A DNA stretch of 64,000 nt from Streptomyces sp. NBC_00236 (GTDB taxonomy: Bacteria > Actinomycetota > Actinomycetes > Streptomycetales > Streptomycetaceae), in the NCBI RefSeq assembly GCF_036195045.1, contig NZ_CP108100.1:5022001-5086000 (forward strand), given 5' to 3'. Shown in pieces: positions 1 through 64,000 of the stretch (positions are counted from its first letter, which is position 1; every line of letters starts with the position of its first letter). The translations under genes and the position numbers were made by a program. The notes under the pieces are model-generated. The model had not been told where the DNA came from. It saw only the letters and a program-made list of their open reading frames with translations, and ran no database searches.

Positions 1-147
1 GTGCCGCCAGCCGTCCTGGACGACAGCCGCGCCCTTCTGGGCCGGGAGGGACAACGAGACAAGCGCGATTCCCGCGGAGCCCGCGGTCTCCTCGCCGACC
101 AGCAGCAGCTCGCCCAGCGGGCTGTCGACCGTCGCGTACATGGTCAT
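1..147 (-). CDS. ogt: Methylated-DNA-protein-cysteine methyltransferase, N-terminal part (runs off the window)
   Basis: Forty-nine codons are visible, read leftward from an ATG at 147; the rest lies outside the window. The start MTMYATVDSPLGELLLVG matches the N-terminal domain of Ogt/MGMT proteins, which move an alkyl group from O6-alkylguanine in DNA onto their own cysteine. The active-site PCHR motif would lie further downstream and cannot be checked. A GAGGAG ribosome-binding site lies 7-12 bases upstream, which supports this start over the internal ATG two codons later. Confidence 0.75.
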   Translation of the reverse strand, partial: MTMYATVDSPLGELLLVGEETAGSAGIALVSLSLPAQKGAAVVQDGWRH

Positions 148-297
148 GACTCGTCCCTCTCCTCGTCCGTCGGCCCGCCGGATCGCCGGCAGGCACGGAC
201 CAGTCTGCGTCGCCCGAACTCCCGCGACCGGCGGTATTCGGACATGCAGTCCGGGTGCGGAACGGCGTGTTCCGCCCCGCTCCCGGACCGCCGCGTC

Positions 298-786
298 CTA
301 CCGGTAGTTCGCGAACTGGACGTCGAACTCGAAGTCCTGGCCCTTCAGCAGCGCCTGCACGGCCTGCAGGTCGTCCCGGCTCTTCGAGCTGACCCGCAAC
401 TCGTCGCCCTGGACCTGGGCCTTGACGCCCTTGGGGCCCTCGTCACGAATGATCTTCGCGACCTTCTTGGCGTTCTCCTGGGAGATGCCTTCCTCGATCG
501 TGCAGAACAGCTTGTACTCCTTGCCGGACAGCTGCGGCTCGCCCGCGTCCAGCGACTTCAGCGAGATACCGCGCTTGATCAGCTTGGACTGGAAGATGTC
601 GAGGATCGCCTTGACGCGCTCCTCGCCGTTCGCCTCCATCAGGATCTTCTCGCCGGACCAGGAGATCGACGCCCCGGTGCCCTTGAAGTCGTAGCGCTGG
701 GAGATCTCCTTGGCGGCCTGGTTGAGGGCGTTGTCGACCTCCTGCCGCTCGACCTTCGAGACGATGTCGAAACTGGAGTCGGCCAT
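298..786 (-). CDS. YajQ family cyclic-di-GMP/nucleotide-binding protein
   Basis: The 162-residue protein starting [20 protein letters not shown] is a full-length YajQ (UPF0234/DUF520) protein, and its length and ends match the family. YajQ proteins form two ferredoxin-like folds. Some bind cyclic di-GMP, while others have been linked to nucleotide or tRNA binding, so the role in this organism is open. The ATG at 786 follows an AAGGAG site. A longer reading to 909 would add a 41-residue leader unlike the family and is not used. It appears monocistronic. Confidence 0.93.
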
Positions 787-1001
787 GACGTGTGGCTCCT
801 TGTATCGGGGTGCTGGAAAGGAAGTGCTTACAGGGGCGGTCGCGGCGCCCTCGGGCACCACGCCGCCCACAAAGCCTAGCCACCCGCGCCCGTCCCGGCC
901 GCTGATCAATCCAGTGGCGTAGCACCCCCGGGCATCAGGTATCGTTTACGTCGTTGCCACAGAGCGCCGCCGCAAGGCGGGGTCCGACGGCAGCATCCCT
1001 T

Positions 1002-1083
<82 letters not shown>

Positions 1084-1089
1084 CATAGC

Positions 1090-1120
1090 AAGGCCCCCGT
1101 CCTATGGACGGGGGCCTTCT
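1090..1120 (+). terminator. Rho-independent terminator after tRNA-Tyr
   Basis: Perfect 13-bp arms (AAGGCCCCCGTCC at 1090-1102 and its complement at 1106-1118) with a short TATG-type loop lie just 3' of the tRNA. The T-rich tail is short (TTCTCT). Confidence 0.8.
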
Positions 1121-1158
1121 CTGTTGTGCCACGCTGTGTTGCGACGAGGGGCGTGAAC

Positions 1159-1609
1159 ATGGAATCCGTGCTGGTCAGCGCGTGTCTGCGGGGTGTGCCC
1201 TGCCGGTTCGACGGGCGGGGCAGGGCCTCGGTGGAGATGACCGCCGCCCTCGGCGGGCGGGCGCCCGTCCCCTTCTGCCCCGAGGTCGCGGCGGGACTGC
1301 CCACGCCCCGCCGCCCCGCCGAGATCGTCGGCGGCGACGGGTACGACGTGCTGGACGGCCGGGCCCGTGTCGTGGACGACACCGGACACGATGTGACCGA
1401 GGCCTTCGTGGACGGCGCCAGGCGGGCACTGGAGGCCGCGCGCGGGACGGGCTGCACCGAGGCGGTGCTCATTGGCCCGCAGCCCTTCCTGCGGGCGCGG
1501 CACGGTCTATGACGGTACGTTCACCGGCGAGCTGCGCGAGGGCGACGGGGTCACCGCAGCCCTGCTGGAGCGGCACGGCATCGCCGTCCGCCCCGCGACC
1601 GGCGACTGA
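1159..1609 (+). pseudogene. DUF523 family protein, broken by a single-base frameshift
   Basis: The frame opened at 1159 (MESVLVSACLRGVPCRFDGR) matches DUF523/YbbK-type small cysteine proteins, whose function is unsettled. It ends early at 1512. Dropping one G from ATTGGCCCGC at about 1474 restores the family signature ARSPSCGRGTVYDGTFTG and gives exactly 150 codons to a stop at 1607-1609. The break is therefore one extra G, either a real inactivating mutation or an assembly error. A GACGAGGGG site precedes the ATG, and a GTG at 1153 is an alternative start. Confidence 0.75.
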
Positions 1610-1640
1610 CCGGCCGCGACCTCCGCGCGGCCCCGGCGCG

Positions 1641-2297
1641 TCAGTTCCCCGCGATGTCCTTCACGGCGACCGACACCGGGACATTGCCCGAGATCAGTTC
1701 CAGCGTCAGGCCCGCCGTCGCCGGGGTGTCCAGCAGCTCCGCGAGCGCCGCCGCCACGTCGTCGCGCGGCACCGGGCCGCGCCCGGTCGACGCGGCGAGC
1801 AGGACCTGGCCGGTGCCCGCGTCGTTGGTCAGCATCCCGGGGCGCAGGATCGTCCAGTCGAGGGCCTTCTGCGCGCGCACGTACGCGTCCGCCGCCCCCT
1901 TGGCCCGCAGGTAGACATCGAACACCTCGTCGCCCGGATGGTCCGGGTCGGCGCCCATGGACGACACCACGACGTAACGCCGCACCCCGGCCCGCTGCGC
2001 CGCGTCCGCGAAGAGCACCGCGGCTCCCCGGTCCACCGTGTCCTTGCGGTCCGTGCCGCTGTTCGGGCCCGCTCCGGCCGCGAAGACCGCCGCGTCGGCG
2101 CCGCGCAGCACCTCGGCGGCCTCCTCCACGGTGGCCGACTCGAGGTCCAGGACCACGGGTTCGGCTCCTGCGGCCCGGAGGTCCTCGCTCTGCTGCGGGT
2201 TGCGGATGATGCCCGCCGCCTCGTCCCCGCGCGCAGCGAGCAGCCGCTCCAGCCGCAGCGCGATCTGACCATGTCCACCTGCGATGACAATGCGCAT
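1641..2297 (-). CDS. NAD(P)H-binding atypical SDR oxidoreductase
   Basis: This 218-residue protein opens with MRIVIAGGHGQIA, the glycine-rich dinucleotide-binding loop of atypical short-chain dehydrogenases (NmrA/SDR_a5-like). It continues through VVVSSMGAD and TILRPGML, the segments where these proteins keep the VSS and RPG turns. Substrate is unknown. Members often act as NAD(P)H-dependent reductases or redox sensors. The ATG at 2297 places the nucleotide loop at residues 7-13, as expected. The reading frame stays open further upstream, but that part resembles nothing and is antisense to the neighbouring amidohydrolase frame. Confidence 0.88.
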   Translation of the reverse strand: MRIVIAGGHGQIALRLERLLAARGDEAAGIIRNPQQSEDLRAAGAEPVVLDLESATVEEAAEVLRGADAAVFAAGAGPNSGTDRKDTVDRGAAVLFADAAQRAGVRRYVVVSSMGADPDHPGDEVFDVYLRAKGAADAYVRAQKALDWTILRPGMLTNDAGTGQVLLAASTGRGPVPRDDVAAALAELLDTPATAGLTLELISGNVPVSVAVKDIAGN

Positions 2298-2331
2298 GAA
2301 GTCGACGGTACGCCGCGGAGCGCCGCCGCGC

Positions 2332-3609
2332 TCAAGGCCCGCCGCCCGTCCCGGAATCCGGCCTTCCCTGGCGTGGCAGTCCGAACGAGCCGTCCGTCCC
2401 GGAGTCGCAGTACTCGCGCACCGCGCTGGTCCGGGCGACCACCCGGCCGCGGTGCACCACGATGCGGCTGTACGCCAGCGAGAGCACCCCGGCCAGCTGC
2501 TCCCCGCGCACGGCGAGCAACTCCGCGGGGAAGCCCGCCTCGACCCGGACCTCGGGCAGCCCCATGGCACGCCGGGCCTCCGTGGAGACGGCCTCGTAGG
2601 CGTGCTCGGGCCGCAGTCCGCTCTGGGACGCCAGCAGGAAGGCGGCCTCCAGCGGGTCGCCGCGCCCCACCGGGTTGGCGAGGTCGCGCAACGCCCCGCT
2701 GCCCGCCGCGACCCGCACACCGGCCGCCCGCAGCAGCCGTACGGGAGCGGTGCCCCGCCGCTCGGCCCCGCAGCAGGCGCCCTGGGGAAGGCAGACGACC
2801 GTCACACCGGCCGCGGCGAGCTGGTCGGCGGCGCGGGCGGCGGCCTCCTCGGGAAGCCGGGAGAGGCCGGCGCACGGGCCGATGGAGACCCCTTGCCGCA
2901 TTCCGCCCGCCATCGCCGCGAACCGGGCCAGCCGGGCCGGATCGTCACTGTCCGTGTGCAGGTCGACGGGGCAGCCGTGCTCGGCCGCGACCTCCAGGAC
3001 GGCCTCCGTGTACCCGGCCGGGTCGGGATCCAGATCGGGGCAGCCGCCGACCGCGCCGGCCCCCATCTTCAGCGCGTCGCGCAGCATCGCCAGGTTGCCT
3101 GCGCCCGCGACGCCGGTGAGCAGCCGGGGGACGGCGACCGCGGTCAGATCGGCGAGCCCGCGCAGCGAGCGACGGGCCTGCAGGACGGCTTCGAGGGCGC
3201 CCAGGCCCTGTACGTCGCCGATCCGCACGTGCGAGCGCAGGGCGGTCGCGCCGTGGCCGAGTTGCAGCAACGCGGCCTCGGTGGCGCGCCGCTGGACGTC
3301 GTCGGGGTGCTGCGAGGCGGGCCCGGGGGTACCGGGTCCGGCGCCGTCGGCGGTGAGCGCGGTGTCGCTGTGGGCGTGCGGTTCGGCGGGGGCGGGGAGC
3401 AGCAGGTGGCCGCGCAGGTCCAGGCGGGCGCCGGGCGCGACGAGGCTCCCGGCGGTGCCGACGGCCTCGATGCGGCCGCTGCCGAGCCGTACGTCCACGA
3501 GACGGCCGTCGGTGAGACGGGCGCCGCAGAGGGTCAGCGCGGAGCTCGCCGGGATGCCGGTGGCGTCGGCCGTGTGGTCGTCCGGCTGCCGCGGCTGACT
3601 GTCGGGCAT
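2332..3609 (-). CDS. Amidohydrolase family protein (cytosine-deaminase-like)
   Basis: The 425-residue protein has the layout of metal-dependent amidohydrolases: a short beta-sandwich segment (LCGARLTDGRLVDV), a metal-site EPHAHSD, a barrel histidine in VDLHTDSDD and an aspartate in GSGALRDLANP. A C-terminal dihydroorotase-like strand (VHRGRVVART) closes the beta sandwich. Cytosine deaminase is the closest relative in architecture, but the substrate cannot be named from sequence. The ATG at 3609 is spaced correctly from AGGAG, and the GTG directly before it is the alternative. It lies 34 bp upstream of the oxidoreductase gene on the same strand, so co-transcription is possible. Confidence 0.82.
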   Translation of the reverse strand: MPDSQPRQPDDHTADATGIPASSALTLCGARLTDGRLVDVRLGSGRIEAVGTAGSLVAPGARLDLRGHLLLPAPAEPHAHSDTALTADGAGPGTPGPASQHPDDVQRRATEAALLQLGHGATALRSHVRIGDVQGLGALEAVLQARRSLRGLADLTAVAVPRLLTGVAGAGNLAMLRDALKMGAGAVGGCPDLDPDPAGYTEAVLEVAAEHGCPVDLHTDSDDPARLARFAAMAGGMRQGVSIGPCAGLSRLPEEAAARAADQLAAAGVTVVCLPQGACCGAERRGTAPVRLLRAAGVRVAAGSGALRDLANPVGRGDPLEAAFLLASQSGLRPEHAYEAVSTEARRAMGLPEVRVEAGFPAELLAVRGEQLAGVLSLAYSRIVVHRGRVVARTSAVREYCDSGTDGSFGLPRQGRPDSGTGGGP

Positions 3610-3846
3610 CACGGCTCCTGGGAGGGGGTCAGGATCACTCAGAGTGAGACGAGCCTAGGGGTGTGCCCGGCCCGGTTCGAGGAGGAGCGAAATAGTCGTA
3701 CCGGCGCGGTCCCGTGGGGCGTGAGAGGCCGGGGCTCACGTGAGGGACAGGGGTGGAGGAGTTGCTGATCAAGGGCCTGGAGCGGGGCCTGCCGAGGCCG
3801 TGGAGCGGCGCTGATCAAGGGCTCGGGACGGGGCTTCGAAACGGAT

Positions 3847-3876
3847 TTGGGCGATCGGCGGCCGACCGTGTAATGT
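3847..3876 (+). promoter_or_regulatory. Probable tRNA promoter
   Basis: TTGGGC (3847-3852) and TAATGT (3871-3876), with an 18-bp spacer, end 11 bp before the 5' end of tRNA-Thr. This fits a housekeeping sigma factor (HrdB-type) promoter. Confidence 0.55.
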
Positions 3877-3887
3877 CTTCATCGCTC

Positions 3888-3960
3888 GCCCCAATAGCTC
3901 AGTCGGTAGAGCGTCTCCATGGTAAGGAGAAGGTCTGCGGTTCGATTCCGCATTGGGGCT
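3888..3960 (+). tRNA. tRNA-Thr (GGT)
   Basis: The 73-nt cloverleaf has acceptor GCCCCAA paired with TTGGGGC, anticodon loop ATGGTAA (anticodon GGT), a TTCGATT T loop and discriminator T. It leads a small stable-RNA and rpmG transcription unit. Confidence 0.95.
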
Positions 3961-3975
3961 CTGGTGATCGGGAAA

Positions 3976-3991
3976 CCCCGCTTCGGCGGGG
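3976..3991 (+). other. Short CCCCGC-TTCG-GCGGGG hairpin between tRNAs
   Basis: Six-base-pair GC arms with a UUCG-like loop lie between tRNA-Thr and tRNA-Met. There is no T tract, so it is more likely a processing or stability structure than a terminator. Confidence 0.5.
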
Positions 3992-4006
3992 GGACTCAGT
4001 CATCAA

Positions 4007-4079
4007 AGCGGTGTAGCTCAGTCGGTAGAGCAAGCGGCTCATAATCGCTGTGTCACCGGTTCAAGTCCGGTCACCGCTA
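4007..4079 (+). tRNA. tRNA-Met (CAT), elongator
   Basis: Acceptor AGCGGTG pairs with CACCGCT over 7 bp. The anticodon loop CTCATAA gives anticodon CAT and the T loop is TTCAAGT. The fully paired first base pair (A-T) argues for the elongator rather than the initiator tRNA. Confidence 0.92.
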
Positions 4080-4169
4080 CTAACAGTAGCCGATTGTGGG
4101 GTCGGTCCTCCGATCGGCTACTCTTTTTTTTGCGTTCATCCGTCCATCGTCCGTCCAAGGAGCACTCAC

Positions 4170-4334
4170 GTGGCTGCCACCGACGTCCGCCCGAAGATCA
4201 CGCTGGCCTGCGTGGAGTGCAAGGAGCGGAACTACATCACCAAGAAGAACCGGCGTAACAACCCGGACCGTCTTGAGATGAAGAAGCATTGCCCGCGCTG
4301 CAACTCGCACACTGCGCACCGCGAAACGCGCTGA
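4170..4334 (+). CDS. rpmG: 50S ribosomal protein L33
   Basis: This 54-residue L33 keeps both zinc-binding CxxC pairs (CVEC and CPRC), so it is the zinc (C+) form. Streptomyces usually also carry a zinc-free paralogue elsewhere. The GTG start at 4170 follows AAGGAG. It lies directly behind two tRNA genes and ahead of the hadAB-like pair, the same order as rpmG2-hadA-hadB in mycobacteria. Confidence 0.96.
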
Positions 4335-4345
4335 ATCAGGCTCGT

Positions 4346-4385
4346 ACACGAGGCCGTCCCCATTGGGGGCGGCCTCGTGTCGTTT
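4346..4385 (+). terminator. Hairpin terminator after rpmG
   Basis: ACACGAGGCCG (4346-4356) pairs with CGGCCTCGTGT (4370-4380), with an inner CCCC/GGGG helix. A TCGTTTGT tail follows. It separates the stable-RNA/rpmG unit from the dehydratase genes, possibly incompletely. Confidence 0.75.
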
Positions 4386-4461
4386 GTACTGGGCTGTACC
4401 TGTAGCTGTGGCTGTAGCTGTGCTGCGGCCCCTTCATCTTTCATCAGGAGGTTGCGAGCTC

Positions 4462-4914
4462 ATGGCGCTCGACCAGTCCTTCGTGGGGCGGACCTATCCG
4501 CCCACCCCGGCGTACGAGGTCGGCCGGGAGAAGATCCGAGAGTTCGCCGAGGCGGTGGGCGACGCCAATCCGGCGTACGTCGACCCCGAAGCGGCCAGGG
4601 CGCTCGGTCACAGCGATGTCATCGCGCCGCCGACGTTCGTGTTCTCGATCACCTTCAAGGCCGCCGGTCAGGTCGTTCAGGACCCGCTGCTGGGCCTGGA
4701 CTACAGCCGCGTCGTGCACGGTGACCAGAAGTTCGTCTATGTGCGTCCGGTGCGGGCGGGGGACCGGCTGACGGTCACCTCGACGATCGAGGCGATCAAG
4801 TCCCTGGCGGGCAACGACATCGTGGACATCCGTGGCGAGGTCCACGACGAGTCCGGTGAGCATGTCGTGACGGCGTGGACGAAGCTGGTGGCGCGCGCCG
4901 CCGAGGAGGCGTGA
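4462..4914 (+). CDS. MaoC/hot-dog dehydratase-like protein, HadA type
   Basis: This 150-residue single hot-dog protein is of the FAS1-like dehydratase/MaoC group. Where active hydratases have a D-x-N-P-x-H motif, this one has GDANPAYVD and no histidine. That matches HadA-type subunits, which stabilise the dimer and shape the substrate channel, while catalysis sits in the partner. It has a CAGGAGG ribosome-binding site, and its stop overlaps the next start (TGATG), so the two are translationally coupled. In mycobacteria HadA/HadB form the (3R)-hydroxyacyl-ACP dehydratase of FAS-II. The Streptomyces substrate is not established here. Confidence 0.85.
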   Translation: MALDQSFVGRTYPPTPAYEVGREKIREFAEAVGDANPAYVDPEAARALGHSDVIAPPTFVFSITFKAAGQVVQDPLLGLDYSRVVHGDQKFVYVRPVRAGDRLTVTSTIEAIKSLAGNDIVDIRGEVHDESGEHVVTAWTKLVARAAEEA

Positions 4915-5342
4915 TGACGGCGAAGGTGAGTTACGACTCGGTCGAGGTCGGTACGGAGCTGCCGCCGCAGTCCTTCCCGGTCACCCGCGCGACGCTCGTG
5001 CAGTACGCGGGCGCCTCGGGCGACTTCAACCCGATCCACTGGAACGAGAAGTTCGCGCGCGAGGTCGGGCTGGAGGACGTGATCGCCCACGGCATGTTCA
5101 CCATGGCCGAGGCGATCCGCGTGGTCACGGACTGGGCCGGTGACCCGGGTGCGGTCGTCGAGTACGGGGTGCGGTTCACCCGGCAGGTCGTCGTCCCCAA
5201 TGACGACAAGGGCGCGCTGATCGAGGTCAGCGCCAAGGTGGGCGCGCTGCTGGACGACAAGCGGGTGCGGGTCGACCTGACGGCGACGAGCGGTGACAAG
5301 AAGGTGCTGGGCATGTCCCGCGCCGTGGTGCAGCTCGGCTGA
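4914..5342 (+). CDS. MaoC family dehydratase, catalytic HadB type
   Basis: The 142-residue hot-dog protein carries the full hydratase-2 signature, with D37 and H42 in GDFNPIHW and then the IAHGMFTMA helix. It should therefore hold the active site for the heterodimer with the preceding gene. The ATG overlaps the upstream stop by one base (TGATG), giving coupled, equimolar synthesis. A third subunit (HadC) is not present next door, because murB follows. Confidence 0.9.
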   Translation: MTAKVSYDSVEVGTELPPQSFPVTRATLVQYAGASGDFNPIHWNEKFAREVGLEDVIAHGMFTMAEAIRVVTDWAGDPGAVVEYGVRFTRQVVVPNDDKGALIEVSAKVGALLDDKRVRVDLTATSGDKKVLGMSRAVVQLG

Positions 5343-5360
5343 CACCGTCGCGAGGTACTG

Positions 5361-5399
5361 ACGTAAGGGGCGCGGTCCATGGGGCCGTGCCCCTTACGC
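5361..5399 (+). terminator. Hairpin after the hadAB-like pair
   Basis: GTAAGGGGC (5363-5371) pairs with GCCCCTTAC (5389-5397), with a CGG/CCG extension inside. The T tract is poor, so it is a terminator or a 3' stability hairpin. Confidence 0.5.
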
Positions 5400-5496
5400 A
5401 TGGGGTCGTCACCCTGGGGCCCGCCCGTCACGCAGGGGGCGCGGCCCAGGGGCCGAGGTGCCCGGTCCCCGGAGCACGGACCGTACTCTTGTCCCC

Positions 5497-6552
5497 GTGC
5501 AGGAACTCCACGACGCGCCCCTCGCCCCCCTGACCACCTTCCGGCTCGGCGGCCCCGCCACCCGCCTCCTCACCGCGACGACCGACGCCGAAGTGGTCGA
5601 GGCCGTTCGCGAGGCAGACGACAGTGGCACCCCGCTCCTGGTCATCGGCGGCGGCAGCAACCTGGTCATCGGTGACAAGGGCTTCGAAGGCACCGCCCTG
5701 CGCATCGCGACCAAGGGCTTCGTGCTGGACGGTCCCACGCTCGAGCTGGCCGCCGGGGAGGTCTGGACGGACGCCGTCGCCCGCAGTGTGGAGGCCGGAC
5801 TGGCGGGGCTCGAATGCCTGGCCGGCATCCCCGGTTCGGCGGGGGCCACCCCGATCCAGAACGTCGGGGCGTACGGGCAGGAGGTGTCGTCCACCATCAC
5901 GGAAGTCGTCGCCTACGACCGGCGCACCCGGGAGACGGTGACGATCCCGAACTCCGAGTGCGCCTTCGCGTACCGGCACAGTCGCTTCAAGGCCGAACCT
6001 GACCGGTTCGTGGTGCTGCGTGTCCGCTTCGGGCTGGAAGAGGCGGGCGGCCTCTCCGCGCCCCTCAAGTACCCCGAGACGGCACGTGCCATGGGTGTGC
6101 AGGAGGGGGAGCGCGTTCCCGCCGCGGCCGCCCGTGAAACCGTGCTCCGGCTCCGCGCCGGCAAGGGCATGGTGCTCGACCCCGAGGACCACGACACCTG
6201 GTCGGCCGGGTCCTTCTTCACCAACCCGATCCTGGATCCGGCGCAGTTCGAGGCCTTCCTCGCCCGGGTGGCGCAGCACCTCGGACCGGACGTCACGCCC
6301 CCCGCCTTCCCCGCGGGCGAGGGACGCACCAAGACCTCGGCGGCCTGGCTCATCGACCGGGCCGGCTTCACCAAGGGATACGGCTCCGGGCCCGCCCGCA
6401 TCTCCACCAAGCACACCCTGGCCCTCACGAACCGCGGCGCGGCGAGCACCGAGGATCTGCTGGCCCTGGCGCGCGAGGTCGTCGCCGGTGTCCACGACGT
6501 CTTCGGCGTCACGCTCGTCAACGAACCGGTGACCGTCGGCGTGAGCCTGTAG
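5497..6552 (+). CDS. murB: UDP-N-acetylenolpyruvoylglucosamine reductase
   Basis: MurB reduces UDP-GlcNAc-enolpyruvate to UDP-MurNAc with FAD and NADPH, the second committed step of peptidoglycan precursor synthesis in the cytosol. The 351-residue protein shows the FAD-binding GGGSNLVIGDKGFEG, YGQEVSSTI and YRHSRFK. It also has the catalytic Ser239 in GSFFTNP and the C-terminal Glu343 in NEPVTVG. The GTG at 5497 is chosen because the family starts just before the TTFRLGG segment. In-frame sequence upstream to 5458 is proline and arginine rich and unlike the family. Confidence 0.95.
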   Translation: MQELHDAPLAPLTTFRLGGPATRLLTATTDAEVVEAVREADDSGTPLLVIGGGSNLVIGDKGFEGTALRIATKGFVLDGPTLELAAGEVWTDAVARSVEAGLAGLECLAGIPGSAGATPIQNVGAYGQEVSSTITEVVAYDRRTRETVTIPNSECAFAYRHSRFKAEPDRFVVLRVRFGLEEAGGLSAPLKYPETARAMGVQEGERVPAAAARETVLRLRAGKGMVLDPEDHDTWSAGSFFTNPILDPAQFEAFLARVAQHLGPDVTPPAFPAGEGRTKTSAAWLIDRAGFTKGYGSGPARISTKHTLALTNRGAASTEDLLALAREVVAGVHDVFGVTLVNEPVTVGVSL

Positions 6553-6562
6553 GCGCGGGGCC

Positions 6563-7198
6563 TCAGTACGCCACGCCCACCCCCTGCTTCACCGACGCCG
6601 GGTCGTCGGTCAGCGCCAGCATCGCGTGCGCCACGTCCGCCCGGGAGATGGACCGGCCGCTGCGCGGGTTGCTGCCGATGACCGTCCGGTAGTGGCCCGT
6701 CAGCGGTCCATTGGTGAGCTTCGGGGGACGGACCGACGTCCAGTCCGTCGCGGAGGCCGCCAGCGCGGCCTCCATGGCGGTGAGGTCCGCGTAGACCTCC
6801 TTCAGGATCGCGCCGATCGCCGCGAGCATCATGCGGTCGAGCAGCGGGTCGTCCGCGGGCTTCGGGGCGACCGGGGCCGCGCTCACCACGAGCAGCCGCC
6901 GGGTCCCCTCCGCCTCCATGGCCGTCAGCACGCTGCGGGTCAGCCGCTCCGCGATCCCGTCGGCCTTCCGGCCCCGGGCGCCGAGACCGGAGAGCACCGC
7001 GTCGCGGCCCGCGACCGCTTCGCGCAGCGCCTCCGGGTCGTCGATACGGGCCGCGGTGTGGACCGTGAGGCCGGAGAGCGGCACCGGCAGCCGCGCGGGA
7101 TCGCGGACCACCGCCGTCACCTCGTGCCCCGCCGCCACCGCCTGGCGGACGATCTCCTGCCCGATACCGCCTGTCGCGCCGAACACCGTGAGCTTCAT
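6563..7198 (-). CDS. NAD(P)-binding oxidoreductase (NmrA/SDR-like)
   Basis: The 211-residue protein starts MKLTVFGATGGIGQEIV, a Rossmann GxxGxxG loop, and has VVSAAPV and SVRPPKLTNG where atypical SDRs have the catalytic-loop and RPG turns. The ATG at 7198 lies behind an ideal AGGAGG. It is transcribed away from a TetR regulator gene, with operator-like inverted repeats in the 87-bp gap. The likely arrangement is that the TetR protein represses this gene and itself. The ligand and substrate are unknown. Confidence 0.86.
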   Translation of the reverse strand: MKLTVFGATGGIGQEIVRQAVAAGHEVTAVVRDPARLPVPLSGLTVHTAARIDDPEALREAVAGRDAVLSGLGARGRKADGIAERLTRSVLTAMEAEGTRRLLVVSAAPVAPKPADDPLLDRMMLAAIGAILKEVYADLTAMEAALAASATDWTSVRPPKLTNGPLTGHYRTVIGSNPRSGRSISRADVAHAMLALTDDPASVKQGVGVAY

Positions 7199-7227
7199 GG
7201 CACACCCTCCTAGGGTGGGTAAGTGTT

Positions 7228-7257
7228 CACTCACCTCTAGAGTGAGTGGGTACTCAC
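7228..7257. promoter_or_regulatory. Overlapping inverted repeats, probable TetR operator
   Basis: CACTCAC (7228-7234) is the inverse of GTGAGTG (7242-7248). That second arm also pairs with ACTCAC (7252-7257), giving two overlapping palindromes between the divergent genes. The size and placement fit operators bound by a TetR dimer pair. Confidence 0.7.
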
Positions 7258-7285
7258 CCACTCGTCAAGCTTCGTTGGAGAGCAC

Positions 7286-7891
7286 ATGGAGCAGAAGCCG
7301 GCCCGCGCCCGCATCATCGACGCCGCCCACCGGCTGATGCTCACCATCGGCCTGGCCCGGGCCACCACCAAGGAGATCGCCCGTGCCGCCGACTGCTCCG
7401 AGGCGGCGCTCTACAAGCACTTCCGCAGCAAGGAAGAGCTGTTCGTGGTGGTGCTGAAGGAGCGTCTGCCCAAGGTCGACGGGGTCCTGAAGCGGCTCAT
7501 CGCCGACCCGGGGGAGGGGGAGCGGACGGTGGAGCGGAATCTCACGGAGATCGCGCGCGAGGCCGCCCTCTTCTACGAACAGAGCTTCCCGATCGCCGCG
7601 TCCCTGTACGCCGAGCCGAGGCTCAAGGAGCGCCACAACGCGGCCATGCGCGAGCTCGGAACCGGCCCCCACATCCCCATCCGCGGACTCGACGCGTATC
7701 TGCGCGCCGAACAGGCGGCGGGCCGGGTGCGGGCCGACGCCGACACGTACGCGGCCGCCTCCCTGCTCATGGGGGCCTGCGCCCAGCGGGCCTTCGCCTA
7801 CGACGCGACGGAGACCGGGGAGCCGCCGCAGCCGCTCGACGTCTTCGCCGCCTCGGTCGCCCGGATGCTGCTGAGCGGGCTCACGGGATAG
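7286..7891 (+). CDS. TetR/AcrR family transcriptional regulator
   Basis: The 201-residue protein has an N-terminal TetR DNA-binding domain: ARIIDAAHRLM as the first helix, then the helix-turn-helix with ATTKEIARAADCSEAALYKHF at about residues 29-49. An all-helical ligand-binding domain of normal length follows. The start sits behind GGAGAG. It is divergent from an oxidoreductase gene, with palindromes between them, so autoregulation and repression of the neighbour are the simplest reading. Confidence 0.92.
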   Translation: MEQKPARARIIDAAHRLMLTIGLARATTKEIARAADCSEAALYKHFRSKEELFVVVLKERLPKVDGVLKRLIADPGEGERTVERNLTEIAREAALFYEQSFPIAASLYAEPRLKERHNAAMRELGTGPHIPIRGLDAYLRAEQAAGRVRADADTYAAASLLMGACAQRAFAYDATETGEPPQPLDVFAASVARMLLSGLTG

Positions 7892-7909
7892 CTCCAGATA
7901 CCGGGAGCG

Positions 7910-8932
7910 TCAGCCCGCCGGCTTGGCCAGCCAGGCGTCGACGCCCGCCAGGAGCTCCGTACGGACCGCTTCGGGCGCCGCCGAACCCCGTACCGACTGG
8001 CGTGCCAGCTCGGCCAGCTCCTCGTCGGTGAACGCGTGATGGCGGCGTACGAGGTCGTACTGCGCGGCCAGGCGGGACCCGAAGAGCAGCGGGTCGTCCG
8101 CCCCCAGCGCCATCGGTACACCGGCCTCGAACAGAGTGCGCAGGGGTACGTCTGACGGCTTCTCGTAGACGCCGAGCGCCACGTTCGACGCCGGGCACAC
8201 CTCGCAGGTCACCCCGCGCTCTGCCAGCCTGCGCAGCAGCCGCGGGTCCTCGGCGGCCCGTACGCCGTGCCCGACCCGTGCCGCGTCGAGGTCGTCCAGG
8301 CAGTCGCGGACGCTGGAGGGGCCCGACAGTTCACCGCCGTGCGGCGCCGCCAGCAGGCCGCCCTCCCTGGCGATGGCGAAGGCCCGGTCGAAGTCGCGGG
8401 CCATGCCGCGCCGCTCGTCGTTGGAGAGCCCGAACCCGACGACGCCCCGGTCCGCATACCGCACCGCGAGCCGCGCCAGCGTCCTGGCGTCCAGCGGGTG
8501 CTTCATCCGGTTCGCGGCGATCACCACCCGGATCGGCAGCCCGGTGTCGAGCGAGGCGCTGTCCACCGCGTCGAGGATGATCTCGATCGCGGGGATGAGC
8601 CCGCCGAGCAGGGGTGCGTACGAGGTGGGGTCGACCTGGATCTCCAGCCAGCCGGAGCCGTCCGCCACGTCCTCCTGGGCGGCCTCGCGCACCAGCCGCT
8701 GGATGTCCTCGGGGGTCCGCAGGCAGGACCGGGCGATGTCGTAGAGCCGCTGGAAACGGAACCAGCCGCGCTCGTCCGTCGCCCGCAGGCTCGGGGGTTC
8801 GCCGCCGGTCAGCGCGTCGGGCAGCCGCACGCCGTACTTGTCGGCGAGTTCGAGCAGCGTCGTGGGCCGCATCGACCCGGTGAAATGCAAGTGCAGATGG
8901 GCCTTGGGCAATAGCCGTACGTCACGCTCCAT
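7910..8932 (-). CDS. Adenosine deaminase family protein
   Basis: The 340-residue amidohydrolase has the adenosine deaminase set in order: HLHLH (zinc pair near residues 12-16), HGGE with the catalytic glutamate, VGHGVRA, and GADDPLLF with the zinc and base aspartates. It should hydrolyse adenosine or a related purine or aminodeoxyfutalosine-type nucleoside to the inosine form. Streptomyces carry several paralogues, so specificity is not certain. The ribosome-binding site is weak, but the start is supported by family alignment at RLLPKAHLHLHFTGS. It converges with the tetR gene. Confidence 0.88.
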   Translation of the reverse strand: MERDVRLLPKAHLHLHFTGSMRPTTLLELADKYGVRLPDALTGGEPPSLRATDERGWFRFQRLYDIARSCLRTPEDIQRLVREAAQEDVADGSGWLEIQVDPTSYAPLLGGLIPAIEIILDAVDSASLDTGLPIRVVIAANRMKHPLDARTLARLAVRYADRGVVGFGLSNDERRGMARDFDRAFAIAREGGLLAAPHGGELSGPSSVRDCLDDLDAARVGHGVRAAEDPRLLRRLAERGVTCEVCPASNVALGVYEKPSDVPLRTLFEAGVPMALGADDPLLFGSRLAAQYDLVRRHHAFTDEELAELARQSVRGSAAPEAVRTELLAGVDAWLAKPAG

Positions 8933-9010
8933 TCAGGGATCTTGCCGCACGGAGGGGGTGTCGCGGTAGCCGGTTTCCCCATCGAGTTGCCCCTCGAACG
9001 GATGCGCGAA

Positions 9011-9046
9011 CAAGAAAGCGACCCCCGGCCGGAGCCGAGGGTCGCC
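9011..9046 (-). terminator. Rho-independent terminator of the aminotransferase gene
   Basis: GCGACCC (9018-9024) pairs with GGGTCGC (9039-9045), with a further CGG/CCG-rich inner helix. On the minus strand a TTTCTTG tract follows, 20 bases after the aminotransferase stop codon. Confidence 0.75.
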
Positions 9047-9065
9047 ATCCAGGATCCCGGAGGTA

Positions 9066-10292
9066 CTACGCCTTCGCCTCGCCCAGCAGCTTCTGGAGCC
9101 GCGAGACGCCCTCGACCAGGTCGTCGTCACCCAGCGCGTAGGAAAGACGCAGGTAGCCCGGGGTGCCGAAGGCCTCGCCCGGAACGACCGCGACCTCGGC
9201 CTCGTCCAGGATCAGCGCCGCCAGCTCCACCGACGTGGCCGGGCGCTTGCCGCGGATCTCCTTGCCGAGCAGCTCCTTCACCGACGGGTACGCGTAGAAC
9301 GCGCCCTCGGGCTCGGGGCACAGGACGCCGTCGATCTCGTTGAGCATCCGCACGATGGTCTGCCGGCGCCGGTCGAAGGCGGTGCGCATCTCGGCGACCG
9401 CGTCCAGGTTCCCGGAGACGGCGGCCAGCGCGGCGATCTGGGCCACGTTGGAGACGTTGGACGTGGCGTGCGACTGCAGGTTCGTCGCCGCCTTCACCAC
9501 GTCCTTGGGGCCGACGATCCAGCCCACGCGCCAGCCGGTCATCGCGTACGTCTTGGCGACACCGTTGACCACGATGCACTTGTCACGCAGCTCGGGCACG
9601 ATCGCCGGCAGCGAGGTGAACTTCGCGTCGCCGTAGACGAGGTGCTCGTAGATCTCGTCGGTCAGCACCCACAGACCGTGCTCGACGGCCCACTTGCCGA
9701 TCGCCTCGGCCTCCGCCTCGCTGTAGACCGCACCGGTCGGGTTCGACGGGGAGACGAACAGGACGACCTTCGTACGCTCCGTGCGCGCCGCCTCCAACTG
9801 CTCCACCGAGACCCGGTACCCGGTGGTCTCGTCGGCGACGACCTCCACCGGTACGCCGCCGGCGAGCCGGATCGACTCGGGGTAGGTGGTCCAGTACGGC
9901 GCCGGGACGATGACCTCGTCGCCCGGGTCGAGGATCGCGGCGAAGGCCTCGTAGATGGCCTGCTTGCCGCCGTTGGTCACCAGGATCTGGGAGGCGTCGA
10001 CCTCGTATCCGGAGTCGCGCAGCGTCTTCTCGGCGATGGCGGCCTTGAGCTCGGGGAGCCCGCCCGCCGGGGTGTAGCGGTGGTACTTCGGGTTGCGGCA
10101 GGCCTCGACCGCGGCGTCGACGATGTAGCCGGGGGTCGGGAAGTCGGGCTCGCCCGCGCCGAAGCCGATCACCGGACGGCCGGCGGCCTTGAGGGCCTTG
10201 GCCTTGGCGTCGACGGCGAGGGTGGCGGACTCGGAGATGGCACCGATGCGGGCGGAGACCCGGCGCTCGGAGGGAGAAGTAGCAGCGCTCAT
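9066..10292 (-). CDS. aspC: Pyridoxal-phosphate aminotransferase, aspartate aminotransferase type
   Basis: This 408-residue fold-type I class I aminotransferase belongs to the bacterial Ib aspartate group. It shows [10 protein letters not shown] at the N-terminal arm, the PSNPTG turn, the cofactor lysine K247 in [15 protein letters not shown], and RLSYA with the carboxylate-binding arginine. It likely interconverts aspartate and oxaloacetate with glutamate, and some relatives also accept prephenate. The ATG at 10292 has a GGGGGG ribosome-binding site; an ATG nine bases upstream is possible. Its location just upstream of tRNA-Trp-secE is a common Streptomyces order. Confidence 0.92.
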
Positions 10293-10415
10293 GCCCCCCA
10301 TGCTCGCAGACCGTATTCCCCGTCGGCACAGGGGTTTCAGGGACCGGACAGCAGGCGGACACCATGTGGACCGACGACCGGACAGCATCGGACAGGAACG
10401 GTCGGGAGCTATCTG

Positions 10416-10445
10416 TTCGACGCCGGGCCGCTGAGCACGTACACT
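10416..10445 (+). promoter_or_regulatory. Possible promoter for tRNA-Trp and secE
   Basis: TTCGAC (10416-10421) and TACACT (10440-10445) are separated by 18 bp, upstream of tRNA-Trp. The -35 is imperfect. Confidence 0.4.
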
Positions 10446-10528
10446 CACCTGTCGTTGGCCTTCACCAGCCGCACCGTTCCTGCACCCGAGGCATTCGGGG
10501 ACATGCGGTAGGTTGGTGGAAACCACAA

Positions 10529-10601
10529 AGGGTCGTAGCTCAATTGGTAGAGCACTGGTCTCCAAAACCAGCGGTTGGGGGTTCAAGTCCCTCCGGCCCT
10601 G
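10529..10601 (+). tRNA. tRNA-Trp (CCA)
   Basis: Acceptor AGGGTCG pairs with CGGCCCT, the anticodon loop CTCCAAA gives CCA, the T loop is TTCAAGT and the discriminator is G. It lies just upstream of secE, as in mycobacteria. Confidence 0.96.
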
Positions 10602-10707
10602 CTACACACTCCTTCGCCAGGATGTGTGCGCATGTACGTACTTCAATGCACTGCCGTGCGGCTTCACCGGGCGCGGCACGGCCATGACCCGGAATCAGGT
10701 GAGAAGC

Positions 10708-10995
10708 GTGACGGACGCCGTGGGCTCCATCGACATGCCTGATGCCGAGGATGAAGTCCCCGAGTCGAAGAAGAAGACCCGGAAGGGCGGCAAGCGCGGC
10801 AAGAAGGGCCCTCTGGGCCGTCTCGCGCTCTTCTACCGCCAGATCGTCGCCGAGCTCCGCAAGGTTGTCTGGCCGACTCGCAACCAGCTGACGACATACA
10901 CCTCCGTGGTGATTGTGTTCGTAGTCGTCATGATTGGTCTTGTTACCGTGATTGACTTCGGTTTCCAGCGGGTCATCAAGTACGTCTTCGGCTGA
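10708..10995 (+). CDS. secE: Preprotein translocase subunit SecE
   Basis: SecE clamps SecY in the SecYEG channel. The 95-residue protein has a lysine-rich cytosolic stretch (KKKTRKGGKRGKKG), the conserved amphipathic helix ending in ELRKVVWPTRNQ, and one transmembrane helix (VVIVFVVVMIGLVTVI). The GTG at 10708 is preferred because AGGTGAG lies at the right distance. The in-frame ATG at 10684 has no ribosome-binding site and would add eight residues. It leads into nusG. Confidence 0.93.
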   Translation: MTDAVGSIDMPDAEDEVPESKKKTRKGGKRGKKGPLGRLALFYRQIVAELRKVVWPTRNQLTTYTSVVIVFVVVMIGLVTVIDFGFQRVIKYVFG

Positions 10996-11004
10996 TCCCG
11001 CGGA

Positions 11005-11029
11005 GGGCGCCTCATGAGGGCGCCCCTTT
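11005..11029 (+). terminator. Hairpin between secE and nusG
   Basis: GGGCGCC (11005-11011) pairs with GGCGCCC (11019-11025) and is followed by CTTTC. It may attenuate read-through from secE into nusG rather than end transcription fully. Confidence 0.4.
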
Positions 11030-11070
11030 CGCATGTTCCACCCATTTGTATCCAGGAAGAAGCAGCCACC

Positions 11071-11973
11071 GTGTCTGACCCGAACCTGAACGACGCCGTC
11101 GAGCCGACGGCGGGCGCCTTCGAGTCCGCCGAGGACGAGCTCGACATCGTCGAGGCGGCGGACGCTGTGGAGCCGGACCAGGCTGAAGCTGCCGACGCCG
11201 CCGCGGGCGAGCCCGCCGAGCAGGCCGCCGTGCACACCGAGGACGCCGCCGAAGCCGACGACGAGGCCCCCGAGGCCGAAGCCGGTGACGACGAGGACGA
11301 GAGCCCCGAGGCCGAGGAAGCCGCCGACGAGGAAGAGGCCGAGCCGGCCGAGCCCGTCGACGCCGTCACCGCCCTGCGCGAGGAGCTCCGCACCCTCCCG
11401 GGCGAGTGGTACGTCATTCACACGTACGCCGGTTACGAGAAGCGTGTGAAGGCCAACCTGGAGCAGCGCGCCGTCTCGCTGAACGTGGAGGAGTTCGTCT
11501 ATCAGGCCGAGGTGCCTGAGGAGGAAATCGTCCAGATCAAGAACGGCGAGCGCAAGAACGTCCGGCAGAACAAGCTCCCGGGTTACGTCCTGGTGCGCAT
11601 GGACCTGACGAACGAGTCCTGGGGCGTCGTCCGCAACACGCCCGGCGTCACCGGCTTCGTGGGCAACGCCTACGACCCGTACCCGCTGACCCTGGACGAG
11701 ATCGTCAAGATGCTCGCCCCGGAGGCCGAGGAGAAGGCGGCCCGCGAGGCCGCCGAGGCCGAGGGCAAGCCTGCTCCGTCCCGCAAGGTCGAGGTCCAGG
11801 TGCTGGACTTCGAGGTGGGCGACTCGGTCACCGTCACCGACGGCCCCTTCGCGACTCTGCAGGCGACGATCAACGAGATCAACGCCGACTCCAAGAAGGT
11901 CAAGGGTCTCGTGGAGATCTTCGGCCGGGAGACTCCGGTCGAGCTCAGCTTCGACCAGATCCAGAAGAACTAG
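11071..11973 (+). CDS. nusG: Transcription termination/antitermination protein NusG
   Basis: The 300-residue protein has an unusually acidic, alanine-rich N-terminal extension of about 100 residues (repeated Asp/Glu/Ala). The NGN domain then starts at [19 protein letters not shown] and a C-terminal KOW domain ([19 protein letters not shown]) follows. NusG binds RNA polymerase and links it to Rho or to the ribosome. Acidic extensions of this kind are usual in actinobacterial NusG. The GTG start at 11071 follows AGGAAGA. Confidence 0.95.
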
Positions 11974-12004
11974 CGGTTATTCGCCAGCTTCTGGACACAT
12001 GCCT

Positions 12005-12058
12005 ACCGAGCAGGTCAGACCGGCTGTCACAGCAGGTCTGACCTGCTCGGTTTTTGGT
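12005..12058 (+). terminator. Strong Rho-independent terminator after nusG
   Basis: ACCGAGCAGGTCAGACC (12005-12021) has a perfect complement at 12034-12050 and is followed by TTTTT. It separates secE-nusG from the rplK-rplA unit. Confidence 0.93.
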
Positions 12059-12150
12059 CGCGCAGCTATACCCGTTATCGTTGTGCGGTATGCCTGCATC
12101 CGGATGACCGGATGACGGCGAAAACTCTCACTAGGACCCGGAGAGAGCAC

Positions 12151-12585
12151 ATGCCTCCCAAGAAGAAGAAGATCACGGGGCTTATCAAGCTCCAGATCAA
12201 CGCCGGTGCGGCCAACCCGGCCCCGCCGGTCGGCCCCGCACTGGGCCAGCACGGCGTCAACATCATGGAGTTCTGCAAGGCCTACAACGCCGCGACCGAG
12301 TCGCAGCGTGGCATGGTCGTGCCGGTGGAGATCACGGTCTACGAGGACCGCTCCTTCACCTTCATCACCAAGACTCCGCCGGCTGCCAAGCTGATCCTCA
12401 AGGCCGCGGGTGTGGACAAGGGCTCCGGCGAGCCGCACAAGACCAAGGTTGCCAAGCTGACGGCCGCCCAGGTCCGCGAGATCGCCACGACGAAGCTTCC
12501 CGACCTGAACGCCAATGACCTCGACGCCGCGTCGAAGATCATTGCCGGCACCGCCCGTTCCATGGGCATCACGGTCGAAGGCTGA
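12151..12585 (+). CDS. rplK: 50S ribosomal protein L11
   Basis: The 144-residue L11 starts [19 protein letters not shown], with the [11 protein letters not shown] motif of the thiopeptide-binding N-terminal domain and the C-terminal rRNA-binding domain ([12 protein letters not shown]). L11 forms the GTPase-associated centre with 23S rRNA and is needed for RelA stimulation. It is followed by rplA after a 78-bp gap, and L1 commonly autoregulates this pair. Confidence 0.97.
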
Positions 12586-12663
12586 TTCAGCCCCACCCCC
12601 CAGTGGTAGGACCAAGCGCCGGTCCGCACCACGACTCCACATTCTGAAACCACAGGAGTAGAA

Positions 12664-13386
12664 GTGAAGCGCAGCAAGAACCTCCGCGCTGCGGACGCCA
12701 AGATCGACCGGGCGCGTAACTACGCCCCGCTCGAGGCCGTCCGTATCGCCAAGGACACCGCCTCCACGAAGTTCGACAGCACCGTCGAGGTCGCGTTTGC
12801 TCTGGGTGTTGACCCGCGCAAGGCCGACCAGATGGTCCGTGGCACCGTGAACCTCCCGCACGGCACCGGCAAGACCGCCCGGGTCCTGGTCTTCGCGACC
12901 GGTGACCGTGCTGCGGCCGCGGAAGCCGCGGGCGCCGACATCGTCGGCGCCGACGAGCTCATCGACGAGGTGGCGAAGGGCCGTCTGGACTTCGACGCCG
13001 TCGTCGCGACCCCGGACCTCATGGGCAAGGTCGGCCGCCTCGGCCGCGTGCTCGGTCCGCGTGGTCTGATGCCGAACCCGAAGACCGGCACCGTCACCCC
13101 GGACGTCGTGAAGGCTGTCAACGACATCAAGGGCGGCAAGATCGAGTTCCGCGTCGACAAGCACTCGAACCTGCACTTCATCATCGGCAAGACCTCGTTC
13201 GACGAGACCAAGCTGGTGGAGAACTACGCAGCGGCGCTGGACGAGATCCTCCGTCTGAAGCCGTCCGCCGCCAAGGGCCGCTACATCAAGAAGGCCACGC
13301 TGGCCACCACGATGGGCCCCGGCATCCCGCTGGACGCCAACCGCACCCGTAACCTCCTCGTCGAGGAGGACCCGGCCGCCGTCTGA
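12664..13386 (+). CDS. rplA: 50S ribosomal protein L1
   Basis: The 240-residue L1 has the expected two-domain signature, including the signature stretch [16 protein letters not shown]1 builds the mobile L1 stalk at the E site and, in many bacteria, represses its own operon. The GTG start at 12664 follows CAGGAG. Confidence 0.97.
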
Positions 13387-13427
13387 GCCACCGCGCTCGT
13401 ACGACCGCCGTGTCACGTGTGACATTG

Positions 13428-13463
13428 ACGGGCCCCGCAACCTTTCGAGGTGCGGGGCCCGTC
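13428..13463 (+). terminator. Rho-independent-like terminator after rplA
   Basis: ACGGGCCCCGCA (13428-13439) pairs with TGCGGGGCCCGT (13451-13462). The tail is CCTCGTATG, so the U tract is weak. Confidence 0.7.
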
Positions 13464-13545
13464 CTCGTATGTACGTACCAGTGGCTGTCGGTGCCGTGCG
13501 TTAGCGTGCGGAGCACAGAGAGCCGAACGAGGGGTGGAAGCGGAC

Positions 13546-14469
13546 ATGAGGACCAGTACCGTACGGCGCGTTGGCCTGGCCGTGGCTGTGGCGGCGGCGC
13601 TGACGTCGGTCGGGGCCTGTGGCGGATCGGACGACGGCTCCACGAGCAAGGCCAAGGGCAAGGACGGAAGCAGCGGCAGCGGCGTGGTGAAGACCGACGC
13701 GATCGCCGCGCTGCTCGACGTGCAGAAGAAGACCGGCGCGGCCAGCTCGGCGAAGGTCGAGGGCACCATGACGGTTGGCAGCGCCGTGTCCATGAAGCAG
13801 TCCGGGGCGCTCGACTGGAGCGACGGCGTCAGCGGCAGCATGGAGATCACGTACACCGGCGGCGCCATGGCCGACACCATGAAGAAGGCCGGCGGCAACG
13901 GCACGATGCAGGCCCGCTACTTCAAGGACGGCTACGCGGCGGACATGGGCGAGGTCATGGCCCGGCAGACCGGTGGCAAGCGCTGGATCAGCTACTCCTA
14001 CGAGGACCTCGCCGAGCTCGGGGGCGCCTCCGGGGCGGCGATGAAGGACCAGATGCAGAACAGCACTCCCGACCAGGGACTGAAGTCGCTGCTGGCCTCC
14101 GGCGATGTGAAGGAGGTCGGCAAGGAGCAGGTCCGTGGTGTCGACACCACGCACTACTCCGGCACGGTCGACGTCGCCGATCTGACCGCCAAGACGTCGA
14201 AGCTGGACGCCGATCAGCTGACCGCTCTCAAGAAGCAGCTCAACGACGCCGGGATCACCACGGAGAAGATCGACATCTGGGTCGACGAGAACGACCTGCT
14301 GGTGAAGAAGAGCGAGCGCGGGCAGATGAAGACCGGCGAGCTCAACACCACCATGTTCTACAGCGACTACGGGACCAAGGTCTCGGTCGAGCGGCCGCCG
14401 GCCGGCGAGACCATCGGGTTCAAGGAGCTGCTCCAGCAGCAGCAGGGTGCGACCGCGGGAGCGTCCTAA
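13546..14469 (+). CDS. LppX/LprAFG-like lipoprotein
   Basis: The 307-residue protein has a classic lipoprotein signal peptide with lipobox SVGAC (acylated Cys25) and a Ser/Gly/Lys linker. A LolA/LppX-like beta domain follows, with a repeated strand pattern and YYSGTVDVADLT-type and IDIWVDENDLLVKK-type strands. Such proteins sit on the outer face of the membrane, and mycobacterial relatives carry lipids. No ligand can be assigned here. The ATG at 13546 has GGAAG upstream, and a GTG at 13534 is an alternative. It is inserted between the rplKA and rplJL units. Confidence 0.8.
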   Translation: MRTSTVRRVGLAVAVAAALTSVGACGGSDDGSTSKAKGKDGSSGSGVVKTDAIAALLDVQKKTGAASSAKVEGTMTVGSAVSMKQSGALDWSDGVSGSMEITYTGGAMADTMKKAGGNGTMQARYFKDGYAADMGEVMARQTGGKRWISYSYEDLAELGGASGAAMKDQMQNSTPDQGLKSLLASGDVKEVGKEQVRGVDTTHYSGTVDVADLTAKTSKLDADQLTALKKQLNDAGITTEKIDIWVDENDLLVKKSERGQMKTGELNTTMFYSDYGTKVSVERPPAGETIGFKELLQQQQGATAGAS

Positions 14470-14499
14470 ACCTTCCGGACCACCCGAACCGGGACGGAT

Positions 14500-14529
14500 T
14501 TGCCCGGCGCGACCCCTGTCGCGTACTCT
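14500..14529 (+). promoter_or_regulatory. Probable rplJ promoter
   Basis: TTGCCC (14500-14505) and TACTCT (14524-14529) have an 18-bp spacer and lie just upstream of the L10 leader. The fit to a housekeeping promoter is good. Confidence 0.65.
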
Positions 14530-14535
14530 TCTGCA

Positions 14536-14742
14536 GAAGCCAAAGACCGCTGGTCGTTGCTGAAATCCGCAAGGGTGACGGCAACCGAAGGATCCGTTGA
14601 ATGCGGACGACCTGCGCAGGTGACTGTGGAAAAGCTCCCGTACTTTGTTCGGTCGAGCTTCGCCCTGGCGCCTGCGCCGGGGCGTTTCGTCTTTTCCGGG
14701 CCCTTTTGAGCGGTCCTCATCACCCGGAAGGAGGCCACGCTC
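14536..14742 (+). promoter_or_regulatory. Ribosomal protein L10 leader RNA
   Basis: The 200-nt untranslated stretch before rplJ contains the conserved actinobacterial L10-leader blocks (AGAAGCCAAAGACCGCTGG, GGATCCGTTGAATGCGG, CCTGCGCAGG). L10 or the L10-L12 complex binds such leaders and lowers expression of rplJL when in excess. A terminator-like hairpin lies inside it. Confidence 0.85.
14661..14695 (+). terminator. Attenuator hairpin inside the L10 leader
   Basis: CGCCCTGGCGC pairs with GCGCCGGGGCG (11 bp, one T-G pair) across a CT loop and is followed by TTTCGTCTTTT. This is a good candidate for the switchable terminator through which L10 controls rplJ. Confidence 0.65.
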
Positions 14743-15300
14743 ATGGCAAGGCCCGACAAGGCTGCAGCGGTAGCCGAGCTCGCGGACCAGTTCCGCAGCT
14801 CGAACGCCGCCGTGCTGACCGAGTACCGGGGCCTCACCGTGGCACAGCTCAAGCAGCTGCGCCGTTCGCTCGGTGAGAACGCCCAGTACGCCGTGGTGAA
14901 GAACACGCTGACCAAGATCGCGGCCAACGAGGCCGGGATCGACACGCTGGACGACCTGTTCGCAGGTCCGACGGCGGTTGCCTTCGTCACCGGTGACCCG
15001 GTGGAGTCGGCGAAGGGTCTTCGTGACTTCGCCAAGGACAACCCCAACCTCATCATCAAGGGCGGTGTCCTTGACGGTAAGGCGCTGTCCGCCGATGAGA
15101 TCAAGAAGCTCGCGGACCTCGAGTCCCGCGAGGTTCTGCTCGCCAAGCTGGCCGGCGCCATGAAGGGCAAGCAGACTCAGGCTGCGCAGCTCTTCCAGGC
15201 TCTGCCGTCGAAGTTCGTCCGCACCGCGGAAGCTCTTCGTGCCAAGCGGGAAGAGCAGGGCGGTGCCGGTACTCCGGCTCCCGCCGAGGCCGCCGAGTAA
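14743..15300 (+). CDS. rplJ: 50S ribosomal protein L10
   Basis: The 185-residue L10 is the base of the L7/L12 stalk. It shows the N-terminal rRNA-binding part ([22 protein letters not shown], read in pieces) and a long C-terminal helix that docks L12 dimers. A short PAPAEAAE tail follows. The start has an AGGAGG site. It is co-transcribed with rplL and autoregulated through its leader. Confidence 0.97.
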
Positions 15301-15383
15301 TTTCGCTCAGCGGTCCAGCGGGCTCCACGTACGCCCGCCGACATATACATCCGGCACCTGCCGAATAGTGGAAGGACGCCATC

Positions 15384-15764
15384 ATGGCGAAGCTCAGCCA
15401 GGAAGACCTGCTCGCTCAGTTCGAGGAGCTCACCCTCATCGAGCTCTCCGAGTTCGTTAAGGCCTTCGAGGAGAAGTTCGACGTCACCGCCGCCGCGGCC
15501 GTCGCCGTCGCCGGTCCCGCCGCCGCTGCCCCGGCCGAGGCCGCTGCCGAGCAGGACGAGTTCGACGTCATCCTCACCGCCGCCGGTGACAAGAAGATCC
15601 AGGTCATCAAGGTCGTGCGTGAGCTGACCTCCCTCGGCCTGAAGGAGGCCAAGGACCTCGTCGACGGCGCCCCGAAGCCCGTCGTCGAGAAGGTCGCCAA
15701 GGAGGCCGCCGAGAAGGCTGCCGAGTCCCTCAAGGCCGCCGGCGCCTCCGTCGAGGTCAAGTGA
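15384..15764 (+). CDS. rplL: 50S ribosomal protein L7/L12
   Basis: The 126-residue L12 has an N-terminal dimerisation helix ([20 protein letters not shown]), an Ala/Pro-rich hinge ([15 protein letters not shown]), and a C-terminal domain that recruits translation GTPases ([20 protein letters not shown]). It is the multicopy stalk protein of the large subunit. Confidence 0.97.
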
Positions 15765-15823
15765 CCCAGCGAGTCTTCTGACTCCTCTGGACCCCCGTGC
15801 CGCGAGGCGTGGGCGTCACTTCG

Positions 15824-15859
15824 CGAAAGGCGATCACCCGTATGGGTGGTCGCCTTTCG
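15824..15859 (+). terminator. Long hairpin downstream of rplL
   Basis: A 16-bp stem (CGAAAGGCGATCACCC with its complement, one T-G pair) with a GTAT loop lies 60 bp after rplL. There is no T tract, so partial termination or RNase processing between rplL and rpoB is possible. Confidence 0.5.
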
Positions 15860-16170
15860 GCGTACCCGCGATGGGTGCCTTGCTCTTCGCGCGGTGACGA
15901 GTATGGTGATCTTCGCCGTGCGCCTCTCGTGAGGGGCACGGGTGGCGCCGACAGGCGGCGGGACGCGGGTCTCGGGGCCCGTACCGGCTGGGGGGCCTTG
16001 ACGAACCGCACGAGGCGCGCAATTCTCAAGGCGCGTCGTCACATCGATCCGAATCCGAGGCATGGATCGATGGCGAACAGGGCAGTAAAGAAGAGCGCAC
16101 CCCGCGCAGGGCTAGACATAGGTGTTGAGAACAGCTGTTGAGAGCAACGTGGGTCTCTGAGAACCCCGAC

Positions 16171-16199
16171 TGGACATCAGTGTGCCGCTTGGCTACACT
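16171..16199 (+). promoter_or_regulatory. rpoB promoter
   Basis: TGGACA (16171-16176) and TACACT (16194-16199) are separated by exactly 17 bp. The promoter lies 160 bp upstream of the rpoB start codon, giving rpoBC its own strong promoter. Confidence 0.7.
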
Positions 16200-16360
16200 G
16201 ACCCTTTGCGCTGCCTGTTAGCTGCCTCCTGCCCGTCACCAGGGGCATACCCATCTTGTGCACCGTGGACCGTTCATCCCTCACCTGGGATATCTGTCCA
16301 CCTGTCCAGTTTGGGACCGGTACGCGCGTAGTGAGTCCGAGCCCTCGGAAGGACCCCCTC

Positions 16361-19300
16361 TTGGCCGCCTCGCGCAACGCCTCGACCGCGAATACGAACA
16401 ACGGTGCCAGCACCGCCCCGCTGCGCATCTCTTTTGCAAAGATCAAGGAGCCCCTCGAGGTTCCGAACCTCCTCGCGCTGCAGACCGAGAGCTTTGACTG
16501 GCTCCTCGGTAATGCCGCCTGGAAGGCTCGCGTCGAGGCTGCTCTGGACAGTGGACAAGACGTCCCCACCAAGTCCGGCCTGGAGGAGATCTTCGAGGAG
16601 ATCTCACCGATCGAGGACTTCTCCGGGTCGATGTCGCTTACGTTCCGCGACCACCGCTTCGAGCCCCCCAAGAACTCGATCGACGAGTGCAAGGAGCGCG
16701 ACTTCACGTTCGCCGCCCCGCTCTTCGTCACGGCCGAGTTCACCAACAACGAGACCGGCGAGATCAAGTCCCAGACGGTCTTCATGGGCGATTTCCCGCT
16801 CATGACCAACAAGGGCACCTTCGTCATCAACGGCACCGAGCGTGTCGTCGTGTCGCAGCTGGTCCGCTCGCCGGGTGTCTACTTCGACTCCTCGATCGAC
16901 AAGACGTCCGACAAGGACATCTTCTCCGCCAAGATCATCCCCTCCCGGGGTGCCTGGCTGGAGATGGAGATCGACAAGCGCGACATGGTCGGTGTCCGCA
17001 TCGACCGCAAGCGCAAGCAGTCCGTCACCGTCCTCCTGAAGGCTCTCGGCTGGACCACCGAGCAGATCCTCGAGGAGTTCGGCGAGTACGAGTCCATGCG
17101 CGCCACCCTGGAGAAGGACCACACCCAGGGCCAGGACGACGCGCTGCTCGACATCTACCGCAAGCTGCGTCCGGGCGAGCCGCCGACGCGCGAGGCTGCT
17201 CAGACGCTGCTCGAGAACCTCTACTTCAACCCGAAGCGCTACGACCTCGCGAAGGTCGGCCGCTACAAGGTGAACAAGAAGCTCGGCGCGGACGAGCCGC
17301 TCGACGCCGGTGTCCTCACCAGCGACGACATCATCGCGACCATCAAGTACCTGGTGAAGCTGCACGCCGGGGAGACCGAGACGACCGGCGAGTCCGGCCG
17401 GGAGATCGTCGTCGAGACCGACGACATCGACCACTTCGGCAACCGTCGTCTGCGCAACGTCGGCGAGCTCATCCAGAACCAGGTCCGTACGGGTCTGGCC
17501 CGGATGGAGCGCGTCGTGCGTGAGCGCATGACGACTCAGGACGTCGAGGCCATCACGCCGCAGACCCTGATCAACATCCGGCCGGTCGTCGCCTCCATCA
17601 AGGAGTTCTTCGGCACCAGCCAGCTGTCGCAGTTCATGGACCAGAACAACCCGCTGTCGGGTCTCACCCACAAGCGCCGCCTGTCGGCTCTTGGCCCGGG
17701 TGGTCTGTCCCGTGAGCGGGCCGGCTTCGAGGTCCGTGACGTGCACCCGTCCCACTACGGACGCATGTGCCCGATCGAGACCCCTGAAGGCCCGAACATC
17801 GGTCTGATCGGTTCGCTCGCCTCGTACGGCCGCGTCAACGCGTTCGGCTTCATCGAGACGCCGTACCGCAAGGTCGTCGACGGCCAGGTCACCGACGAGG
17901 TCGACTACGTCACGGCCGACGAGGAAGACCGTTACGTCATCGCCCAGGCGAACGCGACGCTCTCCGACGAGCTGCGCTTCACCGAGCCCCGCGTCCTGGT
18001 CCGCCGTCGTGGCGGAGAGGTCGACTACGTGCCCGGCACCGAAGTCGACTACATGGACGTCTCGCCGCGCCAGATGGTGTCCGTCGCCACCGCGATGATC
18101 CCGTTCCTGGAGCACGACGACGCCAACCGTGCCCTCATGGGCGCGAACATGATGCGCCAGGCGGTGCCGCTCATCAAGTCGGAGGCCCCGCTCGTGGGCA
18201 CCGGCATGGAGTACCGCTGCGCCACCGACGCCGGTGACGTACTGAAGGCCGAGAAGGACGGTGTGGTCCAGGAGGTCTCCGCGGACTACATCACCGTGAC
18301 CAACGACGACGGCACGTACACCACGTACCGGATCGCGAAGTTCATGCGCTCCAACCAGGGCACCTCGGTCAACCAGAAGGTCGTCGTCTCCGAAGGCGAC
18401 CGGGTTGTCGCCGAGCAGGTACTCGCCGACGGTCCGGCCACCGAGAACGGTGAGATGGCCCTCGGTAAGAACCTGCTCGTGGCGTTCATGCCGTGGGAGG
18501 GTCACAACTACGAGGACGCGATCATCCTGTCGCAGCGCCTCGTGCAGGACGACGTCCTCTCCTCGATCCACATCGAGGAGCACGAGGTCGACGCCCGTGA
18601 CACCAAGCTCGGTCCGGAGGAGATCACCCGGGACATCCCGAACGTCTCCGAAGAGGTCCTCGCGGACCTCGACGAGCGCGGCATCATCCGCATCGGTGCC
18701 GAGGTCACGGCCGGTGACATCCTCGTCGGCAAGGTCACGCCCAAGGGCGAGACCGAGCTGACCCCCGAGGAGCGCCTGCTCCGCGCGATCTTCGGTGAGA
18801 AGGCGCGCGAAGTGCGCGACACCTCGCTGAAGGTGCCGCACGGCGAGATCGGCAAGATCATCGGTGTCCGCGTCTTCGACCGCGAAGAGGGCGACGAGCT
18901 GCCGCCGGGCGTGAACCAGCTGGTCCGCGTCTACGTCGCGCAGAAGCGCAAGATCACCGATGGTGACAAGCTCGCCGGCCGTCACGGCAACAAGGGCGTC
19001 ATCTCGAAGATCCTCCCGATCGAGGACATGCCGTTCCTGGAGGACGGCACCCCGGTCGACATCATCCTCAACCCGCTGGGTGTCCCGTCCCGAATGAACC
19101 CGGGACAGGTCCTGGAGATCCACCTCGGCTGGCTCGCCAGCCGCGGCTGGGACGTCTCCGGCCTCGGTGACGAGTGGGCCAAGCGCCTGCAGCTCATCGG
19201 CGCCGACCAGGTCGCGCCCGGCACCAACGTCGCCACGCCCGTCTTCGACGGTGCGCGCGAGGACGAGATCACCGGCCTCTTCCAGGCCACGATCCCGAAC

Positions 19301-19846
19301 CGCGACGGCGACCGGCTGGTCCAGCCCTCGGGCAAGGCCAACCTGTTCGACGGCCGCTCCGGCGAGCCGTTCCCGGAGCCGGTCTCGGTCGGCTACATGT
19401 ACATCCTCAAGCTCCACCACCTCGTCGACGACAAGCTGCACGCTCGTTCGACGGGTCCGTACTCCATGATCACCCAGCAGCCGCTGGGTGGTAAGGCTCA
19501 GTTCGGTGGACAGCGCTTCGGTGAAATGGAGGTGTGGGCCCTTGAAGCTTATGGCGCCGCTTACGCCCTCCAGGAGCTGCTGACGATCAAGTCCGACGAC
19601 GTGACCGGCCGCGTGAAGGTCTACGAGGCCATCGTCAAGGGCGAGAACATCCCCGAGCCCGGCATTCCCGAGTCCTTCAAGGTGCTCATCAAGGAAATGC
19701 AGTCGCTCTGCCTCAACGTGGAGGTGCTGTCCTCGGACGGCATGTCCATCGAGATGCGCGACACGGACGAGGACGTCTTCCGCGCGGCGGAGGAGCTCGG
19801 TATCGACCTGTCCCGGCGCGAGCCGAGCAGCGTCGAAGAGGTCTGA
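16361..19846 (+). CDS. rpoB: DNA-directed RNA polymerase subunit beta
   Basis: The 1161-residue beta subunit forms one side of the RNA polymerase cleft and the rifampicin pocket. The TTG at 16361 ([14 protein letters not shown]) follows GGAAGGA and gives the usual Streptomyces length; an in-frame TTG at 16256 would add 35 unrelated residues. The rifampicin region (residues 418-443) reads [14 protein letters not shown] then [11 protein letters not shown], with Asp427, Ser433, His437, Arg440 and Ser442 intact, so no common resistance change is visible. The conserved [11 protein letters not shown] and [10 protein letters not shown] stretches are present. Confidence 0.98.
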
Positions 19847-19974
19847 CGGGTTGGCCGGCCGGATCCCAGTGATCCGGCCGGCTCTCCCCGGACCCGTTCA
19901 GACCATTGCTGAAGTGCCCCGATTTCTCGCTCAGGCGAGGGGGCTCGAACCCCCGAAAGAGGGATTGACGACAA

Positions 19975-23874
<3,900 letters not shown>

Positions 23875-23885
23875 CAGTGAGTGAG

Positions 23886-23924
23886 AGGGCGCCCATCCCG
23901 TCTTGTACGGGGTGGGCGCCCTTC
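23886..23924 (+). terminator. Rho-independent terminator after rpoC
   Basis: GGGCGCCCATCCCGT (23887-23901) pairs with ACGGGGTGGGCGCCC with a CTTGT loop and TTCTG after it. It isolates the polymerase operon from the convergent tail element. Confidence 0.85.
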
Positions 23925-23947
23925 TGCGTGCCCGGACGCGGCACGGG

Positions 23948-24208
23948 TCAGTGCATGGTTCCCCACAGGGCGACGGCGAGGCCGGCGGTCGCGGTGAGGA
24001 CGCCGATGCTCGCCAGTGGCCAGCGGGTGCGTTCCAGCGCGTCGAGCCGGGACTCGTGGTCCGCCAGTTGTTTGTCGGTCTGGTCGCTGCGCTGGACCAG
24101 CAGCGCCAGCTGGCCGTCGGCCCGGGCGAACCCGGCCTCCAACGTGCCGCGCAGGCGTTCCAGCTCCAGGGCGACGGCGACCGGGTTGTTCGGATCAGTC
24201 TCGGTCAC
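23948..24208 (-). CDS. Small coiled-coil/transmembrane protein, XhlA/holin-like
   Basis: The 86-residue protein has an N-terminal amphipathic heptad stretch (ELERLRGTLEAGF through DHESRLDALE) and one C-terminal membrane helix (LASIGVLTATAGLAVALW). That build resembles the XhlA-type holin-associated proteins of phage lysis cassettes. It is the last gene of the tail element, its start overlaps the end of the preceding holin-like gene by 14 bases, and it stops 24 bp from the rpoC terminator. Lysis function is inferred from build and position only. Confidence 0.65.
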   Translation of the reverse strand: MTETDPNNPVAVALELERLRGTLEAGFARADGQLALLVQRSDQTDKQLADHESRLDALERTRWPLASIGVLTATAGLAVALWGTMH

Positions 24209-24449
24209 GGGCGGCTCCTGTGGTCTCGTCCCCCGGCGGCTGCCCCGTACGCAGCCATGCGGGGAGCAGCGCCTGCACCCCCGGTACGGCCATCACCCGG
24301 GTCAGCGCCCCCGCGACGGCCAGGGCCCCGGCGACCCGGGGCAGGGTCGCCGGGACGCCGGACGCGTCGACAAGTGCGGGCAGGAGCACGGCAAGGGCAA
24401 GGGCGGTCTGGACCAGGGTGCGGAGGGTGCGGCGGGCGGCATCGGACAT
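24195..24449 (-). CDS. Holin-like two-helix membrane protein
   Basis: The 84-residue protein has two hydrophobic stretches (LVQTALALAVLLPALV and VAGALAVAGALTRVMAV) and a charged C-terminal tail. This is the layout of small actinophage holins. It lies directly behind the amidase endolysin gene (13-bp gap) and overlaps the next small membrane gene. A holin would let the endolysin reach peptidoglycan, so the element probably retains a release mechanism. Confidence 0.7.
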   Translation of the reverse strand: MSDAARRTLRTLVQTALALAVLLPALVDASGVPATLPRVAGALAVAGALTRVMAVPGVQALLPAWLRTGQPPGDETTGAARDRD

Positions 24450-24462
24450 GTGCGCGGACCTC

Positions 24463-25380
24463 TCATTTCGTGTGCGGGACCTTGAGGGCGTTCCAGGAGG
24501 TGCGGCCCGGCACCCCGTCGGCGTCGCTGCCCCGGAAGCCGAGCTTGCGCTGCCAGGCGGCGTAGGAGCGGCGGTCGGCGTCGGTCCAGCGGGGGCCCGG
24601 GCCGACGGCGTACGACGAGCAGCCCTCGGCGGCGAGCCTCCGGCCCATGGCGGTGATCACGGGGGAGCTGGTGCGGCCGGAGAAGAACGAGGCGCCCGGG
24701 AACGGCTGGTAGCGGGGGGTGGCCGTTCCTCCGGCGGGCCGTGACGCGGACGCGCCGCCGGCCGGGGCGCTCAGCCGGGCCGAGACGCGGTCCCGGAGCG
24801 AGGGCATGGTGAATCCGCGCGGGTCGACCTTCCAGTCGGACCATTCCAGGTGGCCGATGACGCTGCGGGCGGTCCAGCCGTGGGCCCGGCAGATGGCGGC
24901 CGAGACGCGTTCGATCGCCTCGAGCTGGGCGGCCGGCCACGGGTCCTCGCCGTCACCGAGGTTGACGCACTCGAAACCGTAGAAGCGCGCGTTGCCGTCG
25001 ACGGAACCGGCGCTTCCCTCGTGTTCGTGCGGGGCGGGCGGCCGGTCGCCGTAGTCCTCGGCGATGACCCGCTGGAGCACGGCCGGGTCGCCGCCGCCCG
25101 CGTGGTTGGCGCGGCCGTTGCCGACCAGGTGGACGGTGCCGGCCTTGTCGATGACGCCGTGGCACAGGGGGCCCGGCAGTGCGGAGTGGCCGTTGTAGCA
25201 GAGCTCGACGGAGGCGTCGGTGCCGCTGCTGACGGTGTGGTGGATCATCACGCCGTTCAGCGGGCCCCAGGCGCCCTTGTGGTTGCGGTTGTGGGTGCGC
25301 CAGTCCTCGTACTCGACGACATCGACGCCTTCGGCGTGCAACGCGGCGAGCAGTTGGTCGGCGGTCAGGGGAGTGGCCAT
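24463..25380 (-). CDS. Endolysin: N-acetylmuramoyl-L-alanine amidase with C-terminal cell-wall-binding domain
   Basis: The 305-residue protein has an Amidase_2 (PGRP-like) domain at about residues 30-200. It shows MIHHTVSSG, CHGVIDKAGTVHLVGNG, FYGFECVNLG and the zinc-site GHLEWSDWKVDPRG. A Ser/Ala/Gly linker then leads to a C-terminal repeat (SSPVITAMGRRLAAEG, RSYAAWQRKLGFRGSDADG) typical of actinophage peptidoglycan-binding modules. It should cut the bond between MurNAc and the stem peptide. There is no signal peptide, so export would need the neighbouring holin-like proteins. Confidence 0.9.
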   Translation of the reverse strand: MATPLTADQLLAALHAEGVDVVEYEDWRTHNRNHKGAWGPLNGVMIHHTVSSGTDASVELCYNGHSALPGPLCHGVIDKAGTVHLVGNGRANHAGGGDPAVLQRVIAEDYGDRPPAPHEHEGSAGSVDGNARFYGFECVNLGDGEDPWPAAQLEAIERVSAAICRAHGWTARSVIGHLEWSDWKVDPRGFTMPSLRDRVSARLSAPAGGASASRPAGGTATPRYQPFPGASFFSGRTSSPVITAMGRRLAAEGCSSYAVGPGPRWTDADRRSYAAWQRKLGFRGSDADGVPGRTSWNALKVPHTK

Positions 25381-25436
25381 GGTCGTGTGGTCCCTTCGTT
25401 CGGGGGCGTACGTGAGGGGCGGGCGTACGTGCGTAG

Positions 25437-25478
25437 GTGAAAGGGGCCCCGCACCACCCGGTGCGGGGCCCCTTTCAC
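25437..25478 (-). terminator. Perfect long hairpin between the fibre and endolysin genes
   Basis: Nineteen-base arms (GTGAAAGGGGCCCCGCACC and its exact complement) flank a four-base loop. It lies 10 bp after the fibre gene stop and would end or attenuate tail-gene transcription before the lysis cassette. Confidence 0.8.
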
Positions 25479-25488
25479 GAGGGCGGGG

Positions 25489-26946
25489 TCAGGAGAGCGC
25501 CGCCCAGATGGAGTTGGAGTCGGCCACCACCTTGTCGGTGGTGAAGGAGGTGGGCAGCGAGGTCTGGCCGGTGGTGCTCAGCCGGCCGTGACGGATGAAC
25601 TTCCCGGGCATCCGGGCGCTGCCGCCGGGGGCCTCGCCCACGCTGGCCGCCCGCAGGAAGGCCGGGCCGCTGTTGCTGGGGCTGGGGCCGTTGACGACGA
25701 GGCCGACCCAGTAGTTGCCCACCCCCGCGCTGTACGGGACCGTCAGCGGGCAGACGACGGTCGTGCCCTCGGTCTTCGTGATCAGCGTGGTGAGGTTGGC
25801 GGTCACCCCGACCCGGGTGCCGGTGCCGGTGTAGAGGCCCGCGAACGAGGACGTGCTCATCGTGCCGCCGACGTAACCCGGGATGTAGAACACCACGTTC
25901 TGCACGGTCGTCGGCGCGTGCAGCGGGATGCCGATGAGGTACACCCAGCCGTTGATGCAGTACTGCGGGGTGGTCGCGGAACTCGCCGCCGGGTCGAACG
26001 CCCAGCCGCGGAAGCCCATGGACGAGGGGGTCCAGGTGCCGGCCGCCGACACCGCGTCCACGTAGCCGCGCCGGGTCAGGTGGTCGGCGGTGGTCGGGGC
26101 GGCCGTCGTGGAGGGCGGGGTGACGAACGTCTTGGCGCCCGTGATCTGCTGGGCGCCCGCCAGCAGGACCCCCTCGCCCACCGGAACCGCGTCCACGTCC
26201 GACGCGGCGAGGGAGACGGCGCCGGTGAGGCCGTTGACGGAGGTGACGGGGGCGCCGCCGAGTGCCAGGTAGCGGGCATCGCCCGCCGCCTGGGTCAGCG
26301 CGCTCAGGTCGCTCGCGGTCAGCACGACCTCACCGGTCTGCCCGTTGACGGAGGCGACGGCGCCGCCGCCCGCCGGGAGCTGCGCGGTCGGGACCAGCCC
26401 ATCGGTGCCCAGGGTGGCCACGCCACCGGGCGCCCCGGCCGAGGCCGCGGCGAGGGCCGATACGTCCGCCGCGCCCAGCACGATGTCCGCCTCGGTGCGG
26501 CCGTTGACGGAGTGCACCGCGCCCGCCGGCCCGGCCGGGCCCTGGGGGCCGAGCTCCCCGGCGGGTCCCGGCGGGCCCGGCACGGCCACGTACTGCGGGG
26601 TGCCCGGATCGGCCGGGGCGATGTCGGCGAGGTCCACGGCGGGGACGGCGGCCGCCAGAGCGATCTGGTAGACGCGGCCGCCGCGGGCCAGGCCGGCGAG
26701 CTTCTCGGTGACGGTGTACGTCCACGCGAGGGGGTTCCAGCCCGGGGCGTCGGTGGCGGGCAGGACGACGCTGAACCTGCCCTCCGAGTCGAGCGTGACG
26801 CGGGTCGGACCGCCCAGGAAGAGGTCCTCCTCGGCGTGGGTGAGGAGCGCCGGGGGCCGGAATTCGACGGTGCCGCTCATCGGGCGGCCGTCGGGGGTCA
26901 TGTAGCGGGCGGTGACGGTGACGGTGGGGATGTTTACAGGCAGCAC
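25489..26946 (-). CDS. Phage tail fibre/receptor-binding protein with collagen-like segment
   Basis: The 485-residue protein has four parts. An N-terminal beta domain (MLPVNIPTVTVTARYMTPDG onward) is followed by a Gly-Pro-Pro collagen-like stretch (PGPPGPAGELGPQGPAGPAG). Three copies of a SVNG-x-TG-x-V-x-L-x-x-x-D-x-x-A repeat come next. The C-terminal domain is rich in Gly, Thr and Tyr with predicted beta strands and probably contacts the target cell. The GTG at 26946 follows GAGGAGGG. It is the last structural gene of the tail element. Target specificity is unknown. Confidence 0.82.
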   Translation of the reverse strand: MLPVNIPTVTVTARYMTPDGRPMSGTVEFRPPALLTHAEEDLFLGGPTRVTLDSEGRFSVVLPATDAPGWNPLAWTYTVTEKLAGLARGGRVYQIALAAAVPAVDLADIAPADPGTPQYVAVPGPPGPAGELGPQGPAGPAGAVHSVNGRTEADIVLGAADVSALAAASAGAPGGVATLGTDGLVPTAQLPAGGGAVASVNGQTGEVVLTASDLSALTQAAGDARYLALGGAPVTSVNGLTGAVSLAASDVDAVPVGEGVLLAGAQQITGAKTFVTPPSTTAAPTTADHLTRRGYVDAVSAAGTWTPSSMGFRGWAFDPAASSATTPQYCINGWVYLIGIPLHAPTTVQNVVFYIPGYVGGTMSTSSFAGLYTGTGTRVGVTANLTTLITKTEGTTVVCPLTVPYSAGVGNYWVGLVVNGPSPSNSGPAFLRAASVGEAPGGSARMPGKFIRHGRLSTTGQTSLPTSFTTDKVVADSNSIWAALS

Positions 26947-27036
26947 TCGGGTGCCCTCCTCGGTGGTTGGTGGGGTGGCCGTCCGACGCGTCGGGGGCCG
27001 GGCCGGCACGGGGTGCGCGGCCGGTCCCGAAGCGCC

Positions 27037-27756
27037 TCAGGACTGGATGCCGTACAACGCCAGCGGACGGCAGCGCAGGGTGTCGCCGACCGCCGCGACC
27101 TTCGCCTGGATCTCGAACGTGACGGTGGCGCCGAAGGCGGCCGGCAGCCGCTCCGTGAAGGTCAGGCCGTCACCCGGCACGCCCACCGGACCCAGCGGGA
27201 GGCCGTCGACGAGCAGCCGCACCTCGGCGCCTGCGGTGCCCTCCGCGGCGACCACGCAGTGCAGCCGCGGGTGCTGGACGAGCCCCGGGCCCCGGTAGAG
27301 CGTCGTCCAGTCGGTCGACCCGGTGGACTCCCAGCGTGCGGCGTCGGCCGGGCCGGGCAGTGGGTACGGGATGTAGGGGCGGGCCAGTCCGCCGCGGGCG
27401 GCGTCGTCGGCGAAGACCACGTTGCCCCGGCGGTCGAAGACCTGCACCGGCTGGACGGGAAGGGTGTCCGGGGCCGCCGTCCAGACGGTCAGGGCCAGGG
27501 AGCCGTCGTCGCGGCGGACGACGAACCCCTGCTGCGGCTCGTCCTCACCGCCCCGGTCGGGCTGGACCCGCCCCAGGTAGAGCAGGTCCTCGTCGCCGGA
27601 GGTGCGTACGCGCAGCCGCCCCCGGTCGCCGATGACGACCTCGCCGCCCATGATCTGATTGAGCGCCGGAGTGGTGTTGGCGCTGCCCATCAGGTCCCTG
27701 ACCTGGCGTTCCAGCGCGCGGATACGGTCGAGCAGGTCGGTGGGGATGATCGCCAC
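27037..27756 (-). CDS. Phage minor tail/baseplate protein
   Basis: The 239-residue protein starts with a short helix (IPTDLLDRIRALERQVRDLM) and then NQIMGGEVVIGDRGRLRVR. The remainder is beta rich. Small baseplate proteins of this build regularly follow the Gp37-like gene in actinobacterial siphoviruses and related prophages. The GTG start, three bases after the Gp37-like stop and behind AAGGAG, indicates a tightly coupled operon. Exact role is not known. Confidence 0.7.
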   Translation of the reverse strand: MAIIPTDLLDRIRALERQVRDLMGSANTTPALNQIMGGEVVIGDRGRLRVRTSGDEDLLYLGRVQPDRGGEDEPQQGFVVRRDDGSLALTVWTAAPDTLPVQPVQVFDRRGNVVFADDAARGGLARPYIPYPLPGPADAARWESTGSTDWTTLYRGPGLVQHPRLHCVVAAEGTAGAEVRLLVDGLPLGPVGVPGDGLTFTERLPAAFGATVTFEIQAKVAAVGDTLRCRPLALYGIQS

Positions 27757-27759
27757 GGG

Positions 27760-28866
27760 TCAGGCTCCTTCCAGGTAGAGGACGGCGGTCTCGGCCTTGG
27801 TGCGCTGCGGCGGGGTGACGGCGATGCCGACGATCCGGTAGGCGGCGTCCAGACCCTCGTGGTGCCACAGGTCGTGGATCCGCAGCCGGATGCGGGCGCC
27901 GAGGAGTGCCGGGGTGATCCGCCCGTCGAGCAGCACGGTCAGTTCCGGGATGACCTCGGGCCGGTTCTGCCGGGCCAGTTCGGCGGCGGCCAGCGAACGC
28001 AGGGTCGCCGCGTCCGTGACACCGCTGTGGTCGGAGGTGAGCTCCAGCCGTGGCCAGCCGGCCCCCAGGTCTCCGGGGGACTCCTCGCGGGCGGTGAGCG
28101 GCTGGGACTCCTGGGACTGGTCGGTGTTGGCGGAGTCGCCCCGGGCCACCCAGACGTTCGCCTGCACGGTGGAGTCCGTCGGCAGGTTGTAGGTGAGCAC
28201 CTGGCCGGGGTGGCTGAGCACGATGTCCGTGTGCCCCGTCCGGATCTGCGGGTGGCCGAGCTGAAGGCGCTTGACCCGGCGGCCCTCGGCGTCCCGGTAA
28301 CAGTGGATGCGCCACTCGAACCCGTCGCTCAGCCGGCCGAGGTTGTCGAGCAGTTCCCGAACGCGGGTGAGCGCGGAGTAGGCGTACGCGTAGTCCCGCA
28401 CCACCCCGGACCGGTCGTGGCCCGGGCTGATGCCGATGTCGCCGCCGGGCTGTTCCTGCGCGTGCGTGATCAGGGTGTGGGCGATCTCGAACTGGTCCGT
28501 TCCGGTGCCCGCCAGGTCGTGGGCGAGGATGCGGTGGTCCAGGTAGGAGTCGAAGGTGCCGGCCTGGAACTGCACGGTCAGCCGGCCCTGTTCGTCGGAG
28601 ACCGGTGTGCAGGTCCACAGGATTCCGCCCCACCAGATGTCGCCGTCGCGCTCCAGCCAGACCGCGGTGCGGCCGGGCTGGAGCGCGGCCCGTGCCCGGG
28701 CCGCGAGCGCGCCCCCGGGCAGGGGGACGGTGGCGGTGAGCGAGCCGGGCTTGCCTATGTAGTCGTCGAACTTGGTCTCGGTGAGCGGCAGCACGTCCAG
28801 GAGGCGGTCGGTGCGCAGGTCGCAGAAGAGCGCGCGGTAGACGGGCGTGGTGACGGATGCGGTCAT
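27760..28866 (-). CDS. Siphovirus Gp37-like tail protein
   Basis: The 368-residue protein matches the siphovirus ReqiPepy6 Gp37-like family (Sipho_Gp37). It opens with VYRALFCDLRTDRLLDVLPL and FDDYIGKPGSLTATVPLP, continues with WLERDGDIWWGGILW, and ends in a segment of short beta strands. The family is thought to be part of the tail tip or hub that presents fibres, comparable to Tal proteins. The ATG at 28866 is the family start. The frame stays open upstream over the next gene, but that extension is arginine-rich shadow sequence. Confidence 0.85.
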   Translation of the reverse strand: MTASVTTPVYRALFCDLRTDRLLDVLPLTETKFDDYIGKPGSLTATVPLPGGALAARARAALQPGRTAVWLERDGDIWWGGILWTCTPVSDEQGRLTVQFQAGTFDSYLDHRILAHDLAGTGTDQFEIAHTLITHAQEQPGGDIGISPGHDRSGVVRDYAYAYSALTRVRELLDNLGRLSDGFEWRIHCYRDAEGRRVKRLQLGHPQIRTGHTDIVLSHPGQVLTYNLPTDSTVQANVWVARGDSANTDQSQESQPLTAREESPGDLGAGWPRLELTSDHSGVTDAATLRSLAAAELARQNRPEVIPELTVLLDGRITPALLGARIRLRIHDLWHHEGLDAAYRIVGIAVTPPQRTKAETAVLYLEGA

Positions 28867-28874
28867 CGGCTGCC

Positions 28875-30074
28875 TCACACGAGCGGGTCGACGCGGATGA
28901 ATCGGTTGTCGAACCAGCCCTTGTTGCTGGTCGCGGAGGAGCAGTAGGCGGAGACCGCGGTGTAGTCGGCGCCGGCCTGGAGCCCGGTGACGCGGAAGGT
29001 GGTGGACACCGACGTGAGTGCCTTGGACCCGACCGCCGCCGCGCGCTCCTCGTCCGCCGCGAGGACCAGGGTCCCGCCCTTGCGGATGTTGACTCCCATC
29101 CGGGACCACTGGCCGTCGACCCCGGTGTTCCCCATGAAGCCGACGGTGATCAGGACCGCGCCCGTCACCGGCACGGTGAAGGTGGCGGAGACGGTGGGGC
29201 CCTTGGTGTCGTCGACCGCCTCGACCCAGGCGGTGGTGGCGCAGTAGCCGCCGTCGTTGTTGTACGCCCAGGCGGAGGACGGGACGGCCGGCCGCCAGAC
29301 GGTGCCGTCCCAGCGCTGGAGCCGTCCGGCCTCGTCGCGGTACTGGCCGGTGTACTCACCCGAGGCGAGCGCCCCCTGCGGGGCGATGCCGCCGGTCTGG
29401 CGGGGGTAGTTCGCCCAGCGGGCGCCGTCCCAGCGCTGGAGGGTGCTGGAGGTGTCGCGGTACTGGCCCGGGTACCCGCCAGGGGTCTCGCGGTTCCACG
29501 AGTCGGCGAGGATGCCGCCGACGGCCACGGCCGACACGCGCATGTCGTACACGGCGTCGGCCCAGGCGATGCCGCCGGTGCCGACCGAGGCCCCCGCGGG
29601 AACCAGGACGCGGGCGAGCGGAAGCGAGGCTTCCGGGAGCTGCGGCGGCTCCGGGGTGGCCTCCGCCTTGCCCACGACGACCTCCAGCACGGCTTCCGTG
29701 CGGGCTCCGCCGTCGGCCTGGGCGTCGTACACCCGGACGACCACCAGGTCGATGCGCGGGTTGGAGGCGTCGCCGTCGCCGAAGGTCACGTCGGTGTAGT
29801 CGGTGAGTACGACCGGGTAGGCCCCGGCCGAGCCCCGGCCCTGGATCACGGCGCGTCCCGGTGCGACGCTGGCCTTCATTCCGGCGCTCTCGCCGAAGAC
29901 GTAGAGACCGGACATGAGGTATTCGCCGCCGGCGGAGCCCGGGATGACGCCGCCGGTGCTGGTCAGGGCCCCGCTCGGGGTCATGGTGCCGGTGGGGGAG
30001 AGCCGGGTGTCCGCCCGGGACTGGCCTGTCTCGGTCTCGGTGCGGTTGATCAGCCAGGCGCTGCGTACGGGCAT
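28875..30074 (-). CDS. Phage tail/baseplate appendage protein with duplicated motif
   Basis: The 399-residue protein begins MPVRSAWLINRTETETGQSR and has an N-terminal beta domain like those of actinophage baseplate or upper-fibre proteins. Two copies of a GQYRD-x-x-x-x-LQRWDG-x-x-W repeat lie in the middle, before a C-terminal jelly-roll-like domain with Ser and Thr rich strands. The last domain could bind carbohydrate. It has an AGGAGG site. It lies between the Dit-like and Gp37-like genes. Confidence 0.7.
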   Translation of the reverse strand: MPVRSAWLINRTETETGQSRADTRLSPTGTMTPSGALTSTGGVIPGSAGGEYLMSGLYVFGESAGMKASVAPGRAVIQGRGSAGAYPVVLTDYTDVTFGDGDASNPRIDLVVVRVYDAQADGGARTEAVLEVVVGKAEATPEPPQLPEASLPLARVLVPAGASVGTGGIAWADAVYDMRVSAVAVGGILADSWNRETPGGYPGQYRDTSSTLQRWDGARWANYPRQTGGIAPQGALASGEYTGQYRDEAGRLQRWDGTVWRPAVPSSAWAYNNDGGYCATTAWVEAVDDTKGPTVSATFTVPVTGAVLITVGFMGNTGVDGQWSRMGVNIRKGGTLVLAADEERAAAVGSKALTSVSTTFRVTGLQAGADYTAVSAYCSSATSNKGWFDNRFIRVDPLV

Positions 30075-30123
30075 GTTGTCCTCCTGGTAAGGGATGGGAA
30101 GGTCGGTCGTGCGGCGCCGCGCC

Positions 30124-31068
30124 TCACCAATGGGCGTCGCGCCAGCGCAGGGTGGCGGAGGCCCGGGGGTCGGGGGTGGCGTCGTCGGAACGGAAGGCCA
30201 GCTCCGTGCGGCCCGGCGGCAGGTGGAACAGCTGCTCGGGGGACGAGGCGGGGGACGCGGTGTAGAGCCGGGAGGCGGTGGCGTTGAGGAGCACCGTGCC
30301 GGACTCCGTGTCGACGGTCAGGACGTCCTGGGGCCCGAGCACGATGTCGTAGCTCAGCTGCCGGCCGTCACCGAGCCGGGTCAGCGCCGGACGCCGGAGC
30401 GGGCCGCGGAACTCGACCACGGGGTGGGCTGCCGCCGCACCGTCGTTGACGGCGGTGCAGGTGCCGGCCGAGCCGGTCTCGCCCCACTCCAGCGGCCAGC
30501 GGACCCCCATGCCGGTGGCGCCCGGTTCGGCCGGCCAGTCCAGGCCCGGCTCGCTCACGGGCAGCGAAGCCCGCGTCTCCCGCAGGACCACACCGAACCG
30601 GCGCGGGTCGGTGGCGGTCCACTGGAGGCTGGTCCGGGCCGCGCCGTGCACCACGTAGGACCGGTCCTGCGGGACGACACGGCGGCTGACCCGGGCCCGG
30701 ACGGCCAGCGTCTCGCCGTGCAGCCGCACGGCCAGCCACTGTTCGCCGCCGTCCGCGCCGGTGGCGGCCCGGAAGGCGGAGACGACGTCGAGGGCGTGCC
30801 CCGCCGCGCGCGGCAGCAGCCAGACGGACGCGCCGACCAGCCGGGGCTGCGCCCAGCGGGCGCCGGGCCAGGCGCCGTGCTGGTCGGGGCGGACGATGTC
30901 GCCGGTGTCCAGCACCGGCAGATCGTCCCAGCCGGTGAGGCCGGTGCGGTCGATCTCGTACGGCGTACCGGGCCCCATCAGCAGTCCGGCCCACTGGATC
31001 TGCCCGTCGCGGGTGATCAGTGAGCCGGGTGCGGTCTCCTGGGCGTATGTGGTTGTGGTCTCGGCCAT
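30124..31068 (-). CDS. Distal tail (Dit)-like protein
   Basis: The 314-residue protein has a GPGTPYEIDRTGLTGWDDLPV opening and a middle part (TSLQWTATDPRRFG) with the W-x-A-x-D-P-R-R-F signature. That signature is common in siphophage distal tail and tail-domain proteins. Dit forms a ring joining tail tube to baseplate. Its position right after the tape-measure genes supports the call. The ribosome-binding site is weak. Assignment rests on one motif plus gene order. Confidence 0.75.
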   Translation of the reverse strand: MAETTTTYAQETAPGSLITRDGQIQWAGLLMGPGTPYEIDRTGLTGWDDLPVLDTGDIVRPDQHGAWPGARWAQPRLVGASVWLLPRAAGHALDVVSAFRAATGADGGEQWLAVRLHGETLAVRARVSRRVVPQDRSYVVHGAARTSLQWTATDPRRFGVVLRETRASLPVSEPGLDWPAEPGATGMGVRWPLEWGETGSAGTCTAVNDGAAAAHPVVEFRGPLRRPALTRLGDGRQLSYDIVLGPQDVLTVDTESGTVLLNATASRLYTASPASSPEQLFHLPPGRTELAFRSDDATPDPRASATLRWRDAHW

Positions 31069-31110
31069 GAGGGGCCGTCACCTCGCTTCAGTCGTGGGGC
31101 GGGTGGGTGC

Positions 31111-32394
31111 TCATGCCGCCGCCCCGTGCAGGAACAGCAGGTCGGTGGCGACGGCGAGCGGGCCGTTGCCCTCGGTGGCGTGGTAGGAGCGCAGCCGTGA
31201 GCGGTCCGTGGAGCCGCTGGGGCCCGTGGTGCGCGGCGGGGCGTCGACGGGGCGCAGCCGGCTGAGCGCGGACAGGGGCAGGACGGCGGAGCCGCCCGGT
31301 GACCTCGCGGGCTGGACGACGCCGCCTTCGGCGAGCTGGGGGATCTTGGGCAGGTCGACCCCGAACTTCTTGCCGAAGAAGTTGAAGCTGAGCTTGTTGA
31401 GGCCGTCGATGACCCAGTTGGCGAAGGAGATCAGCGCCTTGACCGGCCCGGTGACCGCGGCCATGACGCCCTGCATGCCGGTGCTGACGAAGCGGCCGAT
31501 GCCGTCGAGGGTCCTGGACATGGCGTCCTTGACCCGGGTGAACATGTCGGGGATCTTCTTCCTGATCCAGTCCAGGACGGGCTGGATGACCGTGCGGAAC
31601 CCGCTCCAGGCGCGGCGGATGAGGCCGGTCACGGCGTTGGTGGCCGAGGTGACGGCGGCCCGGGTGCCGCCGAAGTCCTTGGAGAGCAGGGCGCCGACGA
31701 CGGCCAGGACCGCGGTGACGACCGCGAAGGCGGCCTTGAAGTAGGCCGAGATCACGGTGGCGTACACCTTGAGGACGGGGCCGAGGAACGTGCCGATGGT
31801 CTGGAAGGCCTTGAGGACCTGGTCGAAGACCTGCTTCATGATCTTCTGGCCGGTCTGCGAGTTGAGCGCGTACTCGATGAGGTAGCCGACCAGCGGGCTC
31901 ACCAGGCCGAGGACGAACCCGAGCGGGTTGGCGCGCATGGCGATGTTGACGCCGGTCATCGCCCCGGAGGCGACCGTGAGGGCGCCGCCGAAGAGGCCCA
32001 TGAGCGTGGACACCGCGCCGGAGCCCGCACCCAGGACGCCGACGACCGTGCTGAACAGGCCTGCCTCGGTGGCGATGGAGTTGAGGGGCGCGAGGGTGGT
32101 GCGGGCCTTGTTGCCGCCGGTACGGAGCTGGGTCGCCGTGCGGCCGGCGGTGCGGCCCGCCTTGGTGAGGGATTTCCCGGCCGCGTCCGCCTTGGTTTTG
32201 ATCTGCCGGAGCTGGGTGCCGGCGGAGGTGGCAGAGCCCTTGATCCGGTCGGCGGCGGCTCCGGCCCGGCCGATGCCCTGGGCGACGGCCCGCACGGACT
32301 GCGCGGCTCCGGTGACGCGGCCGCGGAAGGAACCGAGCGCTCCGGCGACTCCCGCGAACGGGTCCGCGCCGGCGCCGATCGCCGCGGCACTCAT
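31111..32394 (-). CDS. Short tape-measure-like protein 2
   Basis: The 427-residue protein has a helical N-terminal third rich in Ala, Lys and Thr, a membrane-like hydrophobic middle (LFSTVVGVLGAGSGAVSTLM; VVTAVLAVVGALL), and a C-terminal part with WIRKKIPDMFTRVKDAMS and KFGVDLPKIPQLAEGGVV. The same C-terminal pattern recurs in the gene upstream, with which it overlaps by four bases (ATGA). Tape measures set tail length, and this one is small. It may instead be a paralogue with a separate role in the tail lumen. Confidence 0.75.
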   Translation of the reverse strand: MSAAAIGAGADPFAGVAGALGSFRGRVTGAAQSVRAVAQGIGRAGAAADRIKGSATSAGTQLRQIKTKADAAGKSLTKAGRTAGRTATQLRTGGNKARTTLAPLNSIATEAGLFSTVVGVLGAGSGAVSTLMGLFGGALTVASGAMTGVNIAMRANPLGFVLGLVSPLVGYLIEYALNSQTGQKIMKQVFDQVLKAFQTIGTFLGPVLKVYATVISAYFKAAFAVVTAVLAVVGALLSKDFGGTRAAVTSATNAVTGLIRRAWSGFRTVIQPVLDWIRKKIPDMFTRVKDAMSRTLDGIGRFVSTGMQGVMAAVTGPVKALISFANWVIDGLNKLSFNFFGKKFGVDLPKIPQLAEGGVVQPARSPGGSAVLPLSALSRLRPVDAPPRTTGPSGSTDRSRLRSYHATEGNGPLAVATDLLFLHGAAA

Positions 32395-33590
32395 CCGCGG
32401 GCCTTGGACAGGAAGAGCAGGGCGGCGGCCGTCTCCTGGAGGTCTGCCGTGGAGGCTTCGTAGTAGTTCTCGATCTGGAAGCCGGACACCGCTCCGGCCG
32501 TGGCGTTGACCGAGTCGGCCCTGGCCCGGCGGGCGGTGTGCTGGAGCAGCCGGTCCAGCTTGGACAGCGGGAGCACGGCCTCCGCCTCACCGGCCTCGGC
32601 GACGATGGCGTGCACACCGCCGTTGCGCGGGGCCACGATGCCGCCGGCCGCCAGCTGCGGGATCTTCGGCAGGCTGATGCCGAAGGTCTTGCCGCCGACA
32701 CCGGGGACCCAGCCGGGGATCGAGACCTTGATGCGGTTGAGCTTGTCGATCGCGGAGTTGATGAGCCGGATCACGGAGTTGATCGGGCCCTTCACCGCCC
32801 CTGTGATCTTGTCGAAGGCTCGTTTCGCGATGCCCTGCAACCCGCCCCAGATGCTGGACAGCTTCTCCTTGACCTTGCTGAAGGCCTGGGGGATGACGTC
32901 ACGGATCCAGTTGATGACAGGCGAGATGATTTTCTTGATGCCGTTCCAGACGCTGGAGATCACCTTCTTGACGGCGTTCATCACCGTCGTGATGATCTTC
33001 TTCCAGGCGTTGAAGTAGGTCGTGACGACCTTGGCGACGGCCTTGATGACGACGGTGATCGCCTTCTTGATGCCGTCCCAGACCGTCTTGATCAGCGCCC
33101 CGGCCTTCTTCATGATCGGTCCGACGGCCTTCATGACCGAGCTGATGACCTTCTTGATCGCGTCGAAGGCGACCTTGAGGACCTTCTGCATGGTCTTCGA
33201 CCGGGCGGCCATCTCGACCACCTTCTCGACCAGCGGGGCGAGCAGGGAGAGCAGCTGGCCGACGAGGTTGCCCTTCATCGACTTGTTGAGCCCCTTCATG
33301 CCCTTGGACGCCTTGTCGGCGCCGGACTTGAACTTGCCGACCTGGGTGCCGCTCTTCTGGCCGGTCTTGCCGGCCTTGGACATCGAGCGCTCGGCCTTGT
33401 CGGCGGACTGCTGGATCTTGGCGAGTTCGCGGGCGGAGCCCTGCGCGGAGCTCTTGATCTTCTTGAGTTCGCGGTCACCGGCCGAGGCCTGCCGGCCCAG
33501 GGCGTCGGCGGCCTTGCCGGCCACCTGGGTGCCGGTCTTGAAGCTGTTGAGGGAAGTTGTCGCTCTCCCGAGTGATCGCACCAGGGACAT
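32391..33590 (-). CDS. Short tape-measure-like protein 1
   Basis: The 399-residue protein is basic and helical. It has an N-terminal coiled-coil stretch (DRELKKIKSSAQGSARELAK), repeated Lys-Val-x-x-x-V amphipathic helices at residues 110-250, and the C-terminal block KTFGISLPKIPQLAAGGIVAP and LPLSKLDRLL shared with the next gene. Small, repetitive helical proteins after the chaperone genes are tape measures in siphophages. It starts at an ATG behind AGGTGG and is the first structural gene after the inserted cassette. Confidence 0.78.
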   Translation of the reverse strand: MSLVRSLGRATTSLNSFKTGTQVAGKAADALGRQASAGDRELKKIKSSAQGSARELAKIQQSADKAERSMSKAGKTGQKSGTQVGKFKSGADKASKGMKGLNKSMKGNLVGQLLSLLAPLVEKVVEMAARSKTMQKVLKVAFDAIKKVISSVMKAVGPIMKKAGALIKTVWDGIKKAITVVIKAVAKVVTTYFNAWKKIITTVMNAVKKVISSVWNGIKKIISPVINWIRDVIPQAFSKVKEKLSSIWGGLQGIAKRAFDKITGAVKGPINSVIRLINSAIDKLNRIKVSIPGWVPGVGGKTFGISLPKIPQLAAGGIVAPRNGGVHAIVAEAGEAEAVLPLSKLDRLLQHTARRARADSVNATAGAVSGFQIENYYEASTADLQETAAALLFLSKARG

Positions 33591-33632
33591 ATGTCCACCT
33601 CTTTCTCGGCAGGGGATGGCGTTTCGCCCGGA

Positions 33633-34355
33633 TCATCCGAGGGCCGAGACCAACTGATCGATCCGTGTGTGCAGCTCGTTGAGCTCGGCGGAGGCGGCAC
33701 GCGTGGACGGGATGGTCCCGGGCGACAGCGGGACGCCCGACCGCACCTGATTGCGGGTGTTGTGCCGGGCGCGCGTATTCGCGGCGACCCGTTTGTCCAG
33801 AGCGTCGATCCTCTTGTTCAGCTTCTTCGCGACTTCCTTGATCCGGAGAGTGAGCCGCTGGTCGAGTTTGTGGAATCTGCTGTTGAGCTCCAGTTCCGCC
33901 CTGTGCGCGCTCGTGCGGAACTGTTTCTGCCACTGTTTGCGCCGCGTGACGAAGTTGGCCATGCGCGCTACATTCCGGTTGATTCGTTCCGTCAGATCCA
34001 GAAGCGTGAAGTCGTACTTCACGATGGTGAGACCGATCGATGCGAAGGTGGCCCCGATCATGCCTGCGGTCAGCCCGGTTACGAGGCCCATGAATTCCGG
34101 TGTTTTGAAATACCGGCGGTCAGGAGCCCAGACAGATTCTCCGGCCTTTTCGATCTCGGAAGTGATCAGACTTTTTAGGGATGCCTCGAAACTCGCTTTT
34201 TCCTTCTTTTCTGATGCCTTCTTCTCCTCGCCACCCTTGACGAGGAAGGCAAACTTCTCCTTGTCGAGTTTGGTCTGGATCTGAGTCGTGAGTCGTGAAT
34301 CCTGTGAAGTCAGATCCTCCCTGATTTGCCTTATCTGTTCCTCGGGGCTGCTCAT
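33633..34355 (-). CDS. Unrecognised coiled-coil protein with one membrane segment (inserted cassette)
   Basis: I do not recognise this 240-residue protein. It has a charged N-terminal half (GGEEKKASEKKEKASFEASL), one hydrophobic segment (MGLVTGLTAGMIGATFASIGL) and a long basic coiled coil (HKLDQRLTLRIKEVAKKLNK onward). Its DNA is visibly lower in GC than the flanking tail genes (runs such as TTTTGAAATACC), which suggests later acquisition. It is divergent from the next gene and the two sit between the tail chaperone and tape-measure genes. The position suggests accessory cargo rather than a core tail part. Confidence 0.7.
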   Translation of the reverse strand: MSSPEEQIRQIREDLTSQDSRLTTQIQTKLDKEKFAFLVKGGEEKKASEKKEKASFEASLKSLITSEIEKAGESVWAPDRRYFKTPEFMGLVTGLTAGMIGATFASIGLTIVKYDFTLLDLTERINRNVARMANFVTRRKQWQKQFRTSAHRAELELNSRFHKLDQRLTLRIKEVAKKLNKRIDALDKRVAANTRARHNTRNQVRSGVPLSPGTIPSTRAASAELNELHTRIDQLVSALG

Positions 34356-34390
34356 AGCGATCCTCGCCTTCCTCTGATACCGTCAGCCGA

Positions 34391-35095
34391 ATGAGTGATT
34401 CAGTCGGAATGGGTGTGACAGAGAATGCTTCGGGCGGTAAAATGCCGCTCCGTCATGCTTTAGCCGTGGTCGGGGTATTTCTCCAGTTCTGCGGGGCCAC
34501 GCTCCTCATCGAACTGTTCAGCCGGGCAGGAAATCTCTCGGCCTGTGGCTACCGGGCCGGCGTGGCCTGCGAAAAGGGATCGGCGCTGCTGGGCCTGGGT
34601 GCCCCGGTCTTCATCGCGGGCATTCTGTTCTTCGGTCTCCTGGACCGAGGTGCCGGTTGGGCGGGGTCGGCGAAAGTGTTCAGCGGGCTGTCCCTGCTGT
34701 ACGGAACCGCGGGCATCGGCCTGGTCTTCGCATGGGCCGCGGCCACCGCAGACAGTGTCGTGCGGTCCGCAGTGGCCGGCGTGCTCGCGGTCATTCCGCT
34801 CTGGGTATGCGTGGTTCTCGCCAGAGGGTTTTTCCAAGGCCTCCGCCGACATGGCGCCAAGTGGTGGGCGAAGGAGACCTTCTGGACGCTCGAGGACCTT
34901 CCCCAGTCAAAGCGTGCACGAAAGCGGATCCTGCGGACGAGAGGTCTCGATCTCGGGCGCATGCGGAATGGCAGACTGGAACCCGAAACGCGGCAGGAGA
35001 AATTCCACTGGACTCTCTTCTTCGTGGAATCGTGCGCGGCTCTGATCGGCGGAGTGCTGGCCGGGTGGCTGTTCATCGTCAGTGTGTCCTCGTGA
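34391..35095 (+). CDS. Unrecognised multi-pass membrane protein (inserted cassette, opposite strand)
   Basis: This 234-residue protein has about five hydrophobic segments (HALAVVGVFLQFCGATLLIE; VFIAGILFFGLL; LSLLYGTAGIGLVFAWAA; VAGVLAVIPLWVCVVLA; SCAALIGGVLAGWLFIVS) and a basic cytosolic loop. I cannot place it in a family. It is the only rightward gene inside the leftward tail operon and its GC is low for the region. No clear ribosome-binding site precedes 34391; ATGs at 34409 and 34442 are alternatives. It might protect the host from the lytic element, but that is a guess from position. Confidence 0.7.
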   Translation: MSDSVGMGVTENASGGKMPLRHALAVVGVFLQFCGATLLIELFSRAGNLSACGYRAGVACEKGSALLGLGAPVFIAGILFFGLLDRGAGWAGSAKVFSGLSLLYGTAGIGLVFAWAAATADSVVRSAVAGVLAVIPLWVCVVLARGFFQGLRRHGAKWWAKETFWTLEDLPQSKRARKRILRTRGLDLGRMRNGRLEPETRQEKFHWTLFFVESCAALIGGVLAGWLFIVSVSS

Positions 35096-35166
35096 CCGCA
35101 CCCGGGGACCTGTCCGCGGTCATGTGGGGCGGCACCGGGTGAGGGACGAAAGGCCGCGCGCCGGGC

Positions 35167-35571
35167 TCAGGCGAAGAACCGCATGAGTTCGCCGCGGTCG
35201 GGCGTCTCCGGCGAGGGGGAGTCCGGGCCTTCCGGTGGCTCTTCGGTGTCACCGGGCCTCGGCACCGGCACCGGCGGCTCCGGCGCGTCGGAGTCCTCGT
35301 CCGTGTTGACCGAGGCGAACATCCAGTTGGCGGCGGCGAGATGGTCCACGGCGGCGGCCAGGAGGTAGTCCGTCACCGTCCAGTCGGCGCTGTCCCCGTG
35401 GAGTTCCTGGGCGACGGCGCTGTCGCGTGGCATGTGCTTGACCAGCACCGCGAGCCGGCGGCTGGTGAGCCGGCCGCGATACCAGTCGAGCAGGTCCACG
35501 CCGAAGTGCCGCAGCAGGTCGGCCTCCAGAGCCTCGGCGTGTTCTTCCGCGAACGCGTCGAGGCTCAGCCT
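35167..35571 (-). CDS. Tail assembly chaperone, C-terminal (T) frame reached by -1 frameshift
   Basis: This frame starts RLSLDAFAEEHAEALEADLL and has no ATG, GTG or ribosome-binding site near its beginning. It lies in the -1 frame relative to the preceding short gene and overlaps its end. A GGGGGAA run at 35571-35577 fits a slippery site, and slipping there gives a 229-residue G-T type fusion spanning 35855 to 35167. Such fusions assemble the tube around the tape measure in siphophages. The C-terminus is proline and acid rich (PPVPVPRPGDTEEPPEGPDS). Confidence 0.75.
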   Translation of the reverse strand, partial: RLSLDAFAEEHAEALEADLLRHFGVDLLDWYRGRLTSRRLAVLVKHMPRDSAVAQELHGDSADWTVTDYLLAAAVDHLAAANWMFASVNTDEDSDAPEPPVPVPRPGDTEEPPEGPDSPSPETPDRGELMRFFA

Positions 35572-35855
35572 TCCCCCAGGCCGAGCCCGGTCTCCTTGCC
35601 GTACGCCTCCAGGATCGCGGCGATGTCCTGCATGGTGATGTCGTGCCGCTCGAAGCGCGCGAACTGCTCCTCGCCCAGCAGCAGTTTCAGCAGGCCGTCG
35701 ACGTCGTTGTCGTCGAGGGAGCGGAGCGCCTTGGCGGTGGAGCGGCCCAGTTCGGTGGGCAGTTCGAAGGTGTCGTCGTCCAGGTCGAAGGACCAGGAGC
35801 GGCCGAGCGCCTCCATGCGCTGGGCGCGGGCGGCGTTGACGTCGAATGAAGCCAT
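35565..35855 (-). CDS. Tail assembly chaperone, N-terminal (G) frame
   Basis: The 96-residue acidic helical protein (MASFDVNAARAQRMEALGRS; SFDLDDDTFELPTELG; LKLLLGEEQFARFERHDITM) has the size and acidity of lambda gpG-type chaperones and lies directly behind the tail tube gene. It ends GLGLGEG, where the codons CTG GGG GAA form the candidate slippery site for the -1 shift into the next frame. Both products are normally needed in fixed ratio. Confidence 0.78.
   Translation of the reverse strand: MASFDVNAARAQRMEALGRSWSFDLDDDTFELPTELGRSTAKALRSLDDNDVDGLLKLLLGEEQFARFERHDITMQDIAAILEAYGKETGLGLGEG
35571..35577 (-). promoter_or_regulatory. Candidate -1 programmed frameshift site GGGGGAA
   Basis: In the zero frame the mRNA reads CTG GGG GAA GGC TGA. 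A one-base backward slip on GGG GAA continues as AGG CTG AGC and enters the downstream open frame. The stop codon lies two codons later, as is usual at such sites. Confidence 0.65.
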
Positions 35856-35939
35856 GGGTGGCGGTTCTCCTTACGTGAGCGTGTGGGGCGGGGGTGCCGG
35901 GGCGGGGCCGGGGTGAGCCGGCCCCGCCCCGGCGGGGAA

Positions 35940-36548
35940 TCAGGCGCCGGCGCCGGCCGGAACCTGGTAGGCGGCGTCCTTCATGACGAAGGTGGCGAGC
36001 GCCTGGTCGTTGCCCGGGGAGAGGGCGGTGAAGGTGACACCGAGCATCGCGGCCGCCTTGCGGGCGAGCTTGATGTCGTCGGTGGCCGTCACCTGGCCGC
36101 GCGGGATGACGAAGCGGTAGGTGACCGCCGTGCCGTCGGTGAACTCCAGGCCGAGCGCGCGCTCGTCGAAGGTCGGGCCGTCCGGCACGTCGAACTGGAC
36201 GATGTCCGGCTTGGTCGTGTCCCGGCGGATGCCTTCCTTGGCGCCGCCCAGGAAGAAGGGCAGCGTGTCCTCGTTGAACTGGAGCATCGAGAACTTCAGC
36301 GTCAGGTCGCGGTCCGCGTAGATGAACCGGGCCGGGCTGATCGACTGCCACGTCTCGACCGGGTCCAGCTTGTCCTTCTTGGAGAAGGTCACCCCGTCCG
36401 TGGAGGTGTAGCCGAGGTCGGTCCACTCCACGCCCCAGTCGGCCGACGGGTCGTCGGAGAAGGCGGCCGGGAGGGGGGCGTTGATGTCCGCGACGAGGAT
36501 GCGGCCGGTGCCGGCCACGCGGATCTCGGACGAGTTGTTGCCTGCCAT
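35940..36548 (-). CDS. Phage major tail tube protein
   Basis: The 202-residue protein (MAGNNSSEIRVAGTGRILVA; WTDLGYTSTDGVTFSKK; LKFSMLQFNEDTLPFFLGGA) matches actinophage major tail proteins. These stack as hexameric rings to build the tube. It has a strong AAGGAG site, suiting the high expression such a protein needs, and is immediately followed by the chaperone frames. It is of the flexible-tail type, with no sheath gene next to it. Confidence 0.85.
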   Translation of the reverse strand: MAGNNSSEIRVAGTGRILVADINAPLPAAFSDDPSADWGVEWTDLGYTSTDGVTFSKKDKLDPVETWQSISPARFIYADRDLTLKFSMLQFNEDTLPFFLGGAKEGIRRDTTKPDIVQFDVPDGPTFDERALGLEFTDGTAVTYRFVIPRGQVTATDDIKLARKAAAMLGVTFTALSPGNDQALATFVMKDAAYQVPAGAGA

Positions 36549-36600
36549 GGATGGCTCCTTGGGATGAATCGGTGTGGGGTCGTGCCTGCCGTGGGTACGG

Positions 36601-36626
36601 CAAAGGCCCCGCCGGTGGCAGGGCCT
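36601..36626 (-). terminator. Hairpin between tail terminator and tube genes
   Basis: AGGCCC (36604-36609) pairs with GGGCCT (36621-36626), with a GCC/GGC inner helix and TTT following on the minus strand. It may attenuate transcription ahead of the tube gene. Confidence 0.5.
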
Positions 36627-36670
36627 CGTCTGTGGCGGCGCGGGATCGCGCCGGGGTGGTGGTGTCCGGG

Positions 36671-37081
36671 TCAGCCGATGCGCAGCGAGACCCGCATGAC
36701 GGTGAGGTAGCGGTTGGCCGCCGGGTACAGGTACTCGGGCAGCCAGCGCGGGCCGTCGGCCTCGACCACGTCGGTGATCACGACATTCGTCCCGTACGTC
36801 CGGCCGACCGCCGAGAGCAGCTCGGCGCGGGCGGCGTTGGCGAGGCGGTGCGCGGTCACCTTGTCGGGGCCGTAGGCCTCCAACTCGATGAGCGGCCGGT
36901 CGAGATGGAGGTCGTCGATCCAGGCACCGCCGCGCCGGGAGACGATCACCGCCGGCTGGGTGCCGTCGAAGCCCGGCGGCGGGGTCTCGTCCACGACCGC
37001 GTCCGCGAGGTCCGGGCGGTCGGAGAGGAGCTCCACGACGATGGCCTCGACGTCGGGGAAGGTGCTCGGGGGTGAACTCAT
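36671..37081 (-). CDS. Phage tail terminator/completion protein
   Basis: The 136-residue protein (FPDVEAIVVELLSDRPDLAD; PAVIVSRRGGAWIDDLHLDR; LIELEAYGPDKVTAHRLANA) fits small tail terminator proteins that cap the tube (lambda gpU-like in size, and in this position before the tube gene). In a complete phage, head-completion genes would come next upstream. Here there is only intergenic DNA and a rightward small gene, so this is the first structural gene of the element. Confidence 0.78.
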   Translation of the reverse strand: MSSPPSTFPDVEAIVVELLSDRPDLADAVVDETPPPGFDGTQPAVIVSRRGGAWIDDLHLDRPLIELEAYGPDKVTAHRLANAARAELLSAVGRTYGTNVVITDVVEADGPRWLPEYLYPAANRYLTVMRVSLRIG

Positions 37082-37213
37082 GACGGGGCATCACTCCTGT
37101 TCGTGGCCGGTCGGCCGCCGAGGGGCGTACGGGTACGGGAACGGCGGAGCTGCGCCCCGGAGGGAAGGTGGGCGCAGCTCCGCCGCTGCACCAACTGTGA
37201 CGCATAACGTGCG

Positions 37214-37222
37214 TGCGCGCAA
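37214..37222 (+). promoter_or_regulatory. TGCGCGCAA motif copy 1
   Basis: The same nine-base word recurs at 39108-39116, and its CGCGCAA core forms the arms of the palindrome at 39014-39031. All lie in control regions of the tail element, so it may be the site for the XRE regulator at 39159. Confidence 0.45.
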
Positions 37223-37301
37223 CTATTTAGTGCGAGGTGGCAATCTCGAACGCGCCGGCAACTCCCGCGTGAGGGGGGCCGGGTGCGTTAGTCTGCGGGT
37301 A

Positions 37302-37317
37302 TCGAACACACATTCGA
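37302..37317. promoter_or_regulatory. LexA (SOS) box-like palindrome
   Basis: TCGAAC-ACAC-ATTCGA differs by one base from the actinobacterial/Gram-positive LexA consensus CGAAC-N4-GTTCG. It lies 65 bp upstream of the GTG at 37383 and 221 bp from the first leftward tail gene. DNA-damage control of the element or of the small gene is therefore plausible. Confidence 0.6.
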
Positions 37318-37382
37318 GAGGTGGCGGTTCTGAAGCACGGAGCGCCGTTACTGGGCGTGCGGCACAAGGAAGTGGAGCGGGT

Positions 37383-37643
37383 GTGGACGGGAGCACGATG
37401 GTGATCGGGGCCCAGGATCGGCTGGCCGATGTCATGGCCGCTGTGGTCGAAGTGGCCGCGGAGTCGGGGGAGTCGGGTACGTACACCGCGGACGTCGCCC
37501 GGACGCTCACCGCCGTCGTCGGCAAGGTCGCGGCGAGGGTCGCCGTGGAGGCGGAGACGCGGGGGTTCCGCAGCGGCTGGGGCGAGGCGGTGGCGCTGAC
37601 CTCCGGGGGCAAGGGGGAGAGCGCCCAGGTGTTCCGGATGTAG
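37383..37643 (+). CDS. Small unrecognised protein downstream of the LexA-like box
   Basis: The 86-residue protein (MDGSTMVIGAQDRLADVMAA; VEVAAESGESGTYTADVART; RFRSGWGEAVALTS in part) is Ala, Val and Glu rich and predicted helical. I do not recognise a family. GGAG five bases before the GTG at 37383 supports this start, and an in-frame ATG lies five codons on. It faces away from the tail operon. Placement near a possible SOS box suggests a regulatory or triggering role, which is inference. Confidence 0.55.
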   Translation: MDGSTMVIGAQDRLADVMAAVVEVAAESGESGTYTADVARTLTAVVGKVAARVAVEAETRGFRSGWGEAVALTSGGKGESAQVFRM

Positions 37644-37665
37644 CCCGCGCCGAGGGCGAAGGGGG

Positions 37666-37940
37666 TCCCGCGCCCCGGGGTGGCGGACCCGTGCGCGAGG
37701 CGGGGGCGTGCGCGAGGCGCGGACCCGCGCCCCGGGATGGCGGACCCGAGGGCCAGGCGGGGGCCCGCGCCTCGGGATGGCGGACCCGAGGGCCAGGGGG
37801 GCCCGCGCCTCGGGATGGCGGACCCGTGCGCGAGGCGGGGGCGTGCGCGAGGCGCGGACCCGCGCCCCGGGATGGCGGACCCGAGGGCCAGGCGGGGGCC
37901 CGCGCCTCGGGATGGCGGACCCGTGTGCGAGGCGGGCAGG
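37666..37940. repeat. Higher-order tandem repeat, GC-rich
   Basis: The core GATGGCGGAC (first copy GGTGGCGGAC) begins at 37679, 37736, 37776, 37814, 37871 and 37911. The spacing is 57-40-38-57-40, so a 135-bp block of three units has been duplicated. The longer units carry an extra GTGCGCGAGGCG-type insertion. All six frames stay open, which produces false coding signals. This is the only content of the 376-bp gap before the HTH gene. Confidence 0.85.
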
Positions 37941-38019
37941 GGGATGGGGGCATGGCGAAGGGGGGAGGGGCGGACCCTGCGCGGGCCTGCCCCTCCCCCC
38001 CCCTTCACCTCTGCCGTCC

Positions 38020-38214
38020 TCAGCCGGCCGTACGCGGCTTCCGCCGCGCGGCCCGCTCCGCCGCGAAGACGTCCTCCAGCCGGAACAACTGTGCCCGGCC
38101 CTGCTTCCCCGCGGGGGTCAGGCGCCCGAGCTGCACCCACTTGCGGATCGTCGCCGGAGTCACGCCCGCCTCGTCGGCGGCCAGCGCTCCGGTGAGCAAG
38201 GTCGCCGCGGTCAC
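38020..38214 (-). CDS. Small MerR/excisionase-type HTH protein
   Basis: The 64-residue protein has a winged-helix excisionase-like core: ALAADEAGVTPATIRKWVQL as the helix-turn-helix and GKQGRAQLFRLEDVFAAE as the wing and last helix. Its GTG start overlaps the upstream stop (GTGA), so it is coupled to the zinc-cluster gene. Proteins of this type bind DNA as excisionases or small regulators. No integrase gene is visible in the element. Confidence 0.75.
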   Translation of the reverse strand: MTAATLLTGALAADEAGVTPATIRKWVQLGRLTPAGKQGRAQLFRLEDVFAAERAARRKPRTAG

Positions 38215-38960
38215 CGGCGCACCTCCTTCTCCGCGCTGTCCACCGTCGAGCCGCTCAGCTCGGTGAGGTCCCCGCCGGACTCCGCCGCCAGCCGCGCCCA
38301 GGCGCCCTCGCTCCAGGCGTGCCGGTGGGCCGGGTCCGTACGGCAGTCGCAGTCCTGGCCGGTGCACCGGCAGGCGGGGTTCACGCACAGCACCGCGCGC
38401 CGGGCCGGGAAGGCGCGCAGGGAGACCGAATCGCACCACGGGCAGCGGCCGCGGACCCGGACGACGGGTTCCGCCGCACCCAGTGCACGGGTGCAGCGCC
38501 GCGCCATCCGGCGGGCCTCGTCCCGGATATGAGCCGTGAGCAGCGGGTCTTCGGCCGCCTGTCCGAGCAGGGCGGCGACGCGGAGCAGCCGCTCGGCCAC
38601 CCGGGCGCGCCGGGGACGCGGCAGGCGCAGCCGGTCGTGCACCGCCTCGTCGAGTTCCACCACGCCGTCGCTGATGTCGCGGATGGCGTCGGAGACGTGC
38701 AGCCGCAGGGGCGCGGTGGTGGGGCCGGACGGGGTGAGGCCGTGCAGTTGTTCGGCCCGCAGCGCCTCCTCCCGTTCGGCGCGGCTGCGGCCCGCCGGGG
38801 CGGACGCCCTGCCGAGGTCCGGCGGGGGAGCGGAGGAGGAGTGGGGTGACGGTGCCAGTTCGCCGAGCAGCTCCGGGAACTGCCTCAGCAGCAGTTCGAT
38901 CCAGAGCAGGGCGTCGCGGGCGGGCTGGTCGGTCTTCTCGTTCTCGGTGCGCGTGGTCAT
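38211..38960 (-). CDS. Cysteine-cluster protein, probable phage-related regulator
   Basis: The 249-residue protein has a helical N-terminal part (RDALLWIELLLRQFPELLGE) and a C-terminal cysteine cluster (RCPWCDS, then LCVNPACRCTGQDCDC) that probably binds zinc. A short acidic tail follows. I cannot name a family. It is coupled to the small HTH gene by a four-base overlap. GAAGGGA precedes the ATG at 38960. Its position at the control end of the tail element points to regulation. Confidence 0.65.
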   Translation of the reverse strand: MTTRTENEKTDQPARDALLWIELLLRQFPELLGELAPSPHSSSAPPPDLGRASAPAGRSRAEREEALRAEQLHGLTPSGPTTAPLRLHVSDAIRDISDGVVELDEAVHDRLRLPRPRRARVAERLLRVAALLGQAAEDPLLTAHIRDEARRMARRCTRALGAAEPVVRVRGRCPWCDSVSLRAFPARRAVLCVNPACRCTGQDCDCRTDPAHRHAWSEGAWARLAAESGGDLTELSGSTVDSAEKEVRR

Positions 38961-39013
38961 GGGCGGTCCCTTCTCCCCGGACACGGTTCGTTGCGTGGTC
39001 GCACGTTCGCATG

Positions 39014-39031
39014 TTGCGCGCTCGCGCGCAA
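39014..39031. promoter_or_regulatory. 18-bp palindrome TTGCGCG-CTCG-CGCGCAA
   Basis: Perfect 7-bp arms with a four-base centre lie in the gap between the divergent cysteine-cluster gene and the XRE gene. Its half-site matches the TGCGCGCAA words at 37214 and 39108, so it is a likely operator of the XRE regulator. Confidence 0.6.
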
Positions 39032-39107
39032 ACGCTATTGGCCGGAAGGTGCGGCCTTTATGTCGACCGAATCCTCACAAACGAGACGGGGCGAGAGGGT
39101 AATTCCG

Positions 39108-39121
39108 TGCGCGCAAGCGCG
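39108..39121. promoter_or_regulatory. TGCGCGCAA motif copy 2 with inverted repeat
   Basis: TGCGCGCAA begins at 39108, and CGCGC-AA-GCGCG (39110-39121) forms an inverted repeat 38 bp before the XRE start. It may overlap the XRE promoter, consistent with autoregulation. Confidence 0.45.
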
Positions 39122-39158
39122 ATACTCTGAGGTTCGCTTCGGAGGGAGGCGACCGCTC

Positions 39159-39602
39159 ATGACCACAGGCGAACTCGACCGCTTCGCGACCTGGATCGAG
39201 GGACTGATCCGACAGCGCGGCTTCGACATCGACAGCCCGCGCGGTGGCGGAAAATCGCGCCTGGCCGACGAGGCCGGAGTCCACCGGGCCGCCATCACCC
39301 GGCTGCTCCAGCGCCAGAGCATGCCCGACCTGGAGACCACGCGACGGCTGGCCCAGGTGCTCCAGGTCCCGGTGCGCGACATGCTCATCCAGTCCGGCCG
39401 GCTCACCGAGGAGGACCTGCCGCTGCCGTCGGCCGGCCGGAACTCCACGGGCGGCGAAGGGCGCCTCACGCTGGAGGAGGCGGCGGACGGCCTGGGGGTC
39501 GCGGCGGACCAGCGGGAGATGTTCATCAGGATCGCCGGCCAGTTCCTGCCCTCGGAATCGGCGGCGGCCGCCGGGCGCCGGGCGCCGCTCGCCTCCGACT
39601 GA
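39159..39602 (+). CDS. XRE-type HTH transcriptional regulator
   Basis: The 147-residue protein has an N-terminal XRE helix-turn-helix: SRLADEAGVHRAAITRLLQR, with QSMPDLETTRRLAQVLQVPV as the following helices. The C-terminal part is short and has no clear domain. The start sits behind GGAGGGAGG. It diverges from the cysteine-cluster/HTH pair, with palindromic sites between. It is the best candidate for the repressor that keeps the tail element quiet. Confidence 0.85.
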   Translation: MTTGELDRFATWIEGLIRQRGFDIDSPRGGGKSRLADEAGVHRAAITRLLQRQSMPDLETTRRLAQVLQVPVRDMLIQSGRLTEEDLPLPSAGRNSTGGEGRLTLEEAADGLGVAADQREMFIRIAGQFLPSESAAAAGRRAPLASD

Positions 39603-39807
39603 CGTACGCCTCCGGGTCGCGTCCCGGTGCCGCTTGTGGATCATGGGTCGTCCCCGGCGCGCCGCCTCCGGTGCGGGCCCGTAAGCTGGGCCGGCCTGTC
39701 CCCCCGCTCCAACAGGCGTGCGCGCAGCGGTGACGCGACGCGCACCCGCACGCTATGCGCACGACCCTGTGCCGGTGCGCGGTTCGGGCCGAAGAACGGG
39801 GGTGCGC

Positions 39808-40494
39808 GTGGCCGAGCGTGAAGAGCGACCCCGGATTCCCGCCGAAGAGCCCGCTACGGCGGAGCCGGCCGCCTCCGTGCCGGCCGCCTCCGTGCCGGCC
39901 ACGTCCGCGCCGGCCGCCTCCGCCGAAGCCGCCGACCCGACGGGCTCCTCCAGCGGCAAGCTCCCTCCCGGCGACAGCGCACCCGACGCGGCCCCGCCGT
40001 CCGTGGGTGACCCCGTCGACGACGCGGACACCCTCTCCGGGCTCCTCGCCGCACTCGGCCGCCATCTCGAGAGCCACGCGCCCGACGAGGTCGTGGTGCT
40101 GCTGCGGGAGGAGATGGAACGGCGTGAGCTGCGCGCCTACTCCAACGGCTGGCGCGATGCCGCCGCCCAGTACGAGCCGGCGCTCCAGGAGGCGAGGGCG
40201 GCAGGCGGCCGAACCTTACGGCTGGTGAGCAGGGCGACCGGGCAGGCGGCCGTGATCCCGCTCCGGCGGCAGCCGGGCGGCGCGGCGGACCGGGCCCGGG
40301 AGGACGACGCGGCCGGCGAGCGGACCGGACCGGCGGCCGACGGGGAGCGAGGGACCAGGCCTGCCGCTTCCGCCCCCGCCCTGGTCCCCAAGAGCCGAAG
40401 CTCCCGGGTGCCCACGATCCCGCGGCTGCGCCCTCCGTCGCGGCGGCCGTCCGGAGACGCGAATCGCGTCACGCCCGACGGCGAGCCCCTGTGA
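39808..40494 (+). CDS. Conserved-looking hypothetical protein upstream of rpsL
   Basis: The 228-residue protein has an Ala/Pro-rich low-complexity N-terminus with repeats of AASVPA type and a central helical part (DTLSGLLAALGRHLESHAPD; EVVVLLREEMERRELRAYSN). The tail is basic and Arg-rich. No family is recognised. The GTG at 39808 is preferred because GGGGG lies five bases away, though GTG at 39802 and an earlier start at 39718 are possible. The central helices look real, while the ends are less certain. Confidence 0.6.
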   Translation: MAEREERPRIPAEEPATAEPAASVPAASVPATSAPAASAEAADPTGSSSGKLPPGDSAPDAAPPSVGDPVDDADTLSGLLAALGRHLESHAPDEVVVLLREEMERRELRAYSNGWRDAAAQYEPALQEARAAGGRTLRLVSRATGQAAVIPLRRQPGGAADRAREDDAAGERTGPAADGERGTRPAASAPALVPKSRSSRVPTIPRLRPPSRRPSGDANRVTPDGEPL

Positions 40495-40574
40495 CGTGGG
40501 ACACGGGACGGCGCGCCAGGTGGGGCGCGCCTTGGGGCCGCCCCCGAGCGGGCGTCGGCCTCGGGGCATTTGTT

Positions 40575-40603
40575 TTGACCGGAGTCGACGAGGTAGGTAC
40601 GCT
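40575..40603 (+). promoter_or_regulatory. str operon (rpsL) promoter
   Basis: TTGACC (40575-40580) and TACGCT (40598-40603) have a 17-bp spacer, a near-consensus housekeeping promoter. Confidence 0.75.
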
Positions 40604-40722
40604 CAGACCTTGTGCCTGGGGTGTGCCTGGGCTCGTGTGCGTGTCCTCAACCGCACGGCGAGTTCGTCTTTGGCCACCGCAATCTGTGCTTCCACTGCTC
40701 CAGGGGAGTGGCCCGCAGCATT

Positions 40723-40747
40723 CGACACACCCGACCGCGTGGGTCGG
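40723..40747 (+). promoter_or_regulatory. Leader hairpin element, copy 1 (before rpsL)
   Basis: The 25-base element contains CCGACC-GCGTG-GGTCGG, a 6-bp stem. A copy differing at one base lies at 58050-58074 before rpsJ. It ends 50 bases before the rpsL start codon. Confidence 0.7.
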
Positions 40748-40797
40748 TGAGTGTTCCAGGTTAGTTTCACCGACGGCACACAGAAACCGGAGAAGTA

Positions 40798-41169
40798 GTG
40801 CCTACGATTCAGCAGCTGGTCCGGAAGGGCCGGCAGGACAAGGTCGAGAAGAACAAGACGCCCGCGCTCGAGGGTTCGCCCCAGCGCCGCGGCGTCTGCA
40901 CGCGTGTGTTCACGACCACCCCGAAGAAGCCGAACTCCGCGCTCCGGAAGGTCGCACGTGTGCGTCTGACCTCCGGCATCGAGGTCACGGCCTACATCCC
41001 GGGTGAGGGACACAACCTGCAGGAGCACTCCATCGTGCTCGTGCGTGGTGGCCGTGTGAAGGACCTGCCGGGTGTTCGCTACAAGATCATCCGCGGCTCC
41101 CTTGACACCCAGGGTGTCAAGAACCGCAAGCAGGCCCGCAGCCGCTACGGCGCCAAGAAGGAGAAGTAA
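40798..41169 (+). CDS. rpsL: 30S ribosomal protein S12
   Basis: The 123-residue S12 lies at the decoding centre. Both streptomycin-relevant lysines are wild type (Lys43 in [10 protein letters not shown], Lys88 in GRVKDLPG), so no common resistance allele is present. The GTG start follows GGAGAAG. It leads the str operon with rpsG two bases downstream. Confidence 0.98.
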
Positions 41170-41171
41170 GA

Positions 41172-41642
41172 ATGCCTCGTAAGGGCCCCGCCCCGAAGCG
41201 CCCGGTCATCATTGACCCGGTCTATGGTTCTCCTCTTGTCACCTCGCTGATCAACAAGATCCTGCTCAACGGCAAGCGCTCCACCGCCGAGCGGATCGTG
41301 TACGGCGCCATGGAAGGCCTCCGCGAGAAGACCGGCGCTGACCCGGTCATCACGCTGAAGCGCGCGCTTGAGAACGTCAAGCCCTCGCTCGAGGTCAAGT
41401 CCCGCCGTGTCGGTGGCGCCACGTACCAGGTGCCGATCGAGGTCAAGCCCGGTCGCGCTGCCACCCTCGCGCTGCGCTGGGTCGTCGGTTACTCCCGCGC
41501 CCGTCGCGAGAAGACGATGACCGAGCGGCTCATGAACGAGCTGCTCGACGCCTCCAACGGTCTTGGCGCTGCCGTCAAGAAGCGCGAGGACACCCACAAG
41601 ATGGCCGAGTCCAACAAGGCCTTCGCGCACTACCGCTGGTAG
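41172..41642 (+). CDS. rpsG: 30S ribosomal protein S7
   Basis: The 156-residue S7 ([20 protein letters not shown]) nucleates assembly of the 30S head. The family core ([24 protein letters not shown]) is intact. It starts two bases after rpsL and is normally the autoregulator of the str operon in other bacteria. Confidence 0.98.
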
Positions 41643-41680
41643 TCGCTTACCCCATCGAGACCGAGAGAAGATTGAGCCTT

Positions 41681-43810
<2,130 letters not shown>

Positions 43811-43851
43811 CTCCCCGAGTTGACGCTTTAGGCTTATCACCGGAGCCTGGT

Positions 43852-43893
43852 GGGGCATTTGACGCGGCGCGCAAGCAATGCGTCGAATGCCCC
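43852..43893 (+). promoter_or_regulatory. Long hairpin in the fusA-tuf gap
   Basis: GGGGCATT-T-GACGC pairs with GCGTC-G-AATGCCCC (13 bp plus one mismatch) over a 14-base loop. There is no T tract. It may moderate read-through or mark a processing site ahead of the highly expressed tuf. Confidence 0.65.
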
Positions 43894-43969
43894 CGGCCCC
43901 GGCATCCCAGCAAAGATCACCTGGCGCCGATGAAGCAAGGCGTACAGAACCACTCCGCAGGAGGACCCA

Positions 43970-45163
<1,194 letters not shown>

Positions 45164-45205
45164 GTCCTTGAGAGTCTGACCTGGTAGCTCCGCACAAGAG
45201 CACCG

Positions 45206-45257
45206 AGAAGGGCCCCGTCCCATCGCGCAAGCGGTGGGACGGGGCCCTTCTTCTTTC
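45206..45257 (+). terminator. Strong terminator after tuf
   Basis: AAGGGCCCCGTCCCA pairs with TGGGACGGGGCCCTT (15 bp) and is followed by CTTCTTTC. Confidence 0.9.
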
Positions 45258-45282
45258 CTGCGGCCGGTGTACGGGGTGCTTA

Positions 45283-45744
45283 CTACGGGCGTACGGGTGC
45301 ACGCACCATGAACACGTCGACCGGGTCCTCGCGCTCCAGGACGAACCCGTGCCGCTCGTACAGCCGCCGGGCCGCGCTGCCCTGGAGCACGTCGAGGCGG
45401 ACCGGAACCCCCTCGGCGTCGGTACGGGCCAGCAGCCCGCTCAGCACGGCTGAGCCGATGCCCCGCCCCTGGAGCCTCTCGTCGATGAAGAAGCTCTCCA
45501 GGCAGTGCCCGTCCTGGTGGGGGCGGAGGGTGACGCTGCCGGCGAAGCGGCCTTCGGCGACGATCACCGAGGCGTGCTCGGGCACGTAGGAGTCACGCAT
45601 CCGCCGGCGTACCCGGTCCTCGTCGTAGCGGCCGAGGCGGACCAGGTCCGGGCGCATCACGACGGCCCGGAGCTCGACTATGGCTTCGAGGTCCTCGGGG
45701 GTGGCGGGGCGCAGGGCCCAGGGCTGAGTGGTACGTGCATGCAT
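45283..45744 (-). CDS. GNAT family N-acetyltransferase
   Basis: The 153-residue protein has the GNAT fold with a typical acetyl-CoA loop ([16 protein letters not shown]) and the final [16 protein letters not shown] segment. The acceptor is unknown. It converges with tuf across the tuf terminator. Confidence 0.88.
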
Positions 45745-45826
45745 GGCGGGAGTCTGTCAGAGGGCGGGCGGCGGACCCCCGGTCGTTGACGCCTGGGAAT
45801 GCCTCATACCTGTCTAAAGTGGGCGC

Positions 45827-46300
45827 ATGTGCCATTACTGCGGCTGCCGGGAGATTCCGCTGATCAAGGAGTTCATCGCGGAGCACGAGTCCGTCACCGA
45901 CGCGGCCGGTGGCGCCCTGCGTGCCCTGGACTCCGGTGACCGGGGCCTGGCCGCGGAGCTGGTGGCCCGGATGGGGCGGGAGTTGCGGGCCCATTGGCAG
46001 GGGGAGGAGCAGGGGCTCTTCGCGGTGATGAGCGGCGATGCGGAGTACGCCGGGTACATCGAGGCGCTGGTGGCGGAGCACCGCGAGCTCGCCGCGTTCC
46101 TGGACCAGGTCGACCTGGGGCGCGCCGAGGACGTCGTACGGCTGCGCGAGGCGGTCGACGAGCTGCACCACCACATCGCGAAGGAGGAGGACGGCCTGTT
46201 CCCGGCCTCGCTCACCGCGCTGTCCGGGGACGAGTGGGACCTCTCGATGGCGGCCTGGCGAACGGCGCATCCGGACGCGCGCGGGCGCCTCGGTCGGTAG
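45827..46300 (+). CDS. Hemerythrin domain-containing protein
   Basis: The 157-residue four-helix protein has the HHE cation-binding pattern: EHESV, HWQGEEQGLF, AEHREL and HHHIAKEEDGLFP. An N-terminal CHYCGC motif adds possible metal or redox ligands. Such proteins bind a di-iron centre and sense or carry oxygen or nitric oxide. A TAAAGT box 10-15 bases before the ATG and the lack of a ribosome-binding site suggest a leaderless transcript. Confidence 0.85.
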   Translation: MCHYCGCREIPLIKEFIAEHESVTDAAGGALRALDSGDRGLAAELVARMGRELRAHWQGEEQGLFAVMSGDAEYAGYIEALVAEHRELAAFLDQVDLGRAEDVVRLREAVDELHHHIAKEEDGLFPASLTALSGDEWDLSMAAWRTAHPDARGRLGR

Positions 46301-46346
46301 CCGACGTGCGGACCGGAGGCGAACCCCCGGGTGGACGTCCGGCCGG

Positions 46347-46604
46347 TCAGGGCCGGCGCGACAGGTCGGACAGGCGCACGCCGTGCAGCACGCGCAGGCG
46401 ACGCAGCTGCCAGTAGGCCAGGAGGACCAGCGTCACCGGCCCGGTGAGGCCGAGGAGCAGGTGCACCGGCGTGGAGACCTGGTCGTACATCGGGTCTCCC
46501 ATCGTGGGCAGGGTCAGACAGAGCATGAAGAACGTCGGCAGGAGGACCGGCAGGCAGTCGTTGACGTCAGCGCTGCGTCCTCCGTTGAGGATGAGCAGCA
46601 GCAT
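46347..46604 (-). CDS. Two-helix membrane protein, probably the frameshifted C-terminal part of a longer gene
   Basis: The 85-residue reading has two hydrophobic helices (CLPVLLPTFFMLCLTLPTM and LLLGLTGPVTLVLLAYW) and a basic C-terminus. Directly upstream, in the frame one base off, a proline-rich sequence starts at an ATG at 46734 with a good GGGAG site (MAEPGTRRPVVPPPGPPPRP) and runs into this frame at about 46610. One base removed would give a 128-residue protein. So this may be a frameshifted gene or an assembly error. Function is unknown. Confidence 0.6.
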   Translation of the reverse strand: MLLLILNGGRSADVNDCLPVLLPTFFMLCLTLPTMGDPMYDQVSTPVHLLLGLTGPVTLVLLAYWQLRRLRVLHGVRLSDLSRRP

Positions 46605-46865
46605 GCCGCCAGCCCAGCCACCACAGGACGCCGCGCCGCGCCCGGGGCACGAGGCGGAGGACGGGCGCGGGGGTCGGGCGGGGCGGTGGCCCCGGTGGCG
46701 GCACAACCGGACGTCTCGTACCTGGCTCCGCCATCGCTGCTCCCGTGGCCGGTGTCGGCACAACTGTAGGGAAGCGCGGACCCGGCGTCATCAGTGCTTT
46801 CCCGGACGCCGCGAGTTACGGGGCGCCCCAAGGGCAGGGGAAGGAGCAGGGGCCTGACGCGGGGA

Positions 46866-48485
46866 TCAGCCGGCGTCCAGAACCGTACGGGCCGCCGCAC
46901 ACAGGGCCTCGTCGTCGCGGACGGAACGCCAGTCGTCGTGGCGTACGGGGCGTTCGTCGGCGTCGAGGAGGGCGTGCAGGACCGGGGCGGCCTGCCGGAG
47001 GTCCGAGGGGAGCCGGCACAGGCTCCGGGCGGTGGCCATCGCGTCGGCGCGGTAGTCGTGTGCGATCCGTTCCCCCTCCGCCGGCTCCTTGGGCTGTGGG
47101 GCGAGGAGTACGTCGCCGTGCGCGGCGAAGGGGGCGAGCGCCTCGGCGAGGTCGAGGTCGCTGCGGTTCCACCAACGGCCGGCCGAACCCATCGGGCGGT
47201 GGGTGAAACCGCCACGGGTGGTGAGCAGTTCGGTGAGGCCCGGCACGCAGCGGTCGTCAGTCATCCGGCTCAGCGCCCAGAGGGCGTGCTCCCACGTGAG
47301 TGCGTCGGGTTCGCCGGGTTCGCCGGACGGAGTGAGATACGTGGCGACGAGGTCGGCCCAAGGGCGTGCGGCGGCTCCGCACATGGCGAGGACCCGCAGA
47401 GCGAAGACACGGTTCTCCGCATGCGCATCGCCCACGAGCCCGGCCACGGTGGGCAGGAGCGCGGGTACGGCGGAGCGCCACCGCGACATCAGGCTCGCGG
47501 CGACTCTGAGGCCACCCGCGCGCTTTTCGTAACCGTCGTGACGCAACAGCGCGTGTGCGAGGGCGAGCCGTCCGGGCAGGTCGGCTCCGAGCCGCCGGTC
47601 GGCTTCGGCGATGACGTCGGCCTGCGGGGAGACGCACTGCCACGGCAGGTGGATCGTCGTGCCCGAGGAGGCGAGCAGCGCGGCGGTGGTGACGGCGGCG
47701 TAGAGGGGATCGGCGTGCCCGGGCAGGGCGCGGCACAGGGCCTCCACGGCCTGGAGCCGGACATCGTGACGGATCTCCTCGTCCCATGCGATCCAGGCGT
47801 CGATGTCCTGGTCCATGTCGGGTTCCTCGCCCTTACCCTCGACGGTCATGCGGTGCCGCAGCCATGCGAGAGCCTCTTCGCGTCGCCGGGTGGCGTGGCG
47901 GGCGAGCTCACCGACGCCCCGCACGAGGCATCCGGCCGGCCAGAGTTCCGGCTCGGCGTCGAAGCGCGCCCGGAAGTCGGCGATCAGGGAGTCCGCGTGG
48001 GCGGCGGACTGCGCGAGTGCAAGGACCGCGCTGCCCCGGACGACGTAGTCGCCGTCGTCGAGCAGCGGCAGCAGCTCCTCGGCAGCCCGCTCCCAGGCGG
48101 CCGGCCACGTCGCGTCGACGGTGGGCCGACAGCTGCCTTCGAGGATCCGGTCGACCTTCGCCGTCGGGGCGGTGTTGCCCGTGGCGGCGATGTCGGCGAT
48201 CGTCTGCAGGACCTCGAAGCGCACTGTCACGTCCGGATCCCGGGCCGCCTCGACGAGGAACGGCAGTACCTCGGCGGCCGCCCCGCTCACCGTGCCGCCG
48301 TCGCCGATGGCGGCGAAGCGCAGATTCAAACAGGTGTTGTCGGCCGTGACGCGGTCGGTCGCCCAGAGCCCCGACGGCTCCTCGGGACCGTACTGCTCGC
48401 AGGCATGGAGTTCCGTCACCTTCGACCAGTCGGCCTGTGTGGCGAGCCGCGCCAGCCGCTGTGCGCGCGCGTCCTGTGTCGACAT
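46866..48485 (-). CDS. HEAT-repeat-like large protein, unknown function
   Basis: The 539-residue protein is helical throughout and built of HEAT/Armadillo-like units, such as VTVRFEVLQTIADIAATGN, YVVRGSAVLALAQSAAHADS and NRVFALRVLAMCGAAARPWA. Such solenoids bind other proteins, and relatives include immunity proteins next to toxin genes. It is the last gene of a four-gene leftward set that includes TY-Chap-like and DUF6301-like genes. I would not name a function beyond a scaffold or binding protein. Confidence 0.72.
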   Translation of the reverse strand: MSTQDARAQRLARLATQADWSKVTELHACEQYGPEEPSGLWATDRVTADNTCLNLRFAAIGDGGTVSGAAAEVLPFLVEAARDPDVTVRFEVLQTIADIAATGNTAPTAKVDRILEGSCRPTVDATWPAAWERAAEELLPLLDDGDYVVRGSAVLALAQSAAHADSLIADFRARFDAEPELWPAGCLVRGVGELARHATRRREEALAWLRHRMTVEGKGEEPDMDQDIDAWIAWDEEIRHDVRLQAVEALCRALPGHADPLYAAVTTAALLASSGTTIHLPWQCVSPQADVIAEADRRLGADLPGRLALAHALLRHDGYEKRAGGLRVAASLMSRWRSAVPALLPTVAGLVGDAHAENRVFALRVLAMCGAAARPWADLVATYLTPSGEPGEPDALTWEHALWALSRMTDDRCVPGLTELLTTRGGFTHRPMGSAGRWWNRSDLDLAEALAPFAAHGDVLLAPQPKEPAEGERIAHDYRADAMATARSLCRLPSDLRQAAPVLHALLDADERPVRHDDWRSVRDDEALCAAARTVLDAG

Positions 48486-48506
48486 CCCGCCGCCCGCCGC
48501 CCCTCG

Positions 48507-48950
48507 TCAGCTTTTCGGGTCGAGGCCCAGCAGGGGCAGGACGAGGTCGCGATTGCCTCTGCGCCCGTCCCACGCCTCGTACACCAGGGCCTCCGGGCCG
48601 GTGATCCGCAGGCCGTCGCGCAGGCCGGTCACCGTCATCCCCGCCAGCTTGCGGTACGCACCCGACGGCGACGGCCAGGGCAGCCCGGCCGACCAGTTGT
48701 GGCCGTAGACGGTGTCCTCGGGCGGTTGCCAGCCCGCCTCGACGATCAGCCGGGACCCTGCCTCTCCCGCGCGCAGCGCCGGGTCGAGACCGTGATCACC
48801 GACCAATTCGGCCCCCAGCTCCTCGTCGCTCTGCAGGAACTGCGCATACCGGCCCGTGCCCCCGCCCTCGCGGATGATCAGCACCGATCCGGCGCCCAGC
48901 AAGGTCAGCTGCTCGGCGAGCCTTTCCCCGAATCCGTCCCAGCCCGTCAC
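48507..48950 (-). CDS. TY-Chap-like domain protein
   Basis: The 147-residue protein (GFGERLAEQLTLLGAGSVLI; GTGRYAQFLQSDEELGAELV; EAGWQPPEDTVYGHNWSAGL) resembles the TY-Chap/type III-chaperone-like proteins of Streptomyces. These occur in gene sets with variable toxin or immunity genes. The GTG at 48950 overlaps the end of the upstream gene by four bases. The family call is tentative. Confidence 0.6.
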   Translation of the reverse strand: MTGWDGFGERLAEQLTLLGAGSVLIIREGGGTGRYAQFLQSDEELGAELVGDHGLDPALRAGEAGSRLIVEAGWQPPEDTVYGHNWSAGLPWPSPSGAYRKLAGMTVTGLRDGLRITGPEALVYEAWDGRRGNRDLVLPLLGLDPKS

Positions 48951-49450
48951 AGCAGCCCTTCCTCGTCCATCCGCAGAAGTTCCTCGTCGAGAGACAGCCG
49001 CTTGTTGGTCACCAGTTCCAAGTACACCGAGTCTCCCGTGTGTTCGAGGAGCAGCGTGGTGTCGGCACCGGCTGCCCAGTGAACCGAGGCAGGGGCGCCC
49101 GGCCTGCGGTCCGTCGGCGTGCCCAACGACGTGTGCAGCGCGGCGGCCATCCTCGCGAACGCGTCCTGGGACTGGGGCCAATCGGCCGCGTAGTCGGTCA
49201 GGCGCAGCCGCACGCGCTCGACCATCCCCTCGTCCTGCGCTCGTCTGCTGCGGGACGAGCCACGGCCGGGCCGCTTGAACCCGGTGTCGAGGAGGTCCCA
49301 ACGCGGCCGGATCATCAGCGCCCGACGCGTGAACTCTGCGGATCGCCTGGAACTCGGCGTGGCCCCCAGCTCCCACGTGCAGTCCAACGACCGCAACCGT
49401 GCCGCAAGTTCGACAACCTCGGTATCACTCAACGCCCGCCAATGCGTCAT
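48947..49450 (-). CDS. DUF6301-like protein
   Basis: The 167-residue protein begins MTHWRALSDTEVVELAARLR, a start shared with Streptomyces DUF6301 proteins, and has a conserved-looking DYAADWPQSQDAFARMAAAL middle. It overlaps both neighbours by four bases, so the genes form one operon. Function unknown. Confidence 0.6.
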   Translation of the reverse strand: MTHWRALSDTEVVELAARLRSLDCTWELGATPSSRRSAEFTRRALMIRPRWDLLDTGFKRPGRGSSRSRRAQDEGMVERVRLRLTDYAADWPQSQDAFARMAAALHTSLGTPTDRRPGAPASVHWAAGADTTLLLEHTGDSVYLELVTNKRLSLDEELLRMDEEGLL

Positions 49451-49560
49451 ACGCCCCGCCACCCCACCACGATGTCCTCCGCGACCAGGCCGGCGGCGCC
49501 CGACGGGTCGCGCGCCTGGATCCGGTCCCACCATTCCTCGACCACGCCCGAAGCGTCCAT
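49447..49560 (-). CDS. Small protein, possibly a truncated NTF2/SnoaL-like start
   Basis: A 37-residue frame (MDASGVVEEWWDRIQARDPS; GAAGLVAEDIVVGWRGV) with GGGAG upstream opens the leftward operon and overlaps the next start (ATGA). The sequence looks like the first helices of an NTF2/SnoaL-like domain cut short, so it may be a remnant or a true leader peptide. Confidence 0.45.
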   Translation of the reverse strand: MDASGVVEEWWDRIQARDPSGAAGLVAEDIVVGWRGV

Positions 49561-49647
49561 GAGGGGCTCCCTCGCACGGGCCACTGACACCCACATGGAC
49601 GTGGCCCACGGATATGCGGTTGCCCGCCTGCGCGGACGAGCGGTGCA

Positions 49648-50952
49648 ATGTCCGGCATGCTGACTGAAGTCCGCCCGCCGCGACGCGACGAGATGGCCGC
49701 GTACTACCGGACCTTGCCGTTCGCGAACGGCATGCCGAGCTGGGAGCCCGCGGACGCCGCGTGGCACGGCGGCCCCGAGCCCTGGCCCCCACAACACACG
49801 CCCGCCGACGCCGGCCAGCTCGAAGAGCTGGCCGCAGCCGACACCGCGGACGAGTCCTTCCACCCCATCGCGGCGTTCGCCGACGGCAGGTGTGTCGGGG
49901 CTTCGGGCACCATCTCCTTCGAGGTGACGGTCCCCGGCGGGCGGACGGTCAGGATGGCCGGCGTCACCTCCACCGGAGTGATCGCGACGCACCGCCGCCG
50001 TGGCTGCCTGCGGCAGATGATGCAGGCCATGTTCGACGCGGCTCTGGAGCGGGGCGAGCCGTTGGCGATGCTCAGCGCGAGCGAGGGCGGCATCTACGGA
50101 CGGTTCGGGTTCTCGCCCGCGACCTACCGCACCCGCTGGGAGCTGGCACGTCACGAAGCGGCCCTCCTTCCGGCAGAACCGGACCCCGGATCGCTGGAGC
50201 TGACAGGCGCCGAGGACGCGAAGAAGGCCTGGCCCCGGGTGCACGCCTCCGTGCGCGCACACCGCGTCGGGGAACTCAGTTCACTCCCCGGGCGATGGGA
50301 CGGGCTGTCCGACAAGGCGGACGGTACGAACGGGCCGCTGCGCTTCCTCGCCCACCGCGACCGGCACGGCGATGTGGACGGTATCGCGCACTTCCGGCTG
50401 CCGTGGTCCCCGACCGCCGACCGGGCGGGAACACTCGTGGTCGAAGCCCTGGAGGCGATGAACCCGGTGGCCTACCGCGCCCTGTGGGGGCTGCTCATCG
50501 ACTTCGACCTCACCAGGACCGTCGTGGCGCCCGCCCGTCCGCGCGACGAACCCCTGCGATGGATGCTGACGAACCCGCGGGCGATGCGCGTCACCCGCCA
50601 GTCGGACAACCTCTGGGCGCGCCTCCTCGACGTCCCCCGCGCCCTGACGCAGCGCGCGTACCTGACGCCCGGCACGCTGAGGTTCGCCATCGACGACGAC
50701 CGGATGTGTCCGGGGAACAACGGGACATGGCAACTGCGAGCGGACGATGCCGCGGTGACGTGCGTGCCGACCGACGCGCCGGCGGACCTGACCCTCACGC
50801 TCTCGGCGCTCAGCGCGCTGTACCTCGGCGGCAGGTCGGCACACGACCTCGCGTACGCGGGCCACATCAGGCAGCACGCCGACGGTGCGGTCGGACAGCT
50901 TGCCCGGATGTTCCGGGCCGACCCCGAACCGCACAACTCGTTCGGCTTCTGA
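49648..50952 (+). CDS. Eis-like GNAT acetyltransferase
   Basis: The 434-residue protein has the Eis layout: an N-terminal GNAT domain with the acetyl-CoA loop VIATHRRRGCLRQMM and YGRFGFSPATYR, a second GNAT-like domain, and a C-terminal SCP2-like domain. It ends in NSFGF, whose terminal carboxylate acts in catalysis in Eis enzymes. Eis proteins acetylate aminoglycosides at several positions and other amines. The natural substrate here is unknown. An alternative ATG lies nine bases downstream. Confidence 0.88.
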   Translation: MSGMLTEVRPPRRDEMAAYYRTLPFANGMPSWEPADAAWHGGPEPWPPQHTPADAGQLEELAAADTADESFHPIAAFADGRCVGASGTISFEVTVPGGRTVRMAGVTSTGVIATHRRRGCLRQMMQAMFDAALERGEPLAMLSASEGGIYGRFGFSPATYRTRWELARHEAALLPAEPDPGSLELTGAEDAKKAWPRVHASVRAHRVGELSSLPGRWDGLSDKADGTNGPLRFLAHRDRHGDVDGIAHFRLPWSPTADRAGTLVVEALEAMNPVAYRALWGLLIDFDLTRTVVAPARPRDEPLRWMLTNPRAMRVTRQSDNLWARLLDVPRALTQRAYLTPGTLRFAIDDDRMCPGNNGTWQLRADDAAVTCVPTDAPADLTLTLSALSALYLGGRSAHDLAYAGHIRQHADGAVGQLARMFRADPEPHNSFGF

Positions 50953-51232
50953 CGGTCTGGCCGGCTCAGTGGTCTTCTGCGAAGACTTCCTCGGCGGTGG
51001 TGGCGGTGGTGGTGGCGAGTGCCAGGTCTTTGCGGGGCGTCGTGACCGGAGTCGGACGGCGGGTGCCGCCGTGTCGAGGGACGGCCGCAGGACGTATGCG
51101 AGACGTTAGCCAAACATGAGCGGTGGGCGGGATGCTTCACGTGTCAGCAGGTCAAGCGGGGTAGCGGCTCGCCGCGCGTTCCGGGCCGCGACTGCACTCC
51201 TTACTCGACCGCCACACATTCGGGGAATTCAC

Positions 51233-51910
51233 ATGTGTACGACGATCCGCTCCCGCAAGCGCACCGCCACCATCGGCGCAGCACTCACCGCCGTCCTCGC
51301 CCTCGCCCTCACCGCCTGCAACGGCGACGACAACGCGGCGGGCAGCACGCAGGCCGGCCCCACCGCGTCGGCGGGCCAGGCGGGCGGTACCGGCGGGGCG
51401 GACCAGAGCACCGACACCGGCGGGAGCAACCAGGGCGACGGCGCCGGCACCGGCGGAAGCGATCAGGGCGACGGCACCGGCACCGGTGACACCAGCGACG
51501 GCAAGGTCGACATGTGCCGCTCCGGCGTGCTCGACGCCACCGCTGCCGACGACACCACGGACGAGACGGACGGCGTCGTCACCGTCACCTTCAAGAACGT
51601 CGGCGGCAGCGACTGCCGCATCAGCGGCTTCCCGGGTGTCGATCTGAAGACGTCCCTGGGCGACACCGTCTCCGTGGACCGCAACGGCGAGCAGGCCGTG
51701 CCGCAGATCCTCAAGGAGGGCGGGACCGCCGCCTTCCGCATCACGTTCCCGGTCAACAACACCGGCGGTACCGGTGTGCGGCTGACCGACATGGTGGTGA
51801 CGCCCCCGAACGAGGTCGAGCCCTTCACCCTGACGTGGCCGGCGGGCACACTCGCCGTCACCGACGGCAGCGAGGACGCCGGGAAGATGCAGGTCAGCCC
51901 GGTGGGCTAG
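51233..51910 (+). CDS. DUF4232-type secreted lipoprotein
   Basis: The 225-residue protein has a lipoprotein signal with lipobox LTAC (Cys29) and a long Gly/Thr/Asp/Gln-rich linker. A C-terminal beta domain has conserved cysteines (MCRSGVLDA, CRISGFPGVDL) characteristic of DUF4232. It should be anchored to the outer membrane face. The linker carries near repeats of GGS(N/D)QGDG. Function unknown. Confidence 0.82.
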   Translation: MCTTIRSRKRTATIGAALTAVLALALTACNGDDNAAGSTQAGPTASAGQAGGTGGADQSTDTGGSNQGDGAGTGGSDQGDGTGTGDTSDGKVDMCRSGVLDATAADDTTDETDGVVTVTFKNVGGSDCRISGFPGVDLKTSLGDTVSVDRNGEQAVPQILKEGGTAAFRITFPVNNTGGTGVRLTDMVVTPPNEVEPFTLTWPAGTLAVTDGSEDAGKMQVSPVG

Positions 51911-52112
51911 GGCCTTTCGTTCGGGTCATGCCGGGCTCGCGGGGTCCGGCACGAGGGGGTTGTCCGTCCGCTCATGTGACGGTCCGGCCCCTGGCTTGTT
52001 CCCTGCGGGTCGTGCGGGTCGCCACGTATCTCGTCGGCCTCCCCGCGGCCCTTCGCCAGGAGGTGTTGCAGCCCTTCAGGTGGGGAGACAGGCGCTTCGG
52101 CGATCGGGTCGG

Positions 52113-52538
52113 TCACGGTACGAGGTCGAGTTCCGCCCACACCGTCTTGCGCGGGACCGGGCCCGGAGTGACGCCCCAGCGGTCGGCGAGGGCCTCGACG
52201 ACGAGCAGGCCGCGCCCGCCCTCCGCGAGCGGGCCGGGGGCCGAAGGCGCGGGCAGGCGGTCGCCCCGGGTGTCGGTGACCTCGATGCGCAGTCGGCTGT
52301 CCGTGTGGACGGCGAGGTGCAGTTGGAAGTCCCGGCCCGTCACCCGTCCGTGGACCGTGGCGTTGGTGGCGAGCTCCGCGACGATGTGCGCGGCCGACTC
52401 GGAGGGCAGTCCCCAGAGGTCGAGATGGGCCACGGCGAGGAGGCGGGCGAGCCGGGCGCCTCGGCGGGTGGGGGAGAGCAGCACGGTGAACGTGCGTTCG
52501 GTGGCGGGGAGTTGAGGGGTGGCGGTTTGTTGGTTCAC
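52113..52538 (-). CDS. RsbW-like ATP-binding protein (anti-sigma/HATPase)
   Basis: The 141-residue single-domain protein has the Bergerat-fold boxes AELATNATVHGRV (N box), IEVTDTRGDRLP (G1) and EGGRGLLVVEALADRWG (G2). These small kinases or anti-sigma proteins are numerous in Streptomyces and are often paired with DUF397/XRE genes, as here. The GTG at 52538 gives the family length. Confidence 0.85.
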   Translation of the reverse strand: MNQQTATPQLPATERTFTVLLSPTRRGARLARLLAVAHLDLWGLPSESAAHIVAELATNATVHGRVTGRDFQLHLAVHTDSRLRIEVTDTRGDRLPAPSAPGPLAEGGRGLLVVEALADRWGVTPGPVPRKTVWAELDLVP

Positions 52539-52701
52539 ATCACTCAGCGTGGCCGGGTCTGCGTACCGTGCCCAGGGACACAGCCCCTGCGTACGGCGAT
52601 TGTCCCGGGCTTGTCCAGCGTTGTCCCGGCTGTCCGGAGTGACGTGCGGGGAACAGAGGCGGTTGAGCGGGAACGGCACGCGCGTCGGAAGTGGGGCACG
52701 G

Positions 52702-53580
52702 ATGAGTGTGGACGGGGTCGGTACGGAGCAGGGCGGCGGCGGGGCGGACGAGCCCGGCTGGGACGTCGATCCGGATGACGAGTCGGGCGTCGCGGTGGTC
52801 GCCGCCGTGGGACGCCAGATCAGGGCCTGGCGGGAGGCCGCCGGGATGCGGGCCTGCGAGTTCGGCGCCGCGATCGGGTACGGGGAGGACCTGGTCCGCA
52901 AGGTCGAGGGCGGGCGGCGGATTCCCCGGCCGGAGTTCCTGGACCGGTCGGACGAGGTACTGGGCGCGGGCGGCAAGATCGCCATGATGAAGCGCGATGT
53001 GGCGGCGGTTCGGTACCCGAAGAAGGTGCGGGACCTGGCGGGCGTGGAGGCCAAGGCGGTTGAGCTCGCGGCCTATGTGGCGCACGGTCTCCATGGTCTC
53101 TTGCAGACTCCTGGCCACGCGCGTGCCTTGTTCGAGGCCCGGCAGCCTCCGTACTCGGAGGACGAGGTGGAACGCATGGTCGCCGCGCGCATGGGCCGGC
53201 AGTCGATCTACGAGCGGTCGCCTGGCCCGGCTCTCAGTTTCGTCCAGGAGGAGTCGGCACTCAGGCGCCCCATCGGGGGCGCGGCGGAGTGGCGGCGACA
53301 GCTCGAACGGCTTCTGGAAATCGGCAAGTTGCGCAATGTGACCCTCCAGGTGATGCCTACGCATCGAGAGGCGCATCCTGGGATGGACGGTGACATCGAC
53401 GTTCTGAAGTTCAAGGACGGTACAGCGGTGGGACGTTCGCACGGGGCGTTCAATGGACGCCGGGTGACCGACGCGAAGCAACTCCGTATCCTCGAACTGC
53501 GGTATGGCGTCATCCGGGCCGAGGCACTCGCGCCACGGGAGTCGCTGGCCTTCATCGAGCAAGTGCTGGGAGAGACATGA
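52702..53580 (+). CDS. XRE family regulator with DUF5753 domain (WhiJ/AbaA type)
   Basis: The 292-residue protein has an HTH (residues about 38-100: VGRQIRAWREAAGMRACEFG, then EDLVRKVEGGRRIPRPEFLD) and the DUF5753 C-terminal domain (YVAHGLHGLLQTPGHARALF; ERSPGPALSFVQEESALRRP). This is the architecture of the Streptomyces WhiJ-like regulators. They pair with a small DUF397 protein and often control development or antibiotics. It overlaps the DUF397 gene by four bases. Confidence 0.9.
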   Translation: MSVDGVGTEQGGGGADEPGWDVDPDDESGVAVVAAVGRQIRAWREAAGMRACEFGAAIGYGEDLVRKVEGGRRIPRPEFLDRSDEVLGAGGKIAMMKRDVAAVRYPKKVRDLAGVEAKAVELAAYVAHGLHGLLQTPGHARALFEARQPPYSEDEVERMVAARMGRQSIYERSPGPALSFVQEESALRRPIGGAAEWRRQLERLLEIGKLRNVTLQVMPTHREAHPGMDGDIDVLKFKDGTAVGRSHGAFNGRRVTDAKQLRILELRYGVIRAEALAPRESLAFIEQVLGET

Positions 53581-53786
53581 TCCGTAGGACCTCCGCGCCG
53601 GGCGGTTCCGAGATGGCCTGGTTCAAGAGCAGCTACAGCAGCAACGGCAACGAAGGCGATTGCGTCGAGATCGCCGTGGCCCCCGACGCCGTGCTTGTAC
53701 GCGACTCCAAGAACGCGCAGGGCGCCCGGCTCACCTTCGGTGAGACCGCATGGGCGGGCTTCGTCCCGTACGCCGCCCATCACTGA
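53577..53786 (+). CDS. DUF397 domain protein
   Basis: This 69-residue protein has the hallmark WFKSSYSSNGNEGDCVEIAV and VLVRDSKN segments of DUF397. It is the usual partner of WhiJ-type XRE regulators, and the coupled start (ATGA) supports joint function. Confidence 0.92.
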   Translation: MIRRTSAPGGSEMAWFKSSYSSNGNEGDCVEIAVAPDAVLVRDSKNAQGARLTFGETAWAGFVPYAAHH

Positions 53787-53790
53787 CCCC

Positions 53791-55959
53791 CTATATACGT
53801 ACCGGGGCCAATGAAGCGTCCCGGATCCCCCGCAACACCTCCGCCCCGATCTCCGCCAGCCGGTGAGCCGGTGGCGGGGTCGCGCCGAGCCCGATCGCGT
53901 ACCCCGTGCGGCCGCCGGCCGTGAGCGGGCGCGGCCAGACGCGGCAGTCGGCGGCGCCCGCGTCGGTGAGGGCGGCGGCCAGGGCGAGGAGCCTGCCGCG
54001 TAGCCGCCCCTCGTCCGGGCCGTCCGTGGGCACGGAGGCGAGGGCCCAGGACGGGTGCAGGTCGGACAGGCGCGGCGGCGTGCGCAGCAGCGCGCGCGGG
54101 TCGGTGCCGTCCTCCGCCGCCTCCAGGATCTCCCACGCCCGGTACAGCTCGGCGGCCAGGAGATCGCGGCCGGCAGCGGAGACCTGCGTGGTGCAGGACC
54201 GCACCGGAGCGGTCGGCGTCAGCACCGTGACCGGGTCTGCTGTCGCCGCAGCCGCCCCCACCGCCTCGTCCCAGTCCCACGCCGCCCACGTCGCGAAGAA
54301 GTGCCGGAGCAGCGCGAGCGGCGGCAGGTCGCCCGCCTCGCGGGCGGTGCGGGCGGCAAGGACGGTCCAGGCCAGGCCCGGCAGCCCGCCGCAGGGCGCG
54401 GAGTCGAGGCCCCTCGCGCCCGCCCACGCCTTGACGTCCAGGGCGAGAGAGGCGAAGGCGCCCCGGTGCGGTTCCGCCGCCGCGAGCACCGCTTCGGCGT
54501 CGGTCACCGCGCTCAGTGCGACCGCCGCCGCATCGCCCAGCTCGGAGCGGCGGGCGGCCGCCTCGGCGGGGGAGAGGGTCCCGGTCGCCACGGTGACCAG
54601 GTCCACCCGGAGGCCGTCGAGCCGCCAGCGCAGGCCGGGCACCCGGGCACCGGACACCTCCCGCACGTCCCGGGCCTCCGGGAAGGCGGCCATCACACGC
54701 GAGCGCACCCCCGCCGGCTCCGGGGTACCGGGCAGCGCGGCGACCAGGTCCAGGTCCGCGCCGGGCAGCGCGCAGCCCATGCGCCGGGAGCCGACGACGT
54801 GGACGCGGGCGCCGGGGAGGGCCGCGGCGACCCGTTCCGTAACCCCTTCAGCTACCGCAAGGGGCGGGCCCAGCTCCACCCGTACCCCGTAGTGATCGGA
54901 GACGTACAGCCCCTCGGGGCCGGGGGCGTCGCCGGTCAGGACGGCGGACCGGGCGCACAGCCGCTCCGTACGCAGCAGCACCCTGTCCAGCCGGGAGACG
55001 CGGCCCGACAGGGAGGAGACGGCGGCGAGCGGGTTCGCGGACGGGTCGAAGGTGGGGGTGGTGTCGGCGGAGCCGTGGACTTCGGTCCAGGCGTCCGTCA
55101 TCGCCAGGCGGGCCTGTGGGTGGTCGCCGCCGTCGTTGAAGTCGCCGACGAGGAGCAGCTCGCCCTCGATGGCCGCCAACCCCGTTGCCAGGTCGGTGAG
55201 TTCGGCGTCCCGGCGACCGGCCCCCTCGGGGGAGTGGTCGCTGCTGAGGTGGGTGACGGACACCGTGACGGGCCCCTCGGCCGTGTCGATGACGGCGGCG
55301 GCCACCGCCTTGTGCGGGCCGAGGGTGTGCAGAGCCGCCTCGCTCACGGGCAGCCGGCTGAGCAGCAGCAGCCCGCAGTCCGGTACGTCGTGCCCTGCCG
55401 GGTCGGTGGCGAGGACGTATCCGTCCCGTACCCAGTCGCAGGCCAGCAGCAGCTCCAGCAGCGCCGGCTCCACCTCCTGGAGCGCGATGACGTCCGAGTC
55501 CGCCGCGCGCAGGGCGTCGAGGAGGAGGGGACGGCGTCGGGCTGTGTCGATGCGGTCGCTGTCGTAGCGGTCCCAGAGGGTGTTCCAGGTGAGGACCGTC
55601 AGCGGACCGGACGGGCCGGGCGGCCGGGCGGGCGACGGCTCCCAGGCGCCCGTAGCAGGGGAGAAGGCGTGCGGGACGCGGGAGGTGAAGAAGGGGGAGG
55701 GGAGCCGGCGCGGGCTGCGCACCCGGCCCGCCTCCGACGCGTCGATCCGGTCCGTGCCCGAGGACCGGTCCCACACCACCTCGCCGTCCGCCTCGAAGAA
55801 CAGCACCCGGTGCCAGGGGATGTCGCCGCCGGGGGTGAACCGCTCCAGTGGCACCCGCTTGGGGTCGCGGCCGCGCTGGGCGACGCCCAGGACGAAGCGC
55901 GCCGGGTCGAAGCGGGCGTCCCAGCGGACCCGGTGGTAGATCTCCTCGCTCGTACGCAT
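53791..55959 (-). CDS. RNA-repair multidomain protein: MJ1316 (DUF504) + EEP phosphoesterase + nucleotidyltransferase
   Basis: The 722-residue protein combines three parts. Residues 1-75 (SEEIYHRVRWDARFDPARFV; WHRVLFFEADGEVVWDR) match the MJ1316/DUF504 RNA-end recognition domain. Next comes an endonuclease/exonuclease/phosphatase domain (LTWNTLW, DVIALQEVEP, GDFND, SDHYG). After that is a poly(A)-polymerase-like nucleotidyltransferase (GSRRMGCALPGADLDLVAAL, with the DLD metal site) and a helical C-terminus. It should process and perhaps tail damaged RNA ends. Its start overlaps the ligase stop (TGATG), so the two work as a pair. Confidence 0.82.
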   Translation of the reverse strand: MRTSEEIYHRVRWDARFDPARFVLGVAQRGRDPKRVPLERFTPGGDIPWHRVLFFEADGEVVWDRSSGTDRIDASEAGRVRSPRRLPSPFFTSRVPHAFSPATGAWEPSPARPPGPSGPLTVLTWNTLWDRYDSDRIDTARRRPLLLDALRAADSDVIALQEVEPALLELLLACDWVRDGYVLATDPAGHDVPDCGLLLLSRLPVSEAALHTLGPHKAVAAAVIDTAEGPVTVSVTHLSSDHSPEGAGRRDAELTDLATGLAAIEGELLLVGDFNDGGDHPQARLAMTDAWTEVHGSADTTPTFDPSANPLAAVSSLSGRVSRLDRVLLRTERLCARSAVLTGDAPGPEGLYVSDHYGVRVELGPPLAVAEGVTERVAAALPGARVHVVGSRRMGCALPGADLDLVAALPGTPEPAGVRSRVMAAFPEARDVREVSGARVPGLRWRLDGLRVDLVTVATGTLSPAEAAARRSELGDAAAVALSAVTDAEAVLAAAEPHRGAFASLALDVKAWAGARGLDSAPCGGLPGLAWTVLAARTAREAGDLPPLALLRHFFATWAAWDWDEAVGAAAATADPVTVLTPTAPVRSCTTQVSAAGRDLLAAELYRAWEILEAAEDGTDPRALLRTPPRLSDLHPSWALASVPTDGPDEGRLRGRLLALAAALTDAGAADCRVWPRPLTAGGRTGYAIGLGATPPPAHRLAEIGAEVLRGIRDASLAPVRI

Positions 55960-57629
55960 CAGGTCCGGTCCTCCACGGTTCCGCTCGTGCCGATGTACCA
56001 GGTGCGGTGGGCCTGGCCGGGATACGGGGGTACGAAGCGGCGCAGCTGAGAGGCAAGGACCTCCGGGGGTACGGGGTGGCTGCGCCGGGCGTTGCGCGCG
56101 GTCAGCTCGTCCGCGCCGATCCATGCCACGGCGTGGGTGATCAGGGCGTCCCTGCGGTGGGCGACCGCGTGGACCAGGGAGCGCTGGTGCGGATTGAGCG
56201 ACGTGGCGTCCCAGACCACGGTGGCGCCGGGGACGAGCGCGGCGTCGAGGCGGTCCAGCCCCTCGCGCAACACATCCGCGTTGGCGCTCTGGTCGGCGCG
56301 GGAGCCGCGGGACTCGCGCAGGTCGTCGAGGGAGAGGTACGTGGCGATGCCCGGCAGCCCGCGGCCGAAGGTGCTCTTGCCGCTGCCGGACGGGCCGACG
56401 AGATGGATGAGGGAGGGGAAGTCACCGGACCGCCACCGCCAGGTCGCGGCGACCGCTTCCTCGGCGGTGCCGATGCGCCCCAGCGCGTACGCCTCGCGGG
56501 CCTGCGCCAGGCAGCGGGCGGCGGCCTCCGGCTCCAGGTCCGCGAAGGACTCCCGCAGCCCGGCCGGTTCCGCCACGTCCGCCGCGTGCAGCGCCGACCA
56601 CTCCACCTGCTCGCGGGCCTCGGGCGTCTCGGCCAGTACGCCCGCCAGTGCGTGCAGGACCGGCAGGTCGGCGGCGAGCGCCATCCGGGCCAGGCCCGCG
56701 TGGCGCTCGTCGTCCGGATAGGGGCGGTGCAGTGCGGGGTACAGACCGACCAGGTCCGCGGTCCGGCGGGCGAGCGGCATCCCGAGCGGTCCGGCGAGCG
56801 CCGGTGCGAGTGCGGTCCGGCGGGTGCGGTGCAGCAGGGCGGCGAGTACTCCGGCCAGCCGGTCGTCGCCGGTGCGGCCCCGTGCGTCCAGGGCGTCGGC
56901 CGTCGCGAGAGCCGCGGCCGCGTCGCCGGGACCGGTTCCCGCAGCGACGGCGAGCGCCGCCGGGTCCACCGGGGCGCCCGAGCGCACGGCCCACAGGGCG
57001 GCGGCCGGGCCCAGTCCGTTCTCCACCACCTCCGCGTGCATCCAGTGCGTGTCCGTCGTCACGTGGCCCGGCCGCACCCACTTCGCGACGCGCCGCCCGA
57101 ACGCCGCGGCCGGGAAGCTCTCGGCAGGGCGGACGACGTAACCCTCCTGGCGCAGCGTGTCCGGCCCGATCGCGCGCAGCGCCCTCTCGGCCCGGGCGTC
57201 GAACACACCGCGCCACAGCACCGGGGGTGTCGGAATGCCCAGGTCCCGCAGGAAGTCCACGCTCAGGTCCCAGTCCAGGCAGCGGTCCCCGTCCCAGACG
57301 GAGAAGCCGTAGAAGTGGCTCGCGAGGTCCTCGTACGGGATCGAGTGGCGGGCGAACATGTTCTCGCCGCAGATCCGCCACCCCGTCGGGATGCGCGGGC
57401 CGATGCGGCCCTGGAGCGCCTTGACCCAGCCGCGGGAGGGGTGGTGCGCCGAGTCGAGGGAGCGGGCGTGCAGCCCGTCGGCATACAGCGTGGTGTTCTC
57501 GCCGTCCAGCTTCTCGGTGACCACGACCTCGGAGCCGGTCAGCCCGGCGAGGTCGGCCAGGCGCACGTCGTCCGAGGTGGCCCCGGGTGACCAGGGCAGA
57601 TGCGGGGTCCTCGGATAGTGCGTACGCAT
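55959..57629 (-). CDS. RNA ligase fused to a polynucleotide-kinase-like P-loop domain
   Basis: The 556-residue protein has an N-terminal ATP-dependent RNA ligase domain: the motif I lysine K40 in TEKLDGENTT, then FYGFSVWD, QEGYVVRP and VAKWVRPG as later motifs. A helical middle leads to a C-terminal kinase domain (Walker A GPSGSGKST at 412-420, VVWDATSLNPHQR, RRFVPPYPGQAH). The kinase would phosphorylate 5'-OH RNA ends and the ligase would seal them. It is the upstream gene of a coupled pair with the MJ1316/EEP/nucleotidyltransferase protein. Confidence 0.87.
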   Translation of the reverse strand: MRTHYPRTPHLPWSPGATSDDVRLADLAGLTGSEVVVTEKLDGENTTLYADGLHARSLDSAHHPSRGWVKALQGRIGPRIPTGWRICGENMFARHSIPYEDLASHFYGFSVWDGDRCLDWDLSVDFLRDLGIPTPPVLWRGVFDARAERALRAIGPDTLRQEGYVVRPAESFPAAAFGRRVAKWVRPGHVTTDTHWMHAEVVENGLGPAAALWAVRSGAPVDPAALAVAAGTGPGDAAAALATADALDARGRTGDDRLAGVLAALLHRTRRTALAPALAGPLGMPLARRTADLVGLYPALHRPYPDDERHAGLARMALAADLPVLHALAGVLAETPEAREQVEWSALHAADVAEPAGLRESFADLEPEAAARCLAQAREAYALGRIGTAEEAVAATWRWRSGDFPSLIHLVGPSGSGKSTFGRGLPGIATYLSLDDLRESRGSRADQSANADVLREGLDRLDAALVPGATVVWDATSLNPHQRSLVHAVAHRRDALITHAVAWIGADELTARNARRSHPVPPEVLASQLRRFVPPYPGQAHRTWYIGTSGTVEDRT

Positions 57630-57748
57630 GTTCTGTGCCCCCGGTGAGTCGCCGTCCCGGCCGGTCACACTAGGGGCGGGGGCGTGTGGCGCTCGACCCA
57701 ATATCGGGGCGGGGCGGACGGGCCGGGCCCCACCGCTCGTGCCCGCGT

Positions 57749-57776
57749 TTGACCACGGCGGCGCGGGGGGTAAGAT
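57749..57776 (+). promoter_or_regulatory. Probable S10 operon promoter
   Basis: TTGACC (57749-57754) and TAAGAT (57771-57776) have a 16-bp spacer, about 360 bp before rpsJ. Confidence 0.6.
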
Positions 57777-57853
57777 CCTCGGCCCGATTGGCCAGGCTCA
57801 TGCCCCGTATGGCACACTGACCAGGTTGCTCGGTTGAGTGTCAATGCTGCGCG

Positions 57854-57868
57854 CCTCCCGCCGGGAGG
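57854..57868 (+). other. Short hairpin in the S10 leader
   Basis: CCTCCC-GCC-GGGAGG forms a perfect 6-bp stem in the untranslated leader. Confidence 0.45.
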
Positions 57869-58049
57869 ACCGGAAGCGAGTCCCACAGTACTCGTCGGCC
57901 CTGTAAGGGCCGGACGTACGGGAATCTTTCGGGAAGCGTATGTGTGGCACCGGCCAGGCGCCCGGTGGGGTTCCTCCCCCGGCAGCGCGGTCTCAGGCCC
58001 GCACCCCCTTGGTTGGGATCTTCTTCGGGAGATTTTCGTAGAGGGGATG

Positions 58050-58074
58050 CGACACGCCCGACCGCGTGGGTCGG
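58050..58074 (+). promoter_or_regulatory. Leader hairpin element, copy 2 (before rpsJ)
   Basis: Matches the element at 40723-40747 in 24 of 25 bases, including the CCGACC-GCGTG-GGTCGG stem. The only difference is A to G at position 7. Confidence 0.7.
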
Positions 58075-58135
58075 AGGCGGAGTTACCAGAACCTCGGGTT
58101 CCAGAGCGTTACGAGAGACAGGACTACTAGTAGCC

Positions 58136-58444
58136 ATGGCGGGACAGAAGATCCGCATCCGGCTCAAGGCCTACGACCACGAGGTCATCGACTCCTCGGC
58201 GAAGAAGATCGTCGAGACGGTGACCCGCACTGGTGCGTCGGTCGCGGGCCCGGTGCCGCTGCCCACTGAGAAGAACGTGTACTGCGTCATCAAGTCGCCG
58301 CACAAGTACAAGGACTCTCGCGAGCACTTCGAGATGCGCACGCACAAGCGCCTCATCGACATTCTCGACCCCACGCCGAAGACGGTTGACTCGCTGATGC
58401 GCCTCGACCTGCCGGCTGGCGTCGACATCGAGATCAAGCTCTGA
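58136..58444 (+). CDS. rpsJ: 30S ribosomal protein S10
   Basis: The 102-residue S10 ([20 protein letters not shown]) opens the S10 operon. It is also the NusE subunit of antitermination complexes. The longer in-frame reading from 57944 runs through the leader and is not used. Confidence 0.97.
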
Positions 58445-58458
58445 GGGGACGGGCCGAG

Positions 58459-59103
58459 ATGAGCAAGAACATCAAGGGCGTCCTGGGCGAGAAGCTCGGT
58501 ATGACCCAGGTCTGGGACGAGAACAACCGGGTTGTCCCGGTGACCGTCGTCAAGGCCGGTCCGTGCGTCGTGACGCAGGTGCGTACGAACGACAGCGACG
58601 GCTACGAGTCGGTCCAGATCGCCTTCGGCGAGATTGACCCGCGCAAGGTGAACAAGCCCCTCAAGGGTCACTTCGCCAAGGCCGACGTGACTCCGCGCCG
58701 CCACCTGGTGGAGCTCCGCACCCCTGACGCCAGCGAGTACACGCTGGGCCAGGAGATCACCGCCCAGGTGTTCGAGTCCGGCGTCAAGGTTGACGTCACG
58801 GGCAAGAGCAAGGGCAAGGGCTTCGCCGGTGTCATGAAGCGTCACAACTTCAAGGGCCTCGGCGCCGGCCACGGCGTCCAGCGCAAGCACCGTTCCCCCG
58901 GTTCGATCGGTGGCTGTGCCACCCCTGGGCGTGTCTTCAAGGGCATGCGCATGGCCGGTCGGATGGGTAACGAGCGCGTCACCACCCAGAACCTGACCAT
59001 CCACGCGGTTGACGCGGAGAAGGGTCTGCTCCTCATCAAGGGCGCAGTCCCCGGTCCGAACGGCGGCCTCGTCCTGGTCCGTACCGCGGCCAAGGGGGCT
59101 TGA
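58459..59103 (+). CDS. rplC: 50S ribosomal protein L3
   Basis: The 214-residue L3 ([20 protein letters not shown]) has the long loop toward the peptidyl-transferase centre ([20 protein letters not shown]). It follows rpsJ by 14 bp. Confidence 0.97.
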
Positions 59104-59107
59104 GGTA

Positions 59108-59758
59108 ATGAGCACCATTGACATCCTTTCGCCGGCAGGCGACAAGGCCGGTACCGTCGAGCTCCCCGCGGAGATCTTCGACGCGAAGACCAGCGTTCCG
59201 CTGATCCACCAGGTCGTTGTCGCACAGCTGGCAGCTGCCCGTCAGGGCACGCACTCGACCAAGCGTCGCGGCGAAGTCCGTGGTGGTGGGCGCAAGCCTT
59301 ACCGCCAGAAGGGCACCGGCCGCGCCCGCCAGGGTTCGACCCGCGCACCGCAGTTCGTCGGCGGTGGCGTCGTGCACGGCCCCAAGCCGCGCGACTACTC
59401 GCAGCGCACCCCGAAGAAGATGAAGGCCGCCGCCCTGCGCGGTGCCCTGTCGGACCGGGCGCGTCACTCCCGCATCCACGTCGTCACCGGCGTGGTCGAG
59501 AGCGCGATCTCCACCAAGGCCGTCAAGACGCTGCTCGGCAAGATCTCGGAGCGCAACAACGTGCTCCTGGTCGTCGAGCGCAGCGACGAGGCCGCGTGGC
59601 TGTCCGCGCGCAACCTGCCCCAGGTGCACATCCTGGACCCGGGCCAGCTGAACACGTACGACGTGATCGTCTCTGACGACGTGGTCTTCACCCAGGCCGC
59701 TTTCGAGTCCTTCGTGTCTGGCCCCCAGACCGCTGAGACCGAAGGGAGCGACGCCTGA
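59108..59758 (+). CDS. rplD: 50S ribosomal protein L4
   Basis: The 216-residue L4 ([20 protein letters not shown]) has the basic loop that lines the exit tunnel ([20 protein letters not shown]). It is four bases behind rplC, and its last base overlaps the rplW start. Confidence 0.97.
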
Positions 59759-60081
59759 TGAGTGAGGCGACCGTTACCAGCAAGACCTACTCCGACCCGC
59801 GTGACGTTCTCGTCAAGCCGGTTGTTTCGGAGAAGAGCTACGCGCTGCTCGACGAGAACAAGTACACGTTCATCGTCGCGCCCGGCTCCAACAAGACCCA
59901 GATCAAGCAGGCCGTGGAAGCGGTCTTCTCGGTCAAGGTCACCGGGGTCAACACGATCAACCGTCAGGGTAAGCGCAAGCGCACCAAGACCGGTTTCGGC
60001 AAGCGTGCTGACACCAAGCGCGCCATCGTGACCCTCGCTGAGGGCGACCGTATCGACATCTTCGGCGGCCCGACCTCCTAG
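59758..60081 (+). CDS. rplW: 50S ribosomal protein L23
   Basis: The 107-residue L23 sits at the tunnel exit and binds signal recognition and chaperone factors. It has the conserved [19 protein letters not shown] loop. Its start overlaps rplD (TGATG). Confidence 0.97.
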
Positions 60082-60120
60082 CGGAGGTCGAGTCGTCCGG
60101 AATCGGACGAGGACTGAGAA

Positions 60121-60957
60121 ATGGGTATCCGCAAGTACAAGCCGACGACCCCGGGCCGTCGTGGCTCCAGCGTCGCCGACTTTGTCGAGATCACGCGGTC
60201 CACGCCGGAGAAGTCGCTGGTCCGCCCCCTGCACAGCAAGGGCGGCCGTAACAACACCGGTCGTGTGACCGTTCGCCACCAGGGTGGTGGCCACAAGCGC
60301 GCCTACCGCGTGATCGACTTCCGTCGTCACGACAAGGACGGCGTGCCGGCCAAGGTCGCGCACATCGAGTACGACCCGAACCGCACCGCGCGCATCGCGC
60401 TCCTGCACTACGCGGACGGCGAGAAGCGCTACATCATCGCGCCGCGTGGCCTGGGTCAGGGCGACCGTGTCGAGAACGGCCCGGCCGCCGACATCAAGCC
60501 CGGTAACAACCTGGCGCTGCGCAACATCCCGGTCGGTACGACCATCCACGCCATCGAGCTGCGGCCCGGCGGCGGCGCGAAGTTCGCCCGTTCCGCGGGT
60601 GCCTCCGTGCAGCTGCTGGCGAAGGAGGGCACCATGGCCCACCTTCGTATGCCGTCGGGTGAGATCCGCCTGGTCGACGCCCGCTGCCGCGCCACCATCG
60701 GTGAGGTCGGCAACGCCGAGCAGTCGAACATCAACTGGGGCAAGGCCGGCCGCATGCGCTGGAAGGGCGTTCGCCCGTCCGTCCGCGGTGTCGCGATGAA
60801 CCCGGTTGACCACCCGCACGGTGGTGGTGAAGGCAAGACCTCCGGTGGACGTCACCCGGTCTCGCCGTGGGGTCAGAAGGAGGGTCGTACTCGCTCGCCG
60901 AAGAAGGCATCGAGCAAGTACATCGTCCGCCGCCGCAAGACGAACAAGAAGCGCTAG
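60121..60957 (+). CDS. rplB: 50S ribosomal protein L2
   Basis: The 278-residue L2 has the SH3-like and OB-like domains, with the conserved [20 protein letters not shown] near the peptidyl-transferase centre. It is 39 bp after rplW. Confidence 0.98.
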
Positions 60958-60969
60958 GAGCGGGTTTAG

Positions 60970-61251
60970 ATGCCGCGCAGTCTCAAGAAGGGGCCCTTCG
61001 TCGACGGCCACCTCATCAAGAAGGTGGACGTACAGAACGAGGCAGGCACCAAGAACGTCATCAAGACCTGGTCCCGTCGCTCGATGATCATCCCGGCCAT
61101 GCTGGGTCACACCATCGCGGTGCACAACGGCAAGATTCACGTCCCGGTGTTCGTCACCGAGTCGATGGTCGGCCACAAGCTCGGCGAGTTCTCGCCGACT
61201 CGCACCTTCCGCGGCCACGTCAAGGACGACCGGAAGTCGAAGCGCCGCTAG
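60970..61251 (+). CDS. rpsS: 30S ribosomal protein S19
   Basis: The 93-residue S19 ([20 protein letters not shown]) partners S13 in the 30S head. All core residues are present. Confidence 0.97.
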
Positions 61252-61293
61252 CGCGGGGTGGAAACGACTATGACTCACACCGAAGGGACAACC

Positions 61294-61641
61294 ATGGAAG
61301 CCAGGGCCCAGGCGCGGTACATCCGCGTCACGCCCATGAAGGCCCGCCGAGTGGTGGACCTCATCCGTGGCATGGATGCCACGGAGGCTCAGGCGGTCCT
61401 GCGTTTCGCCCCGCAGGCCGCGAGCGTGCCGGTTGGCAAGGTGCTTGACAGCGCCATTGCCAACGCTGCACACAACTACGACCACCCTGACGCCTCTTCG
61501 CTGGTCATCAGCGAGGCGTACGTGGACGAGGGCCCGACCCTGAAGCGGTTCCGTCCGCGTGCTCAGGGCCGTGCCTACCGGATCCGTAAGCGGACCAGCC
61601 ACATCACCGTGGTCGTCAGCAGCAAGGAAGGAACCCGGTAA
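61294..61641 (+). CDS. rplV: 50S ribosomal protein L22
   Basis: The 115-residue L22 has the extended hairpin loop lining the exit tunnel ([20 protein letters not shown]). The ATG at 61294 lies five bases after GAAGGGA. In-frame starts at 61258 (GTG) and 61270 (ATG) would add 8-12 residues outside the family core. Its stop overlaps the rpsC start (TAATG). Confidence 0.92.
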
Positions 61642-62477
61642 TGGGCCAGAAGGTAAACCCGCACGGGTTCCGGCTCGGCATTACCACGGACTTCAAGTCC
61701 CGTTGGTACGCCGACAAGCTGTACAAGGACTACGTCAAGGAAGACGTCGCCATTCGTCGCATGATGACGAAGGGCATGGAGCGAGCCGGCATCTCGAAGG
61801 TTGAGATCGAGCGCACCCGCGACCGCGTCCGCGTTGACATCCACACCGCCCGCCCGGGCATCGTCATCGGCCGCCGCGGCGCCGAGGCCGACCGCATCCG
61901 TGGCGAGCTGGAGAAGCTGACCGGCAAGCAGGTCCAGCTGAACATCCTCGAGGTCAAGAACCCCGAGGTGGACGCTCAGCTGGTGGCCCAGGCCGTCGCC
62001 GAGCAGCTCTCCTCCCGCGTCTCCTTCCGTCGTGCCATGCGTAAGAGCATGCAGAGCTCGATGAAGGCCGGCGCCAAGGGCATCAAGATCCAGTGCGGCG
62101 GTCGCCTCGGCGGCGCCGAGATGTCCCGCTCGGAGTTCTACCGCGAGGGCCGCGTGCCCCTGCACACCCTCCGTGCGAACGTCGACTACGGCTTCTTCGA
62201 GGCCAAGACGACCTTCGGCCGCATCGGCGTGAAGGTCTGGATCTACAAGGGCGACGTCAAGAACATCGCCGAGGTCCGCGCCGAGAACGCTGCTGCCCGT
62301 GCGGGCAACCGCCCGGCCCGTGGCGGCGCTGACCGTCCGGCCGGCCGCGGTGGCCGTGGTGGCGAGCGTGGCGGTCGCGGCCGCAAGCCGCAGCAGTCGG
62401 CTCCGGCCGCCGAGGCCCCCAAGGCCGAGGCGACCGCCGCTGCTCCGGCGGCTGAGAGCACCGGAACGGAGGCCTGA
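61641..62477 (+). CDS. rpsC: 30S ribosomal protein S3
   Basis: The 278-residue S3 has the KH domain ([20 protein letters not shown]) and a long Gly/Arg/Ala-rich C-terminal tail ([20 protein letters not shown]), a common actinobacterial extension. It overlaps rplV by one base. Confidence 0.97.
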
Positions 62478-62482
62478 CCGAA

Positions 62483-62902
62483 ATGCTGATCCCCCGTAGG
62501 GTCAAGCACCGCAAGCAGCACCACCCGAAGCGCAGCGGTATGTCCAAGGGTGGCACGCAGGTTGCGTTCGGCGAGTACGGCATCCAGGCGCTGACCCCGG
62601 CGTACGTGACGAACCGTCAGATCGAGTCCGCTCGTATCGCGATGACCCGTCACATCAAGCGTGGCGGCAAGGTCTGGATCAACATCTACCCGGACCGTCC
62701 CCTGACGAAGAAGCCTGCCGAGACCCGCATGGGTTCCGGTAAGGGTTCTCCCGAGTGGTGGATCGCGAACGTCAAGCCGGGTCGGGTGATGTTCGAGCTG
62801 TCCTACCCGAACGAGAAGATTGCTCGTGAGGCGCTCACCCGCGCTGCTCACAAGCTTCCGATGAAGTGCCGGATTGTTCGGCGCGAGGCAGGTGAGTCGT
62901 GA
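62483..62902 (+). CDS. rplP: 50S ribosomal protein L16
   Basis: The 139-residue L16 ([20 protein letters not shown]) contacts the A-site tRNA elbow. The conserved [10 protein letters not shown] and MGSGKGSPE stretches are present. Its stop overlaps the rpmC start. Confidence 0.98.
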
Positions 62903-63126
62903 TGTCGGCCGGTACCAAGACGTCCGAGCTGCGCGAGCTGGGCAACGAGGAGCTCCTCAACAAGCTCCGCGAGGCCAAGGAAGAGCTGTTCAACCTCCGC
63001 TTCCAGGCGGCGACCGGACAGCTCGAGAACCACGGCCGGCTCAAGTCCGTCCGTAAGGACATCGCCCGGATCTACACCCTGATGCGCGAGCGCGAGCTCG
63101 GCATCGAGACGGTGGAGAGCGTCTGA
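62902..63126 (+). CDS. rpmC: 50S ribosomal protein L29
   Basis: The 74-residue L29 forms a helical hairpin near the tunnel exit ([20 protein letters not shown]). It is coupled to both neighbours by one-base TGATG overlaps. Confidence 0.96.
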
Positions 63127-63410
63127 TGAGCGAGAAGACTGTGACTGAGACGAACACCGACCGCGGTTTCCGCAAGACCCGTGAGGGTCTGGTCGTCAGC
63201 GACAAGATGGACAAGACCGTCGTCGTCGCTGTCGAGGACCGCGTCAAGCACGCGCTGTACGGCAAGGTCATCCGCCGTACGAACAAGCTCAAGGCTCACG
63301 ACGAGCAGAACGCCGCCGGCGTCGGCGACCGTGTCCTCCTCATGGAGACCCGGCCGCTGTCCGCCACGAAGCGGTGGCGCATCGTCGAGATCCTCGAGAA
63401 GGCCAAGTAA
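63126..63410 (+). CDS. rpsQ: 30S ribosomal protein S17
   Basis: The 94-residue S17 has the OB fold signature ([20 protein letters not shown]). It overlaps rpmC by one base and closes this tight gene run before a 107-bp gap. Confidence 0.97.
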
Positions 63411-63449
63411 TTCCTGAGGGGTTTCCCCTTCAGGCAGGTTCCGCCAGGC

Positions 63450-63489
63450 TCGGCGGGGGTCCGTTCCGGTAACGGAGCGGCCCCCGCCG
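63450..63489 (+). other. GC-rich hairpin in the rpsQ-rplN gap
   Basis: CGGCGGGGG (63451-63459) pairs with CCCCCGCCG (63481-63489), with an inner CCGTTCCGG/CGGAGCGG helix. There is no T tract, so it is a processing or attenuation structure rather than a clear terminator. Confidence 0.55.
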
Positions 63490-63517
63490 GGAACCGGCAG
63501 ACGATCAGGAGATAGAC

Positions 63518-63886
63518 GTGATCCAGCAGGAGTCGCGACTGCGTGTCGCCGACAACACGGGTGCGAAGGAAATTCTCACCATCCGTGTTCTCGGTGGCTC
63601 GGGTCGCCGCTACGCGGGCATCGGTGACGTCATCGTCGCCACCGTCAAGGACGCGATCCCCGGTGGCAACGTGAAGAAGGGTGACGTCGTCAAGGCCGTC
63701 ATCGTTCGCACCGTCAAGGAGCGTCGTCGTCAGGATGGCTCGTACATCCGCTTCGACGAGAACGCCGCTGTCATTCTCAAGAACGACGGCGACCCCCGCG
63801 GCACCCGTATCTTCGGCCCGGTGGGCCGTGAGCTGCGCGAGAAGAAGTTCATGAAGATCATCTCGCTCGCGCCGGAGGTGCTGTAA
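63518..63886 (+). CDS. rplN: 50S ribosomal protein L14
   Basis: The 122-residue L14 ([20 protein letters not shown]) has the conserved [20 protein letters not shown]. The GTG start follows CAGGAGA. It begins the second part of the S10/spc cluster. Confidence 0.97.
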
Positions 63887-63888
63887 GC

Positions 63889-64000
63889 ATGAAGATCAAG
63901 AAGGGCGACCTGGTTCAGGTCATCACCGGTAAGGACAAGGGCAAGCAGGGCAAGGTCATCGTTGCCTACCCTGCTCAGGACCGCGTCCTCGTCGAGGGTG
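63889..64000 (+). CDS. rplX: 50S ribosomal protein L24, N-terminal part (runs off the window)
   Basis: Thirty-seven codons are visible. [20 protein letters not shown] with the following GKVIVAYP is the KOW motif start of L24. It is two bases after rplN and continues beyond the window. Confidence 0.95.

Follow-up and report, generated by a model that had tools for sequence, protein, structure and literature searches.

A candidate F-type tailocin-like locus of Streptomycetaceae with an exchangeable helical/membrane gene cassette

Few F-type tailocins have been named; a report on one of them, rhizoviticin, which lacks head genes and carries repressor and lysis genes, gives F-pyocin and monocin as the other cases (PMC10811719). 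The F-type mode of action is termed largely unknown in one account (PMC8910223), and a paper whose own tailocins come from Pseudomonas reports that tailocins have no known immunity genes (PMC8319346). The contractile systems of Streptomyces (eCIS, SLP and CIS-Sc) are described as phage-tail derived and widespread in the genus (PMC8910223), and are reported to bring about the death of the cells that produce them (PMC10598620). Here, we describe a tail element located between rpoC and rpsL of Streptomyces sp. NBC_00236, at ≈5.046–5.062 Mb of the 8.33 Mb genome. On balance, it probably encodes a domesticated F-type tailocin-like particle of the Streptomycetaceae that would serve to kill relatives, with an exchangeable cassette for a proposed payload and its cognate immunity. 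No description of this system was found among the titles and abstract openings listed in searches of open-access literature, a scope that lies mostly outside subscription journals and preprints.

The window is the 64,000-nucleotide stretch that was analyzed, and its positions are used as coordinates throughout. The rpoC gene ends at 23874 and the first gene of the element begins at 23948, a gap of 74 nt; the preliminary description had both borders meeting housekeeping genes directly. The right edge, previously set at 39602, was moved to ≈40494, because a gene for a 258-residue protein (39718–40494, plus strand), the last before rpsL, recurs with the element, sometimes beside the cassette, and had no match in seven short rpoC–rpsL gaps of 333–1189 bp from genomes that carry the tail elsewhere (L148, L149, L151, L152, L156, L157 and L159). 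The order and place of the leftward run of tail genes were borne out by profile matches to tail and lysis families, and the codon-position GC content agreed with the called frames across most of the run, which argues against chance. An 81-residue protein with no assigned role (37398–37643, plus strand) is 52–89% identical wherever it was detected among relatives.

By family matches, the gene set for a non-contractile tail is complete, from the terminator through the tube, chaperone frames, tape measures, Dit-like protein and hub to the fiber, all on the minus strand. The tail terminator (36671–37081) matched phrog_123 (2.5e-24), with the Pfam terminator family below cut-off, and is followed by the major tail tube protein (35940–36548; PF25681, 1.5e-63). 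The tail assembly chaperone consists of a first frame (35565–35855; phrog_10551, 9.4e-27) and a −1 frame extension (35167–35577; phrog_5813, 1.5e-28) that has no start of its own near the 5′ end. The two form a −1 frameshift pair, with GGGGGAA no more than 40 nt before the first-frame stop in 53 of 53 relatives. The preliminary description had listed “short tape measures”; two of these held, of 399 residues (32391–33590; phrog_3981, 7.6e-34) and 427 residues (31111–32394; phrog_3981, 2.2e-35), and are tandem paralogues that share 29% identity (9e-53). A third, at 33633–34355, matched no tape-measure family and is part of the variable cassette described below.

Next in the run is the distal tail protein (Dit-like; 30124–31068; phrog_5577, 3.3e-90; SPP1_Dit below cut-off), which is 50% identical to that of phage Attoomi. 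It is followed by a 399-residue virion structural protein, assigned to the tail tip by its place (28875–30074; phrog_3398, 5.7e-85). PHROGs files this family under “head and packaging, virion structural protein”; its positional counterpart in phages Picard and Attoomi lies between two minor tail proteins. Next come the minor tail protein or hub (Gp37-like; 27760–28866; phrog_1885, 9.5e-96), 53% identical to that of Streptomyces phage Darolandstone, a 239-residue protein that is tail-tip associated by place (27037–27756) and matches over its full length a family with no assigned function (phrog_9849, 1.1e-87), and the tail fiber (25489–27009; phrog_14726, tail fiber, 2.3e-138). The element has its own lysis genes, also on the minus strand. 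The endolysin (24463–25380) combines an Amidase_2 domain with a siphophage peptidoglycan-binding domain (PF01510, 8e-22; phrog_880, 2.2e-73; NF038080, 5.6e-33, over cut-off). The two small proteins that follow probably act in lysis, given their place beside the endolysin: a holin-like protein of 84 residues (24195–24449; phrog_4316, 1.5e-23) and a lysis- or holin-like protein of 86 residues (23948–24208; phrog_5225, 1.1e-28), both from families with no assigned function.

No genes for a head were found in the element. Searches with one Pfam model each for TerL_ATPase, the HK97 capsid and the S78 protease gave no match in the whole 8.33 Mb genome, and no portal, replication gene or integrase, including remnants, was found among the scanned proteins of the interval, in agreement with the absence of such genes that had been noted before. 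A profile search of the genome found no sheath in the element; the two sheath matches lie elsewhere, at genome positions 4900478 and 7924485, the nearer ≈145 kb away. The scan was extended to 54 relatives, in which the contig bearing the tail had no TerL_ATPase or Phage_portal match up to 500 kb away from it, so head or packaging genes nearby, which would have spoken against a tail-only element, did not turn up. All TerL matches (5 of 54 relatives) and portal matches (11 of 54) fell outside this range. The 500-kb test is nevertheless able to detect a head, since the weak-tube locus L086 (genome G041) has TerL ≈8 kb away. Two candidate identities were set aside: a temperate phage or prophage, given a genome with no match to TerL, HK97 capsid or S78 protease and relatives with no TerL or portal match in the 500-kb test, and an eCIS or SLP, given the lack of a contractile sheath beside the tube.

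Between the chaperone and the tape measures lies a cassette (33503–35247) that is swapped as a single block among close relatives. Compared to locus L088 of S. laculatispora, the element is 92.5% identical up to 33502 and 94.5% identical from 35248, with nothing alignable in between. The cassette is the most variable part of the tail locus, and it was overlooked in the preliminary description, which saw a tape measure there. It encodes a variable helical protein, or coil, with one hydrophobic segment (33633–34355, minus strand), the proposed payload or effector, and a divergently encoded multi-pass membrane protein with five hydrophobic segments (34391–35095, plus strand), the proposed cognate immunity protein. 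The helical protein had nine relatives in 5.8 billion proteins, those named by organism all being from Streptomyces, and no phage match at E 0.1; the membrane protein had 11 relatives among 7999 candidates scored. Known toxin or immunity domains were looked for in the cassette and none was found, and structure models of both proteins were poor (pLDDT 51.5 and 55.4). The coils could be aligned in just 9% of locus pairs, and in all 54 set-1 rows for which a coil was called, two of these being doubtful, it lay between chaperone and tape measure. The membrane protein in the window differs from the DUF3592-like kind found at other loci.

The helical and membrane types are co-inherited. With ORF overlaps trimmed, and among locus pairs with tube identity below 65% (E < 1e-10), 15 pairs were similar in the coil, 18 in the membrane protein and 10 in both; that is, 10 of the 15 coil-similar pairs shared a membrane type across different tail backbones, where shuffling gave 0.94 on average and 7 at most (p = 5e-5). 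Untrimmed, the numbers were 14, 18 and 9, against a null of 0.88 and a maximum of 6. This suggests that the variable gene is matched to its variable neighbor, subject to caveats of linkage and relatedness: the pairing shows that the two genes of the cassette travel together, and linkage alone could give part of the signal. Across the first 23 loci, rank correlations were modest (coil–membrane 0.19, coil–tube 0.14, coil–tape measure 0.01), and loci L031 and L095 have a coil type in common and different membrane types.

Nor does every producer have a partner gene: 34 of 87 coils had a recognized membrane partner and 53 did not, by a rule that misses some, as L090, L094 and L096 have two-segment plus-strand proteins. 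The coils without a partner include every one of the ten in a tight tube group (L037–L039, L048–L050, L053, L055, L056 and L084), a group that takes in many rpoC–rpsL loci. At tube identities of at least 80%, similar coils were seen in 14 of 78 pairs that had a recognized partner versus 230 of 292 pairs without, a contrast that mostly sets a single clade against other ones; at 40–65% the relation was reversed (26 of 387 with a partner versus 7 of 797 without). Some loci carry extra membrane genes whose closest outside match accompanies another coil type (two in L034 and one each in L077 and L099, the coil of L099 also resembling that of L077 at 29%), whereas the extra copies in L036, L075, L078 and L115 are of the same type as the resident gene and are not unmatched.

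At the right end lie the regulators. An XRE-family repressor (39159–39602, plus strand) matched HTH_3 over cut-off (1.1e-7) and phrog_3949, transcriptional repressor (1e-13). On the minus strand are a zinc-ribbon-like regulator candidate of 249 residues (38211–38960), which recurs in tail-bearing Streptomyces and for which a phage match was sought and not found, and a 64-residue MerR-like or excisionase-like DNA-binding protein (38020–38214; phrog_2474, 5.5e-16; MerR below the Pfam cut-off). The latter also gave weaker, HTH-based matches to terminase-small-subunit (6e-6) and excisionase families. The motif TTGCGCGC, a proposed operator, occurs ahead of the tail operon (37215–37222, minus strand) and three times at the divergent regulator promoter (39014–39116, at 39014, 39024 and 39109). 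At the regulator promoters of relatives, its density was 2.64 per kb versus 0.128 overall, and at least one site was present in 39 of 40 loci. TTA codons occur in two genes of the element, one of which is the membrane gene of the cassette, with a single TTA. An SOS-box-like site was sought in the element and not found, which speaks neither for nor against a tail directed at the producing cell.

Of 294 other Streptomyces genomes, 54 encode a tube with 45% identity or more, while the best-scoring phage tube reached 31%. The zinc-ribbon-like candidate occurs in 52 genomes when NBC_00236 is counted in, out of 295 from Streptomyces; 47 of the other 51 are strong-tube relatives, and these make up 47 of the 54. 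The tail lies inside rpoC–rpsL in 24 of the 54 relatives, adjoins rpoC on split contigs in five, is undecided in one and is elsewhere in 24, so that the interval, which had been proposed for comparison, is home to about half the tails and is one of several homes. With strong and weak matches pooled, tubes were found in 10 of the 17 genera of Streptomycetaceae. In a tree of 66 tubes, five phage and three weak chromosomal tubes were split from the 58 others (91/86) by a branch present in 90% of 200 bootstrap trees, a moderate support at a point where long branches meet. The dN/dS ratio was 0.06–0.60, below 1 in every tail and regulator gene and pair tested; thus, the tail genes are not broken throughout the relatives but are under purifying selection where tested. 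Broken or reduced copies occur in G008 and G012, while G011 and G172 have the regulator genes at rpoC–rpsL with no tail there. Save for G008 and G012, the host lineage appears to maintain the element intact.

In our proposed mechanism, the XRE regulator would keep the tail operon repressed, and once formed, particles would be released by the element's own endolysin and lysis proteins. Hub and fiber would recognize the target cell, and the exchangeable cassette would determine what the tail delivers. The helical protein may be loaded with the tape measure and act on the target membrane, and the membrane protein may protect the producer and its kin. The idea of a domesticated flexible tail had been put forward before; the tail-only, non-contractile, host-kept character in Streptomyces stands, while the swappable helical/membrane pair had been read as a tape measure. 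A fuller version, possible and offered tentatively, is a polymorphic toxin system on a flexible tail, widespread in Streptomyces and related genera, in which killing specificity would come from the fiber and from an exchangeable payload packed with the tape measure, with allele-matched membrane immunity and, in some strains, extra genes for immunity to other payload types.

The particle could instead be an ordinary F-type tailocin that binds and punctures its target, the mode of killing assumed for F-pyocins, with the cassette a moron pair (for phage exclusion, for example) unrelated to killing. The complete tail gene set and the 53 coils without a recognized partner would suit this, as would the precedent of membrane or cell-surface proteins that counter incoming tape measures: Ltp, which targets the tape measure according to a title cited in PMC3952083, and SNIPE and HK97 gp15, described as acting at the membrane or surface (PMC13190303). 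However, the helical gene is part of the tail operon and separates the chaperone from the tape measure, which directly follows the chaperone in the three Streptomyces phages compared, and the helical and membrane types are matched; we consider a moron pair rather unlikely. Still less probable is a tail directed against the producing cell or its colony, as the cytoplasmic contractile systems of Streptomyces are, with lysis programmed in development or under stress. Those systems mediate producer-cell death (PMC10598620), and the endolysin and lysis-like proteins, conserved regulators and TTA codons would be in keeping with such a role, but exchange of the cassette under an otherwise conserved tail would fit an arms race better.

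A defective prophage on its way to being lost could account for the broken copies in G008 and G012 and for the tail-less regulators in G011 and G172. It is very improbable, because 54 of 294 genomes carry the tube, purifying selection acts on every gene tested and the 500-kb test found no terminase or portal match on the contigs with these tails; the frameshift site (53 of 53), the regulator site (39 of 40) and the spread of strong and weak tube matches over 10 of 17 genera also speak against decay. A locus that provides another element, such as a head-only phage or a satellite, with tails would explain why no head genes were found in it and why it has kept its tail terminator, but with TerL, capsid and protease missing genome-wide by one model each, and just five of the 54 relatives having a TerL match, we give this hardly any credence.

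Like F-pyocins, monocin and rhizoviticin, the element has a non-contractile tail with no head genes, its own lysis genes and its own regulator. It differs from them, as they are described, in its Streptomycetaceae host, its tandem paralogous tape measures, the exchangeable helical/membrane cassette that separates chaperone from tape measure and the lack of an integrase remnant among the scanned proteins of the interval. The matched pair would make tailocin immunity and the F-type mode of action testable through gene removal in laboratory strains of the ordinary kind. With polymorphic toxin–immunity systems (T6SS, CDI and S-type bacteriocins), in which orphan immunity arrays are typical, the element has in common matched adjacent variable genes, block exchange and, possibly, some extra distal partner genes; it differs in its carrier, a flexible tail, in that no known toxin or immunity domain was found and in its many loci with no recognized partner. 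Among Streptomyces phages, SV1, Picard, Attoomi, Raleigh and Darolandstone have Dit-like and hub proteins 42–53% identical to those of the element, Kromp has the best-scoring tube of 114 phage records (31%), and the order of tube, chaperone, tape measure and minor tail genes is common to both; however, Kromp, Attoomi and Picard have head genes, a single tape measure of 2.2–4.8 kb directly after the chaperone and no cassette. The eCIS, SLP and CIS-Sc systems are contractile and have a sheath, which the element does not; it would represent a second tail-derived system for a genus known for contractile ones.

The element lies between rpoC, which ends at 23874, and rpsL, which starts at 40798. Its tail operon runs leftward from 37081 to 23948, and a regulatory block occupies the right side, up to 40494. 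In order of transcription, the operon encodes a tail terminator, a tube protein, a chaperone pair, an exchangeable pair of genes (the cassette), two tape measures that are paralogues of each other, and a Dit-like protein, followed by a virion structural protein, a hub, a tip-associated candidate, a fibre, an endolysin and two small proteins. The nameless protein between hub and fibre is taken as tip-associated, and the two small proteins as lysis proteins, in both cases from the place of the gene. The second chaperone frame is in the -1 frame and has no start of its own near its 5' end. GGGGGAA was found ahead of the stop of the first frame in 53 of 53 relatives (in locus L073 the stop lies further on), and we take this motif to mark a programmed frameshift like that of lambda gpG/gpGT. 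The regulatory block encodes an XRE repressor, a MerR-like protein, a 249-aa protein whose cysteines were read by eye as zinc-ribbon-like, and two further proteins with no family assigned. A near-repeat run (GGTCCGCCATCCC...GCGCGGG) was also seen by eye at 37690–37940, between an 81-aa gene and the MerR-like gene. TTA codons, whose dependence on bldA is described in an excerpt of PMC8910223, occur once each in the genes at 34391–35095 and 39718–40494, and in none of the other 18 element genes counted.

The preliminary description had reported no terminase, capsid or protease gene in the element, and this was borne out genome-wide: TerL_ATPase, HK97 capsid and S78 protease gave 0 matches in NBC_00236. 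Two labels are ambiguous, since PHROGs classes the 399-aa virion structural protein's family under head and packaging, and the HTH of the MerR-like protein weakly matches terminase small subunits. Among the 54 other Streptomyces genomes with a tube at least 45% identical (the strong relatives), 5 had a TerL match and 11 a portal match, all of them more than 500 kb from the tail or on a different contig, in a search with one Pfam model each that contig breaks limit in draft genomes; the neighbouring head or packaging genes that had been named as evidence against a headless element thus did not turn up. As a positive control, L086, a locus with a weak tube match in genome G041, has TerL about 8 kb from its tail; among the three weak-tube loci (L085–L087), a terminase near the tail was shown for L086 only. 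Viral contigs scanned with the tube by exact short patterns, which reach close relatives only, yielded no relative. Two contractile sheath matches were found in NBC_00236 outside the element, at 4900478 and 7924485, so this genome seems to combine contractile with non-contractile tail systems.

A tube match of any strength was present in 84 of 295 Streptomyces genomes, NBC_00236 included, and, weak matches included, in 43 genomes of a family draw of 200, covering 10 of 17 genera. For the strong relatives, all places with at least 45% identity were kept, counting split copies in G224 and G008 and leaving out weaker ones; 57 regions were fetched, including L085–L087. A tree of 66 tubes placed five phage tubes together with those of the three weak-tube loci on one side of a branch with support 91/86, which we consider moderate because of long branches. 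Nor were the tail genes broken in all relatives, as the description had allowed they might be: dN/dS against six relatives was 0.06–0.60 for every gene tested, a set that leaves out the two small regulators' neighbours, the second chaperone frame and the 258-aa gene. A headless, non-contractile tail that has been maintained is well supported. One broken copy was seen (L083, in G008), with the tube in two pieces, a partial amidase match and no match found for most tail genes, still next to rpoC.

By position, 24 of the strong relatives carry the tail inside the rpoC–rpsL interval, 6 on split contigs (5 adjoining rpoC) and 24 elsewhere. In G041, counted among the last, the rpoC–rpsL stretch is on a different contig from the tail and still contains amidase and lysis genes, besides one N; this genome may therefore belong with the rpoC–rpsL group. 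In G011, the 3.6-kb gap (L150) keeps the XRE, MerR-like and 249-aa regulators and one lysis gene, with the tail on another contig; in G172, the 2.9-kb gap (L155) keeps a MerR-like match, with the tail elsewhere. The G012 copy is rearranged and reduced. Six of the other genomes in this class have a gap of 333–390 bp and the remainder one of up to 7.8 kb; three of the six short gaps were examined, and none of the element genes had a match there. The tail operon is inverted relative to rpoC in L060 (G119) and L062 (G114), so that the terminator faces rpoC. L063, L064, L066, L067, L071 and L072 represent a tail lineage that has a helical gene at the corresponding position and, within the fetched region, no match to the window's regulators, amidase or lysis genes, and L065 (G096) has its tail module beside an apparent biosynthetic gene cluster, judged by eye. 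On the rpsL side of the element in L035 (G170) there is a 58-codon stretch like rpoC (18930–19103), with two stops in the matching stretch of the genome search; as such a stretch was found beside the element in this genome only, we do not propose an attachment-site origin.

Of the eight exact copies of TTGCGCGC in the window, three are situated between the XRE gene and the gene diverging from it, and a fourth precedes the tail terminator. Of 40 relative loci, 39 had at least one copy at the regulator promoter, where the density was 2.64 per kb vs 0.128 overall, and 15 of the 40 had one ahead of the tail operon as well. From this distribution we infer that the repressor may act on its own promoter and, here and in some relatives, may control the tail operon directly. 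A search for SOS boxes found none in the element.

The cassette consists of a gene for a helical protein with one hydrophobic segment (33633–34355, minus strand; the coil) and a divergent gene for a membrane protein of a five-segment kind (34391–35095, plus strand; the membrane partner). In comparison with S. laculatispora (L088), DNA identity is 92.5% over 27341–33502 and 94.5% over 35248–37118, with nothing alignable between, and alignments with L031, L090 and L091 break within about 110 bases of the same points. L032 aligns through the cassette, at 68% vs 81% on either side. The two genes have a GC content of 58% and 63%, the other genes 65–78%. Among 54 coils (the window's and those of 53 relatives), 9% of pairs could be aligned at E<1e-5, vs at least 89% for ten other element genes, a comparison that favours the latter, found by match to the window's gene, over coils called by position, whose likeness wrong starts would lower. 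L040 and L086 were left out of the counts of coils with and without a partner and of an iterated helical profile. The profile, which also omitted coils above 420 aa, recruited 45 and 42 of 79 coils and 0 shuffled decoys; because shuffled sequences control poorly for coiled coils, we make no claim of one family. The searches revealed no known toxin or immunity domain, PADLOC gave weak helical and HTH matches only, and structure models of both proteins were poor and unusable. In other loci the partner is often a small two-segment protein, unlike that of the window. Against Pfam DUF3592, one of six partners was just at the cut-off, three matched weakly (E 0.014–0.064) and two did not match; the DUF3592 matches in NBC_00236 lie outside the element. 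In many loci (L037–L056 and others) what lies between coil and chaperone is a gene related to the 258-aa one rather than a recognised membrane gene.

A protein counted as a partner if it had two hydrophobic segments, carried a short motif or matched another partner, a rule set after the first loci had been seen; 51 named loci (11 duplicates dropped, several more without a chaperone or tape measure on the stretch) then added 11 partner cases. Among 34 loci with both genes, ORF overlaps trimmed, pairs with tube identity below 65% shared the coil type in 15 cases, the membrane type in 18 and both in 10 (E<1e-10). Shuffling, which ignores relatedness (the tube limit being a partial remedy), gave a mean of 0.94 and a maximum of 7 (p=5e-5, the lowest value that 20,000 shuffles can give). 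Untrimmed, with an over-long L099 coil ORF and seven coil/membrane ORF overlaps, the counts were 14, 18 and 9 (null 0.88, maximum 6). Pairs with at least one later named locus gave 11, 22 and 7 at tube identity below 80%. For the first 23 loci alone (E<1e-5), p was 0.0008 at a tube limit of 65% and 0.0011 at 75%, with some single shuffles exceeding the observed 10; rank correlations there were 0.19 for coil and membrane protein, 0.14 for coil and tube and 0.01 for coil and adjacent tape measure. At tube identities of at least 80%, coils were alike in 14 of 78 pairs with a recognised partner (62 or 64 unlike, by slightly different comparisons) vs 230 of 292 without, a contrast largely of one clade with others. 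At 40–65%, they were alike in 26 of 387 pairs with a partner vs 7 of 797 without, as exchange between backbones would give. These patterns indicate that the coil and membrane genes travel together.

We consider it likely that the element is a tailocin that kills. The best explanation of the whole, an F-type tailocin-like particle with an exchangeable payload and cognate immunity, is in our judgement narrowly probable. The most interesting reading compatible with the data, and a tentative one, is that the cassette itself would be payload and immunity; a polymorphic toxin system delivered by a flexible phage tail, with allele-matched membrane immunity, is conceivable and somewhat doubtful. An ordinary F-type tailocin, its cassette unrelated to killing, appears unlikely in view of the matched coil and membrane types (10 shared pairs vs 0.94 by shuffling) and of three Streptomyces phages with no gene between chaperone and tape measure. 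It gains from the 53 of 87 coils without a recognised membrane partner, which also run counter to pairing as a general rule, as do L031 and L095, with a coil type in common and not a membrane type.

Extra membrane genes bear on the same choice. L034 has two and L077 one, with their closest outside match in a locus of another coil type. In L099, whose coil is of window type and also resembles the L077 coil (29%), the gene beside the coil is of window type and the second of L077/L069/L093 type. In L034, L036, L077, L078 and L099 the matched gene adjoins the coil and the extra gene lies beyond. By analogy, we infer that the extra genes may correspond to immunity arrays; several (in L036, L075, L078 and L115) are further copies of the same type, which lowers the payload and immunity readings and raises that of an ordinary tailocin.

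Among known systems, rhizoviticin is, in the excerpted text of PMC10811719, an F-type tailocin without head genes and with its own repressor and lysis genes, whose authors there name F-pyocin and monocin as the other F-type cases. Exclusion and defence proteins of the cell surface or membrane target siphophage tape measures, according to a reference in PMC3952083 and excerpts of PMC13190303; they would offer a precedent for action by a membrane protein on the inner protein of a tail. Three Streptomyces phages have a single tape measure directly after the chaperone and lack a cassette, whereas the element has the cassette and two tape measures. The tail looks mosaic, because its Dit-like and hub proteins are 42–53% identical to those of SV1/Picard/Attoomi-like phages, whereas its tube reaches only 31% with its best-scoring phage match, Kromp.
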